Shown here piece by piece: positions 1 to 57,206 of a DNA stretch of 57,206 nucleotides. The first letter of the stretch is position 1. Every line of letters starts with the position of its first letter. The notes below the pieces were generated by a model. It was not told where the DNA came from. It searched no databases and saw only the letters and a list, made by a program, of their open reading frames with translations. The position numbers were made by a program, and so were the translations under genes. The DNA lies in the NCBI RefSeq assembly GCF_006538165.1, contig NZ_BDLU01000033.1:1-57206 (forward strand). Reading direction: 5' to 3'. The DNA comes from Komagataeibacter diospyri (GTDB lineage Bacteria; Pseudomonadota; Alphaproteobacteria; Acetobacterales; Acetobacteraceae).

Positions 1-77
1 CCAGCTCGCTATCATGTTCGATGAGCGGTTCCCAATGGCCTGAAAAAATGGCACCGCACAAAATTCTACACAGTCTC
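1..77 (+). mobile_element. 3' end of an IS256-family insertion sequence
   Basis: Only the right end of the element is in the window. The plus strand carries the last codons of a transposase (reading QLAIMFDERFPMA then TGA at 41-43), which looks like the C-terminus of IS256-family transposases. A short non-coding tail leads to an end that reads inward from position 77 as GAGACTGTGTAGAATTTTG, the usual style of an IS256 terminal repeat. The element abuts, at about 77/78, the beginning of a dehydrogenase gene on the other strand and truncates it. The other end and the target duplication are outside the window, so the family call rests on these two short signals. Confidence 0.6.
2..43 (+). CDS. 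IS256-type transposase, C-terminal fragment (partial)
   Basis: Thirteen codons and a TGA stop are visible; the rest lies upstream of the window. The residues QLAIMFDERFPMA match the expected end of an IS256-family transposase. The frame is set only by this resemblance and by the stop lying just inside the putative terminal repeat. Confidence 0.5.
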   Translation, partial: QLAIMFDERFPMA

Positions 78-125
78 GGATCCGACGATCACGACGTCAG
101 CGGAAAGATCTTGTTCGGAAGGCAT
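78..125 (-). pseudogene. FAD-dependent polyol/sugar dehydrogenase large subunit, 5' stub cut by IS
   Basis: An ATG at 125 follows the small-subunit gene by 17 bases and has GGAG nine bases upstream. It reads MPSEQDLSADVVIVGS, the beginning of a GMC-type flavoprotein whose first strand leads into the FAD-binding GxGxxG loop. The loop is broken directly after VVIVGS, where insertion-sequence DNA begins; reading on gives ETV and a stop at 66-68. The catalytic large subunit of the sorbitol/fructose dehydrogenase complex is therefore interrupted here. Whether the remainder survives beyond the element cannot be seen. Confidence 0.7.
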
Positions 126-142
126 GGAGGATGCTCCGGATA

Positions 143-766
143 TCAGGTGGGTTCTACAACGAATTTCGAAGGCGAAAGGGCAGGTTCGCCAGTTGGAACG
201 GCCACTTCCGGTGGGGTCTGGGTCCAGTAGAACGGCCCGCCCGCAGCGTAGGTCTTGGGATAGATGGCATCCTTGGTGATGTCGAACATCAGCGCGGAGC
301 GGTACACGACCACCTTTTCATCCGCAACGCCACGGTACCAGCCTGTCATGATGTCATGAATGACATCCTTGAATACGGGGTCGCTATGTTCGGCCGCAGT
401 GGCCAGCGCACGCGCGCTGTCGAATTTGCCGCCCGCCATCAGGTCATGCAGCTTCTGTATCTGGTCCCGGCGTTCAGGATTTGCCTTGGTGATGCGGGCG
501 TACAGCGCGTTGCTGATACGGGCATCAAGCGCGTCCCGGTCGGTCAGGCGGTGCGACAGGGCAAGGAACAGCGGCGCGACCGCATCTTCCGCCCCTGCCT
601 CCGGGGTAGCGGCAACGCCCCGGTCCGCGCCCAGCACCACGGCGGCGGCCCCCATCACACCCAGCAGCATGTCACGACGTGACATGCGCAGCGCGCGGTT
701 CATCCGTATGGCATTGGGGGTGGACAGGTGAATACTGGTGGGAAAACTGGGCTGGTCTGCAGCCAT
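143..766 (-). CDS. Membrane-bound FAD-dependent sorbitol/fructose-type dehydrogenase, small subunit
   Basis: About 207 residues. The N-terminus has a Tat signal (MSRRDMLLGVMGAAAVVLGA), and the body resembles the small-subunit family of membrane-bound D-sorbitol/D-fructose dehydrogenases of acetic acid bacteria. In those three-part enzymes the small subunit helps export the FAD-bearing large subunit on its Tat signal, and a cytochrome c subunit passes electrons to ubiquinone. I chose the ATG at 766 because GAGG lies nine bases upstream; an ATG at 703 is an alternative. The large-subunit gene starts 17 bases downstream but is destroyed by an insertion sequence, so this small subunit is probably an orphan without activity. 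The exact substrate cannot be read from this subunit. Confidence 0.8.
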   Translation of the reverse strand: MAADQPSFPTSIHLSTPNAIRMNRALRMSRRDMLLGVMGAAAVVLGADRGVAATPEAGAEDAVAPLFLALSHRLTDRDALDARISNALYARITKANPERRDQIQKLHDLMAGGKFDSARALATAAEHSDPVFKDVIHDIMTGWYRGVADEKVVVYRSALMFDITKDAIYPKTYAAGGPFYWTQTPPEVAVPTGEPALSPSKFVVEPT

Positions 767-1385
767 CTGGCGTCGCCTCTCATGCATGTTGGTCCAGCAG
801 GAATGCCGGAAAAAACAGGCATGACCATGCAGGATGCAATAATGGCACCACCGATACCGCCACTTACGCCGGGTCCGCAACCTTTTATACTCCCAGCTTA
901 ACGTATAGCAGCTTCACGTTCAGCGAGTAAAAGCGGCGAAACCGCTATACAGACATGTTTTGCAAACATATCCGCACGATTTGATACGCCACACACGGCA
1001 TAGTCGGTCACGTATCATTTACGCCATCCCATGCGGAACGCCACCACGGCAGGAACGATACCCCACGGGACACGATAAACATGCATATATCCCACATCAT
1101 TACTTGTCCGCGACAATGTTCCTGCAATCCCAAGACATGAAACATCATGTATTGACATGCCTGCGCCATTTACTCAGGCCCGAACCGTCAATATGCAGTC
1201 TCTTCCCGCAGCAAGGGATTTAACCACCGCGACAATATCCCTCCCCCCGATTATGCCTATCCGCGACGAAGGCATCCCGCTAGCGGCACCCGGCACGGAG
1301 CCATCCGCCCATGACGTTGGAAATCCCATTGCGCTGCACGTGATCTTCCCTGACTGTTGCCCCGCAACAGGCCGGAACAGGATCC
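767..1385. other. Divergent intergenic region, 619 bp
   Basis: Lies between the dehydrogenase small subunit (leftward) and the glycerophosphodiesterase (rightward). Apart from the inverted repeat listed at 903-950 I see no coding region or RNA gene. Short reading frames here lack a ribosome binding site and protein-like composition. It presumably holds the promoters of both genes. Confidence 0.5.
903..950. repeat. Nested inverted repeat in divergent promoter region
   Basis: GTATAGC at 903-909 pairs perfectly with GCTATAC at 944-950. Inside the right part is a second tight hairpin, AGCGG (932-936), loop CGAAA, CCGCT (942-946). The two structures share bases and are mutually exclusive. It could be an operator or a leader structure of the dehydrogenase gene; no T-run follows on either strand, so it is not a standard terminator. 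Confidence 0.4.
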
Positions 1386-2489
1386 ATGCTGACACGCAGA
1401 CAGACCATGACGGGCGCCCTGTCGGGCATGGCGGTCATGACAACACGCCAGGCTTTCGCCGCCGCCGCACTTGTGCCCCTGCCCTGCGTCATGGCGCATC
1501 GTGGCGCATCCGCCCTGCGTCCCGAACACACGCTGGCCGCCTATGCCAGGGCAATCGCCGATGGGGCCGATTACATCGAACCCGACCTTGTGCCGACACA
1601 GGATGGCGTGCTGGTTGCCCGTCACGAAAGCCACATTACCAACACCACGGATGTCGGCAGCCACCCGGAATTCGCCGAACGCCGACGTACGCAGATTATT
1701 GACGGCGCAACCTTAACCGGCTGGTTCACCACGGATTTCACACTGGCTGAGCTCAAGACCCTGCGCGCGCGTGAACGACTGCCCGACATACGCGCGGCCA
1801 ACACGCGCTATGACGGGCATTTCGACATTCCGACGTTCGAGGAAATAATCGATTTCGTGGCAGCCGAAGCCGCTACCCGTGGCCGCATGATCGGGCTGAT
1901 ACCCGAAATCAAGAACGCCACCCACTTCCACCAGCTTGGCTTTAAGCCGGAAGAAACATTCCTGCGCACCATCGCGGCGCATGAATACACCCGCTACTGC
2001 CCGCTGGAGGTCCAGTCCTTTGAAATAACACCCCTGCGCCAGCTTCGCGGAAGGGTTCAGGCCATCAACCCGCAGACACGCCTCATGCTGCTGATGGGGG
2101 AACGGACAGAACACGTTCCCGACATGGCAGGCACCGCCACACCGCTTACCTTTGGTGATCTCATGACCACTGACGGTTTACACCGCGTGCGGGAATATGC
2201 GGATGTGATCGGCCCATCCAATGCGGACATCATACCGCGTGATGCAACCGGCGCATGGCGTGCGCCGACATCACTGATAGAGGACGCGCATCGCGCGGGC
2301 CTGCTGGTACATTCCTATACTTTCCGGCCCGAAAACCGTTTCCTGCCCACGCACCTGCGCAATGACGCGGGGGACAACGCCCGCAACCCGCAGGGATCAA
2401 TCGCGGAAATCCGGCATTATCTGGATCTGGGGCTGGATGGTTTCTTTACCGATGATCCCGCCATCGGTCGGCTTGCCCTGCGCGGCTAA
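1386..2489 (+). CDS. glpQ: Periplasmic glycerophosphodiester phosphodiesterase
   Basis: A 367-residue protein with a Tat-like N-terminus (TRRQTMTGALSGMAVM) and then the GDPD TIM-barrel signatures: AHRGAS with the catalytic His, PEHT, and the metal-binding E-x-D in YIEPDLV, followed by the second His region around RHESH. It hydrolyses glycerophosphodiesters to an alcohol and sn-glycerol 3-phosphate in the periplasm. AGGA lies about five bases before the ATG. The length and the inserted segment after the first motifs fit GlpQ rather than the short cytoplasmic UgpQ. It stands alone, convergent with the iron permease gene six bases downstream. Confidence 0.88.
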   Translation: MLTRRQTMTGALSGMAVMTTRQAFAAAALVPLPCVMAHRGASALRPEHTLAAYARAIADGADYIEPDLVPTQDGVLVARHESHITNTTDVGSHPEFAERRRTQIIDGATLTGWFTTDFTLAELKTLRARERLPDIRAANTRYDGHFDIPTFEEIIDFVAAEAATRGRMIGLIPEIKNATHFHQLGFKPEETFLRTIAAHEYTRYCPLEVQSFEITPLRQLRGRVQAINPQTRLMLLMGERTEHVPDMAGTATPLTFGDLMTTDGLHRVREYADVIGPSNADIIPRDATGAWRAPTSLIEDAHRAGLLVHSYTFRPENRFLPTHLRNDAGDNARNPQGSIAEIRHYLDLGLDGFFTDDPAIGRLALRG

Positions 2490-2494
2490 CCCCA

Positions 2495-3313
2495 TCAGCC
2501 GCGGGCGGCAGGCTGCCTGCGCACAAGACGGGTCGCGATGATCATGACCGCCAGCGTCACCGCCCATGTCATGACCTGCACCCCCATGGGCCGGTCGGAA
2601 TAACCCAGCAGCGCCTTGGCCGCACGTCCGATCATGCTGCCATCGGACAGCAGCCACGATGTATCCCAGACCTCGTAACCAAGGGCGGGGATCAGGTCAT
2701 CCCCCGCCAGCAGGCCCGCTGCCTGACTGGCCATGCCCGCCGCGAGAAAGGCGATCAGCAGTCCCGTCACACTGAACAGGCGACTGAGCGGAATGACGAT
2801 CAGCCCCCGGTATAGCAGCCACGACAGCGCCGCCCCCGCCGCAATGCCCAGCGCGCCGCCGGTCAGCATGGCCATCGGTCCCGAATGGGTCGAAACCGCG
2901 ATGCCATACAGGAACAGCACGACCTCCACCCCTTCGCGCAACACGGCGACAGCCACGACAACGGACATGGCGGCCAGCGAGCGTTCACCAGACACGACCT
3001 CCGCCCCCAGTGTCTTCATCTCGCCCGCCATTTCGCGTCCGTGACGGGTCATCCACACCGTATGCCAGCCCAGCATCAACACCGCGATACACAGGATGGT
3101 AGCGGAAAACACGTCCTGCCCGTTACCAGACAGGGCCGCGGACAGGCTGCCGGCGAATACGGCCACAATCGCGGCCCCCGCGACACCCGCCGCAATGCCA
3201 CCGGCAACCCAGCGTCCACGCCCCGGAATACCCTGTGTCGCCGCCAGCACGATACCGACAATCAGTCCCGCTTCCATGACCTCACGAAAGACGATCAGCA
3301 GACTTCCCAGCAT
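2495..3313 (-). CDS. efeU: FTR1/EfeU-type iron permease
   Basis: A 272-residue polytopic membrane protein with the two iron-binding REXXE motifs of the FTR1/EfeU family: R10-E11-V-M-E14 in helix 1 and R126-E127-G-V-E130 in helix 4. Members import iron across the inner membrane. The ATG follows the stop of the upstream cupredoxin gene by three bases, and its AGGAG overlaps the end of that gene, so the two are co-translated. The usual third partner, the haem peroxidase EfeB, is absent. Confidence 0.88.
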   Translation of the reverse strand: MLGSLLIVFREVMEAGLIVGIVLAATQGIPGRGRWVAGGIAAGVAGAAIVAVFAGSLSAALSGNGQDVFSATILCIAVLMLGWHTVWMTRHGREMAGEMKTLGAEVVSGERSLAAMSVVVAVAVLREGVEVVLFLYGIAVSTHSGPMAMLTGGALGIAAGAALSWLLYRGLIVIPLSRLFSVTGLLIAFLAAGMASQAAGLLAGDDLIPALGYEVWDTSWLLSDGSMIGRAAKALLGYSDRPMGVQVMTWAVTLAVMIIATRLVRRQPAARG

Positions 3314-3316
3314 GTT

Positions 3317-3658
3317 TCAGGGCTCCTGTGTCACGGTAACGGTGCCCGTTGCCTGGTCGGGGTGGTAGTCGTCAAAGAACTTGTAGGTCCCGGGATGCAG
3401 CGGACCCGCATGCACGGTGATCGTGCCGCCCGAGACCACGATCTTCTCGAATTTCAGGTCGTAGCTTTCGAATTCATCCGTCGTGTCATCATGATTATCC
3501 AGCACGATCAGGAAGCGCTGTCCCGCCGGGACCGTAATATGGTCGGGGGTGAAATGGTGGTCCTTTACCTCCAGATGCACGGGATCCATCGCCCTTGCTG
3601 CCGGTGCAAGCACGAGCGCCGCAAGCCAGGCACATGACAGAACGATTACGTAACGCAT
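3317..3658 (-). CDS. Periplasmic cupredoxin-domain protein paired with iron permease
   Basis: About 113 residues: a Sec signal peptide (VIVLSCAWLAALVLAPAARA) and one cupredoxin-like beta-sandwich, similar to the N-terminal domain of EfeO. I chose the ATG at 3658 (MRYVIV) because GGAG lies eight bases before it; the GTG nine bases upstream falls inside that site. It probably binds or oxidises periplasmic iron or copper and hands iron to the permease encoded three bases downstream. The M75 peptidase domain of full-length EfeO is missing, so this is a stripped-down form. Confidence 0.75.
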   Translation of the reverse strand: MRYVIVLSCAWLAALVLAPAARAMDPVHLEVKDHHFTPDHITVPAGQRFLIVLDNHDDTTDEFESYDLKFEKIVVSGGTITVHAGPLHPGTYKFFDDYHPDQATGTVTVTQEP

Positions 3659-3689
3659 ACGGCACACTCCAATAACGGGCGCATGTTAT

Positions 3690-3708
3690 GCGATTTATTA
3701 TCACTGTC
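3690..3708 (-). promoter_or_regulatory. Possible Fur box before cupredoxin-efeU
   Basis: On the minus strand GACAGTGATAATAAATCGC matches the classical 19-base Fur consensus at 13 positions, including the central TGATAAT core. It lies 31 bases upstream of the cupredoxin start, where a Fur site would be expected for an iron uptake operon. AT-rich DNA gives chance matches, so this is tentative. Confidence 0.4.
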
Positions 3709-3786
3709 AATTATACCCGCCAGCCCGCATGCCAGTACATCTTCCCCAGCAATACGGATCATGCATAAGGGATATGTGCGTCAAAA

Positions 3787-3809
3787 AAGATATATATTGT
3801 TGACATCTT
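3787..3809 (+). promoter_or_regulatory. NsrR-like operator 1 upstream of hmp
   Basis: A 23-base element with AAGAT at its left end and ATCTT at its right end, the geometry of NsrR boxes (two 11-base half-sites around a central base). Seven of eleven positions are symmetric. NsrR is the nitric-oxide-sensing repressor that typically controls hmp. The site overlaps a TTGACA hexamer at 3800-3805. Confidence 0.55.
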
Positions 3810-3823
3810 TTTGGATGACAATA

Positions 3824-3846
3824 AAGGTGTGGATATTATACATCTT
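3824..3846 (+). promoter_or_regulatory. NsrR-like operator 2 upstream of hmp
   Basis: A second 23-base element, from AAGGTGTGGAT to TTATACATCTT, with seven of eleven symmetric positions. Its centre is 37 bases from that of the first element. It ends 14 bases before the hmp start codon and abuts the AAAGGA ribosome binding site, so a bound repressor would block the promoter-proximal region. Confidence 0.5.
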
Positions 3847-3860
3847 AAAGGATCTCACAC

Positions 3861-5072
3861 ATGGCATCGCCCCTGGATGACAAGACCCGCAGCATCATCA
3901 AGGCCTGCGTACCCGCACTGGAAGCGCACGGCCTGACGATCACGACGGAAATGTACCGTCGGCTGCTGGCCAATCCAGATATTCGCGATCTGTTCAACAT
4001 TTCGCACCAGAAGGACGGGGAACAGCCAAAGGCGCTGGCGCTTGCAGTGCTGGCCTATGCCCGCAACATCGACAACCTCGGCGCCATGGCCGGTGCGGTC
4101 GAACGGATTGCGGAAAAGCATGTCGGGCTGAACATCCTGCCTGAACACTACCCATATGTTGCCGATGCCCTGCTGGGCGCCATCGCCCACGTACTGGGAG
4201 ATGCCGCCACCCCCGAGATCATGGATGCATGGGGCAAGGCCTACTGGTTTCTCGCTGAAATCCTGATCGGACGGGAAGAACAGATTTACGTGGCCCATGC
4301 CGCGGCCCCCGGTGGCTGGGTTGGCTGGCGTCCCTTCCGTGTCAGCCGCCGCGTGGAAGAAAGTGAAACCGTCACCTCGTTCGAACTGACGCCCGAAGAC
4401 GGGAAACCCGTCATGCACCATGTGCCGGGGCAATATCTCAGCTTCCGCCTTGACGTGCCGGGGCATGGGTCTGAACGCCGCAACTACAGCATTTCCTCTG
4501 CACCCGGTTCCCGGTCCTACCGTATCAGCGTGCGCCGTATCGACAATGGCGTGGTCTCCGACTGGCTGCATGACCGTGTGAAGGAAGGCACGGTGCTGCA
4601 GGTTTCCGCCCCGGCGGGTGATTTCACGCTGGGCAACCCGACCCCAACCTCCATCGTGTTCCTCAGCGCGGGCGTTGGCCTGACCCCTTTCATTTCCATG
4701 CTGGGCGCGCTGGGGGCAGGAACGGCCAAAGCACCCGTGCGCTACATCCACATCACCCGCACCCCCGCGACAGAAGCCTTTGGCCCCTATATCCGTGACC
4801 TTGCGGACAGGGGTCTGCTGTGCGCTGATATATTCTACAGTCGGGCAACACCGCAGGCGTCGCAGCACGCCACGGGCGTCACCACCCATGCAGGCCGCAT
4901 GACACAGCCATGGCTTGCGCAGGAAATCGACCGGGCCGCGACCTGGTACATCTGTGGTCCCGACGGTTTCATGCGCGATACCATCGCCACGCTGAAGGCG
5001 ACGGGCGTGCCCGAAAGTCAGATCCGGTATGAGTTCTTCGGCTCGGCGGCGGATTCAACACTGGCCGGATAG
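3861..5072 (+). CDS. hmp: Flavohaemoprotein, nitric oxide dioxygenase
   Basis: A 403-residue three-domain protein: globin (about 1-140, with the [23 protein letters not shown] helix and the [13 protein letters not shown] segment carrying the proximal His), a ferredoxin-reductase FAD domain (RRNYSISS) and a C-terminal NAD(P) domain ([16 protein letters not shown]). It converts NO and O2 to nitrate in the cytosol using NAD(P)H. AAAGGA lies upstream of the ATG, preceded by two NsrR-like elements that suggest induction by nitric oxide. Full length, all domains intact. Confidence 0.93.
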
Positions 5073-5074
5073 CC

Positions 5075-5443
5075 ATGGCGCACACCATCCGCGTCAGGCG
5101 CGTTTATGACCCGTCCGAACCCGATAATGGCAGTCGCGTGCTGGTGGACCGGCTGTGGCCCCGTGGGGTCAGCAAACAACGCGCAGACCTGACGCCATGA
5201 CTGAGGGATATCGCCCCCCGGCACCGGACTGCGCCAGTGGTTCAGGCGCGCCTCGGCGCGATGGGACGGATTTCAGGAACGCTATATCGCGGAACTGCAG
5301 GCCAGTCCCCAGACGATGCAGCAATTGCTGGACATGGCGCGCGCAGGCCCCTCACCCTGCTGTATGACGCGCGTGACACGCAGCATAACGAGGCGGCTGT
5401 GCTGGCAGCCTGCCTGCGTCACCTGCTGGACCATACAGCCTGA
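5075..5443 (+). pseudogene. DUF488 family protein, broken by a stop and two frameshifts
   Basis: Begins two bases after hmp and reads [16 protein letters not shown]...[13 protein letters not shown], the typical start of small DUF488 proteins. At codon 42 TGA stands where the family has Trp (LTP-W-LRDIAP). A C6 run at 5213-5218 appears to contain one extra base, shifting the frame for the RQWFRRASARWD-like segment. One base seems missing near the C run at about 5348, which restores the original frame for LTLLYDARDTQHNEAAVL and the normal stop at 5441. Three lesions in 370 bases imply a dead gene unless the read is faulty. Function of the family is not well established. Confidence 0.75.
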
Positions 5444-5480
5444 ACCACCGCGCCACTTTCCTGTGCCACCATGACAGAAG

Positions 5481-5523
5481 GCATGTTTCCCGACCCGACA
5501 GGTCGCGGGAACATGCTTTTTTT
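5481..5523 (+). terminator. Rho-independent terminator after hmp/DUF488
   Basis: GCATGTTTCCCG-ACC (5481-5495) pairs with GGTCGCGGGAACATGC (5501-5516) with small bulges, followed directly by eight T residues. It would end transcription from hmp and the DUF488 remnant. Confidence 0.8.
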
Positions 5524-5694
5524 CGTGTGCATATGCCACGCCATCACGTGACGGCAGGGGAACCAAAACCACGGGCGTTCCTTAGCAGAACATCGGCGCC
5601 GCCCTGACCGGCACATTATTCCTGTGCCGCTGGCTGCCCATCACGACGGGCCTGTCGGGTGGGTCTGCATCACCTGCTGAAAGGACCACGTATC

Positions 5695-6390
5695 ATGATT
5701 ACCGTGCATCATCTGGACAATTCGCGTTCACAACGGATCCTGTGGCTGCTGGAGGAACTGGAAATTCCCTACGATATCCGGTTTTACAAACGCGACCCCA
5801 GGACCATGATGGCCCCGAAATCCTTGCGCACCATCCACCCGCTGGGCAAGGCCCCGGTCATAACGGATACGGACGGGAACGTGACGCTGGCAGAAAGCGG
5901 GGCGATTATCGAATACATCATTGATAAATACGGCGATGGCCGACTGGCTCCTGCGCGCGGCACACCCGAATACATCCGCTTCATATACTGGCTGCATTAT
6001 GCGGAAGGTTCCGCCATGCCGCCGCTGCTGCTCAAGCTGATATTCGGGTTGCTGCCCAAACGCGCGCCCCTGCCACTACGTCCCTTCGCCTTCCTGATTG
6101 CCTGCGGGGCACAGGCGAAATTCATCAGCCCGCAGGTCAAGCTGCATATGGATTACTGGGAACGCAGCCTGTCGGAGAGTGAATGGTTAGCGGCCAATGA
6201 CCTTACCGCCGCCGACATCCAGATGAGCTTCCCCCTTGAAACCGCCGCCGCACGCGCAGGGGCCACGAACGGGCGGCCCCATGTGGCGGCGTTCCTGCAC
6301 CGTATCCATGACCGTCCCGCCTATCAGCGCGCCCTGCTTCGGGGCGGGAAATACGCCTATGCCAATGCCGGGAACAGTCCCGCATCCTGA
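5695..6390 (+). CDS. Glutathione S-transferase
   Basis: About 231 residues. An N-terminal thioredoxin-like domain (MITVHHLDNSRSQRILWLLEEL; LGKAPVITD with the conserved cis-Pro; LAESGAIIEYI with the glutathione-binding E-S) is followed by an all-helical C-terminal domain ending around 220. The ATG at 5695 has AAGGA nine bases upstream; a GTG-type start 36 bases further out lacks one. The family conjugates glutathione to electrophiles or reduces peroxides in the cytosol; the substrate is not readable. Resembles the bacterial GST subgroup whose Ser/Arg active site is at NSRSQR. Monocistronic. Confidence 0.88.
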   Translation: MITVHHLDNSRSQRILWLLEELEIPYDIRFYKRDPRTMMAPKSLRTIHPLGKAPVITDTDGNVTLAESGAIIEYIIDKYGDGRLAPARGTPEYIRFIYWLHYAEGSAMPPLLLKLIFGLLPKRAPLPLRPFAFLIACGAQAKFISPQVKLHMDYWERSLSESEWLAANDLTAADIQMSFPLETAAARAGATNGRPHVAAFLHRIHDRPAYQRALLRGGKYAYANAGNSPAS

Positions 6391-6450
6391 CCAGCTTTCA
6401 TCCCTCATGCCTGTTTGAAACAGTCAGATCATGACGGCACCCTAAAACTC

Positions 6451-6533
6451 AAAAGACGTTTTTGGTGAAGCTTTTTCCAAAAAGCCTCACAGAACGCCGC
6501 CTTTTTGAAAAAAGGCGGCACCAGAAAATTTTG
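6451..6533 (+). repeat. Dispersed palindromic intergenic element, copy 1
   Basis: Starts AAAAGACGTTTTTGGTG, has a first imperfect hairpin around AAGCTTTTTCC/AAAAAGCCT, a second strong hairpin GCCGCCTTTTT-GA-AAAAAGGCGGC, and closes with ACCAGAAAATTTTG. The same design recurs at six other intergenic sites in this window. Lies between the GST gene and the ABC-F gene. Confidence 0.75.
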
Positions 6534-6648
6534 TATTTTTTATCAATTGTTTATTTCAAGACGATCTTTCAGTGCCGGTTGGGTCATGGTTTACGCTGAG
6601 CGCACGTTCGTAGTAAGTGCGCGGGCAATCCCATCCGCCCGAGGTTCC

Positions 6649-8271
6649 ATGATTCGTCTTGATAACATCACCAAGCATAACGGCCAGCGCCTGGTCTTTA
6701 TCGAAGCCTCGGCCGCCCTGCAGAAGGGGGAGAAGATCGGTCTGGTCGGCCCCAACGGGGCGGGCAAGACCACGCTGTTCCGCATGATTACGGGACAGGA
6801 CGAACCTGATGAGGGCAATATCCTGATTGATCGCGGGGCCACCATCGGCTTTTTCAGTCAGGATGTCGGTGAAATGGCCGGACGCAGCGCCGTGGCCGAA
6901 GTCATGGATGGCGCGGGCGCTGTGTCCGAAATCGCGGCTGAACTGTCTGAACTGGAAGCGGCCATGGCCGACCCCGAACAGATGGACCAGCTTGACAGCA
7001 TCCTCGAACGCTTTGGCGAGGTACAGGCCCGTTTTGAGGAGCTGGGCGGTTACGCGCTGGACAGCAAGGCGCGCGAGGTGCTGCACGGCCTTGGCTTCAG
7101 TCAGGACATGATGGATGGTGATGTGGGCCGACTGTCGGGCGGGTGGAAAATGCGCGTGGCCCTTGCGCGCATCCTGCTCATGCGGCCTGATGTCATGCTG
7201 CTGGATGAACCGAGCAACCATCTCGACCTTGAAAGCCTGATCTGGCTGGAACAGTTTCTGGCGGGTTATGATGGCGCACTGCTCATGACATCGCATGACC
7301 GGGCTTTCATGAACCGTGTCATCAACAAGGTGATCGAGATTGATGGCGGCAGCCTGACCAGTTTTTCCGGCGATTATGAGTTCTATGAACAGCAGCGCGC
7401 CCAGAACGAAAAACAGCAACAGGCCCAGTTCGACCGCCAGCAGGCGGCACTGGCCAAGGAAATCAGTTTTATCGAACGCTTCAAGGCCCGTGCCTCCCAC
7501 GCGGCACAGGTGCAGAGCCGTGTAAAAAAGCTGGAAAAGATCGATCGCGTCGAACCACCCAAGCGGCGACAGGCGCTGAGTTTCGATTTCCCGCCCGCCC
7601 CCCGATCGGGCGAGGACGTAGTCAAGCTGCGCGGCGTGGACAAACGGTATGGCGAACGCGTCATTTACCACAACCTTGACCTGCTGGTCCGCCGCAGGGA
7701 GCGGTGCTGCATCCTTGGCGTCAATGGCGCTGGCAAGTCCACACTGCTCAAGCTGGTGACAGGCACAACGCAACCCGATGCGGGCACGGTCACACTGGGG
7801 GGCAGCGTGAAGATGGGCTATTTCGCCCAGCACGCCATGGACCTGCTGGATGAAAGCCGCACAGTGTTCGAAACACTGGACGACGCCTTCCCATTGGCCA
7901 GCCAGGGATCGCTGCGCGCCCTTGCGGGCAGCTTCGGCTTTTCAGGGGATGAGGTGGAGAAAAGCTGCCGCGTGCTGTCGGGGGGCGAAAAGGCGCGGCT
8001 GGTCATGGCGCTGATGCTGTTTGACCCGCCCAATTTCCTTGTGCTGGATGAGCCGACCAACCATCTGGACATCGCAACCAAGGAAATGCTCATCAACGCG
8101 CTGGCCCAGTACGAGGGCACGATGCTGTTTGTATCCCATGACCGGCACTTCCTGTCCGCGCTGTCCAACCGGGTGCTGGAACTGACACCTGATGGCATCC
8201 ACCAGTATGATGGCGGCTATAGCGAATATGTCGCCCGCACCGGGCAGGAAGCACCGGGGCTGCATGCCTGA
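6649..8271 (+). CDS. ABC-F family ATP-binding protein
   Basis: A 540-residue soluble protein with two ABC ATPase domains and no membrane segment. Domain 1 has Walker A GPNGAGKTT (about 34-42), signature LSGGWKM (162) and Walker B VMLLDEPSNHLD. Domain 2 has GVNGAGKST (357), LSGGEKA (443) and FLVLDEPTNHLD. Between them is the charged, Gln-rich helical linker (YEQQRAQNEKQQQAQFDRQ) of ABC-F translation factors, which act on the ribosomal E site. The start at 6649 (MIRLDN) has GAGG five bases upstream and matches the family N-terminus; 48 further codons upstream are probably untranslated. Likely Uup/YbiT-like; the exact subfamily is uncertain. Confidence 0.9.
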   Translation: MIRLDNITKHNGQRLVFIEASAALQKGEKIGLVGPNGAGKTTLFRMITGQDEPDEGNILIDRGATIGFFSQDVGEMAGRSAVAEVMDGAGAVSEIAAELSELEAAMADPEQMDQLDSILERFGEVQARFEELGGYALDSKAREVLHGLGFSQDMMDGDVGRLSGGWKMRVALARILLMRPDVMLLDEPSNHLDLESLIWLEQFLAGYDGALLMTSHDRAFMNRVINKVIEIDGGSLTSFSGDYEFYEQQRAQNEKQQQAQFDRQQAALAKEISFIERFKARASHAAQVQSRVKKLEKIDRVEPPKRRQALSFDFPPAPRSGEDVVKLRGVDKRYGERVIYHNLDLLVRRRERCCILGVNGAGKSTLLKLVTGTTQPDAGTVTLGGSVKMGYFAQHAMDLLDESRTVFETLDDAFPLASQGSLRALAGSFGFSGDEVEKSCRVLSGGEKARLVMALMLFDPPNFLVLDEPTNHLDIATKEMLINALAQYEGTMLFVSHDRHFLSALSNRVLELTPDGIHQYDGGYSEYVARTGQEAPGLHA

Positions 8272-8292
8272 TCACGGGCGCGTCACTTGAAA

Positions 8293-8309
8293 ATACCATA
8301 GGGGGGTAT
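8293..8309 (+). promoter_or_regulatory. CsoR-type operator before copper ATPase
   Basis: ATACCATAGGGGGGTAT has perfect ATACC/GGTAT arms and a G-run, the usual shape of CsoR/RcnR-family operators. It lies 33 bases before the GTG start of the copper ATPase, and a CsoR-like repressor is encoded just downstream of that gene, so derepression by Cu(I) is the natural reading. Confidence 0.7.
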
Positions 8310-8341
8310 AAATCAGGATCAATACGCGAAGGAGTGCCACA

Positions 8342-10714
8342 GTGTCCCAGACCCTGAATTTCCCCGTGGGCGGCATGTCATGTTCCGCCTGCGCCGCGCG
8401 TATTGAAAAGATCCTCAACCGTCAGGACGGCGTGCACGCCAGCGTCAATTTCGCCACCCAGCGTGTGCAGGTGGTGCTGGATACATCCGTCGCCACGATC
8501 AATGCGGTTGTCGCCGCCATCCGCAAGGCCGGTTTCACGGTGGATGAAAGCAGCGTGGACCTGGCAATCTCAGGCATGTCGTGCGCCGCCTGTGCCGCAC
8601 GTATTGAAAAGATCCTCAACCGCCTGCCCCTGACGCAGGCCAGCGTAAACCTTGCCACCGAACGGGCACATATCGTGTTCGTGCCCGGCATTGCGGATGG
8701 GGATACCTTCATTGCCCGTATTGAAAAAGCCGGTTTTGGCGCATCACTGGTAAATGACGGCATGCCCGATGACACGCATGCCCGCCGTCTTGCCGCATGG
8801 CGTGCGGAACGTGCCCATTTCGTGCTGCTGCTGATCCTGTCGCTGCCGTTTTTTGCGCAGATGGTTCTGATGCCATTTGGTGCCATGTACATGATGCCCG
8901 GCTGGCTGCAGCTTGTACTGGCGGGCGTGGTACAGTTTTACGGCGCGCGGCACCTGTACCAACGTGCGTGGAATGCCCTGCGCGGTGGCGGTGCGAACAT
9001 GGACGTGCTGGTGGTGATGGGCACCAGTATCGCGTATTTCTTCAGCGCGACTGTCGTAATCGCCCATCTGCACCAGCCGCTGTATTTCGAGGCCAGTGTC
9101 GCGATCATCACCCTGATCTCGCTCGGCAGGCTTATGGAGGCCCGCGCGCGCGACCGGACCAGTGCCGGGCTGGAAAGCCTGCTGAAACTACAGCCCCCGC
9201 TTGCGCATGTCCTGGTCAATGGCGCGATGGTGGATCGTCCTGTGGCGGATGTGCGCGTGGGCGACATATTCGTGGTGCGTCCGGGCGAAAGCGTCCCGGT
9301 GGACGGACTGGTGCGCGAAGGCGCATCCGAAGTCAACGAAGCCATGCTGACGGGTGAAAGCATGCCGACGCTGAAACAGGCAGGAAGCCGGGTTTTCGGT
9401 GGCACCATCAATACCAATGGCATGCTGCGCGCCACCGCTACCGGCGTGGGACATGACACGGCGCTGGCGCATATCGTGAAAATGGTCGAACAGGCGCAGG
9501 GGTCAAAAGCGCACGTGCAGCGACTGGTGGACCGGATATCGAATATCTTCGTGCCCACGGTCATCGCCATTGCACTGGCTACGTTCATGATGGGCTGGCT
9601 GGTGACGGGCAATGCGACATGGAGCCTTGTTTCCGCCGTGTCGGTACTGGTCATCGCCTGCCCCTGCTCGCTGGGACTTGCAACGCCTACGGCCATCATG
9701 GTGGGCACGGGACTGGGCGCGCGCTGTGGCATCCTGTTCCGCAATGCGGATGCACTGGAACGCGCACAGAAACTGACCACCATCATCATGGACAAGACCG
9801 GCACCCTGACCGAAGGCCGTCCCACCGTCAGTGACGTGGTGCCCGGGCCGGGAATTGACACCGGCAGGCTGCTTGCCATCGCCTGTGCGCTGGAACAGGA
9901 TTCCGAACACCCGCTGGCCCGCGCCATTGTCGATCATGCCACGGCGGCGGGCATCTCACCGCTACCGGTAAGCGATTTTCACGCCATGCCCGGCATGGGG
10001 GTGACGGCCATGATTGATGGCGCACCGGCATGCCTTGGCTCCCCCCGTTTCATGGCCGATCATGGCATTGCACCCGATGACACCGTGACCACCCGGCTGG
10101 AACAGGAAGGCAAAACCGTCATCGCCGTTACGGCCAATGGACAGCCGATTGGCCATATTGCCCTGTTGGACCGCCTGCGGCCTGACGCCATACGCACCGT
10201 AAGCGCGCTGAAGGCTGCCGGCATCCGGGTCATGATGCTGACAGGCGACAACCCGCGCAGTGCCGCCATCGTGGCGAAACAGGCGGGCGTGGATGACTTC
10301 ATGGCGGGCGTCCTGCCCGGTGACAAGGCGCAGGCGGTCAGGACCTGCCACGATCAGGGCGGCGTGGTTGGCATGGTGGGTGACGGGATCAATGACGCCC
10401 CGGCACTGGCGGCCGCCGATGTAGGCTTCGCCATTGGCGCGGGAGCAGCCATCGCGCTGGATACGGCGGATATCGTGTTGATGAAAAGCGAGTTGACCAG
10501 CGTGCTGGATGCCATTTCCCTGTCGCGCGCCACACTGTCCAAGATCCGGCAGAACCTGTTTTTCGCTTTCATCTATAATATCCTGGGCCTGCCGCTGGCG
10601 GCGTTCGGGCTGCTCAACCCGATCGTGGCGGGGGCGGCCATGGCCATGAGTTCGGTATCGGTTGTCAGCAATTCCCTGCTGCTCAACCGCTGGAAACCGC
10701 ACAGGCAGACCTGA
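8342..10714 (+). CDS. copA: Cu(+)-exporting P1B-type ATPase
   Basis: A 790-residue inner-membrane pump. Two heavy-metal-associated domains come first (GMSCSACAARIEK near residue 12 and GMSCAACAARIEK near 80). Membrane helices follow, then the actuator TGES loop, the metal-selective CPC motif (residues 440-442), the phosphorylation site D484-KTGT, and the GDGINDAPAL hinge. CPC plus C-terminal N/MSS residues is the Cu(I)/Ag(I) signature. Start is GTG at 8342 with GAAGGAG about eight bases upstream. A CsoR-type operator precedes it and csoR follows, so it is a copper-induced efflux gene. It is distinct from the multicopper oxidase also called CopA at 11.9 kb. Confidence 0.95.
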   Translation: MSQTLNFPVGGMSCSACAARIEKILNRQDGVHASVNFATQRVQVVLDTSVATINAVVAAIRKAGFTVDESSVDLAISGMSCAACAARIEKILNRLPLTQASVNLATERAHIVFVPGIADGDTFIARIEKAGFGASLVNDGMPDDTHARRLAAWRAERAHFVLLLILSLPFFAQMVLMPFGAMYMMPGWLQLVLAGVVQFYGARHLYQRAWNALRGGGANMDVLVVMGTSIAYFFSATVVIAHLHQPLYFEASVAIITLISLGRLMEARARDRTSAGLESLLKLQPPLAHVLVNGAMVDRPVADVRVGDIFVVRPGESVPVDGLVREGASEVNEAMLTGESMPTLKQAGSRVFGGTINTNGMLRATATGVGHDTALAHIVKMVEQAQGSKAHVQRLVDRISNIFVPTVIAIALATFMMGWLVTGNATWSLVSAVSVLVIACPCSLGLATPTAIMVGTGLGARCGILFRNADALERAQKLTTIIMDKTGTLTEGRPTVSDVVPGPGIDTGRLLAIACALEQDSEHPLARAIVDHATAAGISPLPVSDFHAMPGMGVTAMIDGAPACLGSPRFMADHGIAPDDTVTTRLEQEGKTVIAVTANGQPIGHIALLDRLRPDAIRTVSALKAAGIRVMMLTGDNPRSAAIVAKQAGVDDFMAGVLPGDKAQAVRTCHDQGGVVGMVGDGINDAPALAAADVGFAIGAGAAIALDTADIVLMKSELTSVLDAISLSRATLSKIRQNLFFAFIYNILGLPLAAFGLLNPIVAGAAMAMSSVSVVSNSLLLNRWKPHRQT

Positions 10715-10791
10715 TCCAGCGCCGTAGGCATATGTCACGGCTTATGGTACGCTGATATGGACATGACAGCATAAAATCGAAGAAGGCGCGC

Positions 10792-11130
10792 ATGGCTCGA
10801 CAGGACGAACTGGTGACATCGATGGAAGGCTGCGCGCATTGCGCCCCCCCCACCGACAGGAAAGTGGAGCAGCCGCACAAGAAGGCCCTGATCAACCGTG
10901 TCCGCCGGATTGAGGGACAGGTGGGCGGCGTGCTGAACATGATCGAGGACGACCGTTACTGCGTCGACATCCTGACCCAGATTTCAGCGGTAAAATCGGC
11001 ACTTGACGGTGTCGCCATCCAGATCCTGTCCACCCATGCCAAAGGCTGCGTACGTCAGTCCGTCATGGACGATGGCGGGGATGAGGCGATCGAGGAAATG
11101 CTGGGGATCGTGCGCAAACTGATCCGCTGA
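10792..11130 (+). CDS. csoR: CsoR-family copper-sensing repressor
   Basis: A 112-residue all-helical DUF156 repressor (INRVRRIEGQVGGVLNMIEDD). The metal site C57-H82-C86 (RYCVDI; STHAKGC) is the Cu(I) pattern of CsoR. An N-terminal extension carries another CAHC motif (residues 14-17), which is unusual and may bind metal. GAAGG lies about seven bases before the ATG. It sits 77 bases after the copper ATPase on the same strand and presumably represses that gene through the operator at 8293-8309. Confidence 0.88.
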   Translation: MARQDELVTSMEGCAHCAPPTDRKVEQPHKKALINRVRRIEGQVGGVLNMIEDDRYCVDILTQISAVKSALDGVAIQILSTHAKGCVRQSVMDDGGDEAIEEMLGIVRKLIR

Positions 11131-11149
11131 TGGAAAACCGATAAATAAA

Positions 11150-11230
11150 ATAAACGTTTTTGGTGAAACTCTCCTCAAAAAACTTCAGAAAACACTGCTT
11201 TAAAAAAAAGCGGCATCCAAAATCTTTATG
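11150..11230 (+). repeat. Dispersed palindromic intergenic element, copy 2
   Basis: Begins ATAAACGTTTTTGGTGAAAC, contains the CTTCAGAAAAC linker and a decayed second hairpin (CTGCTTTAAAAAAAAGCGG), and ends CATCCAAAATCTTT. Same orientation and layout as copy 1, more diverged. Sits between csoR and the next copper genes. Confidence 0.65.
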
Positions 11231-11410
11231 GTTTGCCGGATGTTGCCTGGGCAGTTTTTTGAAATGCCTCCCGATACGTACACGCACAAAACAGGCACCT
11301 GTCCTGTAACACCTGCGCCAATGCGCGGAAAAACCCTTTTCTTTATGCCCCCCATGGGTATTATGCGGACACGTTTTGTTATGCGACTTGCCTGTGCATG
11401 GGAGCCCTGA

Positions 11411-11794
11411 ATGATCAGGACACATGGCCGGATCTGGATTGGCCTGCTGGCCTGGCTGCTTATGCAGACCGGGCTGCTGGTTGCGTCCTTTCCTGCCATT
11501 GCGCAGACACACGATGCCATGGTGCCCTGCACCGTCACGACCTCCCCCCACTGCATGACACCGGCACAACTGACCCACATGGCGCACATGCACCATAAGG
11601 AAGGCCAGTGCTGCCATGTCCATGTCAGTTCTACTGACATGCCATCCCCACCCGCCACCCTGCTGCCCCCGCAACCCGGGGCTGGCACGCAGTCCTACCT
11701 GCCCCATCCGCAGGCCCGCCTGACTGGCGGTGACTGGCTGCGCCCCTTGCGCCCCCCCAAATCCCGGAACAGCCAGGCGCCATCAGGCGTATAA
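11411..11794 (+). CDS. Small exported Cys/His/Met protein at head of copper oxidase operon
   Basis: 127 residues with a signal peptide (IWIGLLAWLLMQTGLLVASFPAIAQ) and a metal-ligand-rich middle (HMAHMHHKEGQCCHVHV). The C-terminal third is Pro-rich and poorly ordered. GGAG lies seven bases before the ATG. It precedes the multicopper oxidase and copB by 60 bases on the same strand, the position held by small copper-responsive proteins such as CopL in Xanthomonas, but I see no clear sequence match to that family. A role as periplasmic copper binder or regulatory leader peptide is inferred from composition and place only. Confidence 0.65.
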   Translation: MIRTHGRIWIGLLAWLLMQTGLLVASFPAIAQTHDAMVPCTVTTSPHCMTPAQLTHMAHMHHKEGQCCHVHVSSTDMPSPPATLLPPQPGAGTQSYLPHPQARLTGGDWLRPLRPPKSRNSQAPSGV

Positions 11795-11854
11795 TGTGCC
11801 CGCCACCCCGTCGGGATGGTGGGGTGTAACTGCCCTGTTTCCGGAATTTTCCAT

Positions 11855-13741
11855 ATGTCCAATGCCTCTCGCACGCGGGACGGCCTGACACGTCGCCGTT
11901 TCGTCACGGGTATGGGGGCGGGTGGGCTGCTTGCCGCCCTGCCCGTACCCGCTTCCGCCAGCCCCGTCACAACCATCGCTCCGGGCACGGTACCTGCCGC
12001 AGCCAGTGCGACATGGAACCTGCATGTCGGTCGCAGGCGTATCGAAATCGACCGCAAGGTCCTGCACGCCCCCTGTATCGGCGGGAACGTGCCCGGTCCC
12101 GTCCTGCGCTGGCAGGAGGGGGATAACGTGACCCTGAACGTCACCAATACGCTGCGTGATGAGGAGACCTCCATCCACTGGCACGGCATCCGCCTGCCCG
12201 CCAACATGGACGGCGTACCAGGACTGAGCTTTACCGGCATTCCCCCCGGTGAAACCTTTACCTACCGTTTTCCCGTCCAGCAGAGCGGAACCTACTGGTA
12301 CCACAGCCATTCCGGCATGCAGGAAGCGCAGGGTCTGTACGGCGCCATCATCATTGACCCCCGTCGTCCCGACCCGAATGCATGCGTGCGGGATTATGTC
12401 GTCGTACTGTCCGAATGGACCGACGTGTCCCCCATGGACATGATCAATAACCTCAAGATGCAGGATGATTATTATGTTTTCCGGCAACGCACGCTGGCGT
12501 CCCTGCCGCATGAGGCCCGGATGGCGGGCAGCGTCGGCGCGGCGCTGAAGGACCGGCTGCAATGGTCACGCATGCGCATGGCCGCGACCGATATTTCCGA
12601 TGTCACGGGCATCATCTACACCTACCTGCTGAACGGGCATGCGCCGGACATGAACTGGAGCGGCCTGTTTACTCCCGGGGAACGGGTAAGGCTGCGGTTT
12701 GTCAACGCGGCCTCCATGACGTTTTTCGACATACGCATACCCGGTCTGGAAATGCTGGTGGTGCAGGCGGATGGCAATGATGTCGAACCCGTGCCGGTGG
12801 ATGAATTCCGCATCGGTGTAGCCGAAACCTATGACGTAATCATCCAGCCGCGCGACAGCCGGGCCTATACGATCTTTGCCCAGAGCGAGGACCGCACCGG
12901 CTACGCCCGTGGCACGCTGGCCCCGCAGCCCGGCATGACCGGTCCCATCCCCCCCATGGACCCGCGCCCGGTACGCACCATGGTCGACATGGGGATGGGC
13001 GACATGAAACCGGGGCAGGACATGAAAGATATGAAGGGTATGGATATGCCCGGCATGTCGAAAAAAGATGCCCCGATGGACGGCATGGACATGTCAGACA
13101 TGGACAATGGGAACATGGACCACATGGACCACATGGACCACATGGACCACATGGACCACATGGACCACATGGACCACATGGACCACATGGACCATGCCAC
13201 GCCCGCAACGCCGGTTATGGAAGTGGATGATCCCGGTCCTCCTCCCATCAATGTCGAAAACCAGAATGTCGCCAGAATGCCAGTGGACCGTCTGGGCAGC
13301 CCCGGTGACGGGCTGGAAGACAATGGGCGCCGCGTGCTGAATTACCGACAGTTGCGCGCAACCCGCCCCGGTACCGACCCGCGCCCGCCATCGCGCGAAA
13401 TCATCATGCACCTGACCGGCAACATGGAACGCTACATATGGGGCTTCAATGGCCGGAAGTTTTCTGAATCCGGGCCAATCCGCCTGAAACTGGGTGAACG
13501 GGTGCGCTTCACACTCATCAACGATACCATGATGGAACACCCCATCCACCTGCATGGCATGTGGAGCGAACTGGAAAATGGCCAGGGTGACTACCGCCCC
13601 TACAAACATACCCTCATCTCACAACCGGGATCACGGCTGAGCTATCTTGTCACGGTCGATGTGCCGGGCATGTGGGCGTATCACTGCCACCTTATGCTGC
13701 ATATGGAACTGGGCATGTTCCGCACGGTCATCGTGGCATGA
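11855..13741 (+). CDS. copA: Periplasmic multicopper oxidase (CopA/PcoA family) with MDH repeats
   Basis: A 628-residue three-cupredoxin oxidase. A Tat signal ([16 protein letters not shown]) suits folding with copper before export. Type 2/3 copper motifs are IHWHG (H108, H110), [15 protein letters not shown] and the C-terminal HCHLMLH with a Met axial ligand region. Between domains 2 and 3 is a Met/Asp/His-rich insert containing nine tandem Met-Asp-His triplets (13115-13195). It oxidises Cu(I) to less toxic Cu(II) in the periplasm. The start at 11855 is preferred over an upstream ATG (11816) because the Tat signal then lies at the N-terminus. copB overlaps its stop. Confidence 0.93.
13115..13195 (+). 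repeat. Nine tandem 9-bp units encoding Met-Asp-His
   Basis: Eight exact copies of ATGGACCAC followed by ATGGACCAT, in frame inside the multicopper oxidase gene. Near-perfect nucleotide identity, not just amino acid identity, points to recent slippage expansion. Copy number probably varies between strains without shifting the frame. Confidence 0.95.
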
Positions 13742-14562
13742 GGTACGTATCTCTTCTGGCAGCCCTGACAGGCTGCATCACGTGCATCACGGGCACGCCT
13801 GCGCTGGCGCAGGTCCCCTCCGCCACTGCCACGACGACGACAACACAGAATACGAAGCCCGCTTACCACGCGGCTGATGCCCCGTCATCCACACCGGTCG
13901 TATATCTGGGCAACATGAAACCGGTCATGGACCATGCCAGCTATTTTCATGGTATCCTTGATGAATTCGAGGGACGGTACGCCCCCGGTGGTTCGGATTT
14001 CCGCTGGGATGGCGAAGCATGGTACGGCACGGATTACAACCGGGTCTGGCTCAAAACCGAAGGCACACTTGAACACGGCCACCTGCATGACGGGGACCAT
14101 GAACTGCTGTACAGCCGCGCGATTTCGTCCTATTTCAATGTGCAGGGTGGTGTGCGCGCGGATATTGACGACGGGCCGACGCGCACATGGGGCGCACTGG
14201 GGGTACAGGGACTGGCGCTGTATGAATTCGAATTTCAGGCCACCGCCTATGTCAGCGACCGCGGACGGTTCGCCACCCGGATTGAAGGATCGTATGACTT
14301 CCTTCTGACCAACCGGCTGATCCTGCAGCCACAGGCGGAATTCAACCTCTATACCAAGTCCGATCCCGCGCGGCAGGTTGGCGCGGGCCTGTCGGATGTC
14401 GATGCGGGACTGCGCCTGCGGTATGAAGTCTGGCGCAAATTCGCACCATACGTCGCGGTATCCTATGCCGGGTACCTGACACAGGCCCGCAGGATCGTGC
14501 ATGACCAGCACGAGGAGACAGGAGCGCTACGCTTTACCTTTGGCATTCGAAGCTGGTTCTGA
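13738..14562 (+). CDS. copB: Outer-membrane copper resistance protein CopB/PcoB
   Basis: 274 residues: a signal peptide (LLAALTGCITCITGTPALAQ) followed by the CopB beta-barrel family sequence (HGILDEFEGRYAPGGSDFRWDGEAWYGTDYNRVWLKTEG...), ending in Phe (GIRSWF), as outer-membrane barrels do. The ATG overlaps the stop of the multicopper oxidase gene (ATGA), so the two are translationally coupled. The usual long Met/His-rich N-terminal region of CopB is short here, which may be compensated by the Met/His insert in the oxidase. Confidence 0.9.
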   Translation: MRYVSLLAALTGCITCITGTPALAQVPSATATTTTTQNTKPAYHAADAPSSTPVVYLGNMKPVMDHASYFHGILDEFEGRYAPGGSDFRWDGEAWYGTDYNRVWLKTEGTLEHGHLHDGDHELLYSRAISSYFNVQGGVRADIDDGPTRTWGALGVQGLALYEFEFQATAYVSDRGRFATRIEGSYDFLLTNRLILQPQAEFNLYTKSDPARQVGAGLSDVDAGLRLRYEVWRKFAPYVAVSYAGYLTQARRIVHDQHEETGALRFTFGIRSWF

Positions 14563-14753
14563 TCCACCTCGGGGTCTACGCAGCGTGACGAAGGGAATTG
14601 TCGCGGCGTATTCCAGCCCCTATATTCTGATTCATGGATGTATCCTGTGTCCGGGAAGGGCCTGATCCTTTCACGTATCAGGATGCAGCCAGGGACCCTT
14701 CATGGTCGTGTAAAACCATACCCATGATTTTTTCCTGATGGAGGATTGGGAAA

Positions 14754-15329
14754 ATGCCTATGTGTAAATCTGTCAGAACAGGCACGCTCCGCGCCCTTGC
14801 CACCGCACTGATTGGGGGTAGCCTTGCCACGCACCCGGCACTGGCCCAGACGCTCACGGTTATTGATGCCAGCGGGCACACGGTGGACATCATTGTTCCC
14901 CGACAGGTCGCAGCGCGCCCCGCATTCGATGCGATCGACCAGATGATGGATCGTGAATTCGCCGCGATGGAAGCACGGCAGCAGCAGATGATGCATCTTA
15001 TGGACCAGACGATGTCCAGCCCGGTTGCCGCCCTGCCTACTCCTGCCCTTGATACCCGTAACGCTCACGGACAGGGCAGCATGTACCAGAGCGTCACGAC
15101 CATATCATGGGGCAGCAATGGCATCCCGTGCAGCCAGACAGTGACCAGCACCAGCAACGGCAATTCTGCCCCCGTCTTTCAGGTTGCAACCCGTGGCGAT
15201 GCCACCTGTACCGCGAGGCTGACCCCCGCCACAAACCGGCAGACACCAGCCACGCAGGCACAGGACCTGACCCCGGCGGTGGATACGACACCGTCCCCTG
15301 CGCGGCGGATTACGTCCCGGCCCTTCTGA
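14754..15329 (+). CDS. Exported protein of unknown function
   Basis: 191 residues, not recognised. A signal peptide (LRALATALIGGSLATHPALAQ) leads to a short beta segment, then a Met/Gln-rich helix (AIDQMMDREFAAMEARQQQMMHLMDQ) that could form a coiled coil or bind Cu(I). A Ser/Thr-rich part with two Cys (PCSQTV; ATCTAR), probably a disulphide, and a low-complexity Thr/Pro tail follow. GGAGG lies about ten bases before the ATG. It lies 191 bases downstream of copB on the same strand. Position and Met content hint at copper handling, but that is only inference. Confidence 0.6.
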   Translation: MPMCKSVRTGTLRALATALIGGSLATHPALAQTLTVIDASGHTVDIIVPRQVAARPAFDAIDQMMDREFAAMEARQQQMMHLMDQTMSSPVAALPTPALDTRNAHGQGSMYQSVTTISWGSNGIPCSQTVTSTSNGNSAPVFQVATRGDATCTARLTPATNRQTPATQAQDLTPAVDTTPSPARRITSRPF

Positions 15330-15330
15330 A

Positions 15331-15414
15331 AATAAAAGTCTTTGGTAAAGCTTTTTTCAAAGAGCTTCAGAAAACGCCGTCTTTTTGAAAAAAGGCGGCG
15401 TCCAGAAGTTTTAT
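15331..15414 (+). repeat. Dispersed palindromic intergenic element, copy 3
   Basis: The clearest copy: AATAAAAGTCTTTGGTAAAGC, a hairpin AAGCTTTTTTCAAAGAGCTT, linker CAGAAAA, a hairpin CGCCGTCTTTTT-GA-AAAAAGGCGGCG, then TCCAGAAGTTTTATT. It starts two bases after the stop codon at 15329 and lies between convergent transcription units, so it may double as a terminator. Confidence 0.8.
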
Positions 15415-15507
15415 TTAGAACAATCCGTGATTGTCCCGATCAGACATCGACAGCATTTCTTCCCATGTGCCGGAATACGTTAATTTATCACCGTGTCATG
15501 AGATCAT

Positions 15508-16220
15508 TTATTTACTAAGCAGGGGCCCGATGCGATCCCATACATATTTCGCCATTATCTCATGTCCCTGCTGGTTGGCATGCGTTGTATCTGGGGCCCA
15601 TGTCTGGTGATCAAGAACGTTGGCAAGGGACTGCCCGGAGGCGAAAAGATCGATGATGGTGTCAGTTGGCGTCGTAAATGGCTGCACGGGGGGCCACCGG
15701 TCTGGGCTTCGTCAATAATGGCGACAGTATACCCTGCTGCCTTCAGGCGACTGACAATCAGTGCCAGGTTACACACCGTTTCAGTAGCAGAAATATTGTA
15801 GGCAGGCAGGTGGTCATTATAGCCGCCAAAGACAACAGCTACCTTGTGCACGGCACCATGGACCACGCTCTCGACAGCGGGCAGCCTGTCCAGCTTCTGC
15901 CGCGTCGTTGCCCCTGACACACTGCGAAATCGTAACTCTGCCAACGCGCGAAACGCTGCATGAGGTAAGGCCAGTTACGGCCATCATACACGCGGAAACC
16001 TTCGGTGCCGCTATCACCAATGGCGATACAGACAGCACGCAACTGTGGCATGTAATCCCCTGCCACGGCTGCGGACGCGGCAAATGCCTGCGTCTCCGCT
16101 GGTGGCGGGCATGGTCGGCTATGACAATGCCGTTCTACATCCCGCCACCAGCGCGTGTGCCGGAAGCAATGGCGCAACGATACCCGTAAGGATAGCTGCA
16201 ACCTGTCCGCGCATGTTCAT
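15508..16220 (-). pseudogene. SGNH/GDSL hydrolase remnant at the end of the cellulose operon
   Basis: Reading the minus strand through three frame changes gives a coherent, about 237-residue exported hydrolase. It has a signal peptide (MRGQVAAILTGIVAPLLPA), the nucleophile block IAIGDSGTEGF, the GxND-like block VVFGGYNDHLPAYN, and the C-terminal catalytic Asp/His block DTTHANQQGHEIMAKY before TAA at 15508. Shifts fall near 16115, near 15940, and at a G6 run (15688-15693, C6 on the coding strand). It starts 63 bases after bcsC and has the fold class of BcsX, so it may be a dead paralogue or an extra acyl-modifying enzyme of the cellulose operon. Confidence 0.7.
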
Positions 16221-16283
16221 GTCACGCCCTTACCAAAAGGTGATGGGACCGTGCAGGCATCCCGGCACTGAAGGATAATGCCG

Positions 16284-19200
16284 CTACTGACCATCAAGGG
16301 TGTAGTGTGCCATCCACATGCCACTGGCCTCCGACCAGCTGCCCGCGCGGCTGTAGCCGCCTTCCAGCCCCACGCGCAGCCGGTGATCGACCTGATAGAC
16401 AAGCCGCCCGCGCATATTGCCCGCAAGGCCGCTTGCCCCTTCATCACCATAATAGCTGGGCTGGTTTTCATTGCCCCTGGCCTGCAGCACATTGCTGGTC
16501 GGGAAATACGGCGCGCCGTTGCTGTGGTAGTACTGGTATCCCGCTTCCCCGCGCAGGAACCACGTCCAGCGCCTGTTATGTCCCGACCATTCTACTGGTA
16601 TCATGGCACCGTAATACTGCTGGGGCGAGAAGTATCCACCCTGCCCCCATGTAAAGAAGTAGGCATTACGCTTATACCCGAAATACATGAGATCCAGGCC
16701 CACACGCAGCCACTGTCGGTCATGCCACTGCCATACGGTGGCGCTGCCGCCCGCACCGGCCTCGGTCTCGGTATTGCCTATGACGTTGGTCCCACTGAGA
16801 TAGGCGAAACCACCACCCGCATATGCATTCCATCCCGGCGCGGACCATTCCAGCGCGCCATGTCCAAACAGGCGCGTCACCCCGCCCCACAGTTTGCCCG
16901 TGCCCGGATCACGTTCCCCCGCATAGGATAGTTCGCTGTCAGTCACCATCCGCCGCCCGCCACTTATGCGCAGGCCCAGGTTGCGGGTCAGGCGCGGGGC
17001 GAATTCCAGGCCGCCCACCACATTGGTGATGGGGAAGCCAAGCGGGGAAGACCCCACATCGGCCGAGAACCAGTGATTGACGTAATTCAGGCTCAGCCCC
17101 ACGCCCTGCGTGTAATAATGGTGATAACCCCATGGCTGCGCGCCATTGACCGCAACCGTCCCGAACTGATGGGCGGAATAGGCGTTGTTCAGCGGGTCGC
17201 CCGTGAACAGCAACGTTGGCGTCACGGAAAATGACAGCCGGTGTTCCCACGATTCAAACGGCAGGGTAGCGGTGATGGGTATGGCGAATTCCGTAAGCTG
17301 CCCCAGCCCTGCAACCCCCGTGCGGCTGCGCGCGTAGGTATTGGCGTCGAACTGCGGCGAGATGGAATCACGCAGGTAGACGATCTGCCGGTCCATTGCC
17401 TCGGGGCTGTCGTCCTCGGGGATGTAATGGTAGCTCGCCGGAAGGGTCGCGCCATGCAGGTCGAGATATTCACTGTCGATGTAGGGCCAGCGGTAATCGG
17501 GCAGGAAGCTTTCATGCCCGCCACACTCCCCTTCCCCATCAAGGCTGCACTGGGCATGCCGGGCATGTTCCACATCCACCAGCTGCGCACGCGAATTACC
17601 CTCGATCCGTTCAATGTCGGAACGGACTTCCCAGCTCATCGGGCCGTCGGGGTCCTCATGGGCCAGCCGTGTGGCATAGTCCCTGGCCTGCGCCAGATGA
17701 TGGGATCCACCGGCGTCACGCGCGGCTGCGGCCAGCGCATAAATGTCTGTGGGCTTCAGCCGCAGCGCGATCTCGTCCTCCTCCAGCGCGCGCACGGCCA
17801 TGTTCCGGGTCTGGTACACACGGCCCATGGCCAGATGGGCCTCGACGGAATCCGGGTGGGCGCGCAACACGGGAGCCAGCACCTGTGCCGCCTGCGCCGT
17901 CTGGCCATAACGGTCGAAACTGTCGGCAGTCATGACCGCAAGGCCAATCGCGATCTGGTCACGCGCACGTGTCTGTTCGAACGTGATATCGGCGGGATGG
18001 GCCTTTGCCATGGTGTCAAAGACATCAAGGCAACGTGTCGTGTCAAAGGACGAACGCATGCGCAGGTACATCCCCGCATAGGCCAGCATCTGGGCTGCAT
18101 GCGGCGGTTGCGTCAGACTTTCCTCACGCGCCAGCGCCTGGCGCGCGTCCTGTGGCGCATGCCGCGACAACAGGGCGGCGGCGATACGCATGCCGCGCTC
18201 ACCCGTAGGATCAGGCCGGTCAGCCAATGCCAGAATGGCTGCGTTATCCGCGGCAGGCGGGTGGTTGAGTTCGGCTATGCGCCGGTCCAGCGCAATCAGT
18301 TCGGCCACGCTGTCCATGCCCGGCGTGCGACCGGTTCTGGGCAGGCGTTCCAGCAGCGCGTTGGCAGTCGCCATGTCATGGCGGCCCATGGCGTAGATAA
18401 TGCCCGCCTGCAGCGCCTCGGGGGATGCCGTGCGTGGCATGGTCAGGTCATCCATCAGGGCCTGCGCCGCCACATGGTCACCCGCGTCATCAAGCGCGTG
18501 CGCCAGCTTGAGCCGTATCCACGGGTCATTCGGTTCCAGTGCATGCGCACGGCGCAGCAGCGTAATGCGCCCGTCACTGTCCTTCGCCCGGTCAGCCTGC
18601 GCGGACAGCGCGGCAACAGCCAGCCGCCGCGCCAGCGCCGGGTTCATCTGGTCAAGGCGGGCAATGATCGTGTCCATTCCCGAGCCGCCACCTGTCTGCA
18701 CCTCCAGCATGCCGAGGTTGAACAATGCCTCGGCATTACGCGGCGCGCGGCGCACGACTTCACGATACAGCCGTTCGGCCTCGTCCATGTTTCCCTGGCT
18801 GCGTTCGAGCAGCGCCTGCAGCGACAGTACGGTCAGCGTATTGCCCGGACGGCGGCCAAGGGTGGCAAGGTCGGTACGCGCCGTGTCGTAATGTCCGGTA
18901 TTGATGGCCTGCACGATACGCGCCACCAACGGGTCCATGCCCGTGCCACCCGCCTCTATCGCCTTCAGCGTCGCGCGCCAGTGCGGCGCGGCTGCCGGAT
19001 CGGCCTGTATGGCCTGCAGGAAATACTGCCGCGCCAGCGCCGGCTGCTGACGGGCCAGGGCCACCAGCCCCAGGCCGCCCAGCGCATCGGCATCATGGGG
19101 GCTGGCGGCCACGGCGCGACGGAATTCAACCGCTGCCGCATCAAGGCTATGCCGCGCCAGCAGTGCATAACCGTGCTGGCGGAAATTGGTGGCATCAATG

Positions 19201-20264
19201 TCGGCCTGCATTTCCTGAGCCTTTTGCAGGCGTACCGTGAACTCCGTATCATCGGGATGGCGGCCCAGCCATTCCTTATAGAGCGGGATGCTCTCCCCGG
19301 TAATCGGCTCCCATAGCAACGCATCACGCCATGCCGCAACCGCGTCATTGCGGATCTGGGCTGACACATCGGATTGCGCAAGCGCACGCAACCCGTCCAG
19401 GCCTTCCTGCCGCGAGGTAACGCGATAAGTCAGGATCTGGTCAAGGCACAGCCGCGCATCAATGTCACGCGGGTTGCGCGCCACCCACGCCGCCAGCCCG
19501 GTGCGCGCTTCCTGATAGCCAAGGACGGTCGCCCCGAGCACACGGTAATATTCCAGCGCGAGATCAGGCGGCGGGGCACCATTCCTGAATATTGCCCTGT
19601 ACTTCAGCATCGCGGGCATCATCTTGCCTGATGCCGCCAGCGCGCGTGCTTCTGCCAGGGCCTGCGGATCTATCGGCCCGGCCTGAATCTGCGCCTTCAG
19701 GTCGGAGGCCAGTCCCTCCGACCCATCCATACGCTCCAGAATCTCCAGCGTGTGCCTGGCCTGGGCGGACCTGCCCTCGGCCATCTGCAGTCGGCCCTGC
19801 AGGAACAGGGCCACGGTATTGTCCGGTTCAATCGACAGCGCGCGCTGGATCGTCTCGTGCGCCTTGCCCAGATTATGCTGGCCCAGCCAGTAATACCCCT
19901 GATTGAGCAGCAGTTCCAGCACAGCCGCTGCATGCGCCAGATGCGCACTGCTCGCCATGGTGGATGTGAACTGCGCTTCGGCAGGGGAAACGGGCTGCGC
20001 CGGGGTTCCTGCTACAGCATCTCCGGTGGCCGGAACAGTCACCGGCGCATCGGGGGGGGTACCCGTTATCGCCATATGAGCGTCCTGCGCGTTGACACTT
20101 CCACATGACAGGATGAGACCCGCCATCATGGCGCAGGCCAGCCGCAGCCCGCTTTCACGCATGCGCGGGTAGCCCAGCATGTCGCCGCGTACCAGCACCC
20201 ATGAAGCCGGCGCGAAACGCCATGCCACTCCGTCACGCAGATCGCGCCCGGGCGGTCGTGTCAT
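16284..20264 (-). CDS. bcsC: Cellulose synthase outer-membrane export protein BcsC (type II operon)
   Basis: About 1326 residues. After the signal peptide (LRLACAMMAGLILSCGSVNAQ) comes a long periplasmic TPR superhelix (units such as LLNQGYYWLGQHNLGKAHETIQRALSIEPDN and ALGGLGLVALARQQ). The C-terminal third (from about residue 1000) is the BCSC_C beta-barrel, rich in Tyr/Trp/Gly strands. It forms the scaffold and outer-membrane pore for the glucan. I chose ATG 20264, seven bases after the bcsY stop, with AGGCG in front; ATGs at 20180 or 20162 would place the signal peptide nearer the N-terminus and are real alternatives. Larger than E. coli BcsC but usual for Komagataeibacter. Confidence 0.92.
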   Translation of the reverse strand: MTRPPGRDLRDGVAWRFAPASWVLVRGDMLGYPRMRESGLRLACAMMAGLILSCGSVNAQDAHMAITGTPPDAPVTVPATGDAVAGTPAQPVSPAEAQFTSTMASSAHLAHAAAVLELLLNQGYYWLGQHNLGKAHETIQRALSIEPDNTVALFLQGRLQMAEGRSAQARHTLEILERMDGSEGLASDLKAQIQAGPIDPQALAEARALAASGKMMPAMLKYRAIFRNGAPPPDLALEYYRVLGATVLGYQEARTGLAAWVARNPRDIDARLCLDQILTYRVTSRQEGLDGLRALAQSDVSAQIRNDAVAAWRDALLWEPITGESIPLYKEWLGRHPDDTEFTVRLQKAQEMQADIDATNFRQHGYALLARHSLDAAAVEFRRAVAASPHDADALGGLGLVALARQQPALARQYFLQAIQADPAAAPHWRATLKAIEAGGTGMDPLVARIVQAINTGHYDTARTDLATLGRRPGNTLTVLSLQALLERSQGNMDEAERLYREVVRRAPRNAEALFNLGMLEVQTGGGSGMDTIIARLDQMNPALARRLAVAALSAQADRAKDSDGRITLLRRAHALEPNDPWIRLKLAHALDDAGDHVAAQALMDDLTMPRTASPEALQAGIIYAMGRHDMATANALLERLPRTGRTPGMDSVAELIALDRRIAELNHPPAADNAAILALADRPDPTGERGMRIAAALLSRHAPQDARQALAREESLTQPPHAAQMLAYAGMYLRMRSSFDTTRCLDVFDTMAKAHPADITFEQTRARDQIAIGLAVMTADSFDRYGQTAQAAQVLAPVLRAHPDSVEAHLAMGRVYQTRNMAVRALEEDEIALRLKPTDIYALAAAARDAGGSHHLAQARDYATRLAHEDPDGPMSWEVRSDIERIEGNSRAQLVDVEHARHAQCSLDGEGECGGHESFLPDYRWPYIDSEYLDLHGATLPASYHYIPEDDSPEAMDRQIVYLRDSISPQFDANTYARSRTGVAGLGQLTEFAIPITATLPFESWEHRLSFSVTPTLLFTGDPLNNAYSAHQFGTVAVNGAQPWGYHHYYTQGVGLSLNYVNHWFSADVGSSPLGFPITNVVGGLEFAPRLTRNLGLRISGGRRMVTDSELSYAGERDPGTGKLWGGVTRLFGHGALEWSAPGWNAYAGGGFAYLSGTNVIGNTETEAGAGGSATVWQWHDRQWLRVGLDLMYFGYKRNAYFFTWGQGGYFSPQQYYGAMIPVEWSGHNRRWTWFLRGEAGYQYYHSNGAPYFPTSNVLQARGNENQPSYYGDEGASGLAGNMRGRLVYQVDHRLRVGLEGGYSRAGSWSEASGMWMAHYTLDGQ

Positions 20265-20271
20265 GTCACGC

Positions 20272-21432
20272 CTAATGGACACGGGACACATGGGAAATAA
20301 AGGCGAGAACAACCGCAAGCCCCAGGCACCCACCCACCAGCAGGCCCGCGCCACGGTTACGGACAGCGACGCTAACCCTGTCCTCGTAATCAAGGGCGGG
20401 CCGCTCGACAAAAACATAGCTCAGCAGGCTGACCACCGTGACCAGCGCCAGTACACCCGCCATCACGGCACCATGTACCTGAAAGAACAGCAGATAATTC
20501 GCCACGACAATACCCGGCCAGTGCCACAGATAGACGGAATACGAAATCACCCCCAGCGGTGACAGCGGCACAAGCCACCTTTGCCCCACTTTCGTGTCAG
20601 GCAGCATGATGATGACCGCGACTGCGATACACGGAAACACTGCCATGTAGGATGGACAGGCAAAGCTGCGGGGATAGAACAGCCCCGATCCCACGATGAC
20701 CGCAAGGGCCACGGCATAGACAAGGTTGGCAACACCACACGACAGTCGCAGGCGGGGCAGCATCCAGATCATCGTGCCCAGCAGAAACTGCCACAGCCGG
20801 GCGAAAATGGTATAATAGGCCTGCCCGTCACCCCAGTACCATGCCAGCGCGCAGTACGCTGCGGAGGCAGTGAACACAGACAGGAGCAGCAGCCTGCGGT
20901 GCCGTATCACCGGCAGCAGCAGTGCCACGACGAAAATGATGGCGTAGAACTGCATTTCCAGCGACAGCGACCATGTATGCAGGAACGGGTAGGCCATGGC
21001 CTGCCCCTGAAAATACCCGACATGTCCCGCCGCCCAGATATTGGACAGGTACACCAGCGCATATGCACCATTGCTCGCGATATCGGCGCGATCGCTCTGC
21101 AATACCCACCACAGCATTCCCGCCGAGGTCACTGCAATCATGCACAGAAGCGCCGGCAGCAGGCGGTACAACCTGCGGCACACGAAGCGCACCGGCTGGA
21201 ACGGGTGCTGCATGAGCGCAGAACGGCCCATGAAATAGCCTGATATCACCACGAAAATATCGACACCGATAAACCCGCCCTTCAGCCATCCCGCATGAAA
21301 CAGCACCACAAGGACAACGGCCAGTCCCCGCAGGCCATCGACGTCGCGCCGACGGTTCCTGGGGAAAAAATCCTTTTCCACAATGGTACGCCAGCGACCG
21401 GGTGCGGGCTGAATGGGTTCAAGTTGCAGCAT
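20272..21432 (-). CDS. bcsY: Membrane acyltransferase BcsY
   Basis: About 386 residues, acyltransferase-3 family: DVDGLRGLAVVLVVLFHAG with the catalytic His, GGFIGVDIFVVISGYF, and some ten predicted membrane helices. In the second-type cellulose operon of Komagataeibacter this gene is thought to acylate the nascent glucan or a related polymer; that is an inference from family and context in the literature, not proven here. The ATG at 21432 has GGAAAG six bases upstream; an ATG at 21486 would add 18 residues. It lies between bcsX and bcsC with short gaps, so one transcript is likely. Confidence 0.88.
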   Translation of the reverse strand: MLQLEPIQPAPGRWRTIVEKDFFPRNRRRDVDGLRGLAVVLVVLFHAGWLKGGFIGVDIFVVISGYFMGRSALMQHPFQPVRFVCRRLYRLLPALLCMIAVTSAGMLWWVLQSDRADIASNGAYALVYLSNIWAAGHVGYFQGQAMAYPFLHTWSLSLEMQFYAIIFVVALLLPVIRHRRLLLLSVFTASAAYCALAWYWGDGQAYYTIFARLWQFLLGTMIWMLPRLRLSCGVANLVYAVALAVIVGSGLFYPRSFACPSYMAVFPCIAVAVIIMLPDTKVGQRWLVPLSPLGVISYSVYLWHWPGIVVANYLLFFQVHGAVMAGVLALVTVVSLLSYVFVERPALDYEDRVSVAVRNRGAGLLVGGCLGLAVVLAFISHVSRVH

Positions 21433-21514
21433 CAATACTTTCCACGGCTTGCGCCAGTCTCGGGCAAAGCGGCGGGCACCCGGCATCCCGGGCCGCCACC
21501 ACGTCAGGATAGGC

Positions 21515-22186
21515 CTATTGCGCGGCCACTGGCGGCGCGTCCTTCAGCTTCTCAAGTTCGGGCAGCGTCGCCTGCACGATCGCATCCCCCCATATCTTGT
21601 AGCTTTCGGCAGTGGCATGAATGCCATCAGTCGTCTTCACGCTACCCTGCCTGAGCAGTGCCGTACCATCGACATACGTGCACGGCGCGACCTCGCCCTT
21701 GAGGAACGTCGCCATTTCCGTTGCACGCTGGTCGGTCTTGCCATAACGCGGGCTGAACTGCCCCCACGTCGGACCGACCCAGATGCAGGCCGTCTTGCCA
21801 ATGGCATAGGTCAGGGTCTTGACCTGTTCATCCACCCAGTCCCTGGACACTGCATTCTGGCCATACGCCGCCATCGTGTCGCCCATAACCACCATGACCA
21901 CGTTGGGGTGCCATTTTTCGATCAGTGAATTGATCGGCGGCGGGGAAGCAGGCTTCATGTCGGGCGCACCGATCGGTGCATCCCCCACACGTTCGGCGGC
22001 ACCACAGCCATTGTTGGGATTGGGCACGACCCAGTCGGCGGCGGTCGATGAACAGACCCCGTACGTCACGACCTTTGCCCCCTGCCTGGTGAATTCATCT
22101 GGCAGCACGGACAGGAGCGTGTCTTTGTAGGTAACATGACTGTCGCCAATAATCAGCAGGGTCAGGCCTGCGAGAAGGGCACTCAT
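21515..22186 (-). CDS. bcsX: SGNH-type hydrolase/esterase BcsX
   Basis: 223 residues. The N-terminal hydrophobic stretch (MSALLAGLTLLIIGDSH) runs directly into the GDS nucleophile block; the oxyanion block appears as VVMGDTMAAYG and the catalytic Asp-x-x-His as TTDGIHATAESY. SGNH hydrolases commonly remove acetyl groups from carbohydrates. Paired with the acyltransferase BcsY it could trim or transfer acyl groups on cellulose. GGAGA lies eight bases before the ATG. Four Cys residues (VCSST, GCGAA, ACIW, PCTY) suggest an oxidising, periplasmic location. Confidence 0.85.
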   Translation of the reverse strand: MSALLAGLTLLIIGDSHVTYKDTLLSVLPDEFTRQGAKVVTYGVCSSTAADWVVPNPNNGCGAAERVGDAPIGAPDMKPASPPPINSLIEKWHPNVVMVVMGDTMAAYGQNAVSRDWVDEQVKTLTYAIGKTACIWVGPTWGQFSPRYGKTDQRATEMATFLKGEVAPCTYVDGTALLRQGSVKTTDGIHATAESYKIWGDAIVQATLPELEKLKDAPPVAAQ

Positions 22187-22322
22187 CTGTTCTGTCTCCG
22201 TACCATGATTATTTCGATTATGACCCAGGCGTGTTCACGACGTCCGCCACATGCACTGGCGTCCCGCCGCCATGCCGACGGCCATGAACGTCGTAATGAT
22301 GGAAAGGGATGAAGATGACCTA

Positions 22323-25300
22323 TCACAAATCCCCCGTCAGGTCGTCATGCGCAACCCGCTTGCGCGACCAGCCACGCAGCCATGCCCAGATCCCGAGTGC
22401 GGCCAGTCCCGTGCCAGCCAGCCCGGTCAGGTAAAGCGCTGCGGGATGACGGCCAAGGTACCAGTCAAGACGCATCCACATCGGCAGGGAACCTACGGTA
22501 TAAAGCGGCGCCGTGCGGTAGCTGGTGAACTGGTCGCCATTCTTGAGCACAAGGTCACCCTGCAGTGACGGCAGGTCCGTCTTGTTACGCAGGCTGAGCA
22601 CCATGTCATGAATACGTTCGGGCGTATCCCCCATGAAGGCCACGACCGAGCGCTGGCTGTCATAGGGCGACTGCGCGGCCAGCATTACCCCCGCTTCCGC
22701 AATGGGGGCATTCAGGTTGGCCGTCACCCCATTTTTCAGCCCCGCATGGTCACGGTCCTGGAACAGGTACCATATCCCCTGCAGCCCCATGTGCTGGCCC
22801 ACCGTGATGTGCTGGTCATGGATCACATAGGGGGAACGGGCCAGCACAGCCGTCGCCCGGCCAAGCTGTGTTGCCGTGCCCAGCACGACAATATCCCCTT
22901 TCGGCGGGGCCTGCTCCACCTCATCCGCCTTCATGATTTCCACGCCCGCCGCCGGATACCACGTCGAGGCGCCAAAGAAGCCCATGAGGTCAAGGAACGC
23001 CCCGGCCGTGCCCGCATCGGGATGGTCAGGCAGGACAACGGTCGTTTCCGACAGGTCGGCCATGCGCGAAAACGGGAAGGCCGCCTCGGCGAAATAGGAC
23101 AGGTTGGGTAGCTGTGCAAAATGGTGGCCGCGCCGGAAGTCCAGCGTGGAATCCGAATCCACGCTCATGCGGATGTCGCCCGGCGTGCGGCGGCACGCGC
23201 CGCGATCAATGGGACGGGCGTCAAAGTTGAACTGCAGCTGGTTCTGTCCGAACAGGAGCCATGGCGGCAGCGCCGTGACATGGCCCGTAGCCCCCGTGTG
23301 CTGGTTGACCAGGCGTTCGGACCATTTGCGCCACAGACCCGGCGGCGAGAGCGTATAGCTCTGCAGGTAGTTGTTATTGACGCTGACATCGACGCGCGAC
23401 GTCTCAAGATCGACCACCGGACCGCCGGGCGCGCGGATCCACATGTTCATGAGGAACGGTCGGCCGCGCCACGTATACAGGTCGGGTGGCAGGTGGAACG
23501 GCAGCGTCATGCCCGCAGGCGTGAAGCCGCCACCCTGCAGGTCCGCCGCCCCCACCAGTTCGCCAAAGCGCACGGGCCGGTCCGTCGGCACGAAGGCAGG
23601 CGCATCATAGGGACGGCGTGTCTCAAGGTTGACATCACTGACCACCTTCGAGGCCACGCCACCCAGCGTATCTGGTGAGAAAACCACCGCGCGGGCCGCG
23701 ACTTCCACTTCATGTGCGTTACGCCCGGTCACAACCAGCACCGTGCCCCAGCGGTCATTGGGGTTGGCGATTTCTGCCACCATCGGCCCTGCTGGCCGCG
23801 CGCCATTGGCGTCCACAACCAGGTTTTCGCCCACTTCCACGGCATTGCCCGAAGACGGGATGGTGGTCGAGACGGGGAAGGACAGCTTGCGGAAGTCAGC
23901 GACCTTGCCAAACCACGACGCAATCAGCCCTGCCGCCTTGAGCGCCCCCTTGTCCCCCGTCGCAGGCATCACGACGGGGACACGCAGCGTGGAACGCAGG
24001 TTGGGATCAAAAAAGGGAGCAGGCAGGCGCGAAAGCTTGCGTTCTGGCGCGATGCGCACCGTTGTCAGCGTAATGTGCGACAGGTCGGAGATGCGCGCCC
24101 ACAGGATCTCGTTGAACAGGTCATTACAGTCACGCCGGTATTCCCCGGCAAAACGGAAATTGAGCTTGTTGTCGCCCGTGAAATACAACGGGTCGATATC
24201 GAATGTCAGTGGCCCGAACTGCGGATGCTGCGGATCAACCTTGATGGTGCCCACATACTGTTCGTTCATCGTGACCGTCACGGCACTCGCCTCGGGCAGC
24301 AGCGAAGGCGACAGCGCACCCGACAGCGTCAGTTGCGCATGCGTTACCACCCGGTTGGCAGGCACGACCACATCCAGCCCCTGCAGCGGGGAATACCCGC
24401 GCAGCGTCAGCGGACCGGTCGTGGCGCCAAGGTTGCGGAACGTAATGGTGCGTGTCACCTCCGTATCGCTGATGCGATCGGCGGCGAGGGGATCGATAGC
24501 CGGCGTCTCGTCCGGGACGTTACCGGTATTGCTGTCCCCGAAGGGGGCATCCGTCGTGACACCGGTCTGGTCCACGACTGGCGTCATGGCCACAGGCACC
24601 GCCTCCTGGGCCATGGCGACCGGCACCAGGGCCGTAAATGCGACAAACAGGGCGGCGGATGCGGTAGCGCCGTTACGAACGCTACGGGGAACAGGTTTCA
24701 GCACGAGGCTTTGTTTCTCCAGTTTTTCTTCCGTGGCGGGAAGGTCCTCCTCCCCCCCGTCCGACATGGGACGCGATGCCTCAGGCCCGCGCCTGCTGAA
24801 AAGGCCGCCGATGCTGCGGAACACCATCGCAAGACTGCGCAGCGGGCGGTCGGCCGGGAAATCCGCCCAGTTGGCCCAGGCGTCATTGCGCCCGAAGACC
24901 ATACTGACGATCTGCTGTTCATCATGCAGGTCGCGCCGGATCCACTGCAGGCGCAGCATGTCCTGCCCAACCCCCATGACCTGCGCGGGAACGCCGACAT
25001 GGATACCGTCGCGCGCATTGTCGTAATGGACCGTGACCTCGGTCCCTTCCATTTCGGCCGTGGCCCAGTTGCCTTTCACCGCAAGCCCGCCCAGCGAGAT
25101 GTCATACGTATGACCGTTAAACCTGCGGCCATGGGCGTCAGTGACGGCGACGGGCAGCTTGACGGTGACGCGTGGCGCGTGGCGGGTCTGCCGCGTTTCC
25201 CGTCCCACCGCGATCGACGCCAGGACGATAATCATGCTGATGACCACCCACAGCGTATTCAGTACGAAAGACTGCAGCGCCAGCCGGTCATGAAACTCCC

Positions 25301-26894
25301 AGAAGATGCCGAATATCCCGCGCACAAAGGCAGCAAACAGCACCACGGCAAGAATGATGTTGGGATACACCGCGCTGAAATCGAAATATCCCCGCGCCAG
25401 AAGCCCCCCCTTGTCCGTCACATTGAATTTGCCCTTGTGCGGCTGCAGCAGGGTGACGATGGTGATGCGGATGAGAAACAGCGCGAGCGATGTCTCGTAG
25501 ATTTCGCTCCAGAACGAATAGCGCCACCGTCCCTCAATCCGCGACAGGGTCAGGACCGAATGGAAAATGTGCGGCAGCGCATAGACACTGATGGCCAGCG
25601 GCGACGCTGCGATGATGTTCTGCCCGAGGAACAGATAGGCGAGTGGCGACACCAGAAACGTTACCCGCGGTATGGCGAACAGGAAATGCGACATGGCCGA
25701 CAGGTAGCAAAGCCGCTGTTCCCACCGCAGTCCTGCACCCAGCATGGGATTGTCCAGCCGCATGATCTGGATCATGCCGCGGGCCCAGCGCACGCGCTGC
25801 CCGATATGCAGGATCAGCCGTTCCGTGGACAGGCCCGCCGCCAGCGGTTCGCGCAGGTAGGCCGTCCCCCACCCCCTGCGCTGCATCTTCAGCGCGGTAT
25901 GCGCGTCCTCGGTCACGGTTTCGGTGGCGAAGCCGCCAATTTTCATGACCGCCTCGCGCCGGATGATGGCGCAGGAACCGCAGAAAAACGTGGCATCCCA
26001 GAAATCATTGCCGTCCTGTACCAGCCCGTAGAACATGTTGCCTTCGGGTGGCACATGCATCCCGCTTGCAAGGTTACGCTGGAACGGGTCGGGAGCGTAG
26101 AAATGGTGTGGTGTCTGCAGCAGGGCGAGATTGGGATCGGCCATCATCCAGCCGATGGTGCGCTTGAGGAACCCCCGCGTCGGCACGTGGTCGCAGTCGA
26201 AAATGACCGCGAACTGGCTGTGCGTTACCTGTAGCGCGTGATTGAGGTTGCCGGCCTTGGCATGGTTGTTCTCGGAACGGATGATATAGCCCGCCCCTGA
26301 CGCCACCGCGAAATCACGGAACGCCTTACGCCGCCCGTCATCAAGGATGTAGACATGCAGCTTGTCCTCGGGCCAGTCGAGGTCGAGCGCGCCAAGCACC
26401 GTCGATCGGACAAGGGAGAGTTCTTCGTTATAGGACGGGACGAACACATCCACGCTCGGCCATTGCGCCGTATCGTCGGGCAGGGGGTGTTCCCTGCGCC
26501 GCAGTGGCCACGCCATCTGGAAATAGCTCAGGCACAGCGTCACCAGGGCGTAGGTTTCCGCCATCAGCAGCAGCAGGGCCAGTCCCGTCTGTAACCAGTT
26601 ATCGAACTGCAACGTCGTGGTCAGCCGCCACACGATGTAGCGCAGCGACACAAGCAGGGACAGCATCATGAGAAAGACGGTGATTCCCCGCCCCGGCCGC
26701 CGGTTGAGAAACAGCAGGACCGTAACCGTACCAATGGAAATGAGGCCCTGCATCGCAGGGTCAACCGTCACCGAGCCGACAAACGCCATAATGGCCACAC
26801 CCAGTACGACCGGCACCCACACCGGAACGCGGTCAAGCCCCGTCCGTGCAAGTAACCCGGCGACTTTCCCGGTCATGAAGCCTGTTCTGTACAT
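22323..26894 (-). CDS. bcsAB: Fused cellulose synthase catalytic and c-di-GMP/BcsB subunits (BcsAB, type II)
   Basis: A 1523-residue fusion. The BcsA part has membrane helices, a GT2 core with D185-D186-G, D233-C-D235, T328-E329-D330 and the Q366-R-V-R-W370 motif, and a PilZ domain binding cyclic di-GMP (R571-HAP-R575, D598-IS-LGG). After about residue 740 a hydrophobic segment (ASAALFVAFTALVPVAMAQ) leads into the periplasmic BcsB part with carbohydrate-binding domains and a C-terminal membrane anchor (ALYLTGLAGTGLAALGIWAWL). It polymerises UDP-glucose into beta-1,4-glucan and moves it across the inner membrane. Fusion plus bcsX/bcsY marks the second-type operon of Komagataeibacter; cmcAx, ccpAx and bglX of the type I operon are absent. 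Two ATGs (26894, 26876) are possible starts. Confidence 0.96.
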   Translation of the reverse strand: MYRTGFMTGKVAGLLARTGLDRVPVWVPVVLGVAIMAFVGSVTVDPAMQGLISIGTVTVLLFLNRRPGRGITVFLMMLSLLVSLRYIVWRLTTTLQFDNWLQTGLALLLLMAETYALVTLCLSYFQMAWPLRRREHPLPDDTAQWPSVDVFVPSYNEELSLVRSTVLGALDLDWPEDKLHVYILDDGRRKAFRDFAVASGAGYIIRSENNHAKAGNLNHALQVTHSQFAVIFDCDHVPTRGFLKRTIGWMMADPNLALLQTPHHFYAPDPFQRNLASGMHVPPEGNMFYGLVQDGNDFWDATFFCGSCAIIRREAVMKIGGFATETVTEDAHTALKMQRRGWGTAYLREPLAAGLSTERLILHIGQRVRWARGMIQIMRLDNPMLGAGLRWEQRLCYLSAMSHFLFAIPRVTFLVSPLAYLFLGQNIIAASPLAISVYALPHIFHSVLTLSRIEGRWRYSFWSEIYETSLALFLIRITIVTLLQPHKGKFNVTDKGGLLARGYFDFSAVYPNIILAVVLFAAFVRGIFGIFWEFHDRLALQSFVLNTLWVVISMIIVLASIAVGRETRQTRHAPRVTVKLPVAVTDAHGRRFNGHTYDISLGGLAVKGNWATAEMEGTEVTVHYDNARDGIHVGVPAQVMGVGQDMLRLQWIRRDLHDEQQIVSMVFGRNDAWANWADFPADRPLRSLAMVFRSIGGLFSRRGPEASRPMSDGGEEDLPATEEKLEKQSLVLKPVPRSVRNGATASAALFVAFTALVPVAMAQEAVPVAMTPVVDQTGVTTDAPFGDSNTGNVPDETPAIDPLAADRISDTEVTRTITFRNLGATTGPLTLRGYSPLQGLDVVVPANRVVTHAQLTLSGALSPSLLPEASAVTVTMNEQYVGTIKVDPQHPQFGPLTFDIDPLYFTGDNKLNFRFAGEYRRDCNDLFNEILWARISDLSHITLTTVRIAPERKLSRLPAPFFDPNLRSTLRVPVVMPATGDKGALKAAGLIASWFGKVADFRKLSFPVSTTIPSSGNAVEVGENLVVDANGARPAGPMVAEIANPNDRWGTVLVVTGRNAHEVEVAARAVVFSPDTLGGVASKVVSDVNLETRRPYDAPAFVPTDRPVRFGELVGAADLQGGGFTPAGMTLPFHLPPDLYTWRGRPFLMNMWIRAPGGPVVDLETSRVDVSVNNNYLQSYTLSPPGLWRKWSERLVNQHTGATGHVTALPPWLLFGQNQLQFNFDARPIDRGACRRTPGDIRMSVDSDSTLDFRRGHHFAQLPNLSYFAEAAFPFSRMADLSETTVVLPDHPDAGTAGAFLDLMGFFGASTWYPAAGVEIMKADEVEQAPPKGDIVVLGTATQLGRATAVLARSPYVIHDQHITVGQHMGLQGIWYLFQDRDHAGLKNGVTANLNAPIAEAGVMLAAQSPYDSQRSVVAFMGDTPERIHDMVLSLRNKTDLPSLQGDLVLKNGDQFTSYRTAPLYTVGSLPMWMRLDWYLGRHPAALYLTGLAGTGLAALGIWAWLRGWSRKRVAHDDLTGDL

Positions 26895-26991
26895 CGTCAG
26901 CTATACCACTGCCCTACAATAAAAATATCTGATATTTCTACTACCCGCATAGATGCAGCGGCGTGAATTTTCAGGCACTCGTGAATTTTTA

Positions 26992-27017
26992 TCGGAAATA
27001 AAACAAAATATTTCCGA
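26992..27017 (-). repeat. Inverted repeat in bcsAB leader
   Basis: TCGGAAATA (26992-27000) and TATTTCCGA (27009-27017) form a perfect 9-bp stem with an 8-base AT loop, about 100 bases upstream of bcsAB. On the bcs strand it is followed by TAAAAATT, a weak tail for a terminator, so it could be an operator or a leader hairpin. Confidence 0.5.
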
Positions 27018-27265
27018 AAAAACAAATACCATTTACTTCCAAAACCAGAAGGGAATTCTGGCAGCCCGACTCTCCCGTCACGCAATACCGAAACAATTCA
27101 TTTACGAGCCGCCAACGTGCTGCATGACCCCACACCCGGACAATGCGAACGGTGTTAATTTTGCATCAACCTTCTGTCAAGAGAAAAACTGGAGACCGGA
27201 AGACAGCTTTCTACCATACCCATTGGCAGGACGTACCCGGACCATTGCCCGAGACATGGGAGGAT

Positions 27266-27313
27266 GTATTTATATTTTTGTTTTGCAGAGAACACTTATC
27301 TATATTTTCGTTT
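27266..27313. repeat. Two 18-base direct repeats 30 bp apart
   Basis: GTATTTATATTTTTGTTT (27266-27283) and TTATCTATATTTTCGTTT (27296-27313) agree at 15 of 18 positions and start exactly 30 bases apart, close to three helical turns. Such spacing fits cooperative binding by a regulator; AT-rich DNA makes chance possible. Confidence 0.35.
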
Positions 27314-27405
27314 CATTATCAGCACCATAGACAGACCACCCGCTCCTCTCGCGACTGTCATGCCGCACCCGGCCCCGCTTGACGCCTTGCAGATAGGAAT
27401 CTATG

Positions 27406-27418
27406 TGAACACTGTTCA
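27406..27418 (+). promoter_or_regulatory. Palindrome TGAACACTGTTCA, likely TetR operator
   Basis: A perfect 6+1+6 palindrome about 110 bases before the TetR start codon, within a plausible promoter (TTGACG at 27379-27384, TATGTG at 27402-27407). Palindromes of this shape are common TetR-family operators, so autoregulation is likely. Confidence 0.5.
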
Positions 27419-27526
27419 TTATCATCAACATCAAAGATGTACGGAAGCCCGCATGAACGCCGACCGGACAGTCCTGACGCGGCGTGCCCACTTTCCCATA
27501 TGGGACAGCATGCAAAGGGAATGGTC

Positions 27527-28195
27527 ATGAAGACCACCACTCCGCCTGCAATGCGCAGCGGCAGTTACCACAAAGGACATGTCGCGGAGGACCTGCTGCG
27601 CACGGCGCGGAGCCTGCTGGATCGGGAAACGGCGGAAAGTGTATCGGTGCGGCGCCTGACGCGGGAAATTGGCGTGACGCCTGCCAATTTCTATAACCAC
27701 TTCAGCAGCGTTCACGACCTGCTGTTGCAGATCGCCGCCGATTCATTCGTGCAATGCACCCGACAGTTACGCTATTTTCAGCGCAACACGGTTACACGTA
27801 CGGATGCGCTGAAGGCCGCCCTGGTAGAATATGCCAGCTTTGCCCAGCGCCACCCGCAGACATTCCGGATCATGTTCGGCTTTGTACCCAACGCCATTTC
27901 CCACAAGATCTACCATAACGCCGCGATACAGGCGTTCGCAACATTGCTGGAAATTGTATATGGCCAGAAGATGCTCCACCTTCATGACATTGAAGGTACC
28001 CGGAAACGCGCACGTATCGGATATGGCCTGTGTGCAATGGGGCACGGATTGGCGATGATGCTGGCAGATGGCCAGCTGCTGTTTGGCAAGGACCCCGGTC
28101 AGGCACAGCAGGAAATGATCGAGGGTATTATCGATGCCTTCATTCACAACGAATTGCATGAAGCCCTGACCCGACCGACGGGACGCAAGGCATAA
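27527..28195 (+). CDS. TetR/AcrR family regulator, divergent from the cellulose operon
   Basis: About 222 residues. N-terminal HTH (SVRRLTREIGVTPANFYNHFSSVHDLLLQIAADSF) and a ligand domain of the TetR_C_33/WHG kind (FAQRHPQTFRIMFGFVP). I chose ATG 27527 with AAGG upstream; longer forms start within the leader. A perfect palindrome precedes it. The next gene is a clear paralogue (shared YHKG-VAEDL, SVRRL-REV/I, PANFYNHY/F and HPQ motifs). Being divergent from bcsAB it may regulate cellulose synthesis, or itself, or the transporter further on; the sequence does not decide. Confidence 0.85.
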   Translation: MKTTTPPAMRSGSYHKGHVAEDLLRTARSLLDRETAESVSVRRLTREIGVTPANFYNHFSSVHDLLLQIAADSFVQCTRQLRYFQRNTVTRTDALKAALVEYASFAQRHPQTFRIMFGFVPNAISHKIYHNAAIQAFATLLEIVYGQKMLHLHDIEGTRKRARIGYGLCAMGHGLAMMLADGQLLFGKDPGQAQQEMIEGIIDAFIHNELHEALTRPTGRKA

Positions 28196-28465
28196 AGCCT
28201 TGATAGTGGTCGTCTCTTGGCTTTCAAGCAGGGCTGTCCTAAAAAATTGACATTACAGGCGGCAGCCATAATGAAATTATAAAGATTACGGACCAACCCG
28301 GGACTTTGACTATGTAAAATTGTGTATCTGAAACTACCTTTTTCCTGCCATATTTGTGCAGTCATAAGCCGCAGGTTCTGTCCTGATCATGTCGGCCAGC
28401 ACCCCCTGCCCCATTCATATGGATTGATTCGCCAGATCCGCCCACGCCCACAAGGATGACTTCCC

Positions 28466-29125
28466 ATTTCAAGAGCCTACCATAAAGGAAACGTCGCCGA
28501 AGATCTCCGGATTGCCACCGTCAGGATACTGGAAACCGAACGGCTGGAAGATCTGTCGGTGCGTCGCCTTGCGCGGGAAGTCAAGGTAGCGCCAGCGAAC
28601 TTCTATAACCATTACGGAAGCCTGAACGATCTCCTGCTTGAAATAGCCGCAGATTATTTCGAGGTTTTCCGGGATCAGGCAGCCCATATCGGTCGCACAT
28701 CCGCAGACAGGACGGAAGCATTGAAGCGAACCGTTTTCTATTTCGTTGACTTCGCGCACACCCATCCACAACTTTATCGCCTGATGTTTGGCTATATACC
28801 CGATGCCTATACCTATCCCCGGTACCGCCTGACGGCGGGCGCTGCATTCGAGGATCTTATGGAGCTTATATACGGCTACAAGGTCTTTACCATCAGCGAT
28901 GATTTCGGCCCCAACGACATGGCGGCACTGGGAAGCAGGGCACAGATCGGCTATGGGATGTATGCCATGCTATGCGGCCTGTCGAACCTGTTTGTCGCCA
29001 ATGCCATCGAGGGACCGTTTGCACAAACCAGCAACCCACGTGAAAGCATCGCCGCGTTCCTGAATGGCATTCTGGATGCTTTCATCAAAGGTGATCTGGC
29101 CAGGGTTCTGGGGGCAAAATCCTGA
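28466..29125 (+). CDS. TetR family regulator, paralogue of the preceding gene, non-standard or damaged start
   Basis: In frame the protein reads SRAYHKGNVAEDLRIATVRILETERLEDLSVRRLAREVKVAPANFYNHYGSLNDLLLEIAADYF, matching the preceding TetR from its first conserved residues. A TGA at 28457-28459 blocks the frame, and the only codons between it and the YHKG motif that could initiate are near-cognate (ATT at 28466, nine bases after AAGGA). The nearest ATG, at 28456, is in another frame and hits TAA after nine codons. So it either uses ATT, has a one-base indel near the start, or starts at GTG 28559 without its first helix. Ligand domain HPQLYRLMFGYIPD is intact. The GPH transporter follows by 93 bases. 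Confidence 0.7.
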   Translation: MSRAYHKGNVAEDLRIATVRILETERLEDLSVRRLAREVKVAPANFYNHYGSLNDLLLEIAADYFEVFRDQAAHIGRTSADRTEALKRTVFYFVDFAHTHPQLYRLMFGYIPDAYTYPRYRLTAGAAFEDLMELIYGYKVFTISDDFGPNDMAALGSRAQIGYGMYAMLCGLSNLFVANAIEGPFAQTSNPRESIAAFLNGILDAFIKGDLARVLGAKS

Positions 29126-29218
29126 AGCTGCCCATCCCTTTCCTCCATCCGGGACAGGTGGTACCTTTCACCCCCGATTTGAAAACCGGACCGCGTAAGG
29201 GGTAAGGATTCAGCTGTC

Positions 29219-30580
29219 ATGGTTTCAGCCCTTCCCAAAACTCCGGTCGCGCGACCGGAGCTGACACGATCACAGACATGGCTCTTCGCCTTTCCGGCCC
29301 TGCCGGCGGCTTTCATTATTCTGCCGATGAACATTTTCATACCGGCCTTCTATGCCAGCCATACGGCTGTCACCCTTGTGCAGATCGGTACGGTTACATC
29401 ATTATGCAGGATCATTGATGCGCTGGTGGACCCGGCCATCGGCTTCATGTCCGACAGCCTTGCTACCCGAACGGGCGGTCGTGGGATATGGGGCGTAGCC
29501 AGCGCCATCATCTGCTGTATCGCCCTGTATTTTCTGTTCCAGCCATCTGCGCATACGACAGTCATATATTACGGGTTATGGGCCTCCGTGCTGTATCTGG
29601 GGTATTCCCTGTTTGAAATTCCCCGTAGCGCATGGAGTGCCGAACTCGGTTCGCGTCCATCCCTGCGCACACGCATCAACGCGGTCATTGGCCTGTTTAC
29701 CGTTGCGGGAAGCCTGATTTTCTGGCTGGTTCCTGTCATCCTGTTCCGGGTCTATGGCACGGCGGGTTTCACGCAGGGAACACTGTCCGTCATTGTCTGG
29801 TTGTATATGACGCTCATGGTGCCGGCCGTCCTGTGCATCATGCGTTACATTCCCGGCAGATCACCCGAAGAACGAACCTGCGCGCCGACATTACCCGACC
29901 TCGTGCATTCCCTGAAAAAGAACCGTCCCCTCACCCTTTATTTCTCTGCCATCGGCCTATGGGCCATAGGACAGGGAATATGGCTGTCCACGACATACCT
30001 GTTCCTGAATGACCATCTGCAGGTTGGCGGGGCGTTTCCGGTCATAATGATCGTGTTTTTCCTGTCCACCATTGTCGCCATCCCGTTATGGGAACGATCG
30101 GAACGCTGGCTCGAACGCCACGACATATGGGCCATCAGTATTATCCTGACCGCGGTAACGCGCCCGCTTGCGTTGCTACCAGCGCCAGGCATGCAGAACC
30201 TGCCCTTCATCATGCTGCTGGCAGCCGTGGGCGGAGCATTATCCGCACCTGCAAATTTCGCACCCGCCGCCGTATTGGGGGATGTGATCGATTATGATAT
30301 CTGGAAGACACGGACCAACAAATCCGGTATCATTTATGCCCTGAACACACTGGTAACCAAAGCCACCCTTGCCATAGGCGGTGGCGCGGGGTTCATCATC
30401 CTTGGATGGGTCCATTATCATGCCGGACAGGTCAACCATGGCTTTCCACTGACCGGCCTGCTGTCATGCTACACTGTCCTGTGCAGCATTCCCCAACTGA
30501 TCGCGGCGGTTATCATTTTTCGTTTCCCTATTGGACGCCACGCGCATACCTTGATCCGCCATCGCCTGCATGGACGCTGA
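29219..30580 (+). CDS. GPH family (MelB-like) cation:sugar symporter
   Basis: 453 residues, about 12 membrane helices. Helix 2-3 loop has the GPH signature RIIDALVDPAIGFMSDSLATRTGGRG, and the second half has ADxxDYDIWKTRTNKSG-like LGDVIDYDIWKTRTNKSGIIYA, characteristic of glycoside-pentoside-hexuronide:cation symporters. AAGGA lies about ten bases before the ATG. It sits between a TetR gene and a TonB-dependent receptor on the same strand, which suggests an outer-to-inner-membrane uptake route for one compound; the substrate is unknown. Confidence 0.85.
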   Translation: MVSALPKTPVARPELTRSQTWLFAFPALPAAFIILPMNIFIPAFYASHTAVTLVQIGTVTSLCRIIDALVDPAIGFMSDSLATRTGGRGIWGVASAIICCIALYFLFQPSAHTTVIYYGLWASVLYLGYSLFEIPRSAWSAELGSRPSLRTRINAVIGLFTVAGSLIFWLVPVILFRVYGTAGFTQGTLSVIVWLYMTLMVPAVLCIMRYIPGRSPEERTCAPTLPDLVHSLKKNRPLTLYFSAIGLWAIGQGIWLSTTYLFLNDHLQVGGAFPVIMIVFFLSTIVAIPLWERSERWLERHDIWAISIILTAVTRPLALLPAPGMQNLPFIMLLAAVGGALSAPANFAPAAVLGDVIDYDIWKTRTNKSGIIYALNTLVTKATLAIGGGAGFIILGWVHYHAGQVNHGFPLTGLLSCYTVLCSIPQLIAAVIIFRFPIGRHAHTLIRHRLHGR

Positions 30581-30604
30581 CATCATCCGGATGCCCGTTA
30601 AAGA

Positions 30605-32962
30605 ATGATACCTGGATATTCCTTTCCTGCTGACAGGAAACGACAGGCATGCAGGATATCATGGCCTGTATACATGCTGTTTTTCATGACAGTGCATTCC
30701 GTCATGCCTCCTGCTGGAGCAGCAACCCCGTCTCCCCACAAGAAAAACCGGAAGCATCCTGTCGCCCATATAGAACACGACAGGCCACAGGCCGAACAGA
30801 TGGAAGTAACAGCCCGGCGCACGTCGCAGCGGCTATCTGACGTCCCCGCCCCCACAACCGCCATCAGCGGCCAGACACTGCATACCTTTGATGTCCTGGA
30901 TATGAAAAGCATCATGGACATGGTGCCGAACGCCGTGGTGCCGACTGATCCGCAGAACATCAATACATACATCAATATCCGTGGCATCCGGCAGGTGGAC
31001 AACAACGCTGATCCCAATTTCGGCATGTACCGCAATGGTATTTATGACGGGGGCCTGCGCACCAACCTTGGCCCACAGGTCGATGTCGCACGGGTCGAGG
31101 TCAATCCCGGCCCGCAGACTGGCCTGTACGGACGTGACGCCGTGGGCGGTGCGGTCAACATGATATACGCGACACCAGAACAGAAAACAGGGGGATACCT
31201 GACCGGGTCCTACGGCAATTATGGCCGGGGTGAATTACAGGGCGCAATCAACGTGCCGCTATCCCATCATTTTGCCATCCGGTTGACGGGCTGGTACATC
31301 GACCAGCCACGGGGATCACTCTACAACGCCACATTGCATGAATATGAAGACCGCTACCGCCAGCAGGGCCTGCGGCTGGGGGCAAAGTGGGTACCCAATG
31401 ACAACCTGTCGCTGACATGGATGGCGGAATATGCCGATGTGCACGGACCGTCCCTGGCTGGCTACGCACCCGATGGCGTCGCCAACCTGATCCAGAGCGG
31501 GGCAGACGAAACATCGGGCACGGTTTACCGCGACACCCCCGACCGTTCCCATAACCACCAGTTCTACCTTTCACAGGATCTTACATATAAATCACGCTGG
31601 GGCACATTCCAGTGGCTGTCTTCCTATCGGGATTATCATCTGGATGCCGTAGAGGACGGGGACCGCACGGACCTGTCGGCTTCCTCCTATCCCCTTACGT
31701 TACAGAACCAGTTTGTCCGCCATGAAAATACGCGTAATTACTATACTGAACTGCTGTGGTCTTCCCCCCGGAACCGCCGTCTGACCTTTATGGCGGGCGC
31801 ATCCTATTTCCATGAATATTTTTCATTTCAACAGATATACAATACAAAAATAAACCTGAGCCTTCTGCAGGGGATATGGGGCAACATTGCCTGTGGTGCC
31901 TTACGGGGTGACCCGACATGTTCCTCCATCCCCGGGGGCGGTTTTCCCGATACCGGCATGCAGGCCGAGAGCGAATATGCCCCGGGTCCCGGATCAGGTA
32001 TTGCGACACAGTCATGGTCCGGGTTCGTTTCTTCCACATTTCATATTACCCGGTCCCTCAGCCTGACGGCAACGGCGCGATATGCACGCGACCGGAAAAC
32101 GCTGTCCTACAACCAGTACAACAATCCCATGGATGTCAGTGGTCGGGCCATTGCCGCCCTGTTCGGGGATATCTATCCGAACATCTCGCTGGATGACACG
32201 GCAACCTATGGCAACTGGAGCCCCAGCGCAGAGCTGAATTACCGCCCTTTCCACAACGTCAACCTTTATGCCCTGTACAGCAACGGGTTCCGTGCGGGCG
32301 GTTTCAGCACGACCACGACAACCCCATCCCTGATACCGTATGGCGAGGAGACAGCAACCAATTACGAACTGGGTGGACGCACGCAGTGGCTTGGCGGGCG
32401 TCTGGGCGTAAATGCCAGCATGTTTTACATGACACAGAAACATCTGCTGCTGGATGAAGCCGACCCGCGTGCGCCTGCCGCGTTCAGTTTCTATTATCTT
32501 GCCAATGTCGGCAGTGCGCGGACATACGGCGCGGAACTTTCGGCCCAGCTTGTGCTGACCCGCTGGTGGTCACTATCAGGCAATATGGGCTGGCTGCATG
32601 CCCGCATGTCCGGCGGCCGGTCATATGGCAGTTGCGTTGCCAACCAGCTCCTGCCCGATACGCGTACATGGACAACAAACATACGATCCGAAATGGCGTA
32701 TCCCTTAACGCCCACCTACAACCTGCTGTTCAATGCAAACTGGCATCATGAGGCAGGTGGCGTGCTGGATATCACCAATGTCCCGTGGCATTCGCTTGAC
32801 CGTCTGGACCTGACGCTGGGCATGGCGTGGAAGAAGAACCAGCTTGTCGTCTTTGCCAACAATGCCTTCAATAACCGCGTCGTGGATTATGCACTGACCG
32901 ACGGGATGGACATCCTGACCGCGCCCGCAACCTATGGGGCGCGCTTTACCGCAGCCTTTTAG
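30605..32962 (+). CDS. TonB-dependent outer-membrane receptor
   Basis: 785 residues. A signal peptide (WPVYMLFFMTVHSVMPPAGAA), a plug domain (EQMEVTARRTSQRLSDVPAPTTAISGQTL; NTYINIRGIRQVDNN; LYGRDAVGGAVNM) and a 22-strand barrel ending in Phe (GARFTAAF). The plug and barrel style resemble receptors annotated for siderophores or for plant-derived small molecules. I kept ATG 30605 since it provides the basic N-terminal residues of the signal peptide; no strong ribosome binding site is visible. It follows the GPH transporter by 24 bases and converges on the adenosine deaminase gene. Confidence 0.88.
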   Translation: MIPGYSFPADRKRQACRISWPVYMLFFMTVHSVMPPAGAATPSPHKKNRKHPVAHIEHDRPQAEQMEVTARRTSQRLSDVPAPTTAISGQTLHTFDVLDMKSIMDMVPNAVVPTDPQNINTYINIRGIRQVDNNADPNFGMYRNGIYDGGLRTNLGPQVDVARVEVNPGPQTGLYGRDAVGGAVNMIYATPEQKTGGYLTGSYGNYGRGELQGAINVPLSHHFAIRLTGWYIDQPRGSLYNATLHEYEDRYRQQGLRLGAKWVPNDNLSLTWMAEYADVHGPSLAGYAPDGVANLIQSGADETSGTVYRDTPDRSHNHQFYLSQDLTYKSRWGTFQWLSSYRDYHLDAVEDGDRTDLSASSYPLTLQNQFVRHENTRNYYTELLWSSPRNRRLTFMAGASYFHEYFSFQQIYNTKINLSLLQGIWGNIACGALRGDPTCSSIPGGGFPDTGMQAESEYAPGPGSGIATQSWSGFVSSTFHITRSLSLTATARYARDRKTLSYNQYNNPMDVSGRAIAALFGDIYPNISLDDTATYGNWSPSAELNYRPFHNVNLYALYSNGFRAGGFSTTTTTPSLIPYGEETATNYELGGRTQWLGGRLGVNASMFYMTQKHLLLDEADPRAPAAFSFYYLANVGSARTYGAELSAQLVLTRWWSLSGNMGWLHARMSGGRSYGSCVANQLLPDTRTWTTNIRSEMAYPLTPTYNLLFNANWHHEAGGVLDITNVPWHSLDRLDLTLGMAWKKNQLVVFANNAFNNRVVDYALTDGMDILTAPATYGARFTAAF

Positions 32963-32993
32963 AACCCTTCATCAATAAAGATGCGACGTTCAC

Positions 32994-34034
32994 TCAGTTG
33001 TCGTCGCGTAATCCGATCAGTGATCTGATCTGCTGTCTGAAGTCGTTCCGCAGGGCATCTTTTTCCACATCCGGCAGCCATGTCGCATCAATCGTTTGCA
33101 GCGACAGGTCTGCCACCGCATGTACGTCCAGTGATAATACACGAGCCATCGTAACGTACGCCGTCCCGATATCCGTCGCGAACATGGCAGGATCATCGGT
33201 ACAGGGAACCATGGACAGGCCAGCCTGCGCCATGGCCTTCAGGGACGTCCAGCGTTTTTCCAAGCGTTCAGGCACACAGGTCTGCGGGCAGACCGTAAAG
33301 GCCACGCCACGTTCACGGCAGCGACAGACCAGTTCGGGATCGGCCAGCAGGTTATAGCCATGGTCGATCCGGTCACAGCCCAGCACATCAAGACACGTCA
33401 TGACGTTTTGGGGAGGCGCCTGTTCCAGCGTCTGGTTATCTTCACAGGCATGAGCCGTGCAGCGCAGTCCCGAAGCGCGCGCCAGTGCATAGGCATCATG
33501 GAACAGTTCGGGCGGTCCCTTGCATTCCGCGCAATCCATCCCGATCCCGATGACTTCCGCGCGTGGATTGGCCACAACGTCCCTGACCATGGTCATGGCA
33601 GCTTCCGGCCCCAGTTCGCGGTTGATGGCCGGGATCAGTCGCCCGACCACACCCAGTTCCGTTTCTGCCGCGCGCAGGCCATCAATCAGGCCATCTACAA
33701 TTGTCGTGTACCGGACCCCATGGGGATAATGATAATCGGGGCTGAAAAAAAACTCGGCATAGCGCAGGTTGCCCTGACGGTATCCATCCTCCATCGCTTC
33801 ATAGGCTATGCGTGCGAAATCATCACGCGTGATGATGCACTTTCCAATGGTCTCAAGCCGGGACAGGAAATCATAGAAATCCGTAAAACGGTAAAACGCA
33901 TCCGGATCGGTTATGGGCAGTGCGACACCATTCCCTGCCGCCAGGGACATGACCGTCGTGGCCCGCACCGCCCCCGCCAGATGGCAATGAAGGTCAATTT
34001 TTGGAATCTTCCGTATAATCGCATCCATATTCAT
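32994..34034 (-). CDS. Adenosine deaminase family protein
   Basis: 346 residues with the metal-dependent deaminase motifs: H16-C-H18-LAG, an HACED segment where most adenosine deaminases have HAGE (catalytic Glu kept, Gly replaced by Cys), DHG, and TDDP. It should hydrolyse adenosine or a related aminopurine to the keto form in the cytosol. AAGGA lies nine bases before the ATG. It is the last gene of the tetR-DUF3311-SSS-deaminase operon, so the symporter next door may import its substrate. Confidence 0.85.
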   Translation of the reverse strand: MNMDAIIRKIPKIDLHCHLAGAVRATTVMSLAAGNGVALPITDPDAFYRFTDFYDFLSRLETIGKCIITRDDFARIAYEAMEDGYRQGNLRYAEFFFSPDYHYPHGVRYTTIVDGLIDGLRAAETELGVVGRLIPAINRELGPEAAMTMVRDVVANPRAEVIGIGMDCAECKGPPELFHDAYALARASGLRCTAHACEDNQTLEQAPPQNVMTCLDVLGCDRIDHGYNLLADPELVCRCRERGVAFTVCPQTCVPERLEKRWTSLKAMAQAGLSMVPCTDDPAMFATDIGTAYVTMARVLSLDVHAVADLSLQTIDATWLPDVEKDALRNDFRQQIRSLIGLRDDN

Positions 34035-34059
34035 ACTCGCTCATCCTTTTCGGGGGCCG

Positions 34060-35430
34060 TCATGCAACGCGCCTCCCGCGCCACAGCGGGCAGAACACAA
34101 CCGCACAATTGACAAGAAGCCCTATAAAACCCGGATTGATGCCCCCAACGGACAGGCCGCTGGCGAACAGTGCAATCGCAGTCGCAGCCCCACACACGAC
34201 CCCTGCCCCCGCGACACGCGCTGAAACAGGCCAGTCCAGCAGGACAACAAACCACAACGATGCAAACTGGATGCCGACATAACCGCTGATGTTCAGTGCC
34301 GTCAGCATGATGGCGGGGGCATGCGCCGTTGCCACCAACGCCAGCATCAGAAACAGGATAACACCCAGATTGATCGCCCGCCGCGGATGTCCGTGCGCCA
34401 GACGGGGCATGATGCTGCGTGTCATCATCGCCGCAATGTTCAGCGATGTCGCGGCCAAAACCAGCAATCCCGCCAGTACTGCGCCCGCCATGACCAATGC
34501 CACCACCCATGGGGGCAACAGTACGTTCGCCACATGAAAAAACACCCCGTTCGCATTATGTAGCGGTGGCAATGAACGGACGGCAAAATACGTGGCAAAT
34601 ACAGCAAAGGGATACATCAGCATGTAAAGCGGCATGAACACCATGGCTTTGCGCACCGCCTGTGCAGAACGCGCCGTAAAGAGGTACGGCGTAACGGATG
34701 GCTGGAAATAGAACCCGACACCCTGATAGACAATCGTACTGACGGCAAAGACCATATCCGTCACGGCAGGCTGCCGGAACACGACAGGATGGGCGACATG
34801 TACCCCTGTCCCACCATATTGCGCGCAGATTGCCGCCACACCGACAGCCGCAATCCCGAACAGCATCAGGCTGTCCTTGAGAAACGCGACATAGGTCGAT
34901 GCGCGCATGCCACCCAATGCCACGTATGCAAAGGCAATGACCGCACATCCCGCCAGTCCCGCCGCCGGCGCGCCCGGCAGGCCCATCATGCCCAGCGTCG
35001 CCCGCAGCCCGATAAACTGGAACTGTCCCCACGGCACCAGTGCGGCAATGCATCCCCATGCTGTCAGGCGTTCGAAAATACGGCTTCCGAAATGCCTGCC
35101 AAATACTTCTGGCACCGTGCAGGCATCATATCGCCGGGCCCGTTCCCATATGGCGGGACCGACAAAATACCCAACCGGAAATGCCAGCAGAAGATAACCC
35201 AGAAACCAGTATCCATAACTGATCCCATGGGCGTACAGCCCGGCTGGGAAGGCAACAATCGACCCGATACTGTAGATTTCCCCCACTGTCAGGATAAACA
35301 GCATGGGAGCAGGCAGCGCCCTGTCCGCCACCAGCAGTGTTTCCACCGACAGATGCTGCGAACGCGATCGGGCAAGGCAGGCCGCGCCAAGCGACAGAAG
35401 GACAACACACGCCACAATCGCAGCCATCAT
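34060..35430 (-). CDS. Sodium:solute symporter (SSS) family transporter
   Basis: 456 residues, about 13 helices, with SSS landmarks (EIYSIGSIVAFPAGLYAHG, GGMRASTYVAFLKDSLMLFG). Its ATG overlaps the DUF3311 stop as ATGA, the usual arrangement for this transporter type and its small DUF3311 partner. The deaminase gene 25 bases downstream suggests a nucleoside or purine as substrate, but SSS carriers differ widely, so that is only an inference. Confidence 0.87.
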   Translation of the reverse strand: MMAAIVACVVLLSLGAACLARSRSQHLSVETLLVADRALPAPMLFILTVGEIYSIGSIVAFPAGLYAHGISYGYWFLGYLLLAFPVGYFVGPAIWERARRYDACTVPEVFGRHFGSRIFERLTAWGCIAALVPWGQFQFIGLRATLGMMGLPGAPAAGLAGCAVIAFAYVALGGMRASTYVAFLKDSLMLFGIAAVGVAAICAQYGGTGVHVAHPVVFRQPAVTDMVFAVSTIVYQGVGFYFQPSVTPYLFTARSAQAVRKAMVFMPLYMLMYPFAVFATYFAVRSLPPLHNANGVFFHVANVLLPPWVVALVMAGAVLAGLLVLAATSLNIAAMMTRSIMPRLAHGHPRRAINLGVILFLMLALVATAHAPAIMLTALNISGYVGIQFASLWFVVLLDWPVSARVAGAGVVCGAATAIALFASGLSVGGINPGFIGLLVNCAVVFCPLWRGRRVA

Positions 35431-35633
35431 GATCGTTGCTCACACAGCCACAGGCAGAGGGATGTCAGCGGGAACCAGACGAACATCCAGACCAGGATGA
35501 CCGGAATCCCCATAATCGTCCACGACAGGAATCCCAGAAACGGGGCGACAGGAACAATGGCCATGAACGGCACACCCAGGCCCAGTGCGACACGCCGCCA
35601 ATCCGGTCGATCTGGCTGACGATCCGGATTCAT
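35427..35633 (-). CDS. DUF3311 small membrane protein
   Basis: 68 residues with two hydrophobic helices (VALGLGVPFMAIVPVAPFL; WTIMGIPVILVWMFVWFPLTSLCLWLC), matching the DUF3311 family that is regularly encoded before SSS symporters and may be an accessory subunit. Both its start and stop overlap the adjacent genes as ATGA, so it is translationally coupled on both sides. Confidence 0.82.
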   Translation of the reverse strand: MNPDRQPDRPDWRRVALGLGVPFMAIVPVAPFLGFLSWTIMGIPVILVWMFVWFPLTSLCLWLCEQRS

Positions 35634-36220
35634 GACTGTCCCGTATCATCATGCCGGCTGGCTTCAGCACGGGTTTCGCGCAGGACAAGCTCTATTGCCC
35701 AACTGATGACGGCACCTGCGTCCTTGCCGTTCATGCCGAATTCTTCCTTAAGCGTAAGCCACGACAGCACGTTATCCAGACAGGCCACGACAGCTTCCGC
35801 CCGCAACCTGGCCGCTGGCGGTACATCGGGCGTGTCACGCCACAATGCCTGACGCCGACGAATTGCCAGTTCATTCCGAAACCGGATGCGCATTGAGCGC
35901 CCGATACGGGTCAGGGCAAGGATACGGGCAAGATTGGGACGACTGTCGAATTTCTCCGCAGCCGTACGGAAACCCTGCACCAGTTCCTTTTCATTCGTAC
36001 CGGATACCAGCCCGAAGACTTCCGAATTCAGCCAGTCACCTGTCGCGCGCAGCAGATCATCACGCGATGGAAAATAGCGATAGACAGTCCGCAATGACAC
36101 ATCCGCCTTCCTTGCAATGGCAGACGTCGGGACTGCCACATCATCCATTTCTTCAAGCAGGGCAATGAAGCTGTCGATAATGCGCTGTCGGGTCAGGGCG
36201 GCATATTCTTCACGTAACAT
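35630..36220 (-). CDS. TetR family regulator heading the SSS/deaminase operon
   Basis: 196 residues from ATG 36220. HTH region VPTSAIARKADVSLRTVYRYFPSRDDLLRATGDW, followed by a helical ligand domain. No Shine-Dalgarno sequence is visible before the ATG; a GTG nine bases upstream is inside the operator. The stop overlaps the DUF3311 start as ATGA. A perfect palindrome lies 20 bases upstream of the start, so the gene probably represses its own operon and responds to the imported compound. Confidence 0.85.
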   Translation of the reverse strand: MLREEYAALTRQRIIDSFIALLEEMDDVAVPTSAIARKADVSLRTVYRYFPSRDDLLRATGDWLNSEVFGLVSGTNEKELVQGFRTAAEKFDSRPNLARILALTRIGRSMRIRFRNELAIRRRQALWRDTPDVPPAARLRAEAVVACLDNVLSWLTLKEEFGMNGKDAGAVISWAIELVLRETRAEASRHDDTGQS

Positions 36221-36240
36221 ATGACACACACATGCAGTTG

Positions 36241-36256
36241 TGACACATGTGTGTCA
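36241..36256 (-). promoter_or_regulatory. Palindromic TetR operator TGACACA-TG-TGTGTCA
   Basis: A perfect 7+2+7 palindrome upstream of the TetR-DUF3311-SSS-deaminase operon. Another copy of the half-site TGACACA lies at 36222-36228, right at the start codon, giving a possible second, weaker site. Placement and symmetry suit an autoregulatory TetR operator. Confidence 0.65.
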
Positions 36257-36466
36257 TAATGCCGTAAATGAGTCAATTACACACGTTGTGCCGTTCACAT
36301 GGGCCCTATCATGATTGACGAAATGACGACGACGGGACGCGACAGGGGCAGGCTGCCGCAAAGACAGCCTGAAAAGTTCAGCAGGGCGCGTCCCGCGCAA
36401 CGTTAGCCAGAAAACCGCTATTTTTCGATCCGGCTAGTGGCTGAGGACGCGCCCCAGCCAGAAGAC

Positions 36467-38650
36467 CTACTTTTCCAGTTTCATCAGACGTGATGCACGG
36501 CTGAGCGCCATGATCGGGAAAAACTGCCGGTACAGGTCATAGCGCAGCATGAAGGCACGCGAGAGTTCTGCCCCCTGCTGCAGCCGTTTTGACAATGCGG
36601 GGTCATCCAGCCTGATGGTCTGGCCAACCCCGTAACCGGGGAATCCGGTGCCGGTGAATTCCTTTTCATGCCAGCTACCGTCAGCCTGCTGCAGGTCGAT
36701 CAGGTAACGGCACCCGCGGGCGATCGCCCCGTAATCCTGCGGGCGGTTGGCTGCGATCAGACCCATCAGCGCCCACGCGGTCTGCGATGGCGTGGTCGGG
36801 CCGCGCCCGACCGCGGACAGTTCCATATAGGACGCGCAGCTTTCACCCCAGCCGCCATTTTCCTGCTGGTGCGCCACCAGCCAGTCACAGGCTCTGGTAA
36901 TATAGGGCTGCGTCATGTCCTCACCAATTGCGGCAAGGGCGGGCAGGACCGCACCCGTGCCATACAGGTAATTGACACCCCAGCGACCGAACCACGGCCC
37001 ATCCGGTTCCTGTTCGGCGCGGATATAGGCAAGCCCACGCTGGATGGCAGGCAGGTCGCGCGGCAGACCCAGAACGCCAAAGGCTTCCAGAACGTGCGCC
37101 GTCACATCAACGGATGGCGGATCAAGGGCCTCGCCAAAATCACAGAACGGAATTTTTGACAGGATGCTGCGGTTATTGTCCTTGTCGAACGCCCCCCAGC
37201 CGCCACATTCACTCTGCATGCCGATCAACCAGTTCACCCCACGGCGAATGGCGTCCTCCACCCCGCGTTTTTTCCATTCTTCCCGGTTACGGCATGAAGA
37301 AAGCGCGATCAGCGCAACGGCGGTGTCATCCGTGTCGGGATAACGGTCATTGGCATATTCAAATGCCCAGCCACCGGGTTCCACATCCGGCAGCTTGATG
37401 GACCAGTCGCCCTTGACCCGGACCTGACGGTCCAGCAGCCAGCCCAGTGCTTTTTCCATCTGCGGCGAAAACCGGGTTTCGCCATCAGCATCGTGCAGCG
37501 CCATGATGGCCAGCATGGTGTCCCATACCGGGCTGTTCGTGGCCTGGATCCAGCTTGCATCGCCCCTGTCATGCCGCCAGCCGGGATCATTCAGGGCAGA
37601 CAGTGCCTTGGCCATGACCGGATGATGGAACTGATAATCCTCGCCATGCAGCGCCATCAGGCCATAAACCCATGGCGGCTGAATGCCGCCCCAGCCACCA
37701 TCAGCATCCTGATGACGGATGACCCATTCCAGCATGTGCCGGATGGCAGCTTCACGCAGGGTATTGCGTTTGAGGAATCTGGACTGTAGCCAGTGCAGGC
37801 CACGATCTGTCGTGCGGAAGAACCTGTCCCACAGGTCCCGTTCGCCCCTGGCGGGCAGTTCGTAATCGAAATTCGCGCGCCCCCCGGGAAACAGGGCGTC
37901 CAGACGGTCCTGCGGGCGCAGCGGGCGGCTGGGCCTGCGTGCGGACAGGATGGCCAGTGGCACCAGTGTCGCACGCGCCCACTGCGCGAAGTTGTAGATG
38001 GAAAAGACGAATTTATTGGGAAACCAGATGACTTCAGGCGGCAGGTTCGGCGTTTTCTCCCACGGCCATTCCCCGATCAGGGCCAGCCAGTACCGCGTGA
38101 ATACACGGATGTTTTTCAGCCCCCCCTTGCTGGCGATCCATGTAGCGGCCCGGCTTACAGCGGGATCATCGGCAGGATAACCAAGGGAACGCAGGGCAGC
38201 ATAGGATTCGACCGTCGCGTTGATGTCGCCATTCCCGGCGCCATAATAGGTGCCCCATGATCCGTCCTCGCGCTGCATTTCCAGCAGCGCCTTGCCCAGA
38301 CGGGGGCGCAGCGGGTGATCTTCAAGACCAAGGAACCACAGGGCCAGGCACCATTCCGCCTCCATGGAGGCATTGGACGCAACCGGGCCGACCCAATGCC
38401 CGTCGGGTTTCTGCTGCCCGACCAGCCAGTCACAGGCGGAAGAAATTGCATGGGACAGACTGTTATCCATTGTCCGGAGCGCCGAAGCCGCGGGCAGGGA
38501 TTTATCCTTCCCCTTCACGGACTGAATACCAGCTGCGGGGAAAGTAGTGCCGGAAGCGATATCGTGGATTACTGCGTCGGAAGATGAGGCGGTCTTTGTT
38601 AACGGGCGACTTTCCCTAGTCATGTTTTCCATACCTGTGCGAAATGTCAT
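36467..38650 (-). CDS. shc: Squalene-hopene cyclase
   Basis: 727 residues, alpha/alpha double-barrel prenyltransferase-like fold. The catalytic D439-T-D441-D442-T-A motif (the DXDD acid) is present, with many QW repeats (QREDGSWG, QDADGGWGG, QSECGGWGAF, QQENGGWGES, QQADGSWHE). It cyclises squalene to hopene/hopanol at the inner membrane; hopanoids are abundant in acetic acid bacteria and support acid and ethanol tolerance. About 75 residues at the N-terminus are variable; ATGs at 38632 and 38623 are other possible starts. The TetR gene ends 30 bases upstream on the same strand. Confidence 0.95.
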   Translation of the reverse strand: MTFRTGMENMTRESRPLTKTASSSDAVIHDIASGTTFPAAGIQSVKGKDKSLPAASALRTMDNSLSHAISSACDWLVGQQKPDGHWVGPVASNASMEAEWCLALWFLGLEDHPLRPRLGKALLEMQREDGSWGTYYGAGNGDINATVESYAALRSLGYPADDPAVSRAATWIASKGGLKNIRVFTRYWLALIGEWPWEKTPNLPPEVIWFPNKFVFSIYNFAQWARATLVPLAILSARRPSRPLRPQDRLDALFPGGRANFDYELPARGERDLWDRFFRTTDRGLHWLQSRFLKRNTLREAAIRHMLEWVIRHQDADGGWGGIQPPWVYGLMALHGEDYQFHHPVMAKALSALNDPGWRHDRGDASWIQATNSPVWDTMLAIMALHDADGETRFSPQMEKALGWLLDRQVRVKGDWSIKLPDVEPGGWAFEYANDRYPDTDDTAVALIALSSCRNREEWKKRGVEDAIRRGVNWLIGMQSECGGWGAFDKDNNRSILSKIPFCDFGEALDPPSVDVTAHVLEAFGVLGLPRDLPAIQRGLAYIRAEQEPDGPWFGRWGVNYLYGTGAVLPALAAIGEDMTQPYITRACDWLVAHQQENGGWGESCASYMELSAVGRGPTTPSQTAWALMGLIAANRPQDYGAIARGCRYLIDLQQADGSWHEKEFTGTGFPGYGVGQTIRLDDPALSKRLQQGAELSRAFMLRYDLYRQFFPIMALSRASRLMKLEK

Positions 38651-38680
38651 GGAGGATCTGAATGATCTTGTTGGCCTGAA

Positions 38681-39235
38681 TCACGGCATGCGGGGGTCGG
38701 ACAGGATCAGATGCTGAAAATCGGCAAAGGCCGTTTTCCACCATCCCGGGTCCATTTCCATAAAACCGAGGCTCCTTAGAAAAAATGCTCCTTCAGCGGC
38801 AAAGATCGCGGTGCGGGCCTGACGTGCTTCCCGACAGTCAGGATCGCACCCGTTAAACCACCCCGCGTACCACGCACGTATCTTCTGTAAATATTTTGGC
38901 GACTGAAGCAAGGTGACAAGCATGCCCACCATCCTGATCTGGGTTGTATCATCAATCTGGCTGACGGTCAGGACATAGGCACGCGCCCGGTCAATAATAC
39001 CGGCATCGGGGCCGATATGCCGGGCGACGCTTGCATCAAATGCCGCAAGCCAGCGGTCGATCAGCGCGGTAATCAGGTCGTCCTTGCTGCCGAAGCAGTA
39101 CTGCAGGCCACCCTTGGTAATGCCCGCTTCCCTTGCCACGGCTTCCAGCGTCAGGGCCGCCACGCCTTCGCGGTGGACAAGATGTTCGACACAGTCCAGG
39201 ACATTTTCACGGTCAATGGTTCTGGGACGCGCCAT
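38681..39235 (-). CDS. TetR family regulator between DHA2 pump and shc
   Basis: 184 residues from ATG 39235, which has GAGG seven bases upstream and gives the common start MARPRTIDRENVLDC. HTH: LTLEAVAREAGITKGGLQYCFGSKDDLITALIDRW. The C-terminal domain resembles the TetR_C_6 group. It follows the DHA2-type efflux pump by 85 bases and precedes shc by 30, all on the minus strand; regulators of this kind usually control the neighbouring pump, but an effect on shc is possible. Confidence 0.85.
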   Translation of the reverse strand: MARPRTIDRENVLDCVEHLVHREGVAALTLEAVAREAGITKGGLQYCFGSKDDLITALIDRWLAAFDASVARHIGPDAGIIDRARAYVLTVSQIDDTTQIRMVGMLVTLLQSPKYLQKIRAWYAGWFNGCDPDCREARQARTAIFAAEGAFFLRSLGFMEMDPGWWKTAFADFQHLILSDPRMP

Positions 39236-39320
39236 GCGGTGCCTCTGCCGTTTCAATCCGATCGTATGGAAATAAAACACGCACTGTCATCGCGCAACCC
39301 GGAATCAGCCGTGCCGCATA

Positions 39321-41036
<1,716 letters not shown>

Positions 41037-41042
41037 AATTTC

Positions 41043-41987
41043 TTACATATCCAGTGTCAGGGATGGACTGCGACTGCGTGAACAGCACAGGGCAATATGA
41101 CTACCCTGTTCTTCTTCCGTCAGGACCATATCCCGGTGGTCCCCTTCACCGGACAGCAGCGGCACGACACAGGCACCGCACATGCCCTGTTCGCACGACA
41201 GGGAAACGTCCACCCCCGCCGCCAGCAGGGCGGATGCAATGCTCTGCCCCGCAGGCACGGTCACAGTCTGCCCCGACTGCGCCAGAACCACGTCAAACGG
41301 ACGGTCTGACAGGACATCCGACGGTTCCGTGGGCCGAAAATATTCAGTATGGATCTGGTCCGCCCGCCACCCGGCCGCAATGGCATGAGCATAAACGGCA
41401 TTCATGAAACCATCCGGTCCGCACAGCATGATCGCCGTATCGGCACATGGCCTGTCCAGCGCATCCGGATACCCGTTTTTCAGGCTCTGGCTGAACCGGA
41501 CGCGGTCCCGACAAGGACTTTCACGCAGCATATCCCCAAACGGTGCCTGGCCCGGCACACGGACGTAATAATAAAGCTGCCAGTCGGCACTGTTACGCTG
41601 CAGCCGTACCATCATGGACAGCAGCGGGGTTATACCAATTCCACCCGCGACAAGAATGTAGTGCTGTGCCGGTGGCAGGGAAAACGCATTGCGCGGGCCG
41701 GATATCTGCAACTCCATGCCCTGCCGGGCCTGCGTGCACAGTGAGTCCGATCCGCCACGGGAATCCGCCTCATGCTTGACGCACAATTCATAAGCGGATG
41801 GATCATCAGCCGGTCCACACAGGGAATACTGCCGGATCATGCCTGCAGGCGTCATGACATCAATATGCGCGCCGGGTTCAAAATCAGGCAGGGCGTCATC
41901 ACCGGGGCGGGCAACCAGACGCAGGCGTACACATCCGGCGCCCTCCGGTGCTGCCGCATCAATGATGACAGGAAACAGGGTAGACAT
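41043..41987 (-). CDS. vanB: VanB-type oxygenase reductase component
   Basis: 314 residues in the phthalate-dioxygenase-reductase order: flavin domain (IRQYSLCG), NAD domain (LVAGGIGITPLLSMM; CGPDGFM) and a C-terminal plant-type 2Fe-2S domain (SCEQGMCGACVVPLLSG ... CC). It passes electrons from NADH to the Rieske oxygenase encoded 13 bases upstream. AAGGAA precedes the ATG. VanB (vanillate demethylase) is the closest named relative; other aromatic substrates are possible. Confidence 0.88.
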   Translation of the reverse strand: MSTLFPVIIDAAAPEGAGCVRLRLVARPGDDALPDFEPGAHIDVMTPAGMIRQYSLCGPADDPSAYELCVKHEADSRGGSDSLCTQARQGMELQISGPRNAFSLPPAQHYILVAGGIGITPLLSMMVRLQRNSADWQLYYYVRVPGQAPFGDMLRESPCRDRVRFSQSLKNGYPDALDRPCADTAIMLCGPDGFMNAVYAHAIAAGWRADQIHTEYFRPTEPSDVLSDRPFDVVLAQSGQTVTVPAGQSIASALLAAGVDVSLSCEQGMCGACVVPLLSGEGDHRDMVLTEEEQGSHIALCCSRSRSPSLTLDM

Positions 41988-42000
41988 GACCGGGCTTCCT

Positions 42001-43056
42001 TCAGGCAGTAAAGAACTGACTCAGCCCCATCGTGCGCAGGGCGCGGCGATAGGCGATCGAGCTACGGTCCGCCATCACATGCGCCTCCAGCGTCGGATCC
42101 AGTGGCAGGTTTTCCGGTTTCTGGGCTTCCACCAGTGCGCGGTCTTCCTCAAACACCTTCAGGTTGAAATCGTACACATCCTGCAGCGGCAGATCCCTGT
42201 CGAAGTTACGGCACATGGGCGCGAACATACGCGTCTGGCGGGCTGATACGGGTGAGGCCGCATTCATGATGACAAGGCGGCCGTTATCGGGAAAATGAAT
42301 CTCCAGTGTCGCGACAAAAGGCACATGCACCCGGAAATGCCGCAGCCATTCAAAACCCGGACGCCCCCGGTCGGATTTACCGATGGGATAATTGCCGACA
42401 CTGCTGCGGTACTCCGCTTCGAACCCATCCGGCGTGATGCGGGTTTTATAGGGCGGCACAACGGGATTTTCGGGATCGGCAAAGGTATCGGTATGGACAA
42501 AGGCAAAATGCGCCACGTCAATGAACCCCTCGACCTGCCTTCCTGCAAAACCGGCAATATCGATCCACGGGCAGTTGATCTGCTGAAAGGCCGGGTCATT
42601 CCAGTGCGGCATGGGCGGAATGGCGACCGTATCCCCTTCCGGCCGCAGGCAGGTCCAGATCAGGCCATATCGTTCCACTGCCGGATAGGTACGCAGGTTC
42701 AGCTTTGATGGAATGGCGCTGTCGGGGTGGGCGGGAACCCGGACGCATTTCCCCTGCCCGCCAAAGCGGAACCCGTGATAGGCGCAGGCCACGGTCTGCC
42801 CGTCGCCTTTCCCCATGCTGAGCGGCACGCCACGGTGGGGGCACAGATCATCGGCAATGACAATACCCTCACCCGCCCGATAGACCACCAGCGGCGCATC
42901 CAGCAGGGTAACACCCAGCGGCTGTTCACCCAGTTCACGCACAAGGGCAACGGGATACCAGCACCGGGCAAGAATATTCCAGTCATCGATATCGAACATC
43001 ATGGTGCGGGGCAGGCTGCGGGTTTCTGTGGGACGGATGCTGGCTGTGGTGGTCAC
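42001..43056 (-). CDS. vanA: VanA-type Rieske oxygenase component
   Basis: 351 residues. The N-terminal Rieske domain has CPHRGVPLSMG...CAYHGFRF (2Fe-2S ligands C-H and C-H), followed by a non-haem iron catalytic domain (DVAHFAFVHTDTF, with the His ligands). Start is a GTG at 43056 with AGGAG eight bases upstream. The VanA-like class demethylates methoxybenzoates such as vanillate; the true substrate is not readable. Divergent from a LysR gene that probably regulates it. Confidence 0.86.
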   Translation of the reverse strand: MTTTASIRPTETRSLPRTMMFDIDDWNILARCWYPVALVRELGEQPLGVTLLDAPLVVYRAGEGIVIADDLCPHRGVPLSMGKGDGQTVACAYHGFRFGGQGKCVRVPAHPDSAIPSKLNLRTYPAVERYGLIWTCLRPEGDTVAIPPMPHWNDPAFQQINCPWIDIAGFAGRQVEGFIDVAHFAFVHTDTFADPENPVVPPYKTRITPDGFEAEYRSSVGNYPIGKSDRGRPGFEWLRHFRVHVPFVATLEIHFPDNGRLVIMNAASPVSARQTRMFAPMCRNFDRDLPLQDVYDFNLKVFEEDRALVEAQKPENLPLDPTLEAHVMADRSSIAYRRALRTMGLSQFFTA

Positions 43057-43174
43057 GATCGGTTCTCCTGAACGGGCCGGGACTGTCCGGCGGCTTTCAG
43101 AAAGATCATTTCACATGCGACGCGCTCTCAGATATATCATAATTGATCCTTATTCATTCGCAAAATAAGAACGC

Positions 43175-44081
43175 ATGCAGCCCTTTTCCCGCTTTCTGGT
43201 CTATTTCCTGGCTGTGGCCCGCCACCGCTCCATCCGCAGGGCGGCCGAGGACCTGCACATTGCGGGGTCCGCCATCAACCGGCACATCCTGCTGGGGGAA
43301 AAACAGTTACAGACCCCGCTGTTCGAACGCCTGCCCACCGGCATGCGCCTGACGGCGGCGGGCGAACTGCTGTATGGCTGTGCGCGGCGCTGGGTCAGGG
43401 ATCTTGATGACCTGAACCGCCAGATTGATGACCTGAAGGGCATACGTCGTGGCCAGGTTGACCTGCTGGCGCCCGAAGCCCTGTCACGCGCCTTCCTGCC
43501 CGAACTGGTCACGCGCATGAACCACAGCCACCCCGGCGTGGTGCTGAACATGAACATCCGCGACAATCAACGGATTCATCAGGCCCTGCTGTCTGGCGAA
43601 GGCGACCTTGCCCTGGTTCTGGACCCCGAAGAAATGCGCGACCTTACGATCATCCGCCGCATGTCCTTTCCGCTTGGTTTTGTCTGCCAACCCGACCACC
43701 CGCTGGCGCAACATACCGCCATCAGGCTGACGCAATGCGCAGATTACCCCATGATCGTGCCGGAACAGCCGCTTGCACTTTCGTCCGTTTTCGCACGGCT
43801 TATGGATACCCGGCGCATTATCCCCCACGTTGCGGCACGGGCAAATAATGTCCAGATGATCATTTCCCTTGTCACAACCGGCATCGGCGTCTGTTTCCTG
43901 AGCTTTCTGGATGTGATGTCCGAAGTCATGCGGGGGGGATCTGGCGTTTGTGCCACTTGTGGGTGCAAACGTGCCGCACCTTACGCTGGCACTGGTGCAT
44001 GACCGCACGCGCCAGCTTTCGCGCACCACGCATCTGGTCGAGAACATTATCGAGGACATCATGTCCCGGCATATGACCTGA
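43175..44081 (+). pseudogene. LysR family regulator with a poly-G frameshift
   Basis: An intact LysR HTH (FLVYFLAVARHRSIRRAAEDLHIAGSAINRHILLGEKQL) and ligand domain run to ...FLDVMSEVMRG. There a G7 run (43932-43938) shifts the frame: dropping one G restores DLAFVPLVGANVPHLTLALVHDRTRQLS...EDIMSRHMT and a stop at 44079-44081, giving a normal 301-residue LysR. As written it ends at 44002 with an unrelated tail. The DNA-binding domain and most of the sensor domain remain. It is divergent from vanA by 118 bases and should be its activator. Real mutation, slippage-based switching and a read error cannot be told apart here. Confidence 0.8.
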
Positions 44082-44104
44082 GCAGATGGATTCAGGAAAA
44101 AGAC

Positions 44105-44112
44105 GACTGGTC
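44105..44112. promoter_or_regulatory. NemR-like operator core upstream of tetR
   Basis: GACTGGTC within AGACGACTGGTCTAAT, 55 bases before the TetR start. It is nearly identical to the AGACGACCGGTCCAAT copy before the downstream alcohol dehydrogenase, as expected for one repressor controlling both. Confidence 0.6.
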
Positions 44113-44159
44113 TAATTTTTTCATGGACACCCACGCCGCTCCGCCCTATATACACTCCC

Positions 44160-44756
44160 ATGAAGATTGCAGAAAAACATCGCGCTGCCCGGCAGCACAT
44201 CCTTGAAGCGGCCCGGCCGCTGATCGGCCAGCGTGGTTTTTCGGCTGTCGGTCTGGCGCAGATACTGGATGTCGCGGGCATTCCCAAGGGATCGTTTTAC
44301 CATTACTTCGAGTCAAAAGAAGCATTTGGCGAAGCCCTGCTTCAGACTTACATCGATGACTATCTGATAAAGATGAACGATATCCTTAGTGACGGTCAGG
44401 GGAATGCGGCACAACGGATCACACGCTACTGCCAGTTCTGGCGCGATACCCATATCGAAGGGCAGATCGGGAACAAATGCCTGATCGTAAAGCTGGCGGC
44501 TGAAGTATCGGACCTGTCCGAACGGATGCGCGCCATTCTGGATGTCGGCACCCGTACGGTCATTGACCGGATCAGCGCAGTCATTGCCACTGGTCAGGCG
44601 GAAGGGTCCATTGGCAATACACGGCAACCCGCGCCAGTGCTGGCGGCGTCGCTGTACCAGCTCTGGCTGGGTTCGACGCTTATGGTGAAGATCACCCACA
44701 GTTCTCCGCCGTTTGATCATGCCTGGGCAGCAAGCAGGCAGCTACTGGAAATCTAG
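44160..44756 (+). CDS. TetR family regulator, NemR-like
   Basis: 198 residues. HTH GFSAVGLAQILDVAGIPKGSFYHYFESKEAFGEALL; the ligand domain resembles the NemR group (QFWRDTHIEGQIGNKCLIVKLAAEVSD), with a Cys in the GNKC position that in NemR is part of electrophile sensing. It precedes a YqhD-type reductase, a classic detoxifier of reactive aldehydes, by 85 bases, and shares GAC(C/T)GGTC palindromes with it. Likely a repressor released by aldehydes or other electrophiles. Confidence 0.85.
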   Translation: MKIAEKHRAARQHILEAARPLIGQRGFSAVGLAQILDVAGIPKGSFYHYFESKEAFGEALLQTYIDDYLIKMNDILSDGQGNAAQRITRYCQFWRDTHIEGQIGNKCLIVKLAAEVSDLSERMRAILDVGTRTVIDRISAVIATGQAEGSIGNTRQPAPVLAASLYQLWLGSTLMVKITHSSPPFDHAWAASRQLLEI

Positions 44757-44801
44757 TTTCCGGAGCATGGCAGAGTGCCCTATTCCACGATTTTAATAGA
44801 T

Positions 44802-44827
44802 GACCGGTCCATTAAAGACGACCGGTC
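44802..44827. promoter_or_regulatory. Paired NemR-like operators before the YqhD-type gene
   Basis: Two exact GACCGGTC palindromes at 44802-44809 and 44820-44827, 18 bases apart, ending 14 bases before the chosen start codon. E. coli NemR binds a palindrome of similar kind (GACC...GGTC). Together with the single site before the TetR gene they make a three-site set. Confidence 0.65.
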
Positions 44828-44841
44828 CAATAGGTGTGAAA

Positions 44842-45999
44842 ATGCAGAATTTCGAATTCTACAACCCCACTCGGGTCCTGTTTGGCAAAGGCATGATTGC
44901 ACGCCTTGATGAACAGCTGTCACCTGAAGCCCGCGTGCTCGTTCTGTATGGTGGCTCCAGCGCGGAACGCAGCGGCACGCTGAATGAGGTGCGAGCGGCA
45001 CTGGGCAAGCGGACCTTCCGTGAGTTTGGCGGCATTGAAGCCAACCCGACTTACGAAACCCTGATGAAAGCCGTGGCCATGGTGCGGGCGGAAAAGCTCG
45101 ACTTCCTTCTGGCCGTGGGTGGCGGGTCGGTTATGGACGGTACCAAATTCGTTGCTGCCGCCGTGCCGTATGAAGGCGAGCCATGGGACATTCTGGTCAG
45201 CAAGGGAGAAGCGGCGAAGAAGGCACTGCCGCTGGGCACCGTTGTCACCCTGCCTGCGACCGGGTCCGAAATGAACTGCCTGAGCGTGATTTCACGTCAG
45301 TCCACGGGTGACAAGCTGCTGTTTTCCAACCCACTGGTCTATCCGCGCTTTTCCGTGCTCGACCCCATGCGCACCATGAGCCTGCCCATGAAGCAGGTCA
45401 TCAACGGTGTCGTGGACTCCTTCGTGCATGTGATGGAGCAGTACATGACCTATCCGGTCGACGGCATGGCGCAGGACCGCTTTTCCGAAGGACTGCTGTC
45501 CAGCCTGGTGGAAATCGGGCCGCGTATCGTCGCCACACCGGAAGATTATGACCTGCGCTCCAACCTCATGTGGGTTGCGACCCTGGCACTGAATGGCCTG
45601 ATCGGCGCGGGCGTGCCGCATGACTGGACCACGCACATGATTGGTCATGAAATCACGGCGAAATACCACATCGACCATGCCCGCACGCTGGCCATGGTGT
45701 TCCCCGCCCTGCTGAAGGTGCGCCGCACCGAAAAGCGCGCCAAGCTTCTGCAATATGCCGCACGGGTCTGGAACCTGACCGAAGGCAGCGAAGATGCGCG
45801 GATCGACGCGGTTATCCGCAAGACCGAGGAATTCTTTGAAAACCTTGGCGTGCCGACCCGCCTGTCGGCTTACGACATCGGGGCTGATGGCATTAACGAC
45901 CTGGTGCAGCAGCTTGAAGATCACGGCATGACCCATCTGGGTGAAAACGGTGATGTCACGCTGGATGTCAGCCGCCAGATCCTCGAATCCGCTGCCTGA
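44842..45999 (+). CDS. yqhD: NADPH-dependent aldehyde reductase / iron-type alcohol dehydrogenase (YqhD-like)
   Basis: 385 residues, closely following the E. coli YqhD pattern: MQNFEFYNPTRVLFGKG, the NADP-binding LLAVGGGSVMDGTKF, TLPATGSE, and metal ligands in DSFVHVMEQY and DWTTHMIGHE...HIDHARTLA. It reduces short-chain and toxic aldehydes to alcohols with NADPH. The start at 44842 has AGGTG six bases upstream; the upstream ATG at 44800 is inside the operator and adds residues foreign to the family. The aldehyde dehydrogenase gene lies 81 bases downstream. Confidence 0.92.
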   Translation: MQNFEFYNPTRVLFGKGMIARLDEQLSPEARVLVLYGGSSAERSGTLNEVRAALGKRTFREFGGIEANPTYETLMKAVAMVRAEKLDFLLAVGGGSVMDGTKFVAAAVPYEGEPWDILVSKGEAAKKALPLGTVVTLPATGSEMNCLSVISRQSTGDKLLFSNPLVYPRFSVLDPMRTMSLPMKQVINGVVDSFVHVMEQYMTYPVDGMAQDRFSEGLLSSLVEIGPRIVATPEDYDLRSNLMWVATLALNGLIGAGVPHDWTTHMIGHEITAKYHIDHARTLAMVFPALLKVRRTEKRAKLLQYAARVWNLTEGSEDARIDAVIRKTEEFFENLGVPTRLSAYDIGADGINDLVQQLEDHGMTHLGENGDVTLDVSRQILESAA

Positions 46000-46016
46000 T
46001 TTCCACTGAAATACCA

Positions 46017-46045
46017 CCGGGATACGGGCACACATCGTATCCCGG
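46017..46045 (+). repeat. Intercistronic hairpin between yqhD-like and aldehyde dehydrogenase genes
   Basis: CCGGGATACG and CGTATCCCGG form a perfect 10-bp stem with a 9-base loop. No T-run follows, so it is more likely a processing or mRNA-stability element, or a partial attenuator, than a full terminator. Confidence 0.55.
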
Positions 46046-46080
46046 GCATAACTGGCTATATTAAGGGACAGATATCCAAA

Positions 46081-47472
46081 ATGGCTTACGCATCAACCAA
46101 TCCCTATACCAACGAAGTTGTTGCAACCTTCGCTGATGCGACGGACGCGGAAGTACAGACGGCCCTGAGCGAAGCGCACGCTGCATTTGAAAGCTGGCGC
46201 GACACATCCTTTGCCGATCGGGCAAAAGTCATGAACGCGGCTGCCGCCATCCTGCGCCGTGACATTGATAAATATGCCCGTCTTGGCACGCTGGAAATGG
46301 GCAAGCTGTTTGATGAGTCAAAGAAGGAAGTCATTCTTTCTGCCGAGATCTTCGAATACTACGCAAACCATGCCGAAGAACTGCTGAAGCCGGAAATACT
46401 GCCGGTTGCCAACGCTGCGGAAGGCAGACCCGTCCTGGTTCACGAACCGCTGGGCATCGTGCTGGCGATCGAGCCGTGGAACTTCCCCTTCTATCAGGTC
46501 GTGCGCATTATCGCGCCGCAGCTTTCAGCCGGTAATGCCGTGCTGCTCAAGCACGCATCCAACCTGCCGCAGTGTGCCGCAGCTTTTGATACACTGATGG
46601 CGGAAGCTGGCCTGCCCAAGGGGCTGTTCCGCAACCTGTATGCGGCGCGCCCCCACACTGCCATGATCCTGAACGACCCGCGCGTATGTGGTGTTGCCCT
46701 GACGGGTTCGGAAGGGGCTGGCACCGTTATTGCCGGCATTGCGGGCAAGGCGCTGAAAAAGGCGACCATGGAACTGGGGGGCGCGGACGCCTTTATCGTT
46801 CTGGATGACGCCGATGTGGAAAAAGCAGCCCGCTGGGCGGTTATCGGCCGCCACTGGAATGCCGGTCAGGTCTGTGTTTCGGCCAAGCGCCTGATCGTGG
46901 CAGATAGCGTTTATGACCAGTTCCTTGCCCTGTACAAGGAAGGTGTTGCGGCCCTGAAGGCGGGCGACCCGATGGACCCGGCCACCACGCTTGCTCCCCT
47001 GTCGTCACAGGCAGCGGCAGACGACCTGCGCGATCAGGTCACGCGGGCGATGGATCTGGGCGCGAAGGTCGAGATCATCGGGGCGCCGGTGCCGGAACAG
47101 GGCGCATTTTTCCAGCCGCTGCTCATGTCGGGGCTTGATGAAAAGAATGCAGCCCGTCACTGGGAATTCTTTGGTCCCGTTACCCAGATATACCGCGCAA
47201 AGGATGAAGCGGACGCCATCCGTATCGCCAATGACTCCCCTTACGGGCTGGGTGGTTCCGTATTTACGAAGGACGAAGCACGCGGTGCACGGGTGGCACG
47301 CGCCATCCGCACGGGCATGGTGTTCATCAACCATCCGCTGTCACCCAAGGCCGACCTGCCGTTCGGTGGCATCAAGAACTCGGGCTATGGCCGTGAACTG
47401 ATCGGCCTTGGCATCAAGGAGTTCATTAACCACAAGCTGATCAACGTGGTGGATATCGACGCGCCGTTCTGA
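46081..47472 (+). CDS. NAD(P)-dependent aldehyde dehydrogenase (succinate-semialdehyde type, YneI/Sad-like)
   Basis: 463 residues with the ALDH signatures: IEPWNFPFYQVVR, LTGSEGAG, catalytic base E231 (MELGGADAF) and nucleophile C265 (GQVCVSAKR). The short N-terminus and the MAYASTNPYTNEVV start match the YneI/Sad branch of succinate-semialdehyde dehydrogenases. Together with the YqhD-like reductase it gives both a reductive and an oxidative route for aldehyde removal. Confidence 0.9.
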   Translation: MAYASTNPYTNEVVATFADATDAEVQTALSEAHAAFESWRDTSFADRAKVMNAAAAILRRDIDKYARLGTLEMGKLFDESKKEVILSAEIFEYYANHAEELLKPEILPVANAAEGRPVLVHEPLGIVLAIEPWNFPFYQVVRIIAPQLSAGNAVLLKHASNLPQCAAAFDTLMAEAGLPKGLFRNLYAARPHTAMILNDPRVCGVALTGSEGAGTVIAGIAGKALKKATMELGGADAFIVLDDADVEKAARWAVIGRHWNAGQVCVSAKRLIVADSVYDQFLALYKEGVAALKAGDPMDPATTLAPLSSQAAADDLRDQVTRAMDLGAKVEIIGAPVPEQGAFFQPLLMSGLDEKNAARHWEFFGPVTQIYRAKDEADAIRIANDSPYGLGGSVFTKDEARGARVARAIRTGMVFINHPLSPKADLPFGGIKNSGYGRELIGLGIKEFINHKLINVVDIDAPF

Positions 47473-47523
47473 ACCAGACAGTTGTGGATAATGACGGGAT
47501 GACGTCCCGTTATGGACCGCAAT

Positions 47524-47565
47524 AATAAATCCCCCTTGTGACATCTGTCACAAGGGGGATTTATT
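47524..47565. terminator. Long perfect hairpin, bidirectional terminator
   Basis: A perfect 20-bp inverted repeat (47524-47543 with 47546-47565) whose stem reads CCCCCTTGTGACA against TGTCACAAGGGGG, flanked by A/T-rich AATAAAT...ATTTATT arms that supply a T-rich tail on both strands. It lies between the aldehyde dehydrogenase gene and the convergent esterase gene. Confidence 0.8.
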
Positions 47566-47602
47566 AACTATTATTCCAGCCCCCATTACCTGAAAAAATA
47601 AT

Positions 47603-47684
47603 AAAAGTTTTTTGGATACCATCTTTTTTCAAAAAGGCGGCATTCCCCGAATATTAAAAAAAACTGCACCAAAAACTTTTACGA
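47603..47684 (-). repeat. Dispersed palindromic intergenic element, copy 5 (inverted)
   Basis: Read on the minus strand it begins AAAAGTTTTTGGTGCAG, includes GCCGCCTTTTTGAAAAAAG and ends CCAAAAAACTTTTAT. This is the only copy in the opposite orientation. Outer arms AAAAGTTTTT...AAAAACTTTT are well preserved; the inner hairpins are damaged. Confidence 0.65.
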
Positions 47685-47699
47685 TTTACAGGCGGCCCC

Positions 47700-49310
47700 T
47701 TAATGGGCATCGGGTAACACGCAGGCAAAGCTGGCTGCATCATCCATGTTGCCATGACCATCATACCGCGCAACTTTCGGCCATGCGCATAGTGGCCGGG
47801 TACGCACGACCTGCCCATTGTCCACGCGTGCCGCAATGACCTGTTCTGGCGCCTGTCTGTGGCTGACCCAGTCATCAATCGCCCCCAGCTTGCTGAATGT
47901 GTCACACGCAGTCCCACCATAACAGTGCCCCATGCCCGGAATGGTAATCAGGCGCACCGCATCCGCGCCTGCGGGTCCGGCATTGCGCTGGACGGACTGG
48001 TAATATCCAGCCAGCTGTTCAGGGTTATGTCCGTCGTTCCAGCCAATATACATGAGCAGCCTGCCGCCATGACGGAAGAAAGGCGTCAGGTTGTCATCCA
48101 CATGCAGCAGTGGACCGACCCTGCGCGCGGCTTCCTGTATGTCCGTATCCCATTTCAGCGTTGTCCAGTCCCAGTCCGGGTTCTGGAAAGCCGCATATCT
48201 GAACAGGTCGAGAGCTACGGGGAATGCTTTGCCGTCGGCTGAAAAACCGTCCTCGCTCCCTTTCGCCGCGCCGGGGAAGATGACCTGGTGCGTCTGCGGG
48301 TCAAGCGGCCCCTGATAGATGTTATTGGCGGCCTGTACCTCATTCGCGGTCAGGCATTTTGCTGTATTCTTCCCCTTGCACTGCAACTGTTCAGGCGTGA
48401 AGGTGCATTTGTCCGGCTCCTCCAGAAACCCCTGTTTCTTGCCTACGGGTGATGCGCAGGCATTCATGACTGCCGCGTTCAGCAGGTGAAATTTGTCATG
48501 CGATACGCGCAGGGCCGGATTATGGTAACTCATCCACCCGGCCCATAGCTGTTCGGCATTGAAGTTCACGATCGGATTGGGCGGTGCACCGGCCACGATC
48601 CCGTCATAGTCCTCGGGATAGCGTTTGGCCTCGATCAGCCCCTCAAGCCCCCCCAGTGAGCAGCCAATCCAGTAGGCATGCACTGCCTTCCGGCCATAGA
48701 AATTCCGGATCAGCGCCTTTGCCATCACCGTCATCAGGTGGTCGGCACGATAGGCGTAATCAATCATCTTTTCCGGATGACCCAGCGTAAAACGTCCCCC
48801 CTGCCCTTCGGGGGTGGAACTGTCATGCCCGGTATCGGTACTGGCCACGGCATAGCCCTCGGCTATCCCCGTCGCCATGCCGTAATACATGAGCGAACCG
48901 GCCCAGCCGAAATTGCCAACCCCCAGCAGCTTGCCATTCCAGCCTTTGAGCGGCAGCCAGACTTCCGTACGGATATGGGAATCCGGAGACGGGTGCAGTG
49001 TAATGGCCACGCGGCAGAAAGCGGGATTGGGAGCCTGTGTCGGATGACCGGCCACGTTCATGCCGGGTGCTGACATGATGCGGGTCAACTGGTCCTGCGG
49101 TGGCTGCCAGCGTCCGTCGGGTACCGTCTCCACCGTGGTGAAGGTCGCATCCGGCAGGGCACGGCGGGCAAGATCGGCGCAGCCTGTAGCATGGGCATCC
49201 GCCGTATCCAGCATCGCAAACGGTACTGCAAGGGTTGTCCCTGCCACCAGCAGGAAAAACAGGCGCGACAGGCCGCATGAAGATTTCGAAAGTGGCGCAG
49301 GACGGGACAT
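47700..49310 (-). CDS. Tannase/feruloyl esterase family protein
   Basis: 536 residues from ATG 49310 (AGGAAA seven bases upstream). Signal peptide (LSRLFFLLVAGTTLAVPFAML), then an alpha/beta hydrolase with the family's Ser in GCSLGG (WIGCSLGGLEG) and a final His next to Cys (MGHCYGG), forming the CS-D-HC catalytic arrangement in which a disulphide joins the Ser and His regions. It hydrolyses ester-linked phenolic acids such as ferulate or gallate outside the cytoplasm. The open frame extends much further upstream, but that part has no signal peptide and is not family-like. Could supply substrates to the VanAB-type system at 41-43 kb. Confidence 0.88.
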   Translation of the reverse strand: MSRPAPLSKSSCGLSRLFFLLVAGTTLAVPFAMLDTADAHATGCADLARRALPDATFTTVETVPDGRWQPPQDQLTRIMSAPGMNVAGHPTQAPNPAFCRVAITLHPSPDSHIRTEVWLPLKGWNGKLLGVGNFGWAGSLMYYGMATGIAEGYAVASTDTGHDSSTPEGQGGRFTLGHPEKMIDYAYRADHLMTVMAKALIRNFYGRKAVHAYWIGCSLGGLEGLIEAKRYPEDYDGIVAGAPPNPIVNFNAEQLWAGWMSYHNPALRVSHDKFHLLNAAVMNACASPVGKKQGFLEEPDKCTFTPEQLQCKGKNTAKCLTANEVQAANNIYQGPLDPQTHQVIFPGAAKGSEDGFSADGKAFPVALDLFRYAAFQNPDWDWTTLKWDTDIQEAARRVGPLLHVDDNLTPFFRHGGRLLMYIGWNDGHNPEQLAGYYQSVQRNAGPAGADAVRLITIPGMGHCYGGTACDTFSKLGAIDDWVSHRQAPEQVIAARVDNGQVVRTRPLCAWPKVARYDGHGNMDDAASFACVLPDAH

Positions 49311-49509
49311 GACAGTTTCCTGACGGGTCATTGCAACATAATCGGGGTCAGTACCGGAACACCCCCATGGACAGGGCGCCGACATGACGACAGGCGGCAT
49401 TCTGGACAGGAAATACGCAAAAGGGAAAGACCTTGATCCCATGACTGGGGGCGGGCAGTGTTCGCATACACGATGACAATTCCGCGCAATGGCAAAAGTT
49501 AGGGGACTG

Positions 49510-50709
49510 ATGCAAAAGATTTCCTTGGTGGCGGGTGGACTGTTTCTGGCCATACTACCCGTCATGGCCCGCACGGTTCCGGCCCGGGCGGCAACGGTTT
49601 CAGCCAGCACGGAAGAAGATACGGCCGCCCGCCAGACACAGGCGGTCGTCACCGCAGCGCAGTCCTTTCTCGGGCTATTCGATGCAGCCAGCCGTGCGAA
49701 ATTACAGTTTCCCTTTGTTACACAAAAATCAGGCACACTTGCCCGTTTCCGACGCAGCGCCCCCGACCAGCCCGTCCAGCCGGTAACGGACGTGCAGGTC
49801 AGCGCACCCACGGCACGCGGGCCGGGCATGGGACCACCCGGCGGTTTCACAGGCGAACGTTATGGCACATCGGTGTGGTCCAACTTTCCGGTCAGTGACG
49901 TGCTACGACCAGGACTGCGGATGGGTCAGTTGACACCTGCCCAGCGTACCGCCGCACTACACCTGTTGCAGACAGTGTTAAGCCCGAAAGGCTACCAGAA
50001 GGTAATGGACATAATGGGAGGCGATCAGGCGCTGGCAGATGCCGGCACGCCGTTCGCGTCCGGCAGAGCCGTCTACACCATCGCGATTTTTGGTGAACCG
50101 GGCATGACCAGCCCATGGATGGTGCAGTTTGGCGGCCACCATCTGGGACTTAACATTGTTATTGACGGCATGCATGGCGTCATGACGCCGACCCTGACGG
50201 GGGCACAACCTGCAATCTATCAGGCGGATGGAAAGAGCGTACGCGTTCTGGCAGGTGAAAATGACCGGGCCTTTGCCCTGCTGGATGCCTTTGACGCAAA
50301 ACAGCGCAAACAGGCCATCCTTTCATATAAGGTGGAGGATCTGGTGCAGGGACCGGGACATGAAGGTGAAACCCTCATTCCCGAAGGAATAAAAGGCTCT
50401 GCGCTGACCACGACACAGAAAGACCTGCTGATGGGGGTAATCGGAGAATGGGCAGGTATCATAAACGATGCCTATGCCGTCCCGCGCCTGAAGGAAATCA
50501 GGGACGATCTGGACAATACATGGTTTGCATGGAGCGGCCCCACCACGCATGCGCCCGGCCGCAACGGATCATCCTATTACCGTATTCAGGGACCGCGACT
50601 GCTGATCGAGTTTTCACCGCAGGGTGTGGGCGACGACCCGACCATGCATGTGCATACCGTCTATCGTGACCCCACCAACGACTATGGCACCCGGTATACC
50701 ATGCCATGA
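49510..50709 (+). CDS. DUF3500 exported protein
   Basis: About 399 residues from ATG 49510 (AGGGG five bases upstream; an ATG at 49489 is less likely). A signal peptide (ISLVAGGLFLAILPVMARTVPARAA) is followed by the DUF3500 sequence (WSNFPVSDVLRPGLRMGQLTPAQRTAALHLL; WMVQFGGHHLGLNIVI; HVHTVYRDPTNDYG). Conserved His/Asp residues hint at a metal site, but the family's function is not known to me. It overlaps the next gene as ATGA. Confidence 0.83.
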   Translation: MQKISLVAGGLFLAILPVMARTVPARAATVSASTEEDTAARQTQAVVTAAQSFLGLFDAASRAKLQFPFVTQKSGTLARFRRSAPDQPVQPVTDVQVSAPTARGPGMGPPGGFTGERYGTSVWSNFPVSDVLRPGLRMGQLTPAQRTAALHLLQTVLSPKGYQKVMDIMGGDQALADAGTPFASGRAVYTIAIFGEPGMTSPWMVQFGGHHLGLNIVIDGMHGVMTPTLTGAQPAIYQADGKSVRVLAGENDRAFALLDAFDAKQRKQAILSYKVEDLVQGPGHEGETLIPEGIKGSALTTTQKDLLMGVIGEWAGIINDAYAVPRLKEIRDDLDNTWFAWSGPTTHAPGRNGSSYYRIQGPRLLIEFSPQGVGDDPTMHVHTVYRDPTNDYGTRYTMP

Positions 50710-51251
50710 ATTACGCCATGACCATGTTGCTGGCAGCAGCGGGGCTTGCAACAACCTGCAGTCCGGCAGGTGCGCACCGTCTGGATGAATACCTGCAGGC
50801 CACGGTCATTGATATCACGCGGCAGGACATTGCCGTGACCCTGCGGCTTACGCCCGGCGCGGATGTGGCATACGGTGTCATTCACCAGATTGACAGCAAT
50901 GGCGATGGCATCCTGTCACCACAGGAACAGCAGGCTTACGGTGCATGGATCAGGCAGGGATTATCATTTTCCATTAACGGTAACCCGGTTTCCCTCACCA
51001 CCGGTGGGGCTGCGTTTCCATCTGTCACGACCCTACGGACGGGAAGTGGCGTTATCAGCCTGTACTTTCATATAACGACCAGCCTGACACCGGGATCATA
51101 TCGGCTGGTCTATACCAATCATGGTAGTGACCCGGATATGGTCTATCTGGTCAACGGATTGCTGCCCCATGACCGGGCCATTCATATCCAGCGACAGCAG
51201 CGTTCAGTCAATCAGTCCACTTACGAACTGGATTTCACGGTGGAACCGTAA
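50706..51251 (+). CDS. Small exported protein like the N-terminal domain of HupE/UreJ proteins
   Basis: 181 residues: a signal peptide (MTMLLAAAGLATTCSPAGA), then HRLDEYLQATVIDITRQDIAVTLRLTPG and an EF-hand-like loop (DSNGDGILSPQEQ). The periplasmic part of HupE/UreJ-type membrane proteins begins this way, but here the membrane half is absent, so it is a free-standing domain. Coupled by ATGA overlap to the DUF3500 gene, with which it probably works. The calcium or other metal ligand role is inferred from the DxNxDG loop. Confidence 0.75.
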   Translation: MNYAMTMLLAAAGLATTCSPAGAHRLDEYLQATVIDITRQDIAVTLRLTPGADVAYGVIHQIDSNGDGILSPQEQQAYGAWIRQGLSFSINGNPVSLTTGGAAFPSVTTLRTGSGVISLYFHITTSLTPGSYRLVYTNHGSDPDMVYLVNGLLPHDRAIHIQRQQRSVNQSTYELDFTVEP

Positions 51252-51310
51252 TCTGCAGCCCATGCACCCGGAAACTGTTCCGAAAAGCCTGCCTTTGAAA
51301 CATCCTTAAA

Positions 51311-51391
51311 AAATAAAGATTTTTTTGGGCGAAGCTTTTTCACAAACATTCAGAAGGTACCATTCAAAAAATGGCGCTACTAAAAAATTTC
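51311..51391 (+). repeat. Dispersed palindromic intergenic element, copy 6
   Basis: AAATAAAGATTTTTTTGGGCGAAGC, the remains of a first hairpin GAAGCTTTTTCACAAACATTC, linker AGAAGGTA, a short second hairpin CCATTCAAAAAATGG, then CGCTACTAAAAAATTT. Clearly related to copies 1 and 3 but diverged. Lies 5' of the DUF72 gene. Confidence 0.6.
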
Positions 51392-51487
51392 ATATATCAA
51401 TAAATGACTTTCGACAAAATCAGGCTTCAAAACGACATGGTCTTGTAATTTTCTTGCGTTATTATCCGATTACAGGAGAAATAGTTC

Positions 51488-52228
51488 ATGTCCATTCGCG
51501 TCGGTGTCGCTGGCTGGTCAATCCCCTCCGCACTTGCCAGCCAATTTCCCACGGTCGGCACGCATCTGGAGCGCTATGGCGCGCGTTTCCCCGCGGTCGA
51601 GATCAACAGCAGTTTCTATCGGCCGCACCAACGCACGACCTACGCGCGTTGGGCCGCAAGCGTGCCGCCCGCGTTCCGCTTTTCCGTCAAACTGCCCAAA
51701 ACAATCACGCATGAACGCCGTCTGATCGACTGCCATGCGCTTATTGAACGCTTTGCCGAAGAAACCGGTGGTCTGGGTGACAAACGCGGTCCCATACTGG
51801 TCCAGCTTCCCCCAAGCTTTACCTATCCCGGCGAAAGCGCCGAACATTTCTTCCATGACCTGAAAACTACAATCACTGGCCCCATCGTTGTGGAACCAAG
51901 GCATGCCAGCTGGTTCATGCCAGAAATCAGTCATATGTTGGAAAGGCTGCAGATAGCGCGGGTTGCGGCAGATCCGGCCAAGCCATTCCTTGCGGCACAG
52001 CCCGGAGGCTGGAACGGCCTGGCCTATTTTCGGCTGCATGGTTCCCCCCGCGTTTATGAATCAGCGTATGCAAGGGAAACCATTGAAGCCCAAGCAAAAA
52101 CCGTCACGTCGCTTGCCATGCGCGGCATTGATGTCTGGACGATTTATGACAATACCACCTATGGCGCCGCCACCCAGAACGCGTTTGAGCTTATGGAAAT
52201 CATTGAGAATATGACTGGCTGTCTTTGA
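51488..52228 (+). CDS. DUF72 (YecE-like) family protein
   Basis: 246 residues, TIM-barrel DUF72 family: VGVAGWSIPSAL, FPAVEINSSFYRPHQRTTYARWA, FRFSVKLPKTITHERRL, VVEPRHASWF, YFRLHGSPRVYESAY and WTIYDNTTYGAAT. AGGAG lies upstream of the ATG. No defined reaction is known to me for the family. It stands alone between two copies of the dispersed palindromic element. Confidence 0.9.
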   Translation: MSIRVGVAGWSIPSALASQFPTVGTHLERYGARFPAVEINSSFYRPHQRTTYARWAASVPPAFRFSVKLPKTITHERRLIDCHALIERFAEETGGLGDKRGPILVQLPPSFTYPGESAEHFFHDLKTTITGPIVVEPRHASWFMPEISHMLERLQIARVAADPAKPFLAAQPGGWNGLAYFRLHGSPRVYESAYARETIEAQAKTVTSLAMRGIDVWTIYDNTTYGAATQNAFELMEIIENMTGCL

Positions 52229-52239
52229 AAGACCACGAA

Positions 52240-52312
52240 AATTAAAATATTCCTTTAAAGTTCCAGGAAACGCACCTAAAAAAGGCAGCACCCACAAACT
52301 TATTTATACTTT
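52240..52312 (+). repeat. Dispersed palindromic intergenic element, copy 7 (degenerate)
   Basis: AATTAAAATATTCCTTTAAAG, then TCCAGGAAACGCACC, a short TAAAAAAGGCAGC and CACCCACAAACTTATTTA. It keeps the order of landmarks of the other copies but has lost most pairing. It starts about 12 bases after the DUF72 gene. Confidence 0.45.
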
Positions 52313-52524
52313 ATAAGCAGGATTTTTAATAAATAATTTACTTCCTCTGGTCACTACCAGAAATGACACATATTCCCATCATGTCGTTGGCAGCACGCCC
52401 TTCGCTCACCTGATTGCGCCATTATTTGCAGGCCGCATATCTGGCTGACCGGGCAATGCCGTCAGGGGATAATGAATTTCTCCATCATCCCCTCCACAAC
52501 ACAAATGAAGTCGCGGTCCGGATT

Positions 52525-54000
52525 TCAGTTTTGAGACTGTTCCAGCTTCGCCATAAGCGTGGATGGTACACTACAGGCATCCGGCATGAGTCCCTGCAAC
52601 GTCTGACAGACGCGCAGGACAGTCACGTCATCCATGGATTTCCCGCCAACCTGCATGCCAATCGGCAACCCCGTCGCGGAAAAACCGATCGGCAGCGATG
52701 CCGCTGGCTGTCCGGTCAGGTTATTCAGGAATGCAAACCCACCCCATTCCAGCCAGTCCGGCCATGAGGAATCCGGCACGGTCTTTCCTGCCTCAAACGG
52801 AAGGATGGAGACGGCGGGCGACAGGACAATGTCAAAATTCTGGAACATGACACCCGCTTCCTGCCGGTAACGTACCCGTGCAGCATGCGCATCCGCAATA
52901 ACCTGCGCATCAAGGTCACGTCCTTTCTGCGCCTCGGCCCAGAACTCCTGATCTACCAGATCGATCCTGTCTGCGGGAATGGTCTTCAGGGCCTGCCAGG
53001 CACGGGACTGCCACAGCACGCGATAATCCGGACGCCAGTCCGCAAATGCCGGGACGGGACAGATTACCGCCCCGGCCTGTTCCGCAATAGCAACCGCGGC
53101 ATGAAACGCCGCGCGTACTTCCGGATCAACAGGCAGGCAACCGAAATCATCCGTCACACCAATGCGCAGACCAGACAGGGGCAGTGGCCCTGCCGTGAAT
53201 GCATCGGGTGCCGCGCGCGGGAAACTGTACGGATCGCGGGCATCATAACCTTCAATAACTGACAGCATCAGTGCGGCATCCGCCACCGAACGGGTCAGCG
53301 GCCCATAATGGGAAAAGTCGGAATAGTGAATGCTCATGGGCCACTGGGGCACCCGCCCATAAGTGGCCTTGAACCCGAACACACCGCTGAAACTTGCTGG
53401 CACACGGATGGAACCACCGCCATCACTTCCCAGTGCCAGCGGCCCGCATCCAGTCGCCATCGAGGCACCCGCCCCGCCACTGCTGCCTCCGGGCGAAACC
53501 CTCGGGTCATGCGGATTGCGCGTGATCCCCGTCAGCGGTGTGTCCGTCACCGCCTTCCATCCCCCTTCGCAGGTCGTGGTACAAGCCCAGATCAATGCGC
53601 CGGACGCACGGATACGGGCACAGGCCGGGGCATCTTCGGTTGCCGGTGCCTGTCCTATGGACAACCGCGATCCACGCCCCAGCACCCAGCCCTTCACCAT
53701 GGCCGTATCCTTGATGGATACCGGTACCCCCTCCAGTGGCCGCACCGGCAGGCCGCCGCGCCATGCCCGTTCGGATACGCGCGCGGCGGCAAGTGCCGCA
53801 TCGTCATCAATATGTACGAAGGGATTGAGAACCGGCTGTAACGCATGCGCACGTTCAAGCACTGCCCGCATGACGTCTACAGGCGAGACCTCACCACTGG
53901 CATAGGCGCCAAGCAGGCTTGCAGCGTCAAGATCACACAGATCGGTCACGTCGGCAGTGATTCGGGCTGCAGCCATCATTTCATGTCCCATGCGGTTCAT
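52525..54000 (-). CDS. Amidase signature family amidohydrolase
   Basis: 491 residues with the full Ser-cisSer-Lys triad of amidase-signature enzymes: K96 in PVSIKDTA, S172 in SPGGSSGGAGAS and S196 in SDGGGSIRVP, at the spacing seen in fatty-acid amide hydrolase and malonamidase. It hydrolyses amide bonds in the cytosol; the substrate is unknown. No good ribosome binding site is seen before ATG 54000; ATGs at 53979/53976 are alternatives. Divergent from a broken TetR gene that may once have regulated it. Confidence 0.9.
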   Translation of the reverse strand: MNRMGHEMMAAARITADVTDLCDLDAASLLGAYASGEVSPVDVMRAVLERAHALQPVLNPFVHIDDDAALAAARVSERAWRGGLPVRPLEGVPVSIKDTAMVKGWVLGRGSRLSIGQAPATEDAPACARIRASGALIWACTTTCEGGWKAVTDTPLTGITRNPHDPRVSPGGSSGGAGASMATGCGPLALGSDGGGSIRVPASFSGVFGFKATYGRVPQWPMSIHYSDFSHYGPLTRSVADAALMLSVIEGYDARDPYSFPRAAPDAFTAGPLPLSGLRIGVTDDFGCLPVDPEVRAAFHAAVAIAEQAGAVICPVPAFADWRPDYRVLWQSRAWQALKTIPADRIDLVDQEFWAEAQKGRDLDAQVIADAHAARVRYRQEAGVMFQNFDIVLSPAVSILPFEAGKTVPDSSWPDWLEWGGFAFLNNLTGQPAASLPIGFSATGLPIGMQVGGKSMDDVTVLRVCQTLQGLMPDACSVPSTLMAKLEQSQN

Positions 54001-54272
54001 CGAATATTTTCTTTAGCGTCATGAAGATCGATTCGATACCGTCTCGATTCACAATCACGGAAAAAGGCGAATGACTACAGCAGAAATTGCGACACCCCCG
54101 CGCGCTGAACAGCCGAATGGCAATACCTCCTGTTCTCAGGACGAAGAATTCTGATCGAGACCAGATGGTGGCAAGCGGCCACCATCTACCCTTTCTGCGC
54201 AGGGGAAATATACAGGTCAGTTCCACTATATGAGGACTGCAAATCCTGGTAATTACTTCTGGAGCATTTAAT

Positions 54273-54730
54273 ATGAAAGTTTTCCAAAGGAACAGCAGCA
54301 TGGTGCGGACAGGGCGTCCCCGTGAGTTTGACCGCGACAAGGCAATTGACGCCGCCACATCTCTTTTCTGGGCGCAGGGCTATGAACCGCCCCCTGACCC
54401 ATATCAAGACCTGCTGGGCAATATCTCGCCTTCAAACCTCCATGCCGCGTTCGGCTCCAAGGAAGCCTGTTCCGGGAAGTCTTACAGCGATACCTGGTAA
54501 TCTATGGGCAGCTCATGGCGCCTTTACGGGACGCAAGCCTGCCACCGCGCGATGCCATGGAACTTATGTTGCGCGGTTCAACGCACATGCAGGCTGCCCA
54601 CACACATCTGGGCAGATGCCTGATCATGTCAGGCGCCAGTAATTGCTCGCCTGAAAACGGCTCCCGCCCGGACCCTCCTCGTGGCAGCACGGCATGGCGC
54701 AGTGCGCCGGATGGCTGGCCCGATATGACA
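54273..54730 (+). pseudogene. TetR family regulator remnant
   Basis: Starts normally (MVRTGRPREFDRDKAIDAATSLFWAQGYE) but loses frame: the region after GYE and the junction at about 54468 (KEA then LFREVLQRYLVIYGQLMAPLRD in another frame) each need an indel. HLGRCLIMSGASNCSPEN is family-like and is followed by another shift into RTLLVAARHGAVRRMAG. The gene is therefore dead, with its C-terminus dissolving into the neighbouring acetyltransferase remnant. Divergent from the amidase gene. Confidence 0.75.
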
Positions 54731-54739
54731 GTCGGGACG

Positions 54740-55020
54740 CTACCGTGCATGAGCGACTGGGCGCGGGTTGGGCACAACACCACCATACGCGCGCCTTTCT
54801 ACTGTGATTACGGCTATAATATCTTCTGGGGGACAATGTGTTCCTGAACTTTAGGCTGCGTCGTGCGGGACGTGGTACCGGTCAGGATCAACGGCGGCGT
54901 CATTATCCTGCCCGGTTTCACGATCGGGGATAATACAATTATCGGTGCCGGCAGTGTGGTCACGCACGATGTCACCTCCTGTGCAAAGGTGGCGGACAAT
55001 CCGGCATGGCCTTTGCGTAG
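54740..55020 (+). pseudogene. Sugar O-acetyltransferase (Maa/LacA-like) remnant with internal deletion
   Basis: Left-handed beta-helix pieces in different frames: GHNTTIRAPFYCDYGYNIF, GDNVFLNF, GCVVRDVVPVRI and NGGVIILPGFTIGDNTIIGAGSVVTHDV ending at TAG 55018. In intact relatives some 40-50 residues lie between the PVRI and GG.IILPG motifs; here they are joined directly, suggesting a deletion between similar hexapeptide repeats. Two further small indels (near 54828 and 54853) break the frame. Adjacent to, and partly merged with, the TetR remnant. Confidence 0.75.
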
Positions 55021-55044
55021 CTGATTATTGCGCCAATAGAATAC

Positions 55045-56349
55045 TCAGCCCCTGTTGCGCCATGCCAGAAGGCATAAGACCTGCATGCAGACCGTCCCCA
55101 GCGGCAGCCACACAAATCCTGCCGTAATCCACGCGGACAGTTCCGGTGGCTGCGTGGCTCCATTCTCAACATAATGGCCCTGTGACAGGAACTGCGCCAG
55201 AATGAAGCCGGTCAGGCCCATCGCCAGTTTCGTGACCCATGTATTGATCGAATACGCCAGACCTGCAGATCCGGTCGATGTCCGTGAATCACCATCATCC
55301 ACGGCCTGTGCCAGCAGGGTGTAATACAATGGGGACATCACCCCCTGCCCCAGTGCCAGAAGACTTACGGACAGGAAAAAACCAGTCATGGACATCCCTG
55401 CCATAGCCATGGACAGATAGGCTACCCCCTGCGCAATCAGGCATACGATCCCGCTGCGGACAGTCCCCAGATGTCTGGCAAGCGGAAGACAAACGGGCAC
55501 GCCCGCAAAGAGCAGCACAGTAATAAAAGTAATGATATTGGCACCCAGCTGCTCCGTGCCACCAAGAACGATGCGGGCGTAATACAGGGCAAACCCGAAA
55601 AGGGCTGCCTGCCCCATGAAATAGAAGAATGCGAGCAGGTTGCTCAACACCCACTGCCGGTTGCCACAAAGATACCGCAGCGTGACCATCAGATCCTGCC
55701 GCACGGGTGCTGGCGGATGCCGCACGGTGCAGCCTCGCGCCACGCACAGCCATAAAAAACTGCCAAGAACCGATAGACCCAGAACATAGACCGCCATGCC
55801 ATACCGGTGCTGCACGGCACTCTCGCCCCCGCCCAGCCAAGTAATGGCAGGAATGGTCAGCAGCGCCACAAACAGCGACCCGGCCTGGCAGCCCATCATA
55901 CGGAATGCATTCAGGCCAACACGCTGCGTTGCGGAACGGCTGATCATGACCGCCAGCGCGCCATAAGGGGTATTGATGCAGGAATAGATCGCACCGAACA
56001 CGATATAGGTCAGTCCCGCCCACAGAACCTTTCCCGTAGGCGAAAGCGGCAGGGCCAGAAAGCACAGGAATCCCGTTATGCCGAAGGGAATGGCAAGCAC
56101 CCGGATCAGGCGCGGCACGATCAGGCCGCCCACACGGTCAACGATATAGCCGATGGCCGGGTCACAGAAAGCATCAACAACACGGGCCACCAGCAATATC
56201 CAAGATACGGCGACCAGCGGCAGGCCATAAATATCCGTGTAGTAATACATCAGATAGGATGACGTCATGCCCCACATCATGTTGGAGGCGACATCACCAC
56301 AGCCATAGGCCATCTTTTCCTTCAGGGGCAGTATCTGAATACTTTTCAT
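55045..56349 (-). CDS. GPH family (MelB/UidB-like) cation:sugar symporter
   Basis: 434 residues, about 12 helices. N-terminal LKEKMAYGCGDVASNMMWGMTSSYLMYYYTDIYGL and RVVDAFCDPAIGYIVDRV are typical of glycoside-pentoside-hexuronide:cation symporters. Substrate unknown. It is the only intact gene in the decayed stretch from 54.2 kb to the end, and a second GPH gene with different sequence is present at 29 kb. Confidence 0.87.
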   Translation of the reverse strand: MKSIQILPLKEKMAYGCGDVASNMMWGMTSSYLMYYYTDIYGLPLVAVSWILLVARVVDAFCDPAIGYIVDRVGGLIVPRLIRVLAIPFGITGFLCFLALPLSPTGKVLWAGLTYIVFGAIYSCINTPYGALAVMISRSATQRVGLNAFRMMGCQAGSLFVALLTIPAITWLGGGESAVQHRYGMAVYVLGLSVLGSFLWLCVARGCTVRHPPAPVRQDLMVTLRYLCGNRQWVLSNLLAFFYFMGQAALFGFALYYARIVLGGTEQLGANIITFITVLLFAGVPVCLPLARHLGTVRSGIVCLIAQGVAYLSMAMAGMSMTGFFLSVSLLALGQGVMSPLYYTLLAQAVDDGDSRTSTGSAGLAYSINTWVTKLAMGLTGFILAQFLSQGHYVENGATQPPELSAWITAGFVWLPLGTVCMQVLCLLAWRNRG

Positions 56350-56435
56350 TATTCCATTGTCCCTGACATGTCCGGTTCAGACGGACGTTATCATGCGGTG
56401 CCAGAACGACAAGCCACGCCATACATGATTCATTG

Positions 56436-56713
56436 CAAATCCAGTCGGATCCGGATGCCTGGCTGGTCAAAGGGACGCGTGGCGCCGGTGGGTGATGCAG
56501 CGTTTGCCCACTTCTGTTCGATCAGGACTGGACACCAGGCGGGCTCTGGCTGGTGCCTATGTGCTGGCAGACGACCTGACGATACATGACGCGTTTGCCT
56601 GCCTATGGGCATCTCGCGCGACCGTAACCTTGCCGAAATCGTGCGGAATGGAACGGTTGGCATGTTCGATGACACCAAACAGGCGGTGCAGGGCGCCCTG
56701 CGCCTGCCGGACT
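56436..56713 (+). pseudogene. FAD-dependent monooxygenase C-terminal remnant
   Basis: Pieces in different frames read GRVAPVGDAAFA (the FAD-ribityl GD motif of aromatic-hydroxylase-type monooxygenases), ALAGAYVLADDL (the helix after it) and GISRDRNLAEIVRNG...MFDDTKQAV. Order and spacing fit the C-terminal part of such an enzyme, with no intact frame. This reading is based on short motifs and is the least certain of the pseudogene calls. Confidence 0.45.
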
Positions 56714-56893
56714 ATACGCCTGTTTTTGCTGACGGACGAACAGATGGAGCATCTGCGGCCGTTCTTTCCCAAGAGCCATGGCCGCTCTCGGGTTGATGAC
56801 CGCCGAATGCTGAGCGGGATCATTCTCGTGAACCGAAATAGTCTGCGCTGGCGTGATGCGCCCCCGGAATACGGCCCATACAAGACGCACTAC
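56714..56893 (+). mobile_element. IS5-family transposase remnant, interrupted by a second IS
   Basis: LLTDEQMEHLRPFFPKSHGRSRVDDRRMLSG.ILVNRNSLRWRDAPPEYGPYKTHY matches the N-terminal part of IS5-type transposase orfA. The family's continuation (NRWKRW...) is cut off at about 56893, where DNA of another element begins. The usual ATG appears mutated to ATA at 56714. Confidence 0.75.
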
Positions 56894-57206
56894 GGCGTGT
56901 CGTCAGTTAAGCCCTGAGTGTGGTAGGTGAGGGTTGTACTTTGTGTCTGAGTATGCTGACTGTTTTCCCGTTTTTTGGGGGAGACAGACAGATGCGGCGC
57001 TATAGTTTACGCGATGACCAGTGGGAGCGGATAAAGGATTTTCTTCCCGGTCGAGAAGGCTATGTCGGCGGCACTGCGGCGGACAACCGTCTGTTCGTGG
57101 AGGCGGTGCTGTATCGCTATCGCGCGGGTATTCCATGGCGCGACCTTCCTGCCCGTTTCGGGGACTGGAAAAACGTGCACCGGCGTCTGCGCCGCTGGTG
57201 TGAAAG
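56894..57206 (+). mobile_element. IS5-family (IS1031/IS427-like) element, left part
   Basis: Begins right after the interrupted transposase remnant, at GGCGTGTCGTCAGTTAAGCC, and contains the transposase start at 56992. The right end lies beyond the window, so the terminal repeats cannot be compared; the boundary is set by where the older transposase sequence stops. Confidence 0.65.
56992..57206 (+). CDS. IS5-family transposase, N-terminal part (partial)
   Basis: An open frame of 71 codons to the end of the window: MRRYSLRDDQWERIKDFLPG then DNRLFVEAVLYRYRAGIPWRDLP and FGDWKNVHRRLRRWC, the DUF4096-type N-terminal region of IS1031/IS427-group transposases, common in acetic acid bacteria. GGGGGAGACAGACAG lies before the ATG. 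Continues beyond the window. Confidence 0.85.
   Translation, partial: MRRYSLRDDQWERIKDFLPGREGYVGGTAADNRLFVEAVLYRYRAGIPWRDLPARFGDWKNVHRRLRRWCE

Follow-up and report, generated by a model that had tools for sequence, protein, structure and literature searches.

The seven dispersed palindromic repeats in the Komagataeibacter diospyri window (the whole stretch of DNA analysed, 57,206 nt) are worn copies of a 162-bp mobile element, a MITE. We consider it probable that these repeats are eroded forms of an element whose core has the predicted fold of a three-way junction and serves as a bidirectional terminator at gene ends.

The 162-bp element and its copies

For each window copy, the alignment with its best-matching reference among six full-length elements taken from other genomes was compared with 200 base-composition shuffles. 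All seven exceed their shuffles (89.6 against a maximum of 61.1 for the copy at 52240, and 116-191 against 54-63 for the other six), and therefore all seven are copies of the element, as originally predicted, those at 51311 and 52240 being badly worn. The predicted unit of 75-90 bp corresponds to the core of the element, whereas the whole unit spans about 160 bp.

The first copy (6409-6567, core 6449-6539, plus strand) is nearly full-length and agrees with the element of L264 at 131 of 152 aligned bases (reference span 3-161 of 162). It scores 91.9 bits with R2, a covariance model trained on 34 copies and searched against the window. Alignment and sequence identify a remnant of its left terminal inverted repeat, GCCTGTTTGAAAC, at 6409-6421. 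The core comprises the 5' arm of the closing stem P1 (6455-6465, from sequence and model structure), the hairpins P2 (6466-6489) and P3 (GCCGCCTTTTTGAAAAAAGGCGGC, 6496-6519), both assigned from sequence, fold and model match, and the 3' arm of P1 followed by a T-rich stretch (6521-6532, from sequence and model match), all on the plus strand.

The second copy (11104-11270, core 11147-11234, plus strand) lies behind a RicR-like gene (10792-11130), is identical to the L261 element at 118 of 149 positions and scores 55.5 bits. The third (15304-15446, core 15329-15419, plus strand; 106/129 identical to L264; 84.9 bits) is located at the stop of the ORF 14754-15329, and the fourth (40916-41058, core 40943-41033, plus strand; 111/140 identical to L264; 71.0 bits) behind the minus-strand gene 41043-41987. 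The fifth (47593-47701, core 47597-47685; 93/108 identical to L257; 54.8 bits) is on the minus strand between the convergent genes 46081-47472 (plus) and 47700-49850 (minus). These five are clear R2 matches (54.8-91.9 bits), the scores at 6449, 11147, 15329 and 40943 being biased upward because all four are rows of the R2 alignment; the copies at 47597, 51312 and 52240 are not among its training rows. The sixth copy (51271-51426, core 51312-51397, plus strand; 113/145 identical to L261) is worn, with its left end repeat still visible, and gives a weak match of 26.7 bits (E 1e-4). The seventh (52183-52339, plus strand; 106/135 identical to L266) is very worn and escapes R2 in the window, also with the E threshold raised to 10 and the filters disabled.

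Of the seven, the copies at 51311 and 52240 have lost the fold of the shared plan that was described (DNA fold z -1.1 and -0.5). Their placement was described as entirely intergenic, which is nearly right, although the outer arms of some copies overlap the 3' ends of called genes.

The element is abundant well beyond the window. At least 149 copies are present in the K. diospyri (Komagataeibacter-type) genome, about 240 by extrapolation, and all 19 Komagataeibacter genomes contain a match; a genome scan without further copies would have spoken against a dispersed family. For the counts below, a set of 157 copies combines 148 of the 149 genome copies with nine found in further searches, and excludes the weak matches L040:2946 and L018:340 as well as 52240. 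No Rfam family reaches its gathering score in the window, and loci of three relatives give sub-threshold matches only, the best to microRNA models, in agreement with the statement that no matching named family is known. Among open-licence papers, a literature search listed none whose entry describes the 162-bp Komagataeibacter element. A phage origin was also considered and set aside, a distant search with one copy having returned no phage record.

Mobility and a candidate helper transposase

The full-length element is bounded by the ends GAGACTGTTTGAAAA and TTTTCAAACAGTCTC. Of 397 Acetobacteraceae genomes, 8 contain full-length copies with exact 13-bp terminal inverted repeats at both ends, 22 copies in all, and a backwards control pattern gives none. 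Among 16 full-length loci checked for target duplication, most carry the 15-bp end repeat GAGACTGTTTGAAAA, and 12 are flanked by a 3-bp duplication of TTA, TAA or ATA, not all of them independent (one flank is common to L031 and L256, and one to L256 and L259); matching flanks are absent in the other four. Moreover, the comparison of empty sites yielded one clean case, in G011, where the two matches adjoin and overlap by 3 nt. The overlap triplet, TAA, is the called stop of the upstream gene. On insertion this stop codon was copied, which leaves the gene with its own stop. Together, the inverted repeats at the ends, the duplicated targets and the empty site bear out the MITE-like mobile repeat that was proposed.

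A unit of about 162 bp is too short for a transposase of its own, and we infer that an IS5-family transposase moves the element. The helper candidate is an intact transposase of this family in L305 (NCBIfam NF033580; 274 aa, 228 bits against a cut-off of 110). It belongs to an 883-bp insertion sequence with the ends GAGCCTGTTTGGAAAATC and GAGCCTGTTTGAAAAATC, also found in L301, which match the element ends at 14 of 15 bases on the right and 13 of 15 on the left. The flanking triplets are of the TNA type, as in the element: TAA on both sides in L301, TAA and TTA in L305. The inner part of the insertion sequence is unlike the element and encodes the transposase, which the element does not. The suggested search for a transposase with matching terminal repeats yielded this candidate; no insertion sequence with exactly the element's end repeat was found among the loci searched. 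The 30 PF13586 loci among the matches listed have ends other than the element's, and the end-motif pairs in the loci examined at first enclose no insertion sequence. Separately, GTGACTGTTTGAAAA ends were seen 2.7 and 3.6 kb apart in L304 and L307.

In copy number, palindromes and 3' location the element resembles REPs, and the original prediction had included a REP-like origin. Movement of a REP/BIME-type repeat by a RAYT (Y1) transposase is nevertheless extremely improbable: the Y1_Tnp profile (PF01797) has no match in the K. diospyri genome, while the control matched in 5 of 14 genomes, and the element carries long end repeats and a 3-bp duplication. To our knowledge, these two are not REP features. 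REP/BIME sequences, described together with RAYTs (PMC2817692; PMC3733652), are likewise high-copy intergenic palindromes with a suggested role in termination; the K. diospyri genome has no RAYT, and CGTC repeats are reported to be missing in Acetobacteraceae (PMC3733652). A parallel in form is MITEAba12 of Acinetobacter (PMC6382973). Both are short, non-coding and common to related species, with terminal inverted repeats, target duplications and stops in all six frames. MITEAba12 makes 9-bp duplications and has no predicted Rho-independent terminator (PMC6382973), whereas our element duplicates 3 bp (TTA/TAA), numbers hundreds of copies, has three hairpins in its core and is placed at gene ends.

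Placement at gene ends and a putative terminator role

Most copies are found just after a stop codon, with a strong bias toward convergent gene pairs. With simple codon-model gene calls, reliable for stops and not for starts, 94 of the 157 copies are convergent, 35 and 14 co-directional in the two orientations, five divergent, and nine have a neighbour missing (copy C9:4758, for which the neighbour count had no stretch to draw on, is absent). A facing stop lies within 100 nt of 129 of the 157. On the whole 440-kb contig C32, chosen as the longest contig noted among the matches listed and thus known beforehand to hold copies, copies occupy 15 of 43 convergent, 8 of 283 co-directional and 1 of 43 divergent gene pairs (Fisher p 5e-10). 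TAA stops are enriched beside copies (63/164 against 54/252, p 2e-4), and TTA/TAA targets would steer many insertions to stop codons.

Such a position could arise without function, through the choice of targets and the selective loss of harmful insertions. Intergenic DNA is richer in TTA/TAA sites (1317 in 70 kb) than coding sequence (1947 in 370 kb), and young full-length copies are already at gene ends: of 15, 8 are convergent and 6 directly adjoin a stop codon. Together with the mobility of the element and the fact that a simple terminator scan misses its copies, these observations would fit a purely selfish MITE, found behind genes only through TTA/TAA targets at stops or AT-rich spacers and purging elsewhere, with hairpins of no host function. 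We regard this as unlikely, though it retains appreciable weight, since the core outlasts the outer ends and its paired positions change in compensation. With up to three mismatches allowed, the left end motif persists in 27 of the 157 copies, where the control gives 9, and the right end motif in 22, where it gives 3. Copies without these motifs can still be recognised by their core, although the copy search itself selects for the core.

For a near-consensus copy, a three-way junction is the predicted fold of either strand (-37.8 kcal/mol on one and -35.5 on the other, with z near -6). Compensated double changes number 81 in 154 of the 157 copies, the three below 60% identity being excluded, against a mean of 46 and a maximum of 66 in 300 shuffles, which overstate the contrast because the copies share ancestry. 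Pairing positions changing without compensation would have counted against the original prediction; we find more compensation than the shuffles give. In the covariation analysis of 34 copies, two of five measures are unremarkable, reached by 56 and 39 of 500 shuffles. As an indicator of the strand on which the element acts, single changes to G-U and to A-C were compared: G-U outnumbers A-C overall (314 against 238), P3 shows the opposite (74 against 107), and unpaired positions are also skewed, so that the comparison points to neither strand. For the core, predicted fold and compensation are in line with the structured RNA that was suggested, although several window copies fold poorly.

From this position and structure, the core likely stops transcription arriving from either side, which fits the suggested source of terminators. 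In a transcript entering from either side, P2 and P3 would form within the closing stem P1, and a U-rich stretch follows this outer stem on both strands, where polymerase may be released. An IS5-family transposase would deliver the element into TTA/TAA targets at gene ends, the duplicated triplet can be the TAA stop of the gene, so that the stop is retained, and the outer arms likely decay after insertion as the core is kept. Placement behind genes and between convergent genes is as expected of an intrinsic terminator; a G+C-rich stem with an immediate T-run was not seen in the window copies by simple scan. This hairpin-plus-T-run scan flags no window copy in the two stretches scanned, and its loop limit is blind to branched terminators; if the proposed role is correct, the element is a branched, symmetric terminator invisible to such scans. 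Mutual exclusion of the element and ordinary terminators was considered and is not borne out by gap counts: ordinary terminators are absent about equally from convergent gaps with the element (11/14) and without it (7/12), and one shares the gap in 25 of 82 convergent copies (the 94 minus 12 with gaps above 600 nt).

Two strong hairpins directly behind stop codons could also block 3' exonucleases, and on the plus strand no T-run directly follows P3 by itself. The element may accordingly be read as a post-transcriptional structure that, like REP stem-loops, stabilises the 3' end of an mRNA or is a site of RNase processing, rather than as a terminator. We think this improbable, as the convergent preference and the U-rich sequence that follows P1 on each strand indicate two-way termination, and the co-directional orientation bias (35 against 14) would be left unexplained.

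If termination is indeed its role, about one third of convergent gene pairs (15/43 on C32) would end in a transposon-borne terminator, a mobile element setting transcript ends. It would also offer a testable case of a transposon spreading at low harm through stop-codon targeting, duplication and its own terminator. Uptake-sequence terminators of Neisseria and Pasteurellaceae are similarly a genome-wide repeat serving as a gene-end hairpin; theirs forms from paired short uptake signals, whereas the element is a transposon-borne three-way junction (PMC1852404).

Inversion in place and related elements in other genera

In some lineages, the interior between the P1 arms is inverted in place. At one Gluconobacter site the element interior occurs in both orientations, for which the priA tree requires two flips or more, and 10 of 16 Gluconobacter loci have one copy at the same position. 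Inversion of this kind would be compatible with a symmetric terminator, and the element may lend itself naturally to the study of how DNA between short repeats inverts in place. In chloroplast genomes, small hairpin inversions behind genes are known, whose interior, bounded by short inverted repeats, has flipped in place in some species relative to others. The element is alike in flipping near gene 3' ends and differs in that its flipped part consists of two hairpins inside a bacterial MITE.

We tentatively extend the proposal to bidirectional three-way-junction terminators throughout Acetobacteraceae, a broader idea that is possible, though somewhat less likely than not. Their shape would be fixed (AAAGTTTTTGG closing arms and two T5/A5-topped hairpins), with stems swapped between genera and the interior inverting in place. 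In Komagataeibacter and its kin they would be carried by a MITE aimed at TAA stops, each transposition providing a gene end with a new stop codon as well as a terminator, and transcript ends being rewired across the genome. Five other Acetobacteraceae genera share the three-arm plan with other stems, which are paired. Of 30 loci in this set, four are unmapped and two of the remaining 26 lack recognisable arms; 17 of the resulting 24 copies lie within 40 nt of a facing stop. This recurrence, like the copy shared in position by Gluconobacter loci, argues further against a purely selfish MITE.

The repeat in the window and its full-length form

The sequences at the seven noted sites in the window are related to each other, and the original prediction of a seven-copy element is upheld, because all seven outscore 200 shuffles when aligned to full-length elements; two of the members are very worn. 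The covariance model, built on 34 copies, strongly matches the copy cores at 6449–6539, 11147–11234, 15329–15419 and 40943–41033 (all on the plus strand) and at 47597–47685 (minus strand), and weakly matches the core at 51312–51397 (plus strand). The copy at 52240 was not recovered by this model in the window scan. Adjoining the fifth copy, positions 47523–47566 contain a perfect 21-bp inverted repeat, TAATAAATCCCCCTTGTGACA, located 3' of the stop codon of the gene at 46081–47472 (+); it resembles a conventional terminator or palindrome. In addition, a 9-bp tandem repeat (ACATGGACC) is found at 13104–13203, within the copper-resistance multicopper oxidase gene at 11816–13741.

The element is a MITE, based on its end repeats, its flanking triplet duplications and an empty site. 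GACTGTTTGAAAA is common to the flanks of some copies, mostly 37–41 nt upstream, and its complement lies downstream of some copies, mostly ending 27–29 nt past them. Searching 397 family genomes with this two-end pattern yielded 22 full-length copies, spread over 8 genomes, 6 of them among the 14 in the set that belong to the same genus. The window's own genome (GCF_006538165.1) has no full-length copy by the two-end pattern, and a control pattern gave zero full-length matches in the 397 genomes. Four of the six printed reference copies are 162 bp long and two are 161 bp. The flanking triplets (TTA, TAA or ATA) match each other in 12 of 16 loci. One copy in genome G013 has TAA on each side, and G011 contains the same place without the copy, with the two flank matches overlapping by 3 nt. 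This TAA serves as the stop codon of the gene called upstream. In genome G005, one copy adjoins what is left of an older copy on its right-hand side; the window's own genome has the uninterrupted counterpart of that older copy. Nesting is likely here, short of proven because the left half of the older copy is partly missing. End-motif matches (at most one mismatch) number 93 in G005, whereas five other genomes have between 3 and 14, so species seem to differ in how active the element has recently been.

Read inward, the left end of the element, as in L264, has early stops in two frames (GAG ACT GTT TGA; GAC TGT TTG AAA AGT TAG), so that translation of a gene struck close to its 3' end would terminate shortly beyond the insertion point. 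Some full-length copies are linked through single shared flanks, L031 to L256 and L256 to L259, a pattern that recombination between replicons at the element would produce; L031, the Novacetimonas hansenii plasmid p1, carries an IS630-family element directly beside the copy. Near three contig ends of the window's own genome (L252, L253 and L254), copies are interrupted by what is likely a further insertion sequence, beginning with GGGCCTGTTGGGAATT.

A candidate helper, judged by its sequence, is the 883-bp IS5-family element at locus L305, whose right and left ends differ from the element end at 1 and 2 of 15 bases, respectively. Its transposase, 274 aa long, is unbroken (NF033580, 228 bits against a cut-off of 110); at L301 lies a 91% identical relative with a split reading frame. 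The 30 IS5-like loci sampled via PF13586 have ends other than the element's. Two units of 2.7 and 3.6 kb, at L304:1535–4239 and L307:502–4129, are bounded by GTGACTGTTTGAAAAGT.CC ends, the former containing an IS5-family transposase gene along with small ORFs. At L231:14456–14593 (Acetobacter conturbans) lies a short unit of another kind, whose long inverted ends read GAGACTGTTTCAAAAGCTCTCTGCTG; it seems to be another MITE with related tips.

Position at gene ends and possible termination

Gene context was available for 157 copies. Of these, 94 are flanked by convergent genes, 35 lie in reverse and 14 in forward orientation in co-directional gaps (reverse preferred, p 0.004), and 5 lie in divergent gaps; a neighbour is missing for 9, and 3 are flagged inside a called gene. 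The facing stop is at most 100 nt away for 129 of the copies. Because this sample is centred on copies, a whole-contig count on C32, a contig of the window's own genome, is fairer: copies are held by 15 of 43 convergent, 8 of 283 co-directional and 1 of 43 divergent gene pairs (Fisher p 5e-10). Target choice and removal of harmful insertions likely both contribute to this placement, given that a stop codon directly adjoins 6 of the 15 young copies, that TAA stops are commoner in genes preceding a copy (63/164 versus 54/252), and that the TTA/TAA triplets of C32 are distributed as 1947 coding, 1317 intergenic and 93 at stops.

In our interpretation, the element is a mobile terminator that likely works in both directions. 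A transcript from either side would meet both inner hairpins, P2 and P3, and then the closing stem P1 with a U-rich stretch behind. In the reverse orientation the sequence after P3 is GUUCUUU, and termination may be better there. Two results count against the terminator reading: a simple terminator scan flagged none of the window copies in the two stretches it covered, and ordinary terminators are no rarer beside copies. A literature search found no description of the element, judged by paper listings. The available part of one source gives CGTC repeats as missing in Acetobacteraceae (PMC3733652), and that of another names repeat classes in general terms only (PMC4686929).

Predicted fold of the core and its spread across taxa

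The core is composed of P1, formed by the closing arms, together with P2 and P3. In the 34 copies, 88.7% of cells pair, versus at most 64.7% for slid versions. The number of cells with double changes was reached by 5 of 500 shuffles, the covariation score by 6 of 500 and the number of pairs with double changes by 56 of 500. Across 154 copies, 81 compensated versus 33 other double changes were counted (300 shuffles: mean 46, maximum 66), an excess that gives no probability because the copies are related. A near-consensus copy is predicted to form a three-way junction on both strands, and several window copies have poorer predicted folds.

The window's own genome holds at least 149 copies (149 of 150 scored candidates fit the model), a lower bound because only 150 of the 1538 first-look candidates were scored. 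C32, the longest contig encountered, contains 28 distinct copies in a scan covering 440 of its 443.7 kb, which by simple scaling corresponds to about 240 per genome. All 19 same-genus genomes examined have matches (25 to at least 108 each). Of 5 genomes from other genera of the family, 1 matches, and none of 16 other-family genomes has a model match. When sampling was extended to 160 genomes of the family, covering 102 genera, matches at E 1e-6 came from 19 genomes in 12 genera.

Five genera outside Komagataeibacter contributed 24 copies, from six genomes, that follow the same plan. In all of them P2 and P3 each have an unbroken stem of 8 bp or more, counting G-T pairs. Lower-stem sequences vary from genus to genus in most cases: that of P2 is GTTC (common to three), CTTCTTTG, GCAGC or TGTGGCCCC, compared with GAAGC in Komagataeibacter. 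Moreover, within the single genome G172, P2 changes on both sides from copy to copy. The closing arms AAAGTTTTT(T)GG and the T/A tops are kept across genera, arm constancy being partly a selection effect since the arms served to pick the copies. Of these copies, 17 of 24 lie at most 40 nt from a facing stop and 4 of 24 are convergent. The Komagataeibacter end repeat (at most 3 mismatches) was not found in the 300-nt flanks of ten copies of this kind (L334–L343), its sole match lying inside the hairpin of L338. The junction therefore exists at these copies without the ends of the Komagataeibacter MITE.

In-place inversion

Matches around priA were found in Komagataeibacter, Novacetimonas, Gluconobacter, Acetobacter musti and a record labelled Gluconacetobacter entanii, with weak matches in two unclassified MAGs (L233, L236) and no match in the Gluconacetobacter loci L177–L179, L181–L186 and L190. 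The window genome's PriA shares 96% identity with the Komagataeibacter europaeus protein, which was the basis for assigning the genus. At the site 3' of priA, the element has one direction in the window's own genome and seven relatives and the opposite direction in four; it is reduced to remnants in two, rearranged in one (L174) and absent in one (L168). Nine Gluconacetobacter loci have no element at this site, and the L180 contig stops short of it. In some of these cases a new insertion could have replaced the earlier copy.

At a second site, in Gluconobacter, 16 loci were compared: the element has one direction in 7 (L208 truncated) and the opposite in 3, is absent in 3, and the site was not located in 3. 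Both the flanks and a Gluconobacter-specific interior are preserved in the two directions. The three opposite-direction loci fall in two separate places on the priA tree, giving a minimum of two inversions. No recombinase is implicated in the flipping, and the flipped part is bounded by inverted repeats of ~16 bp.
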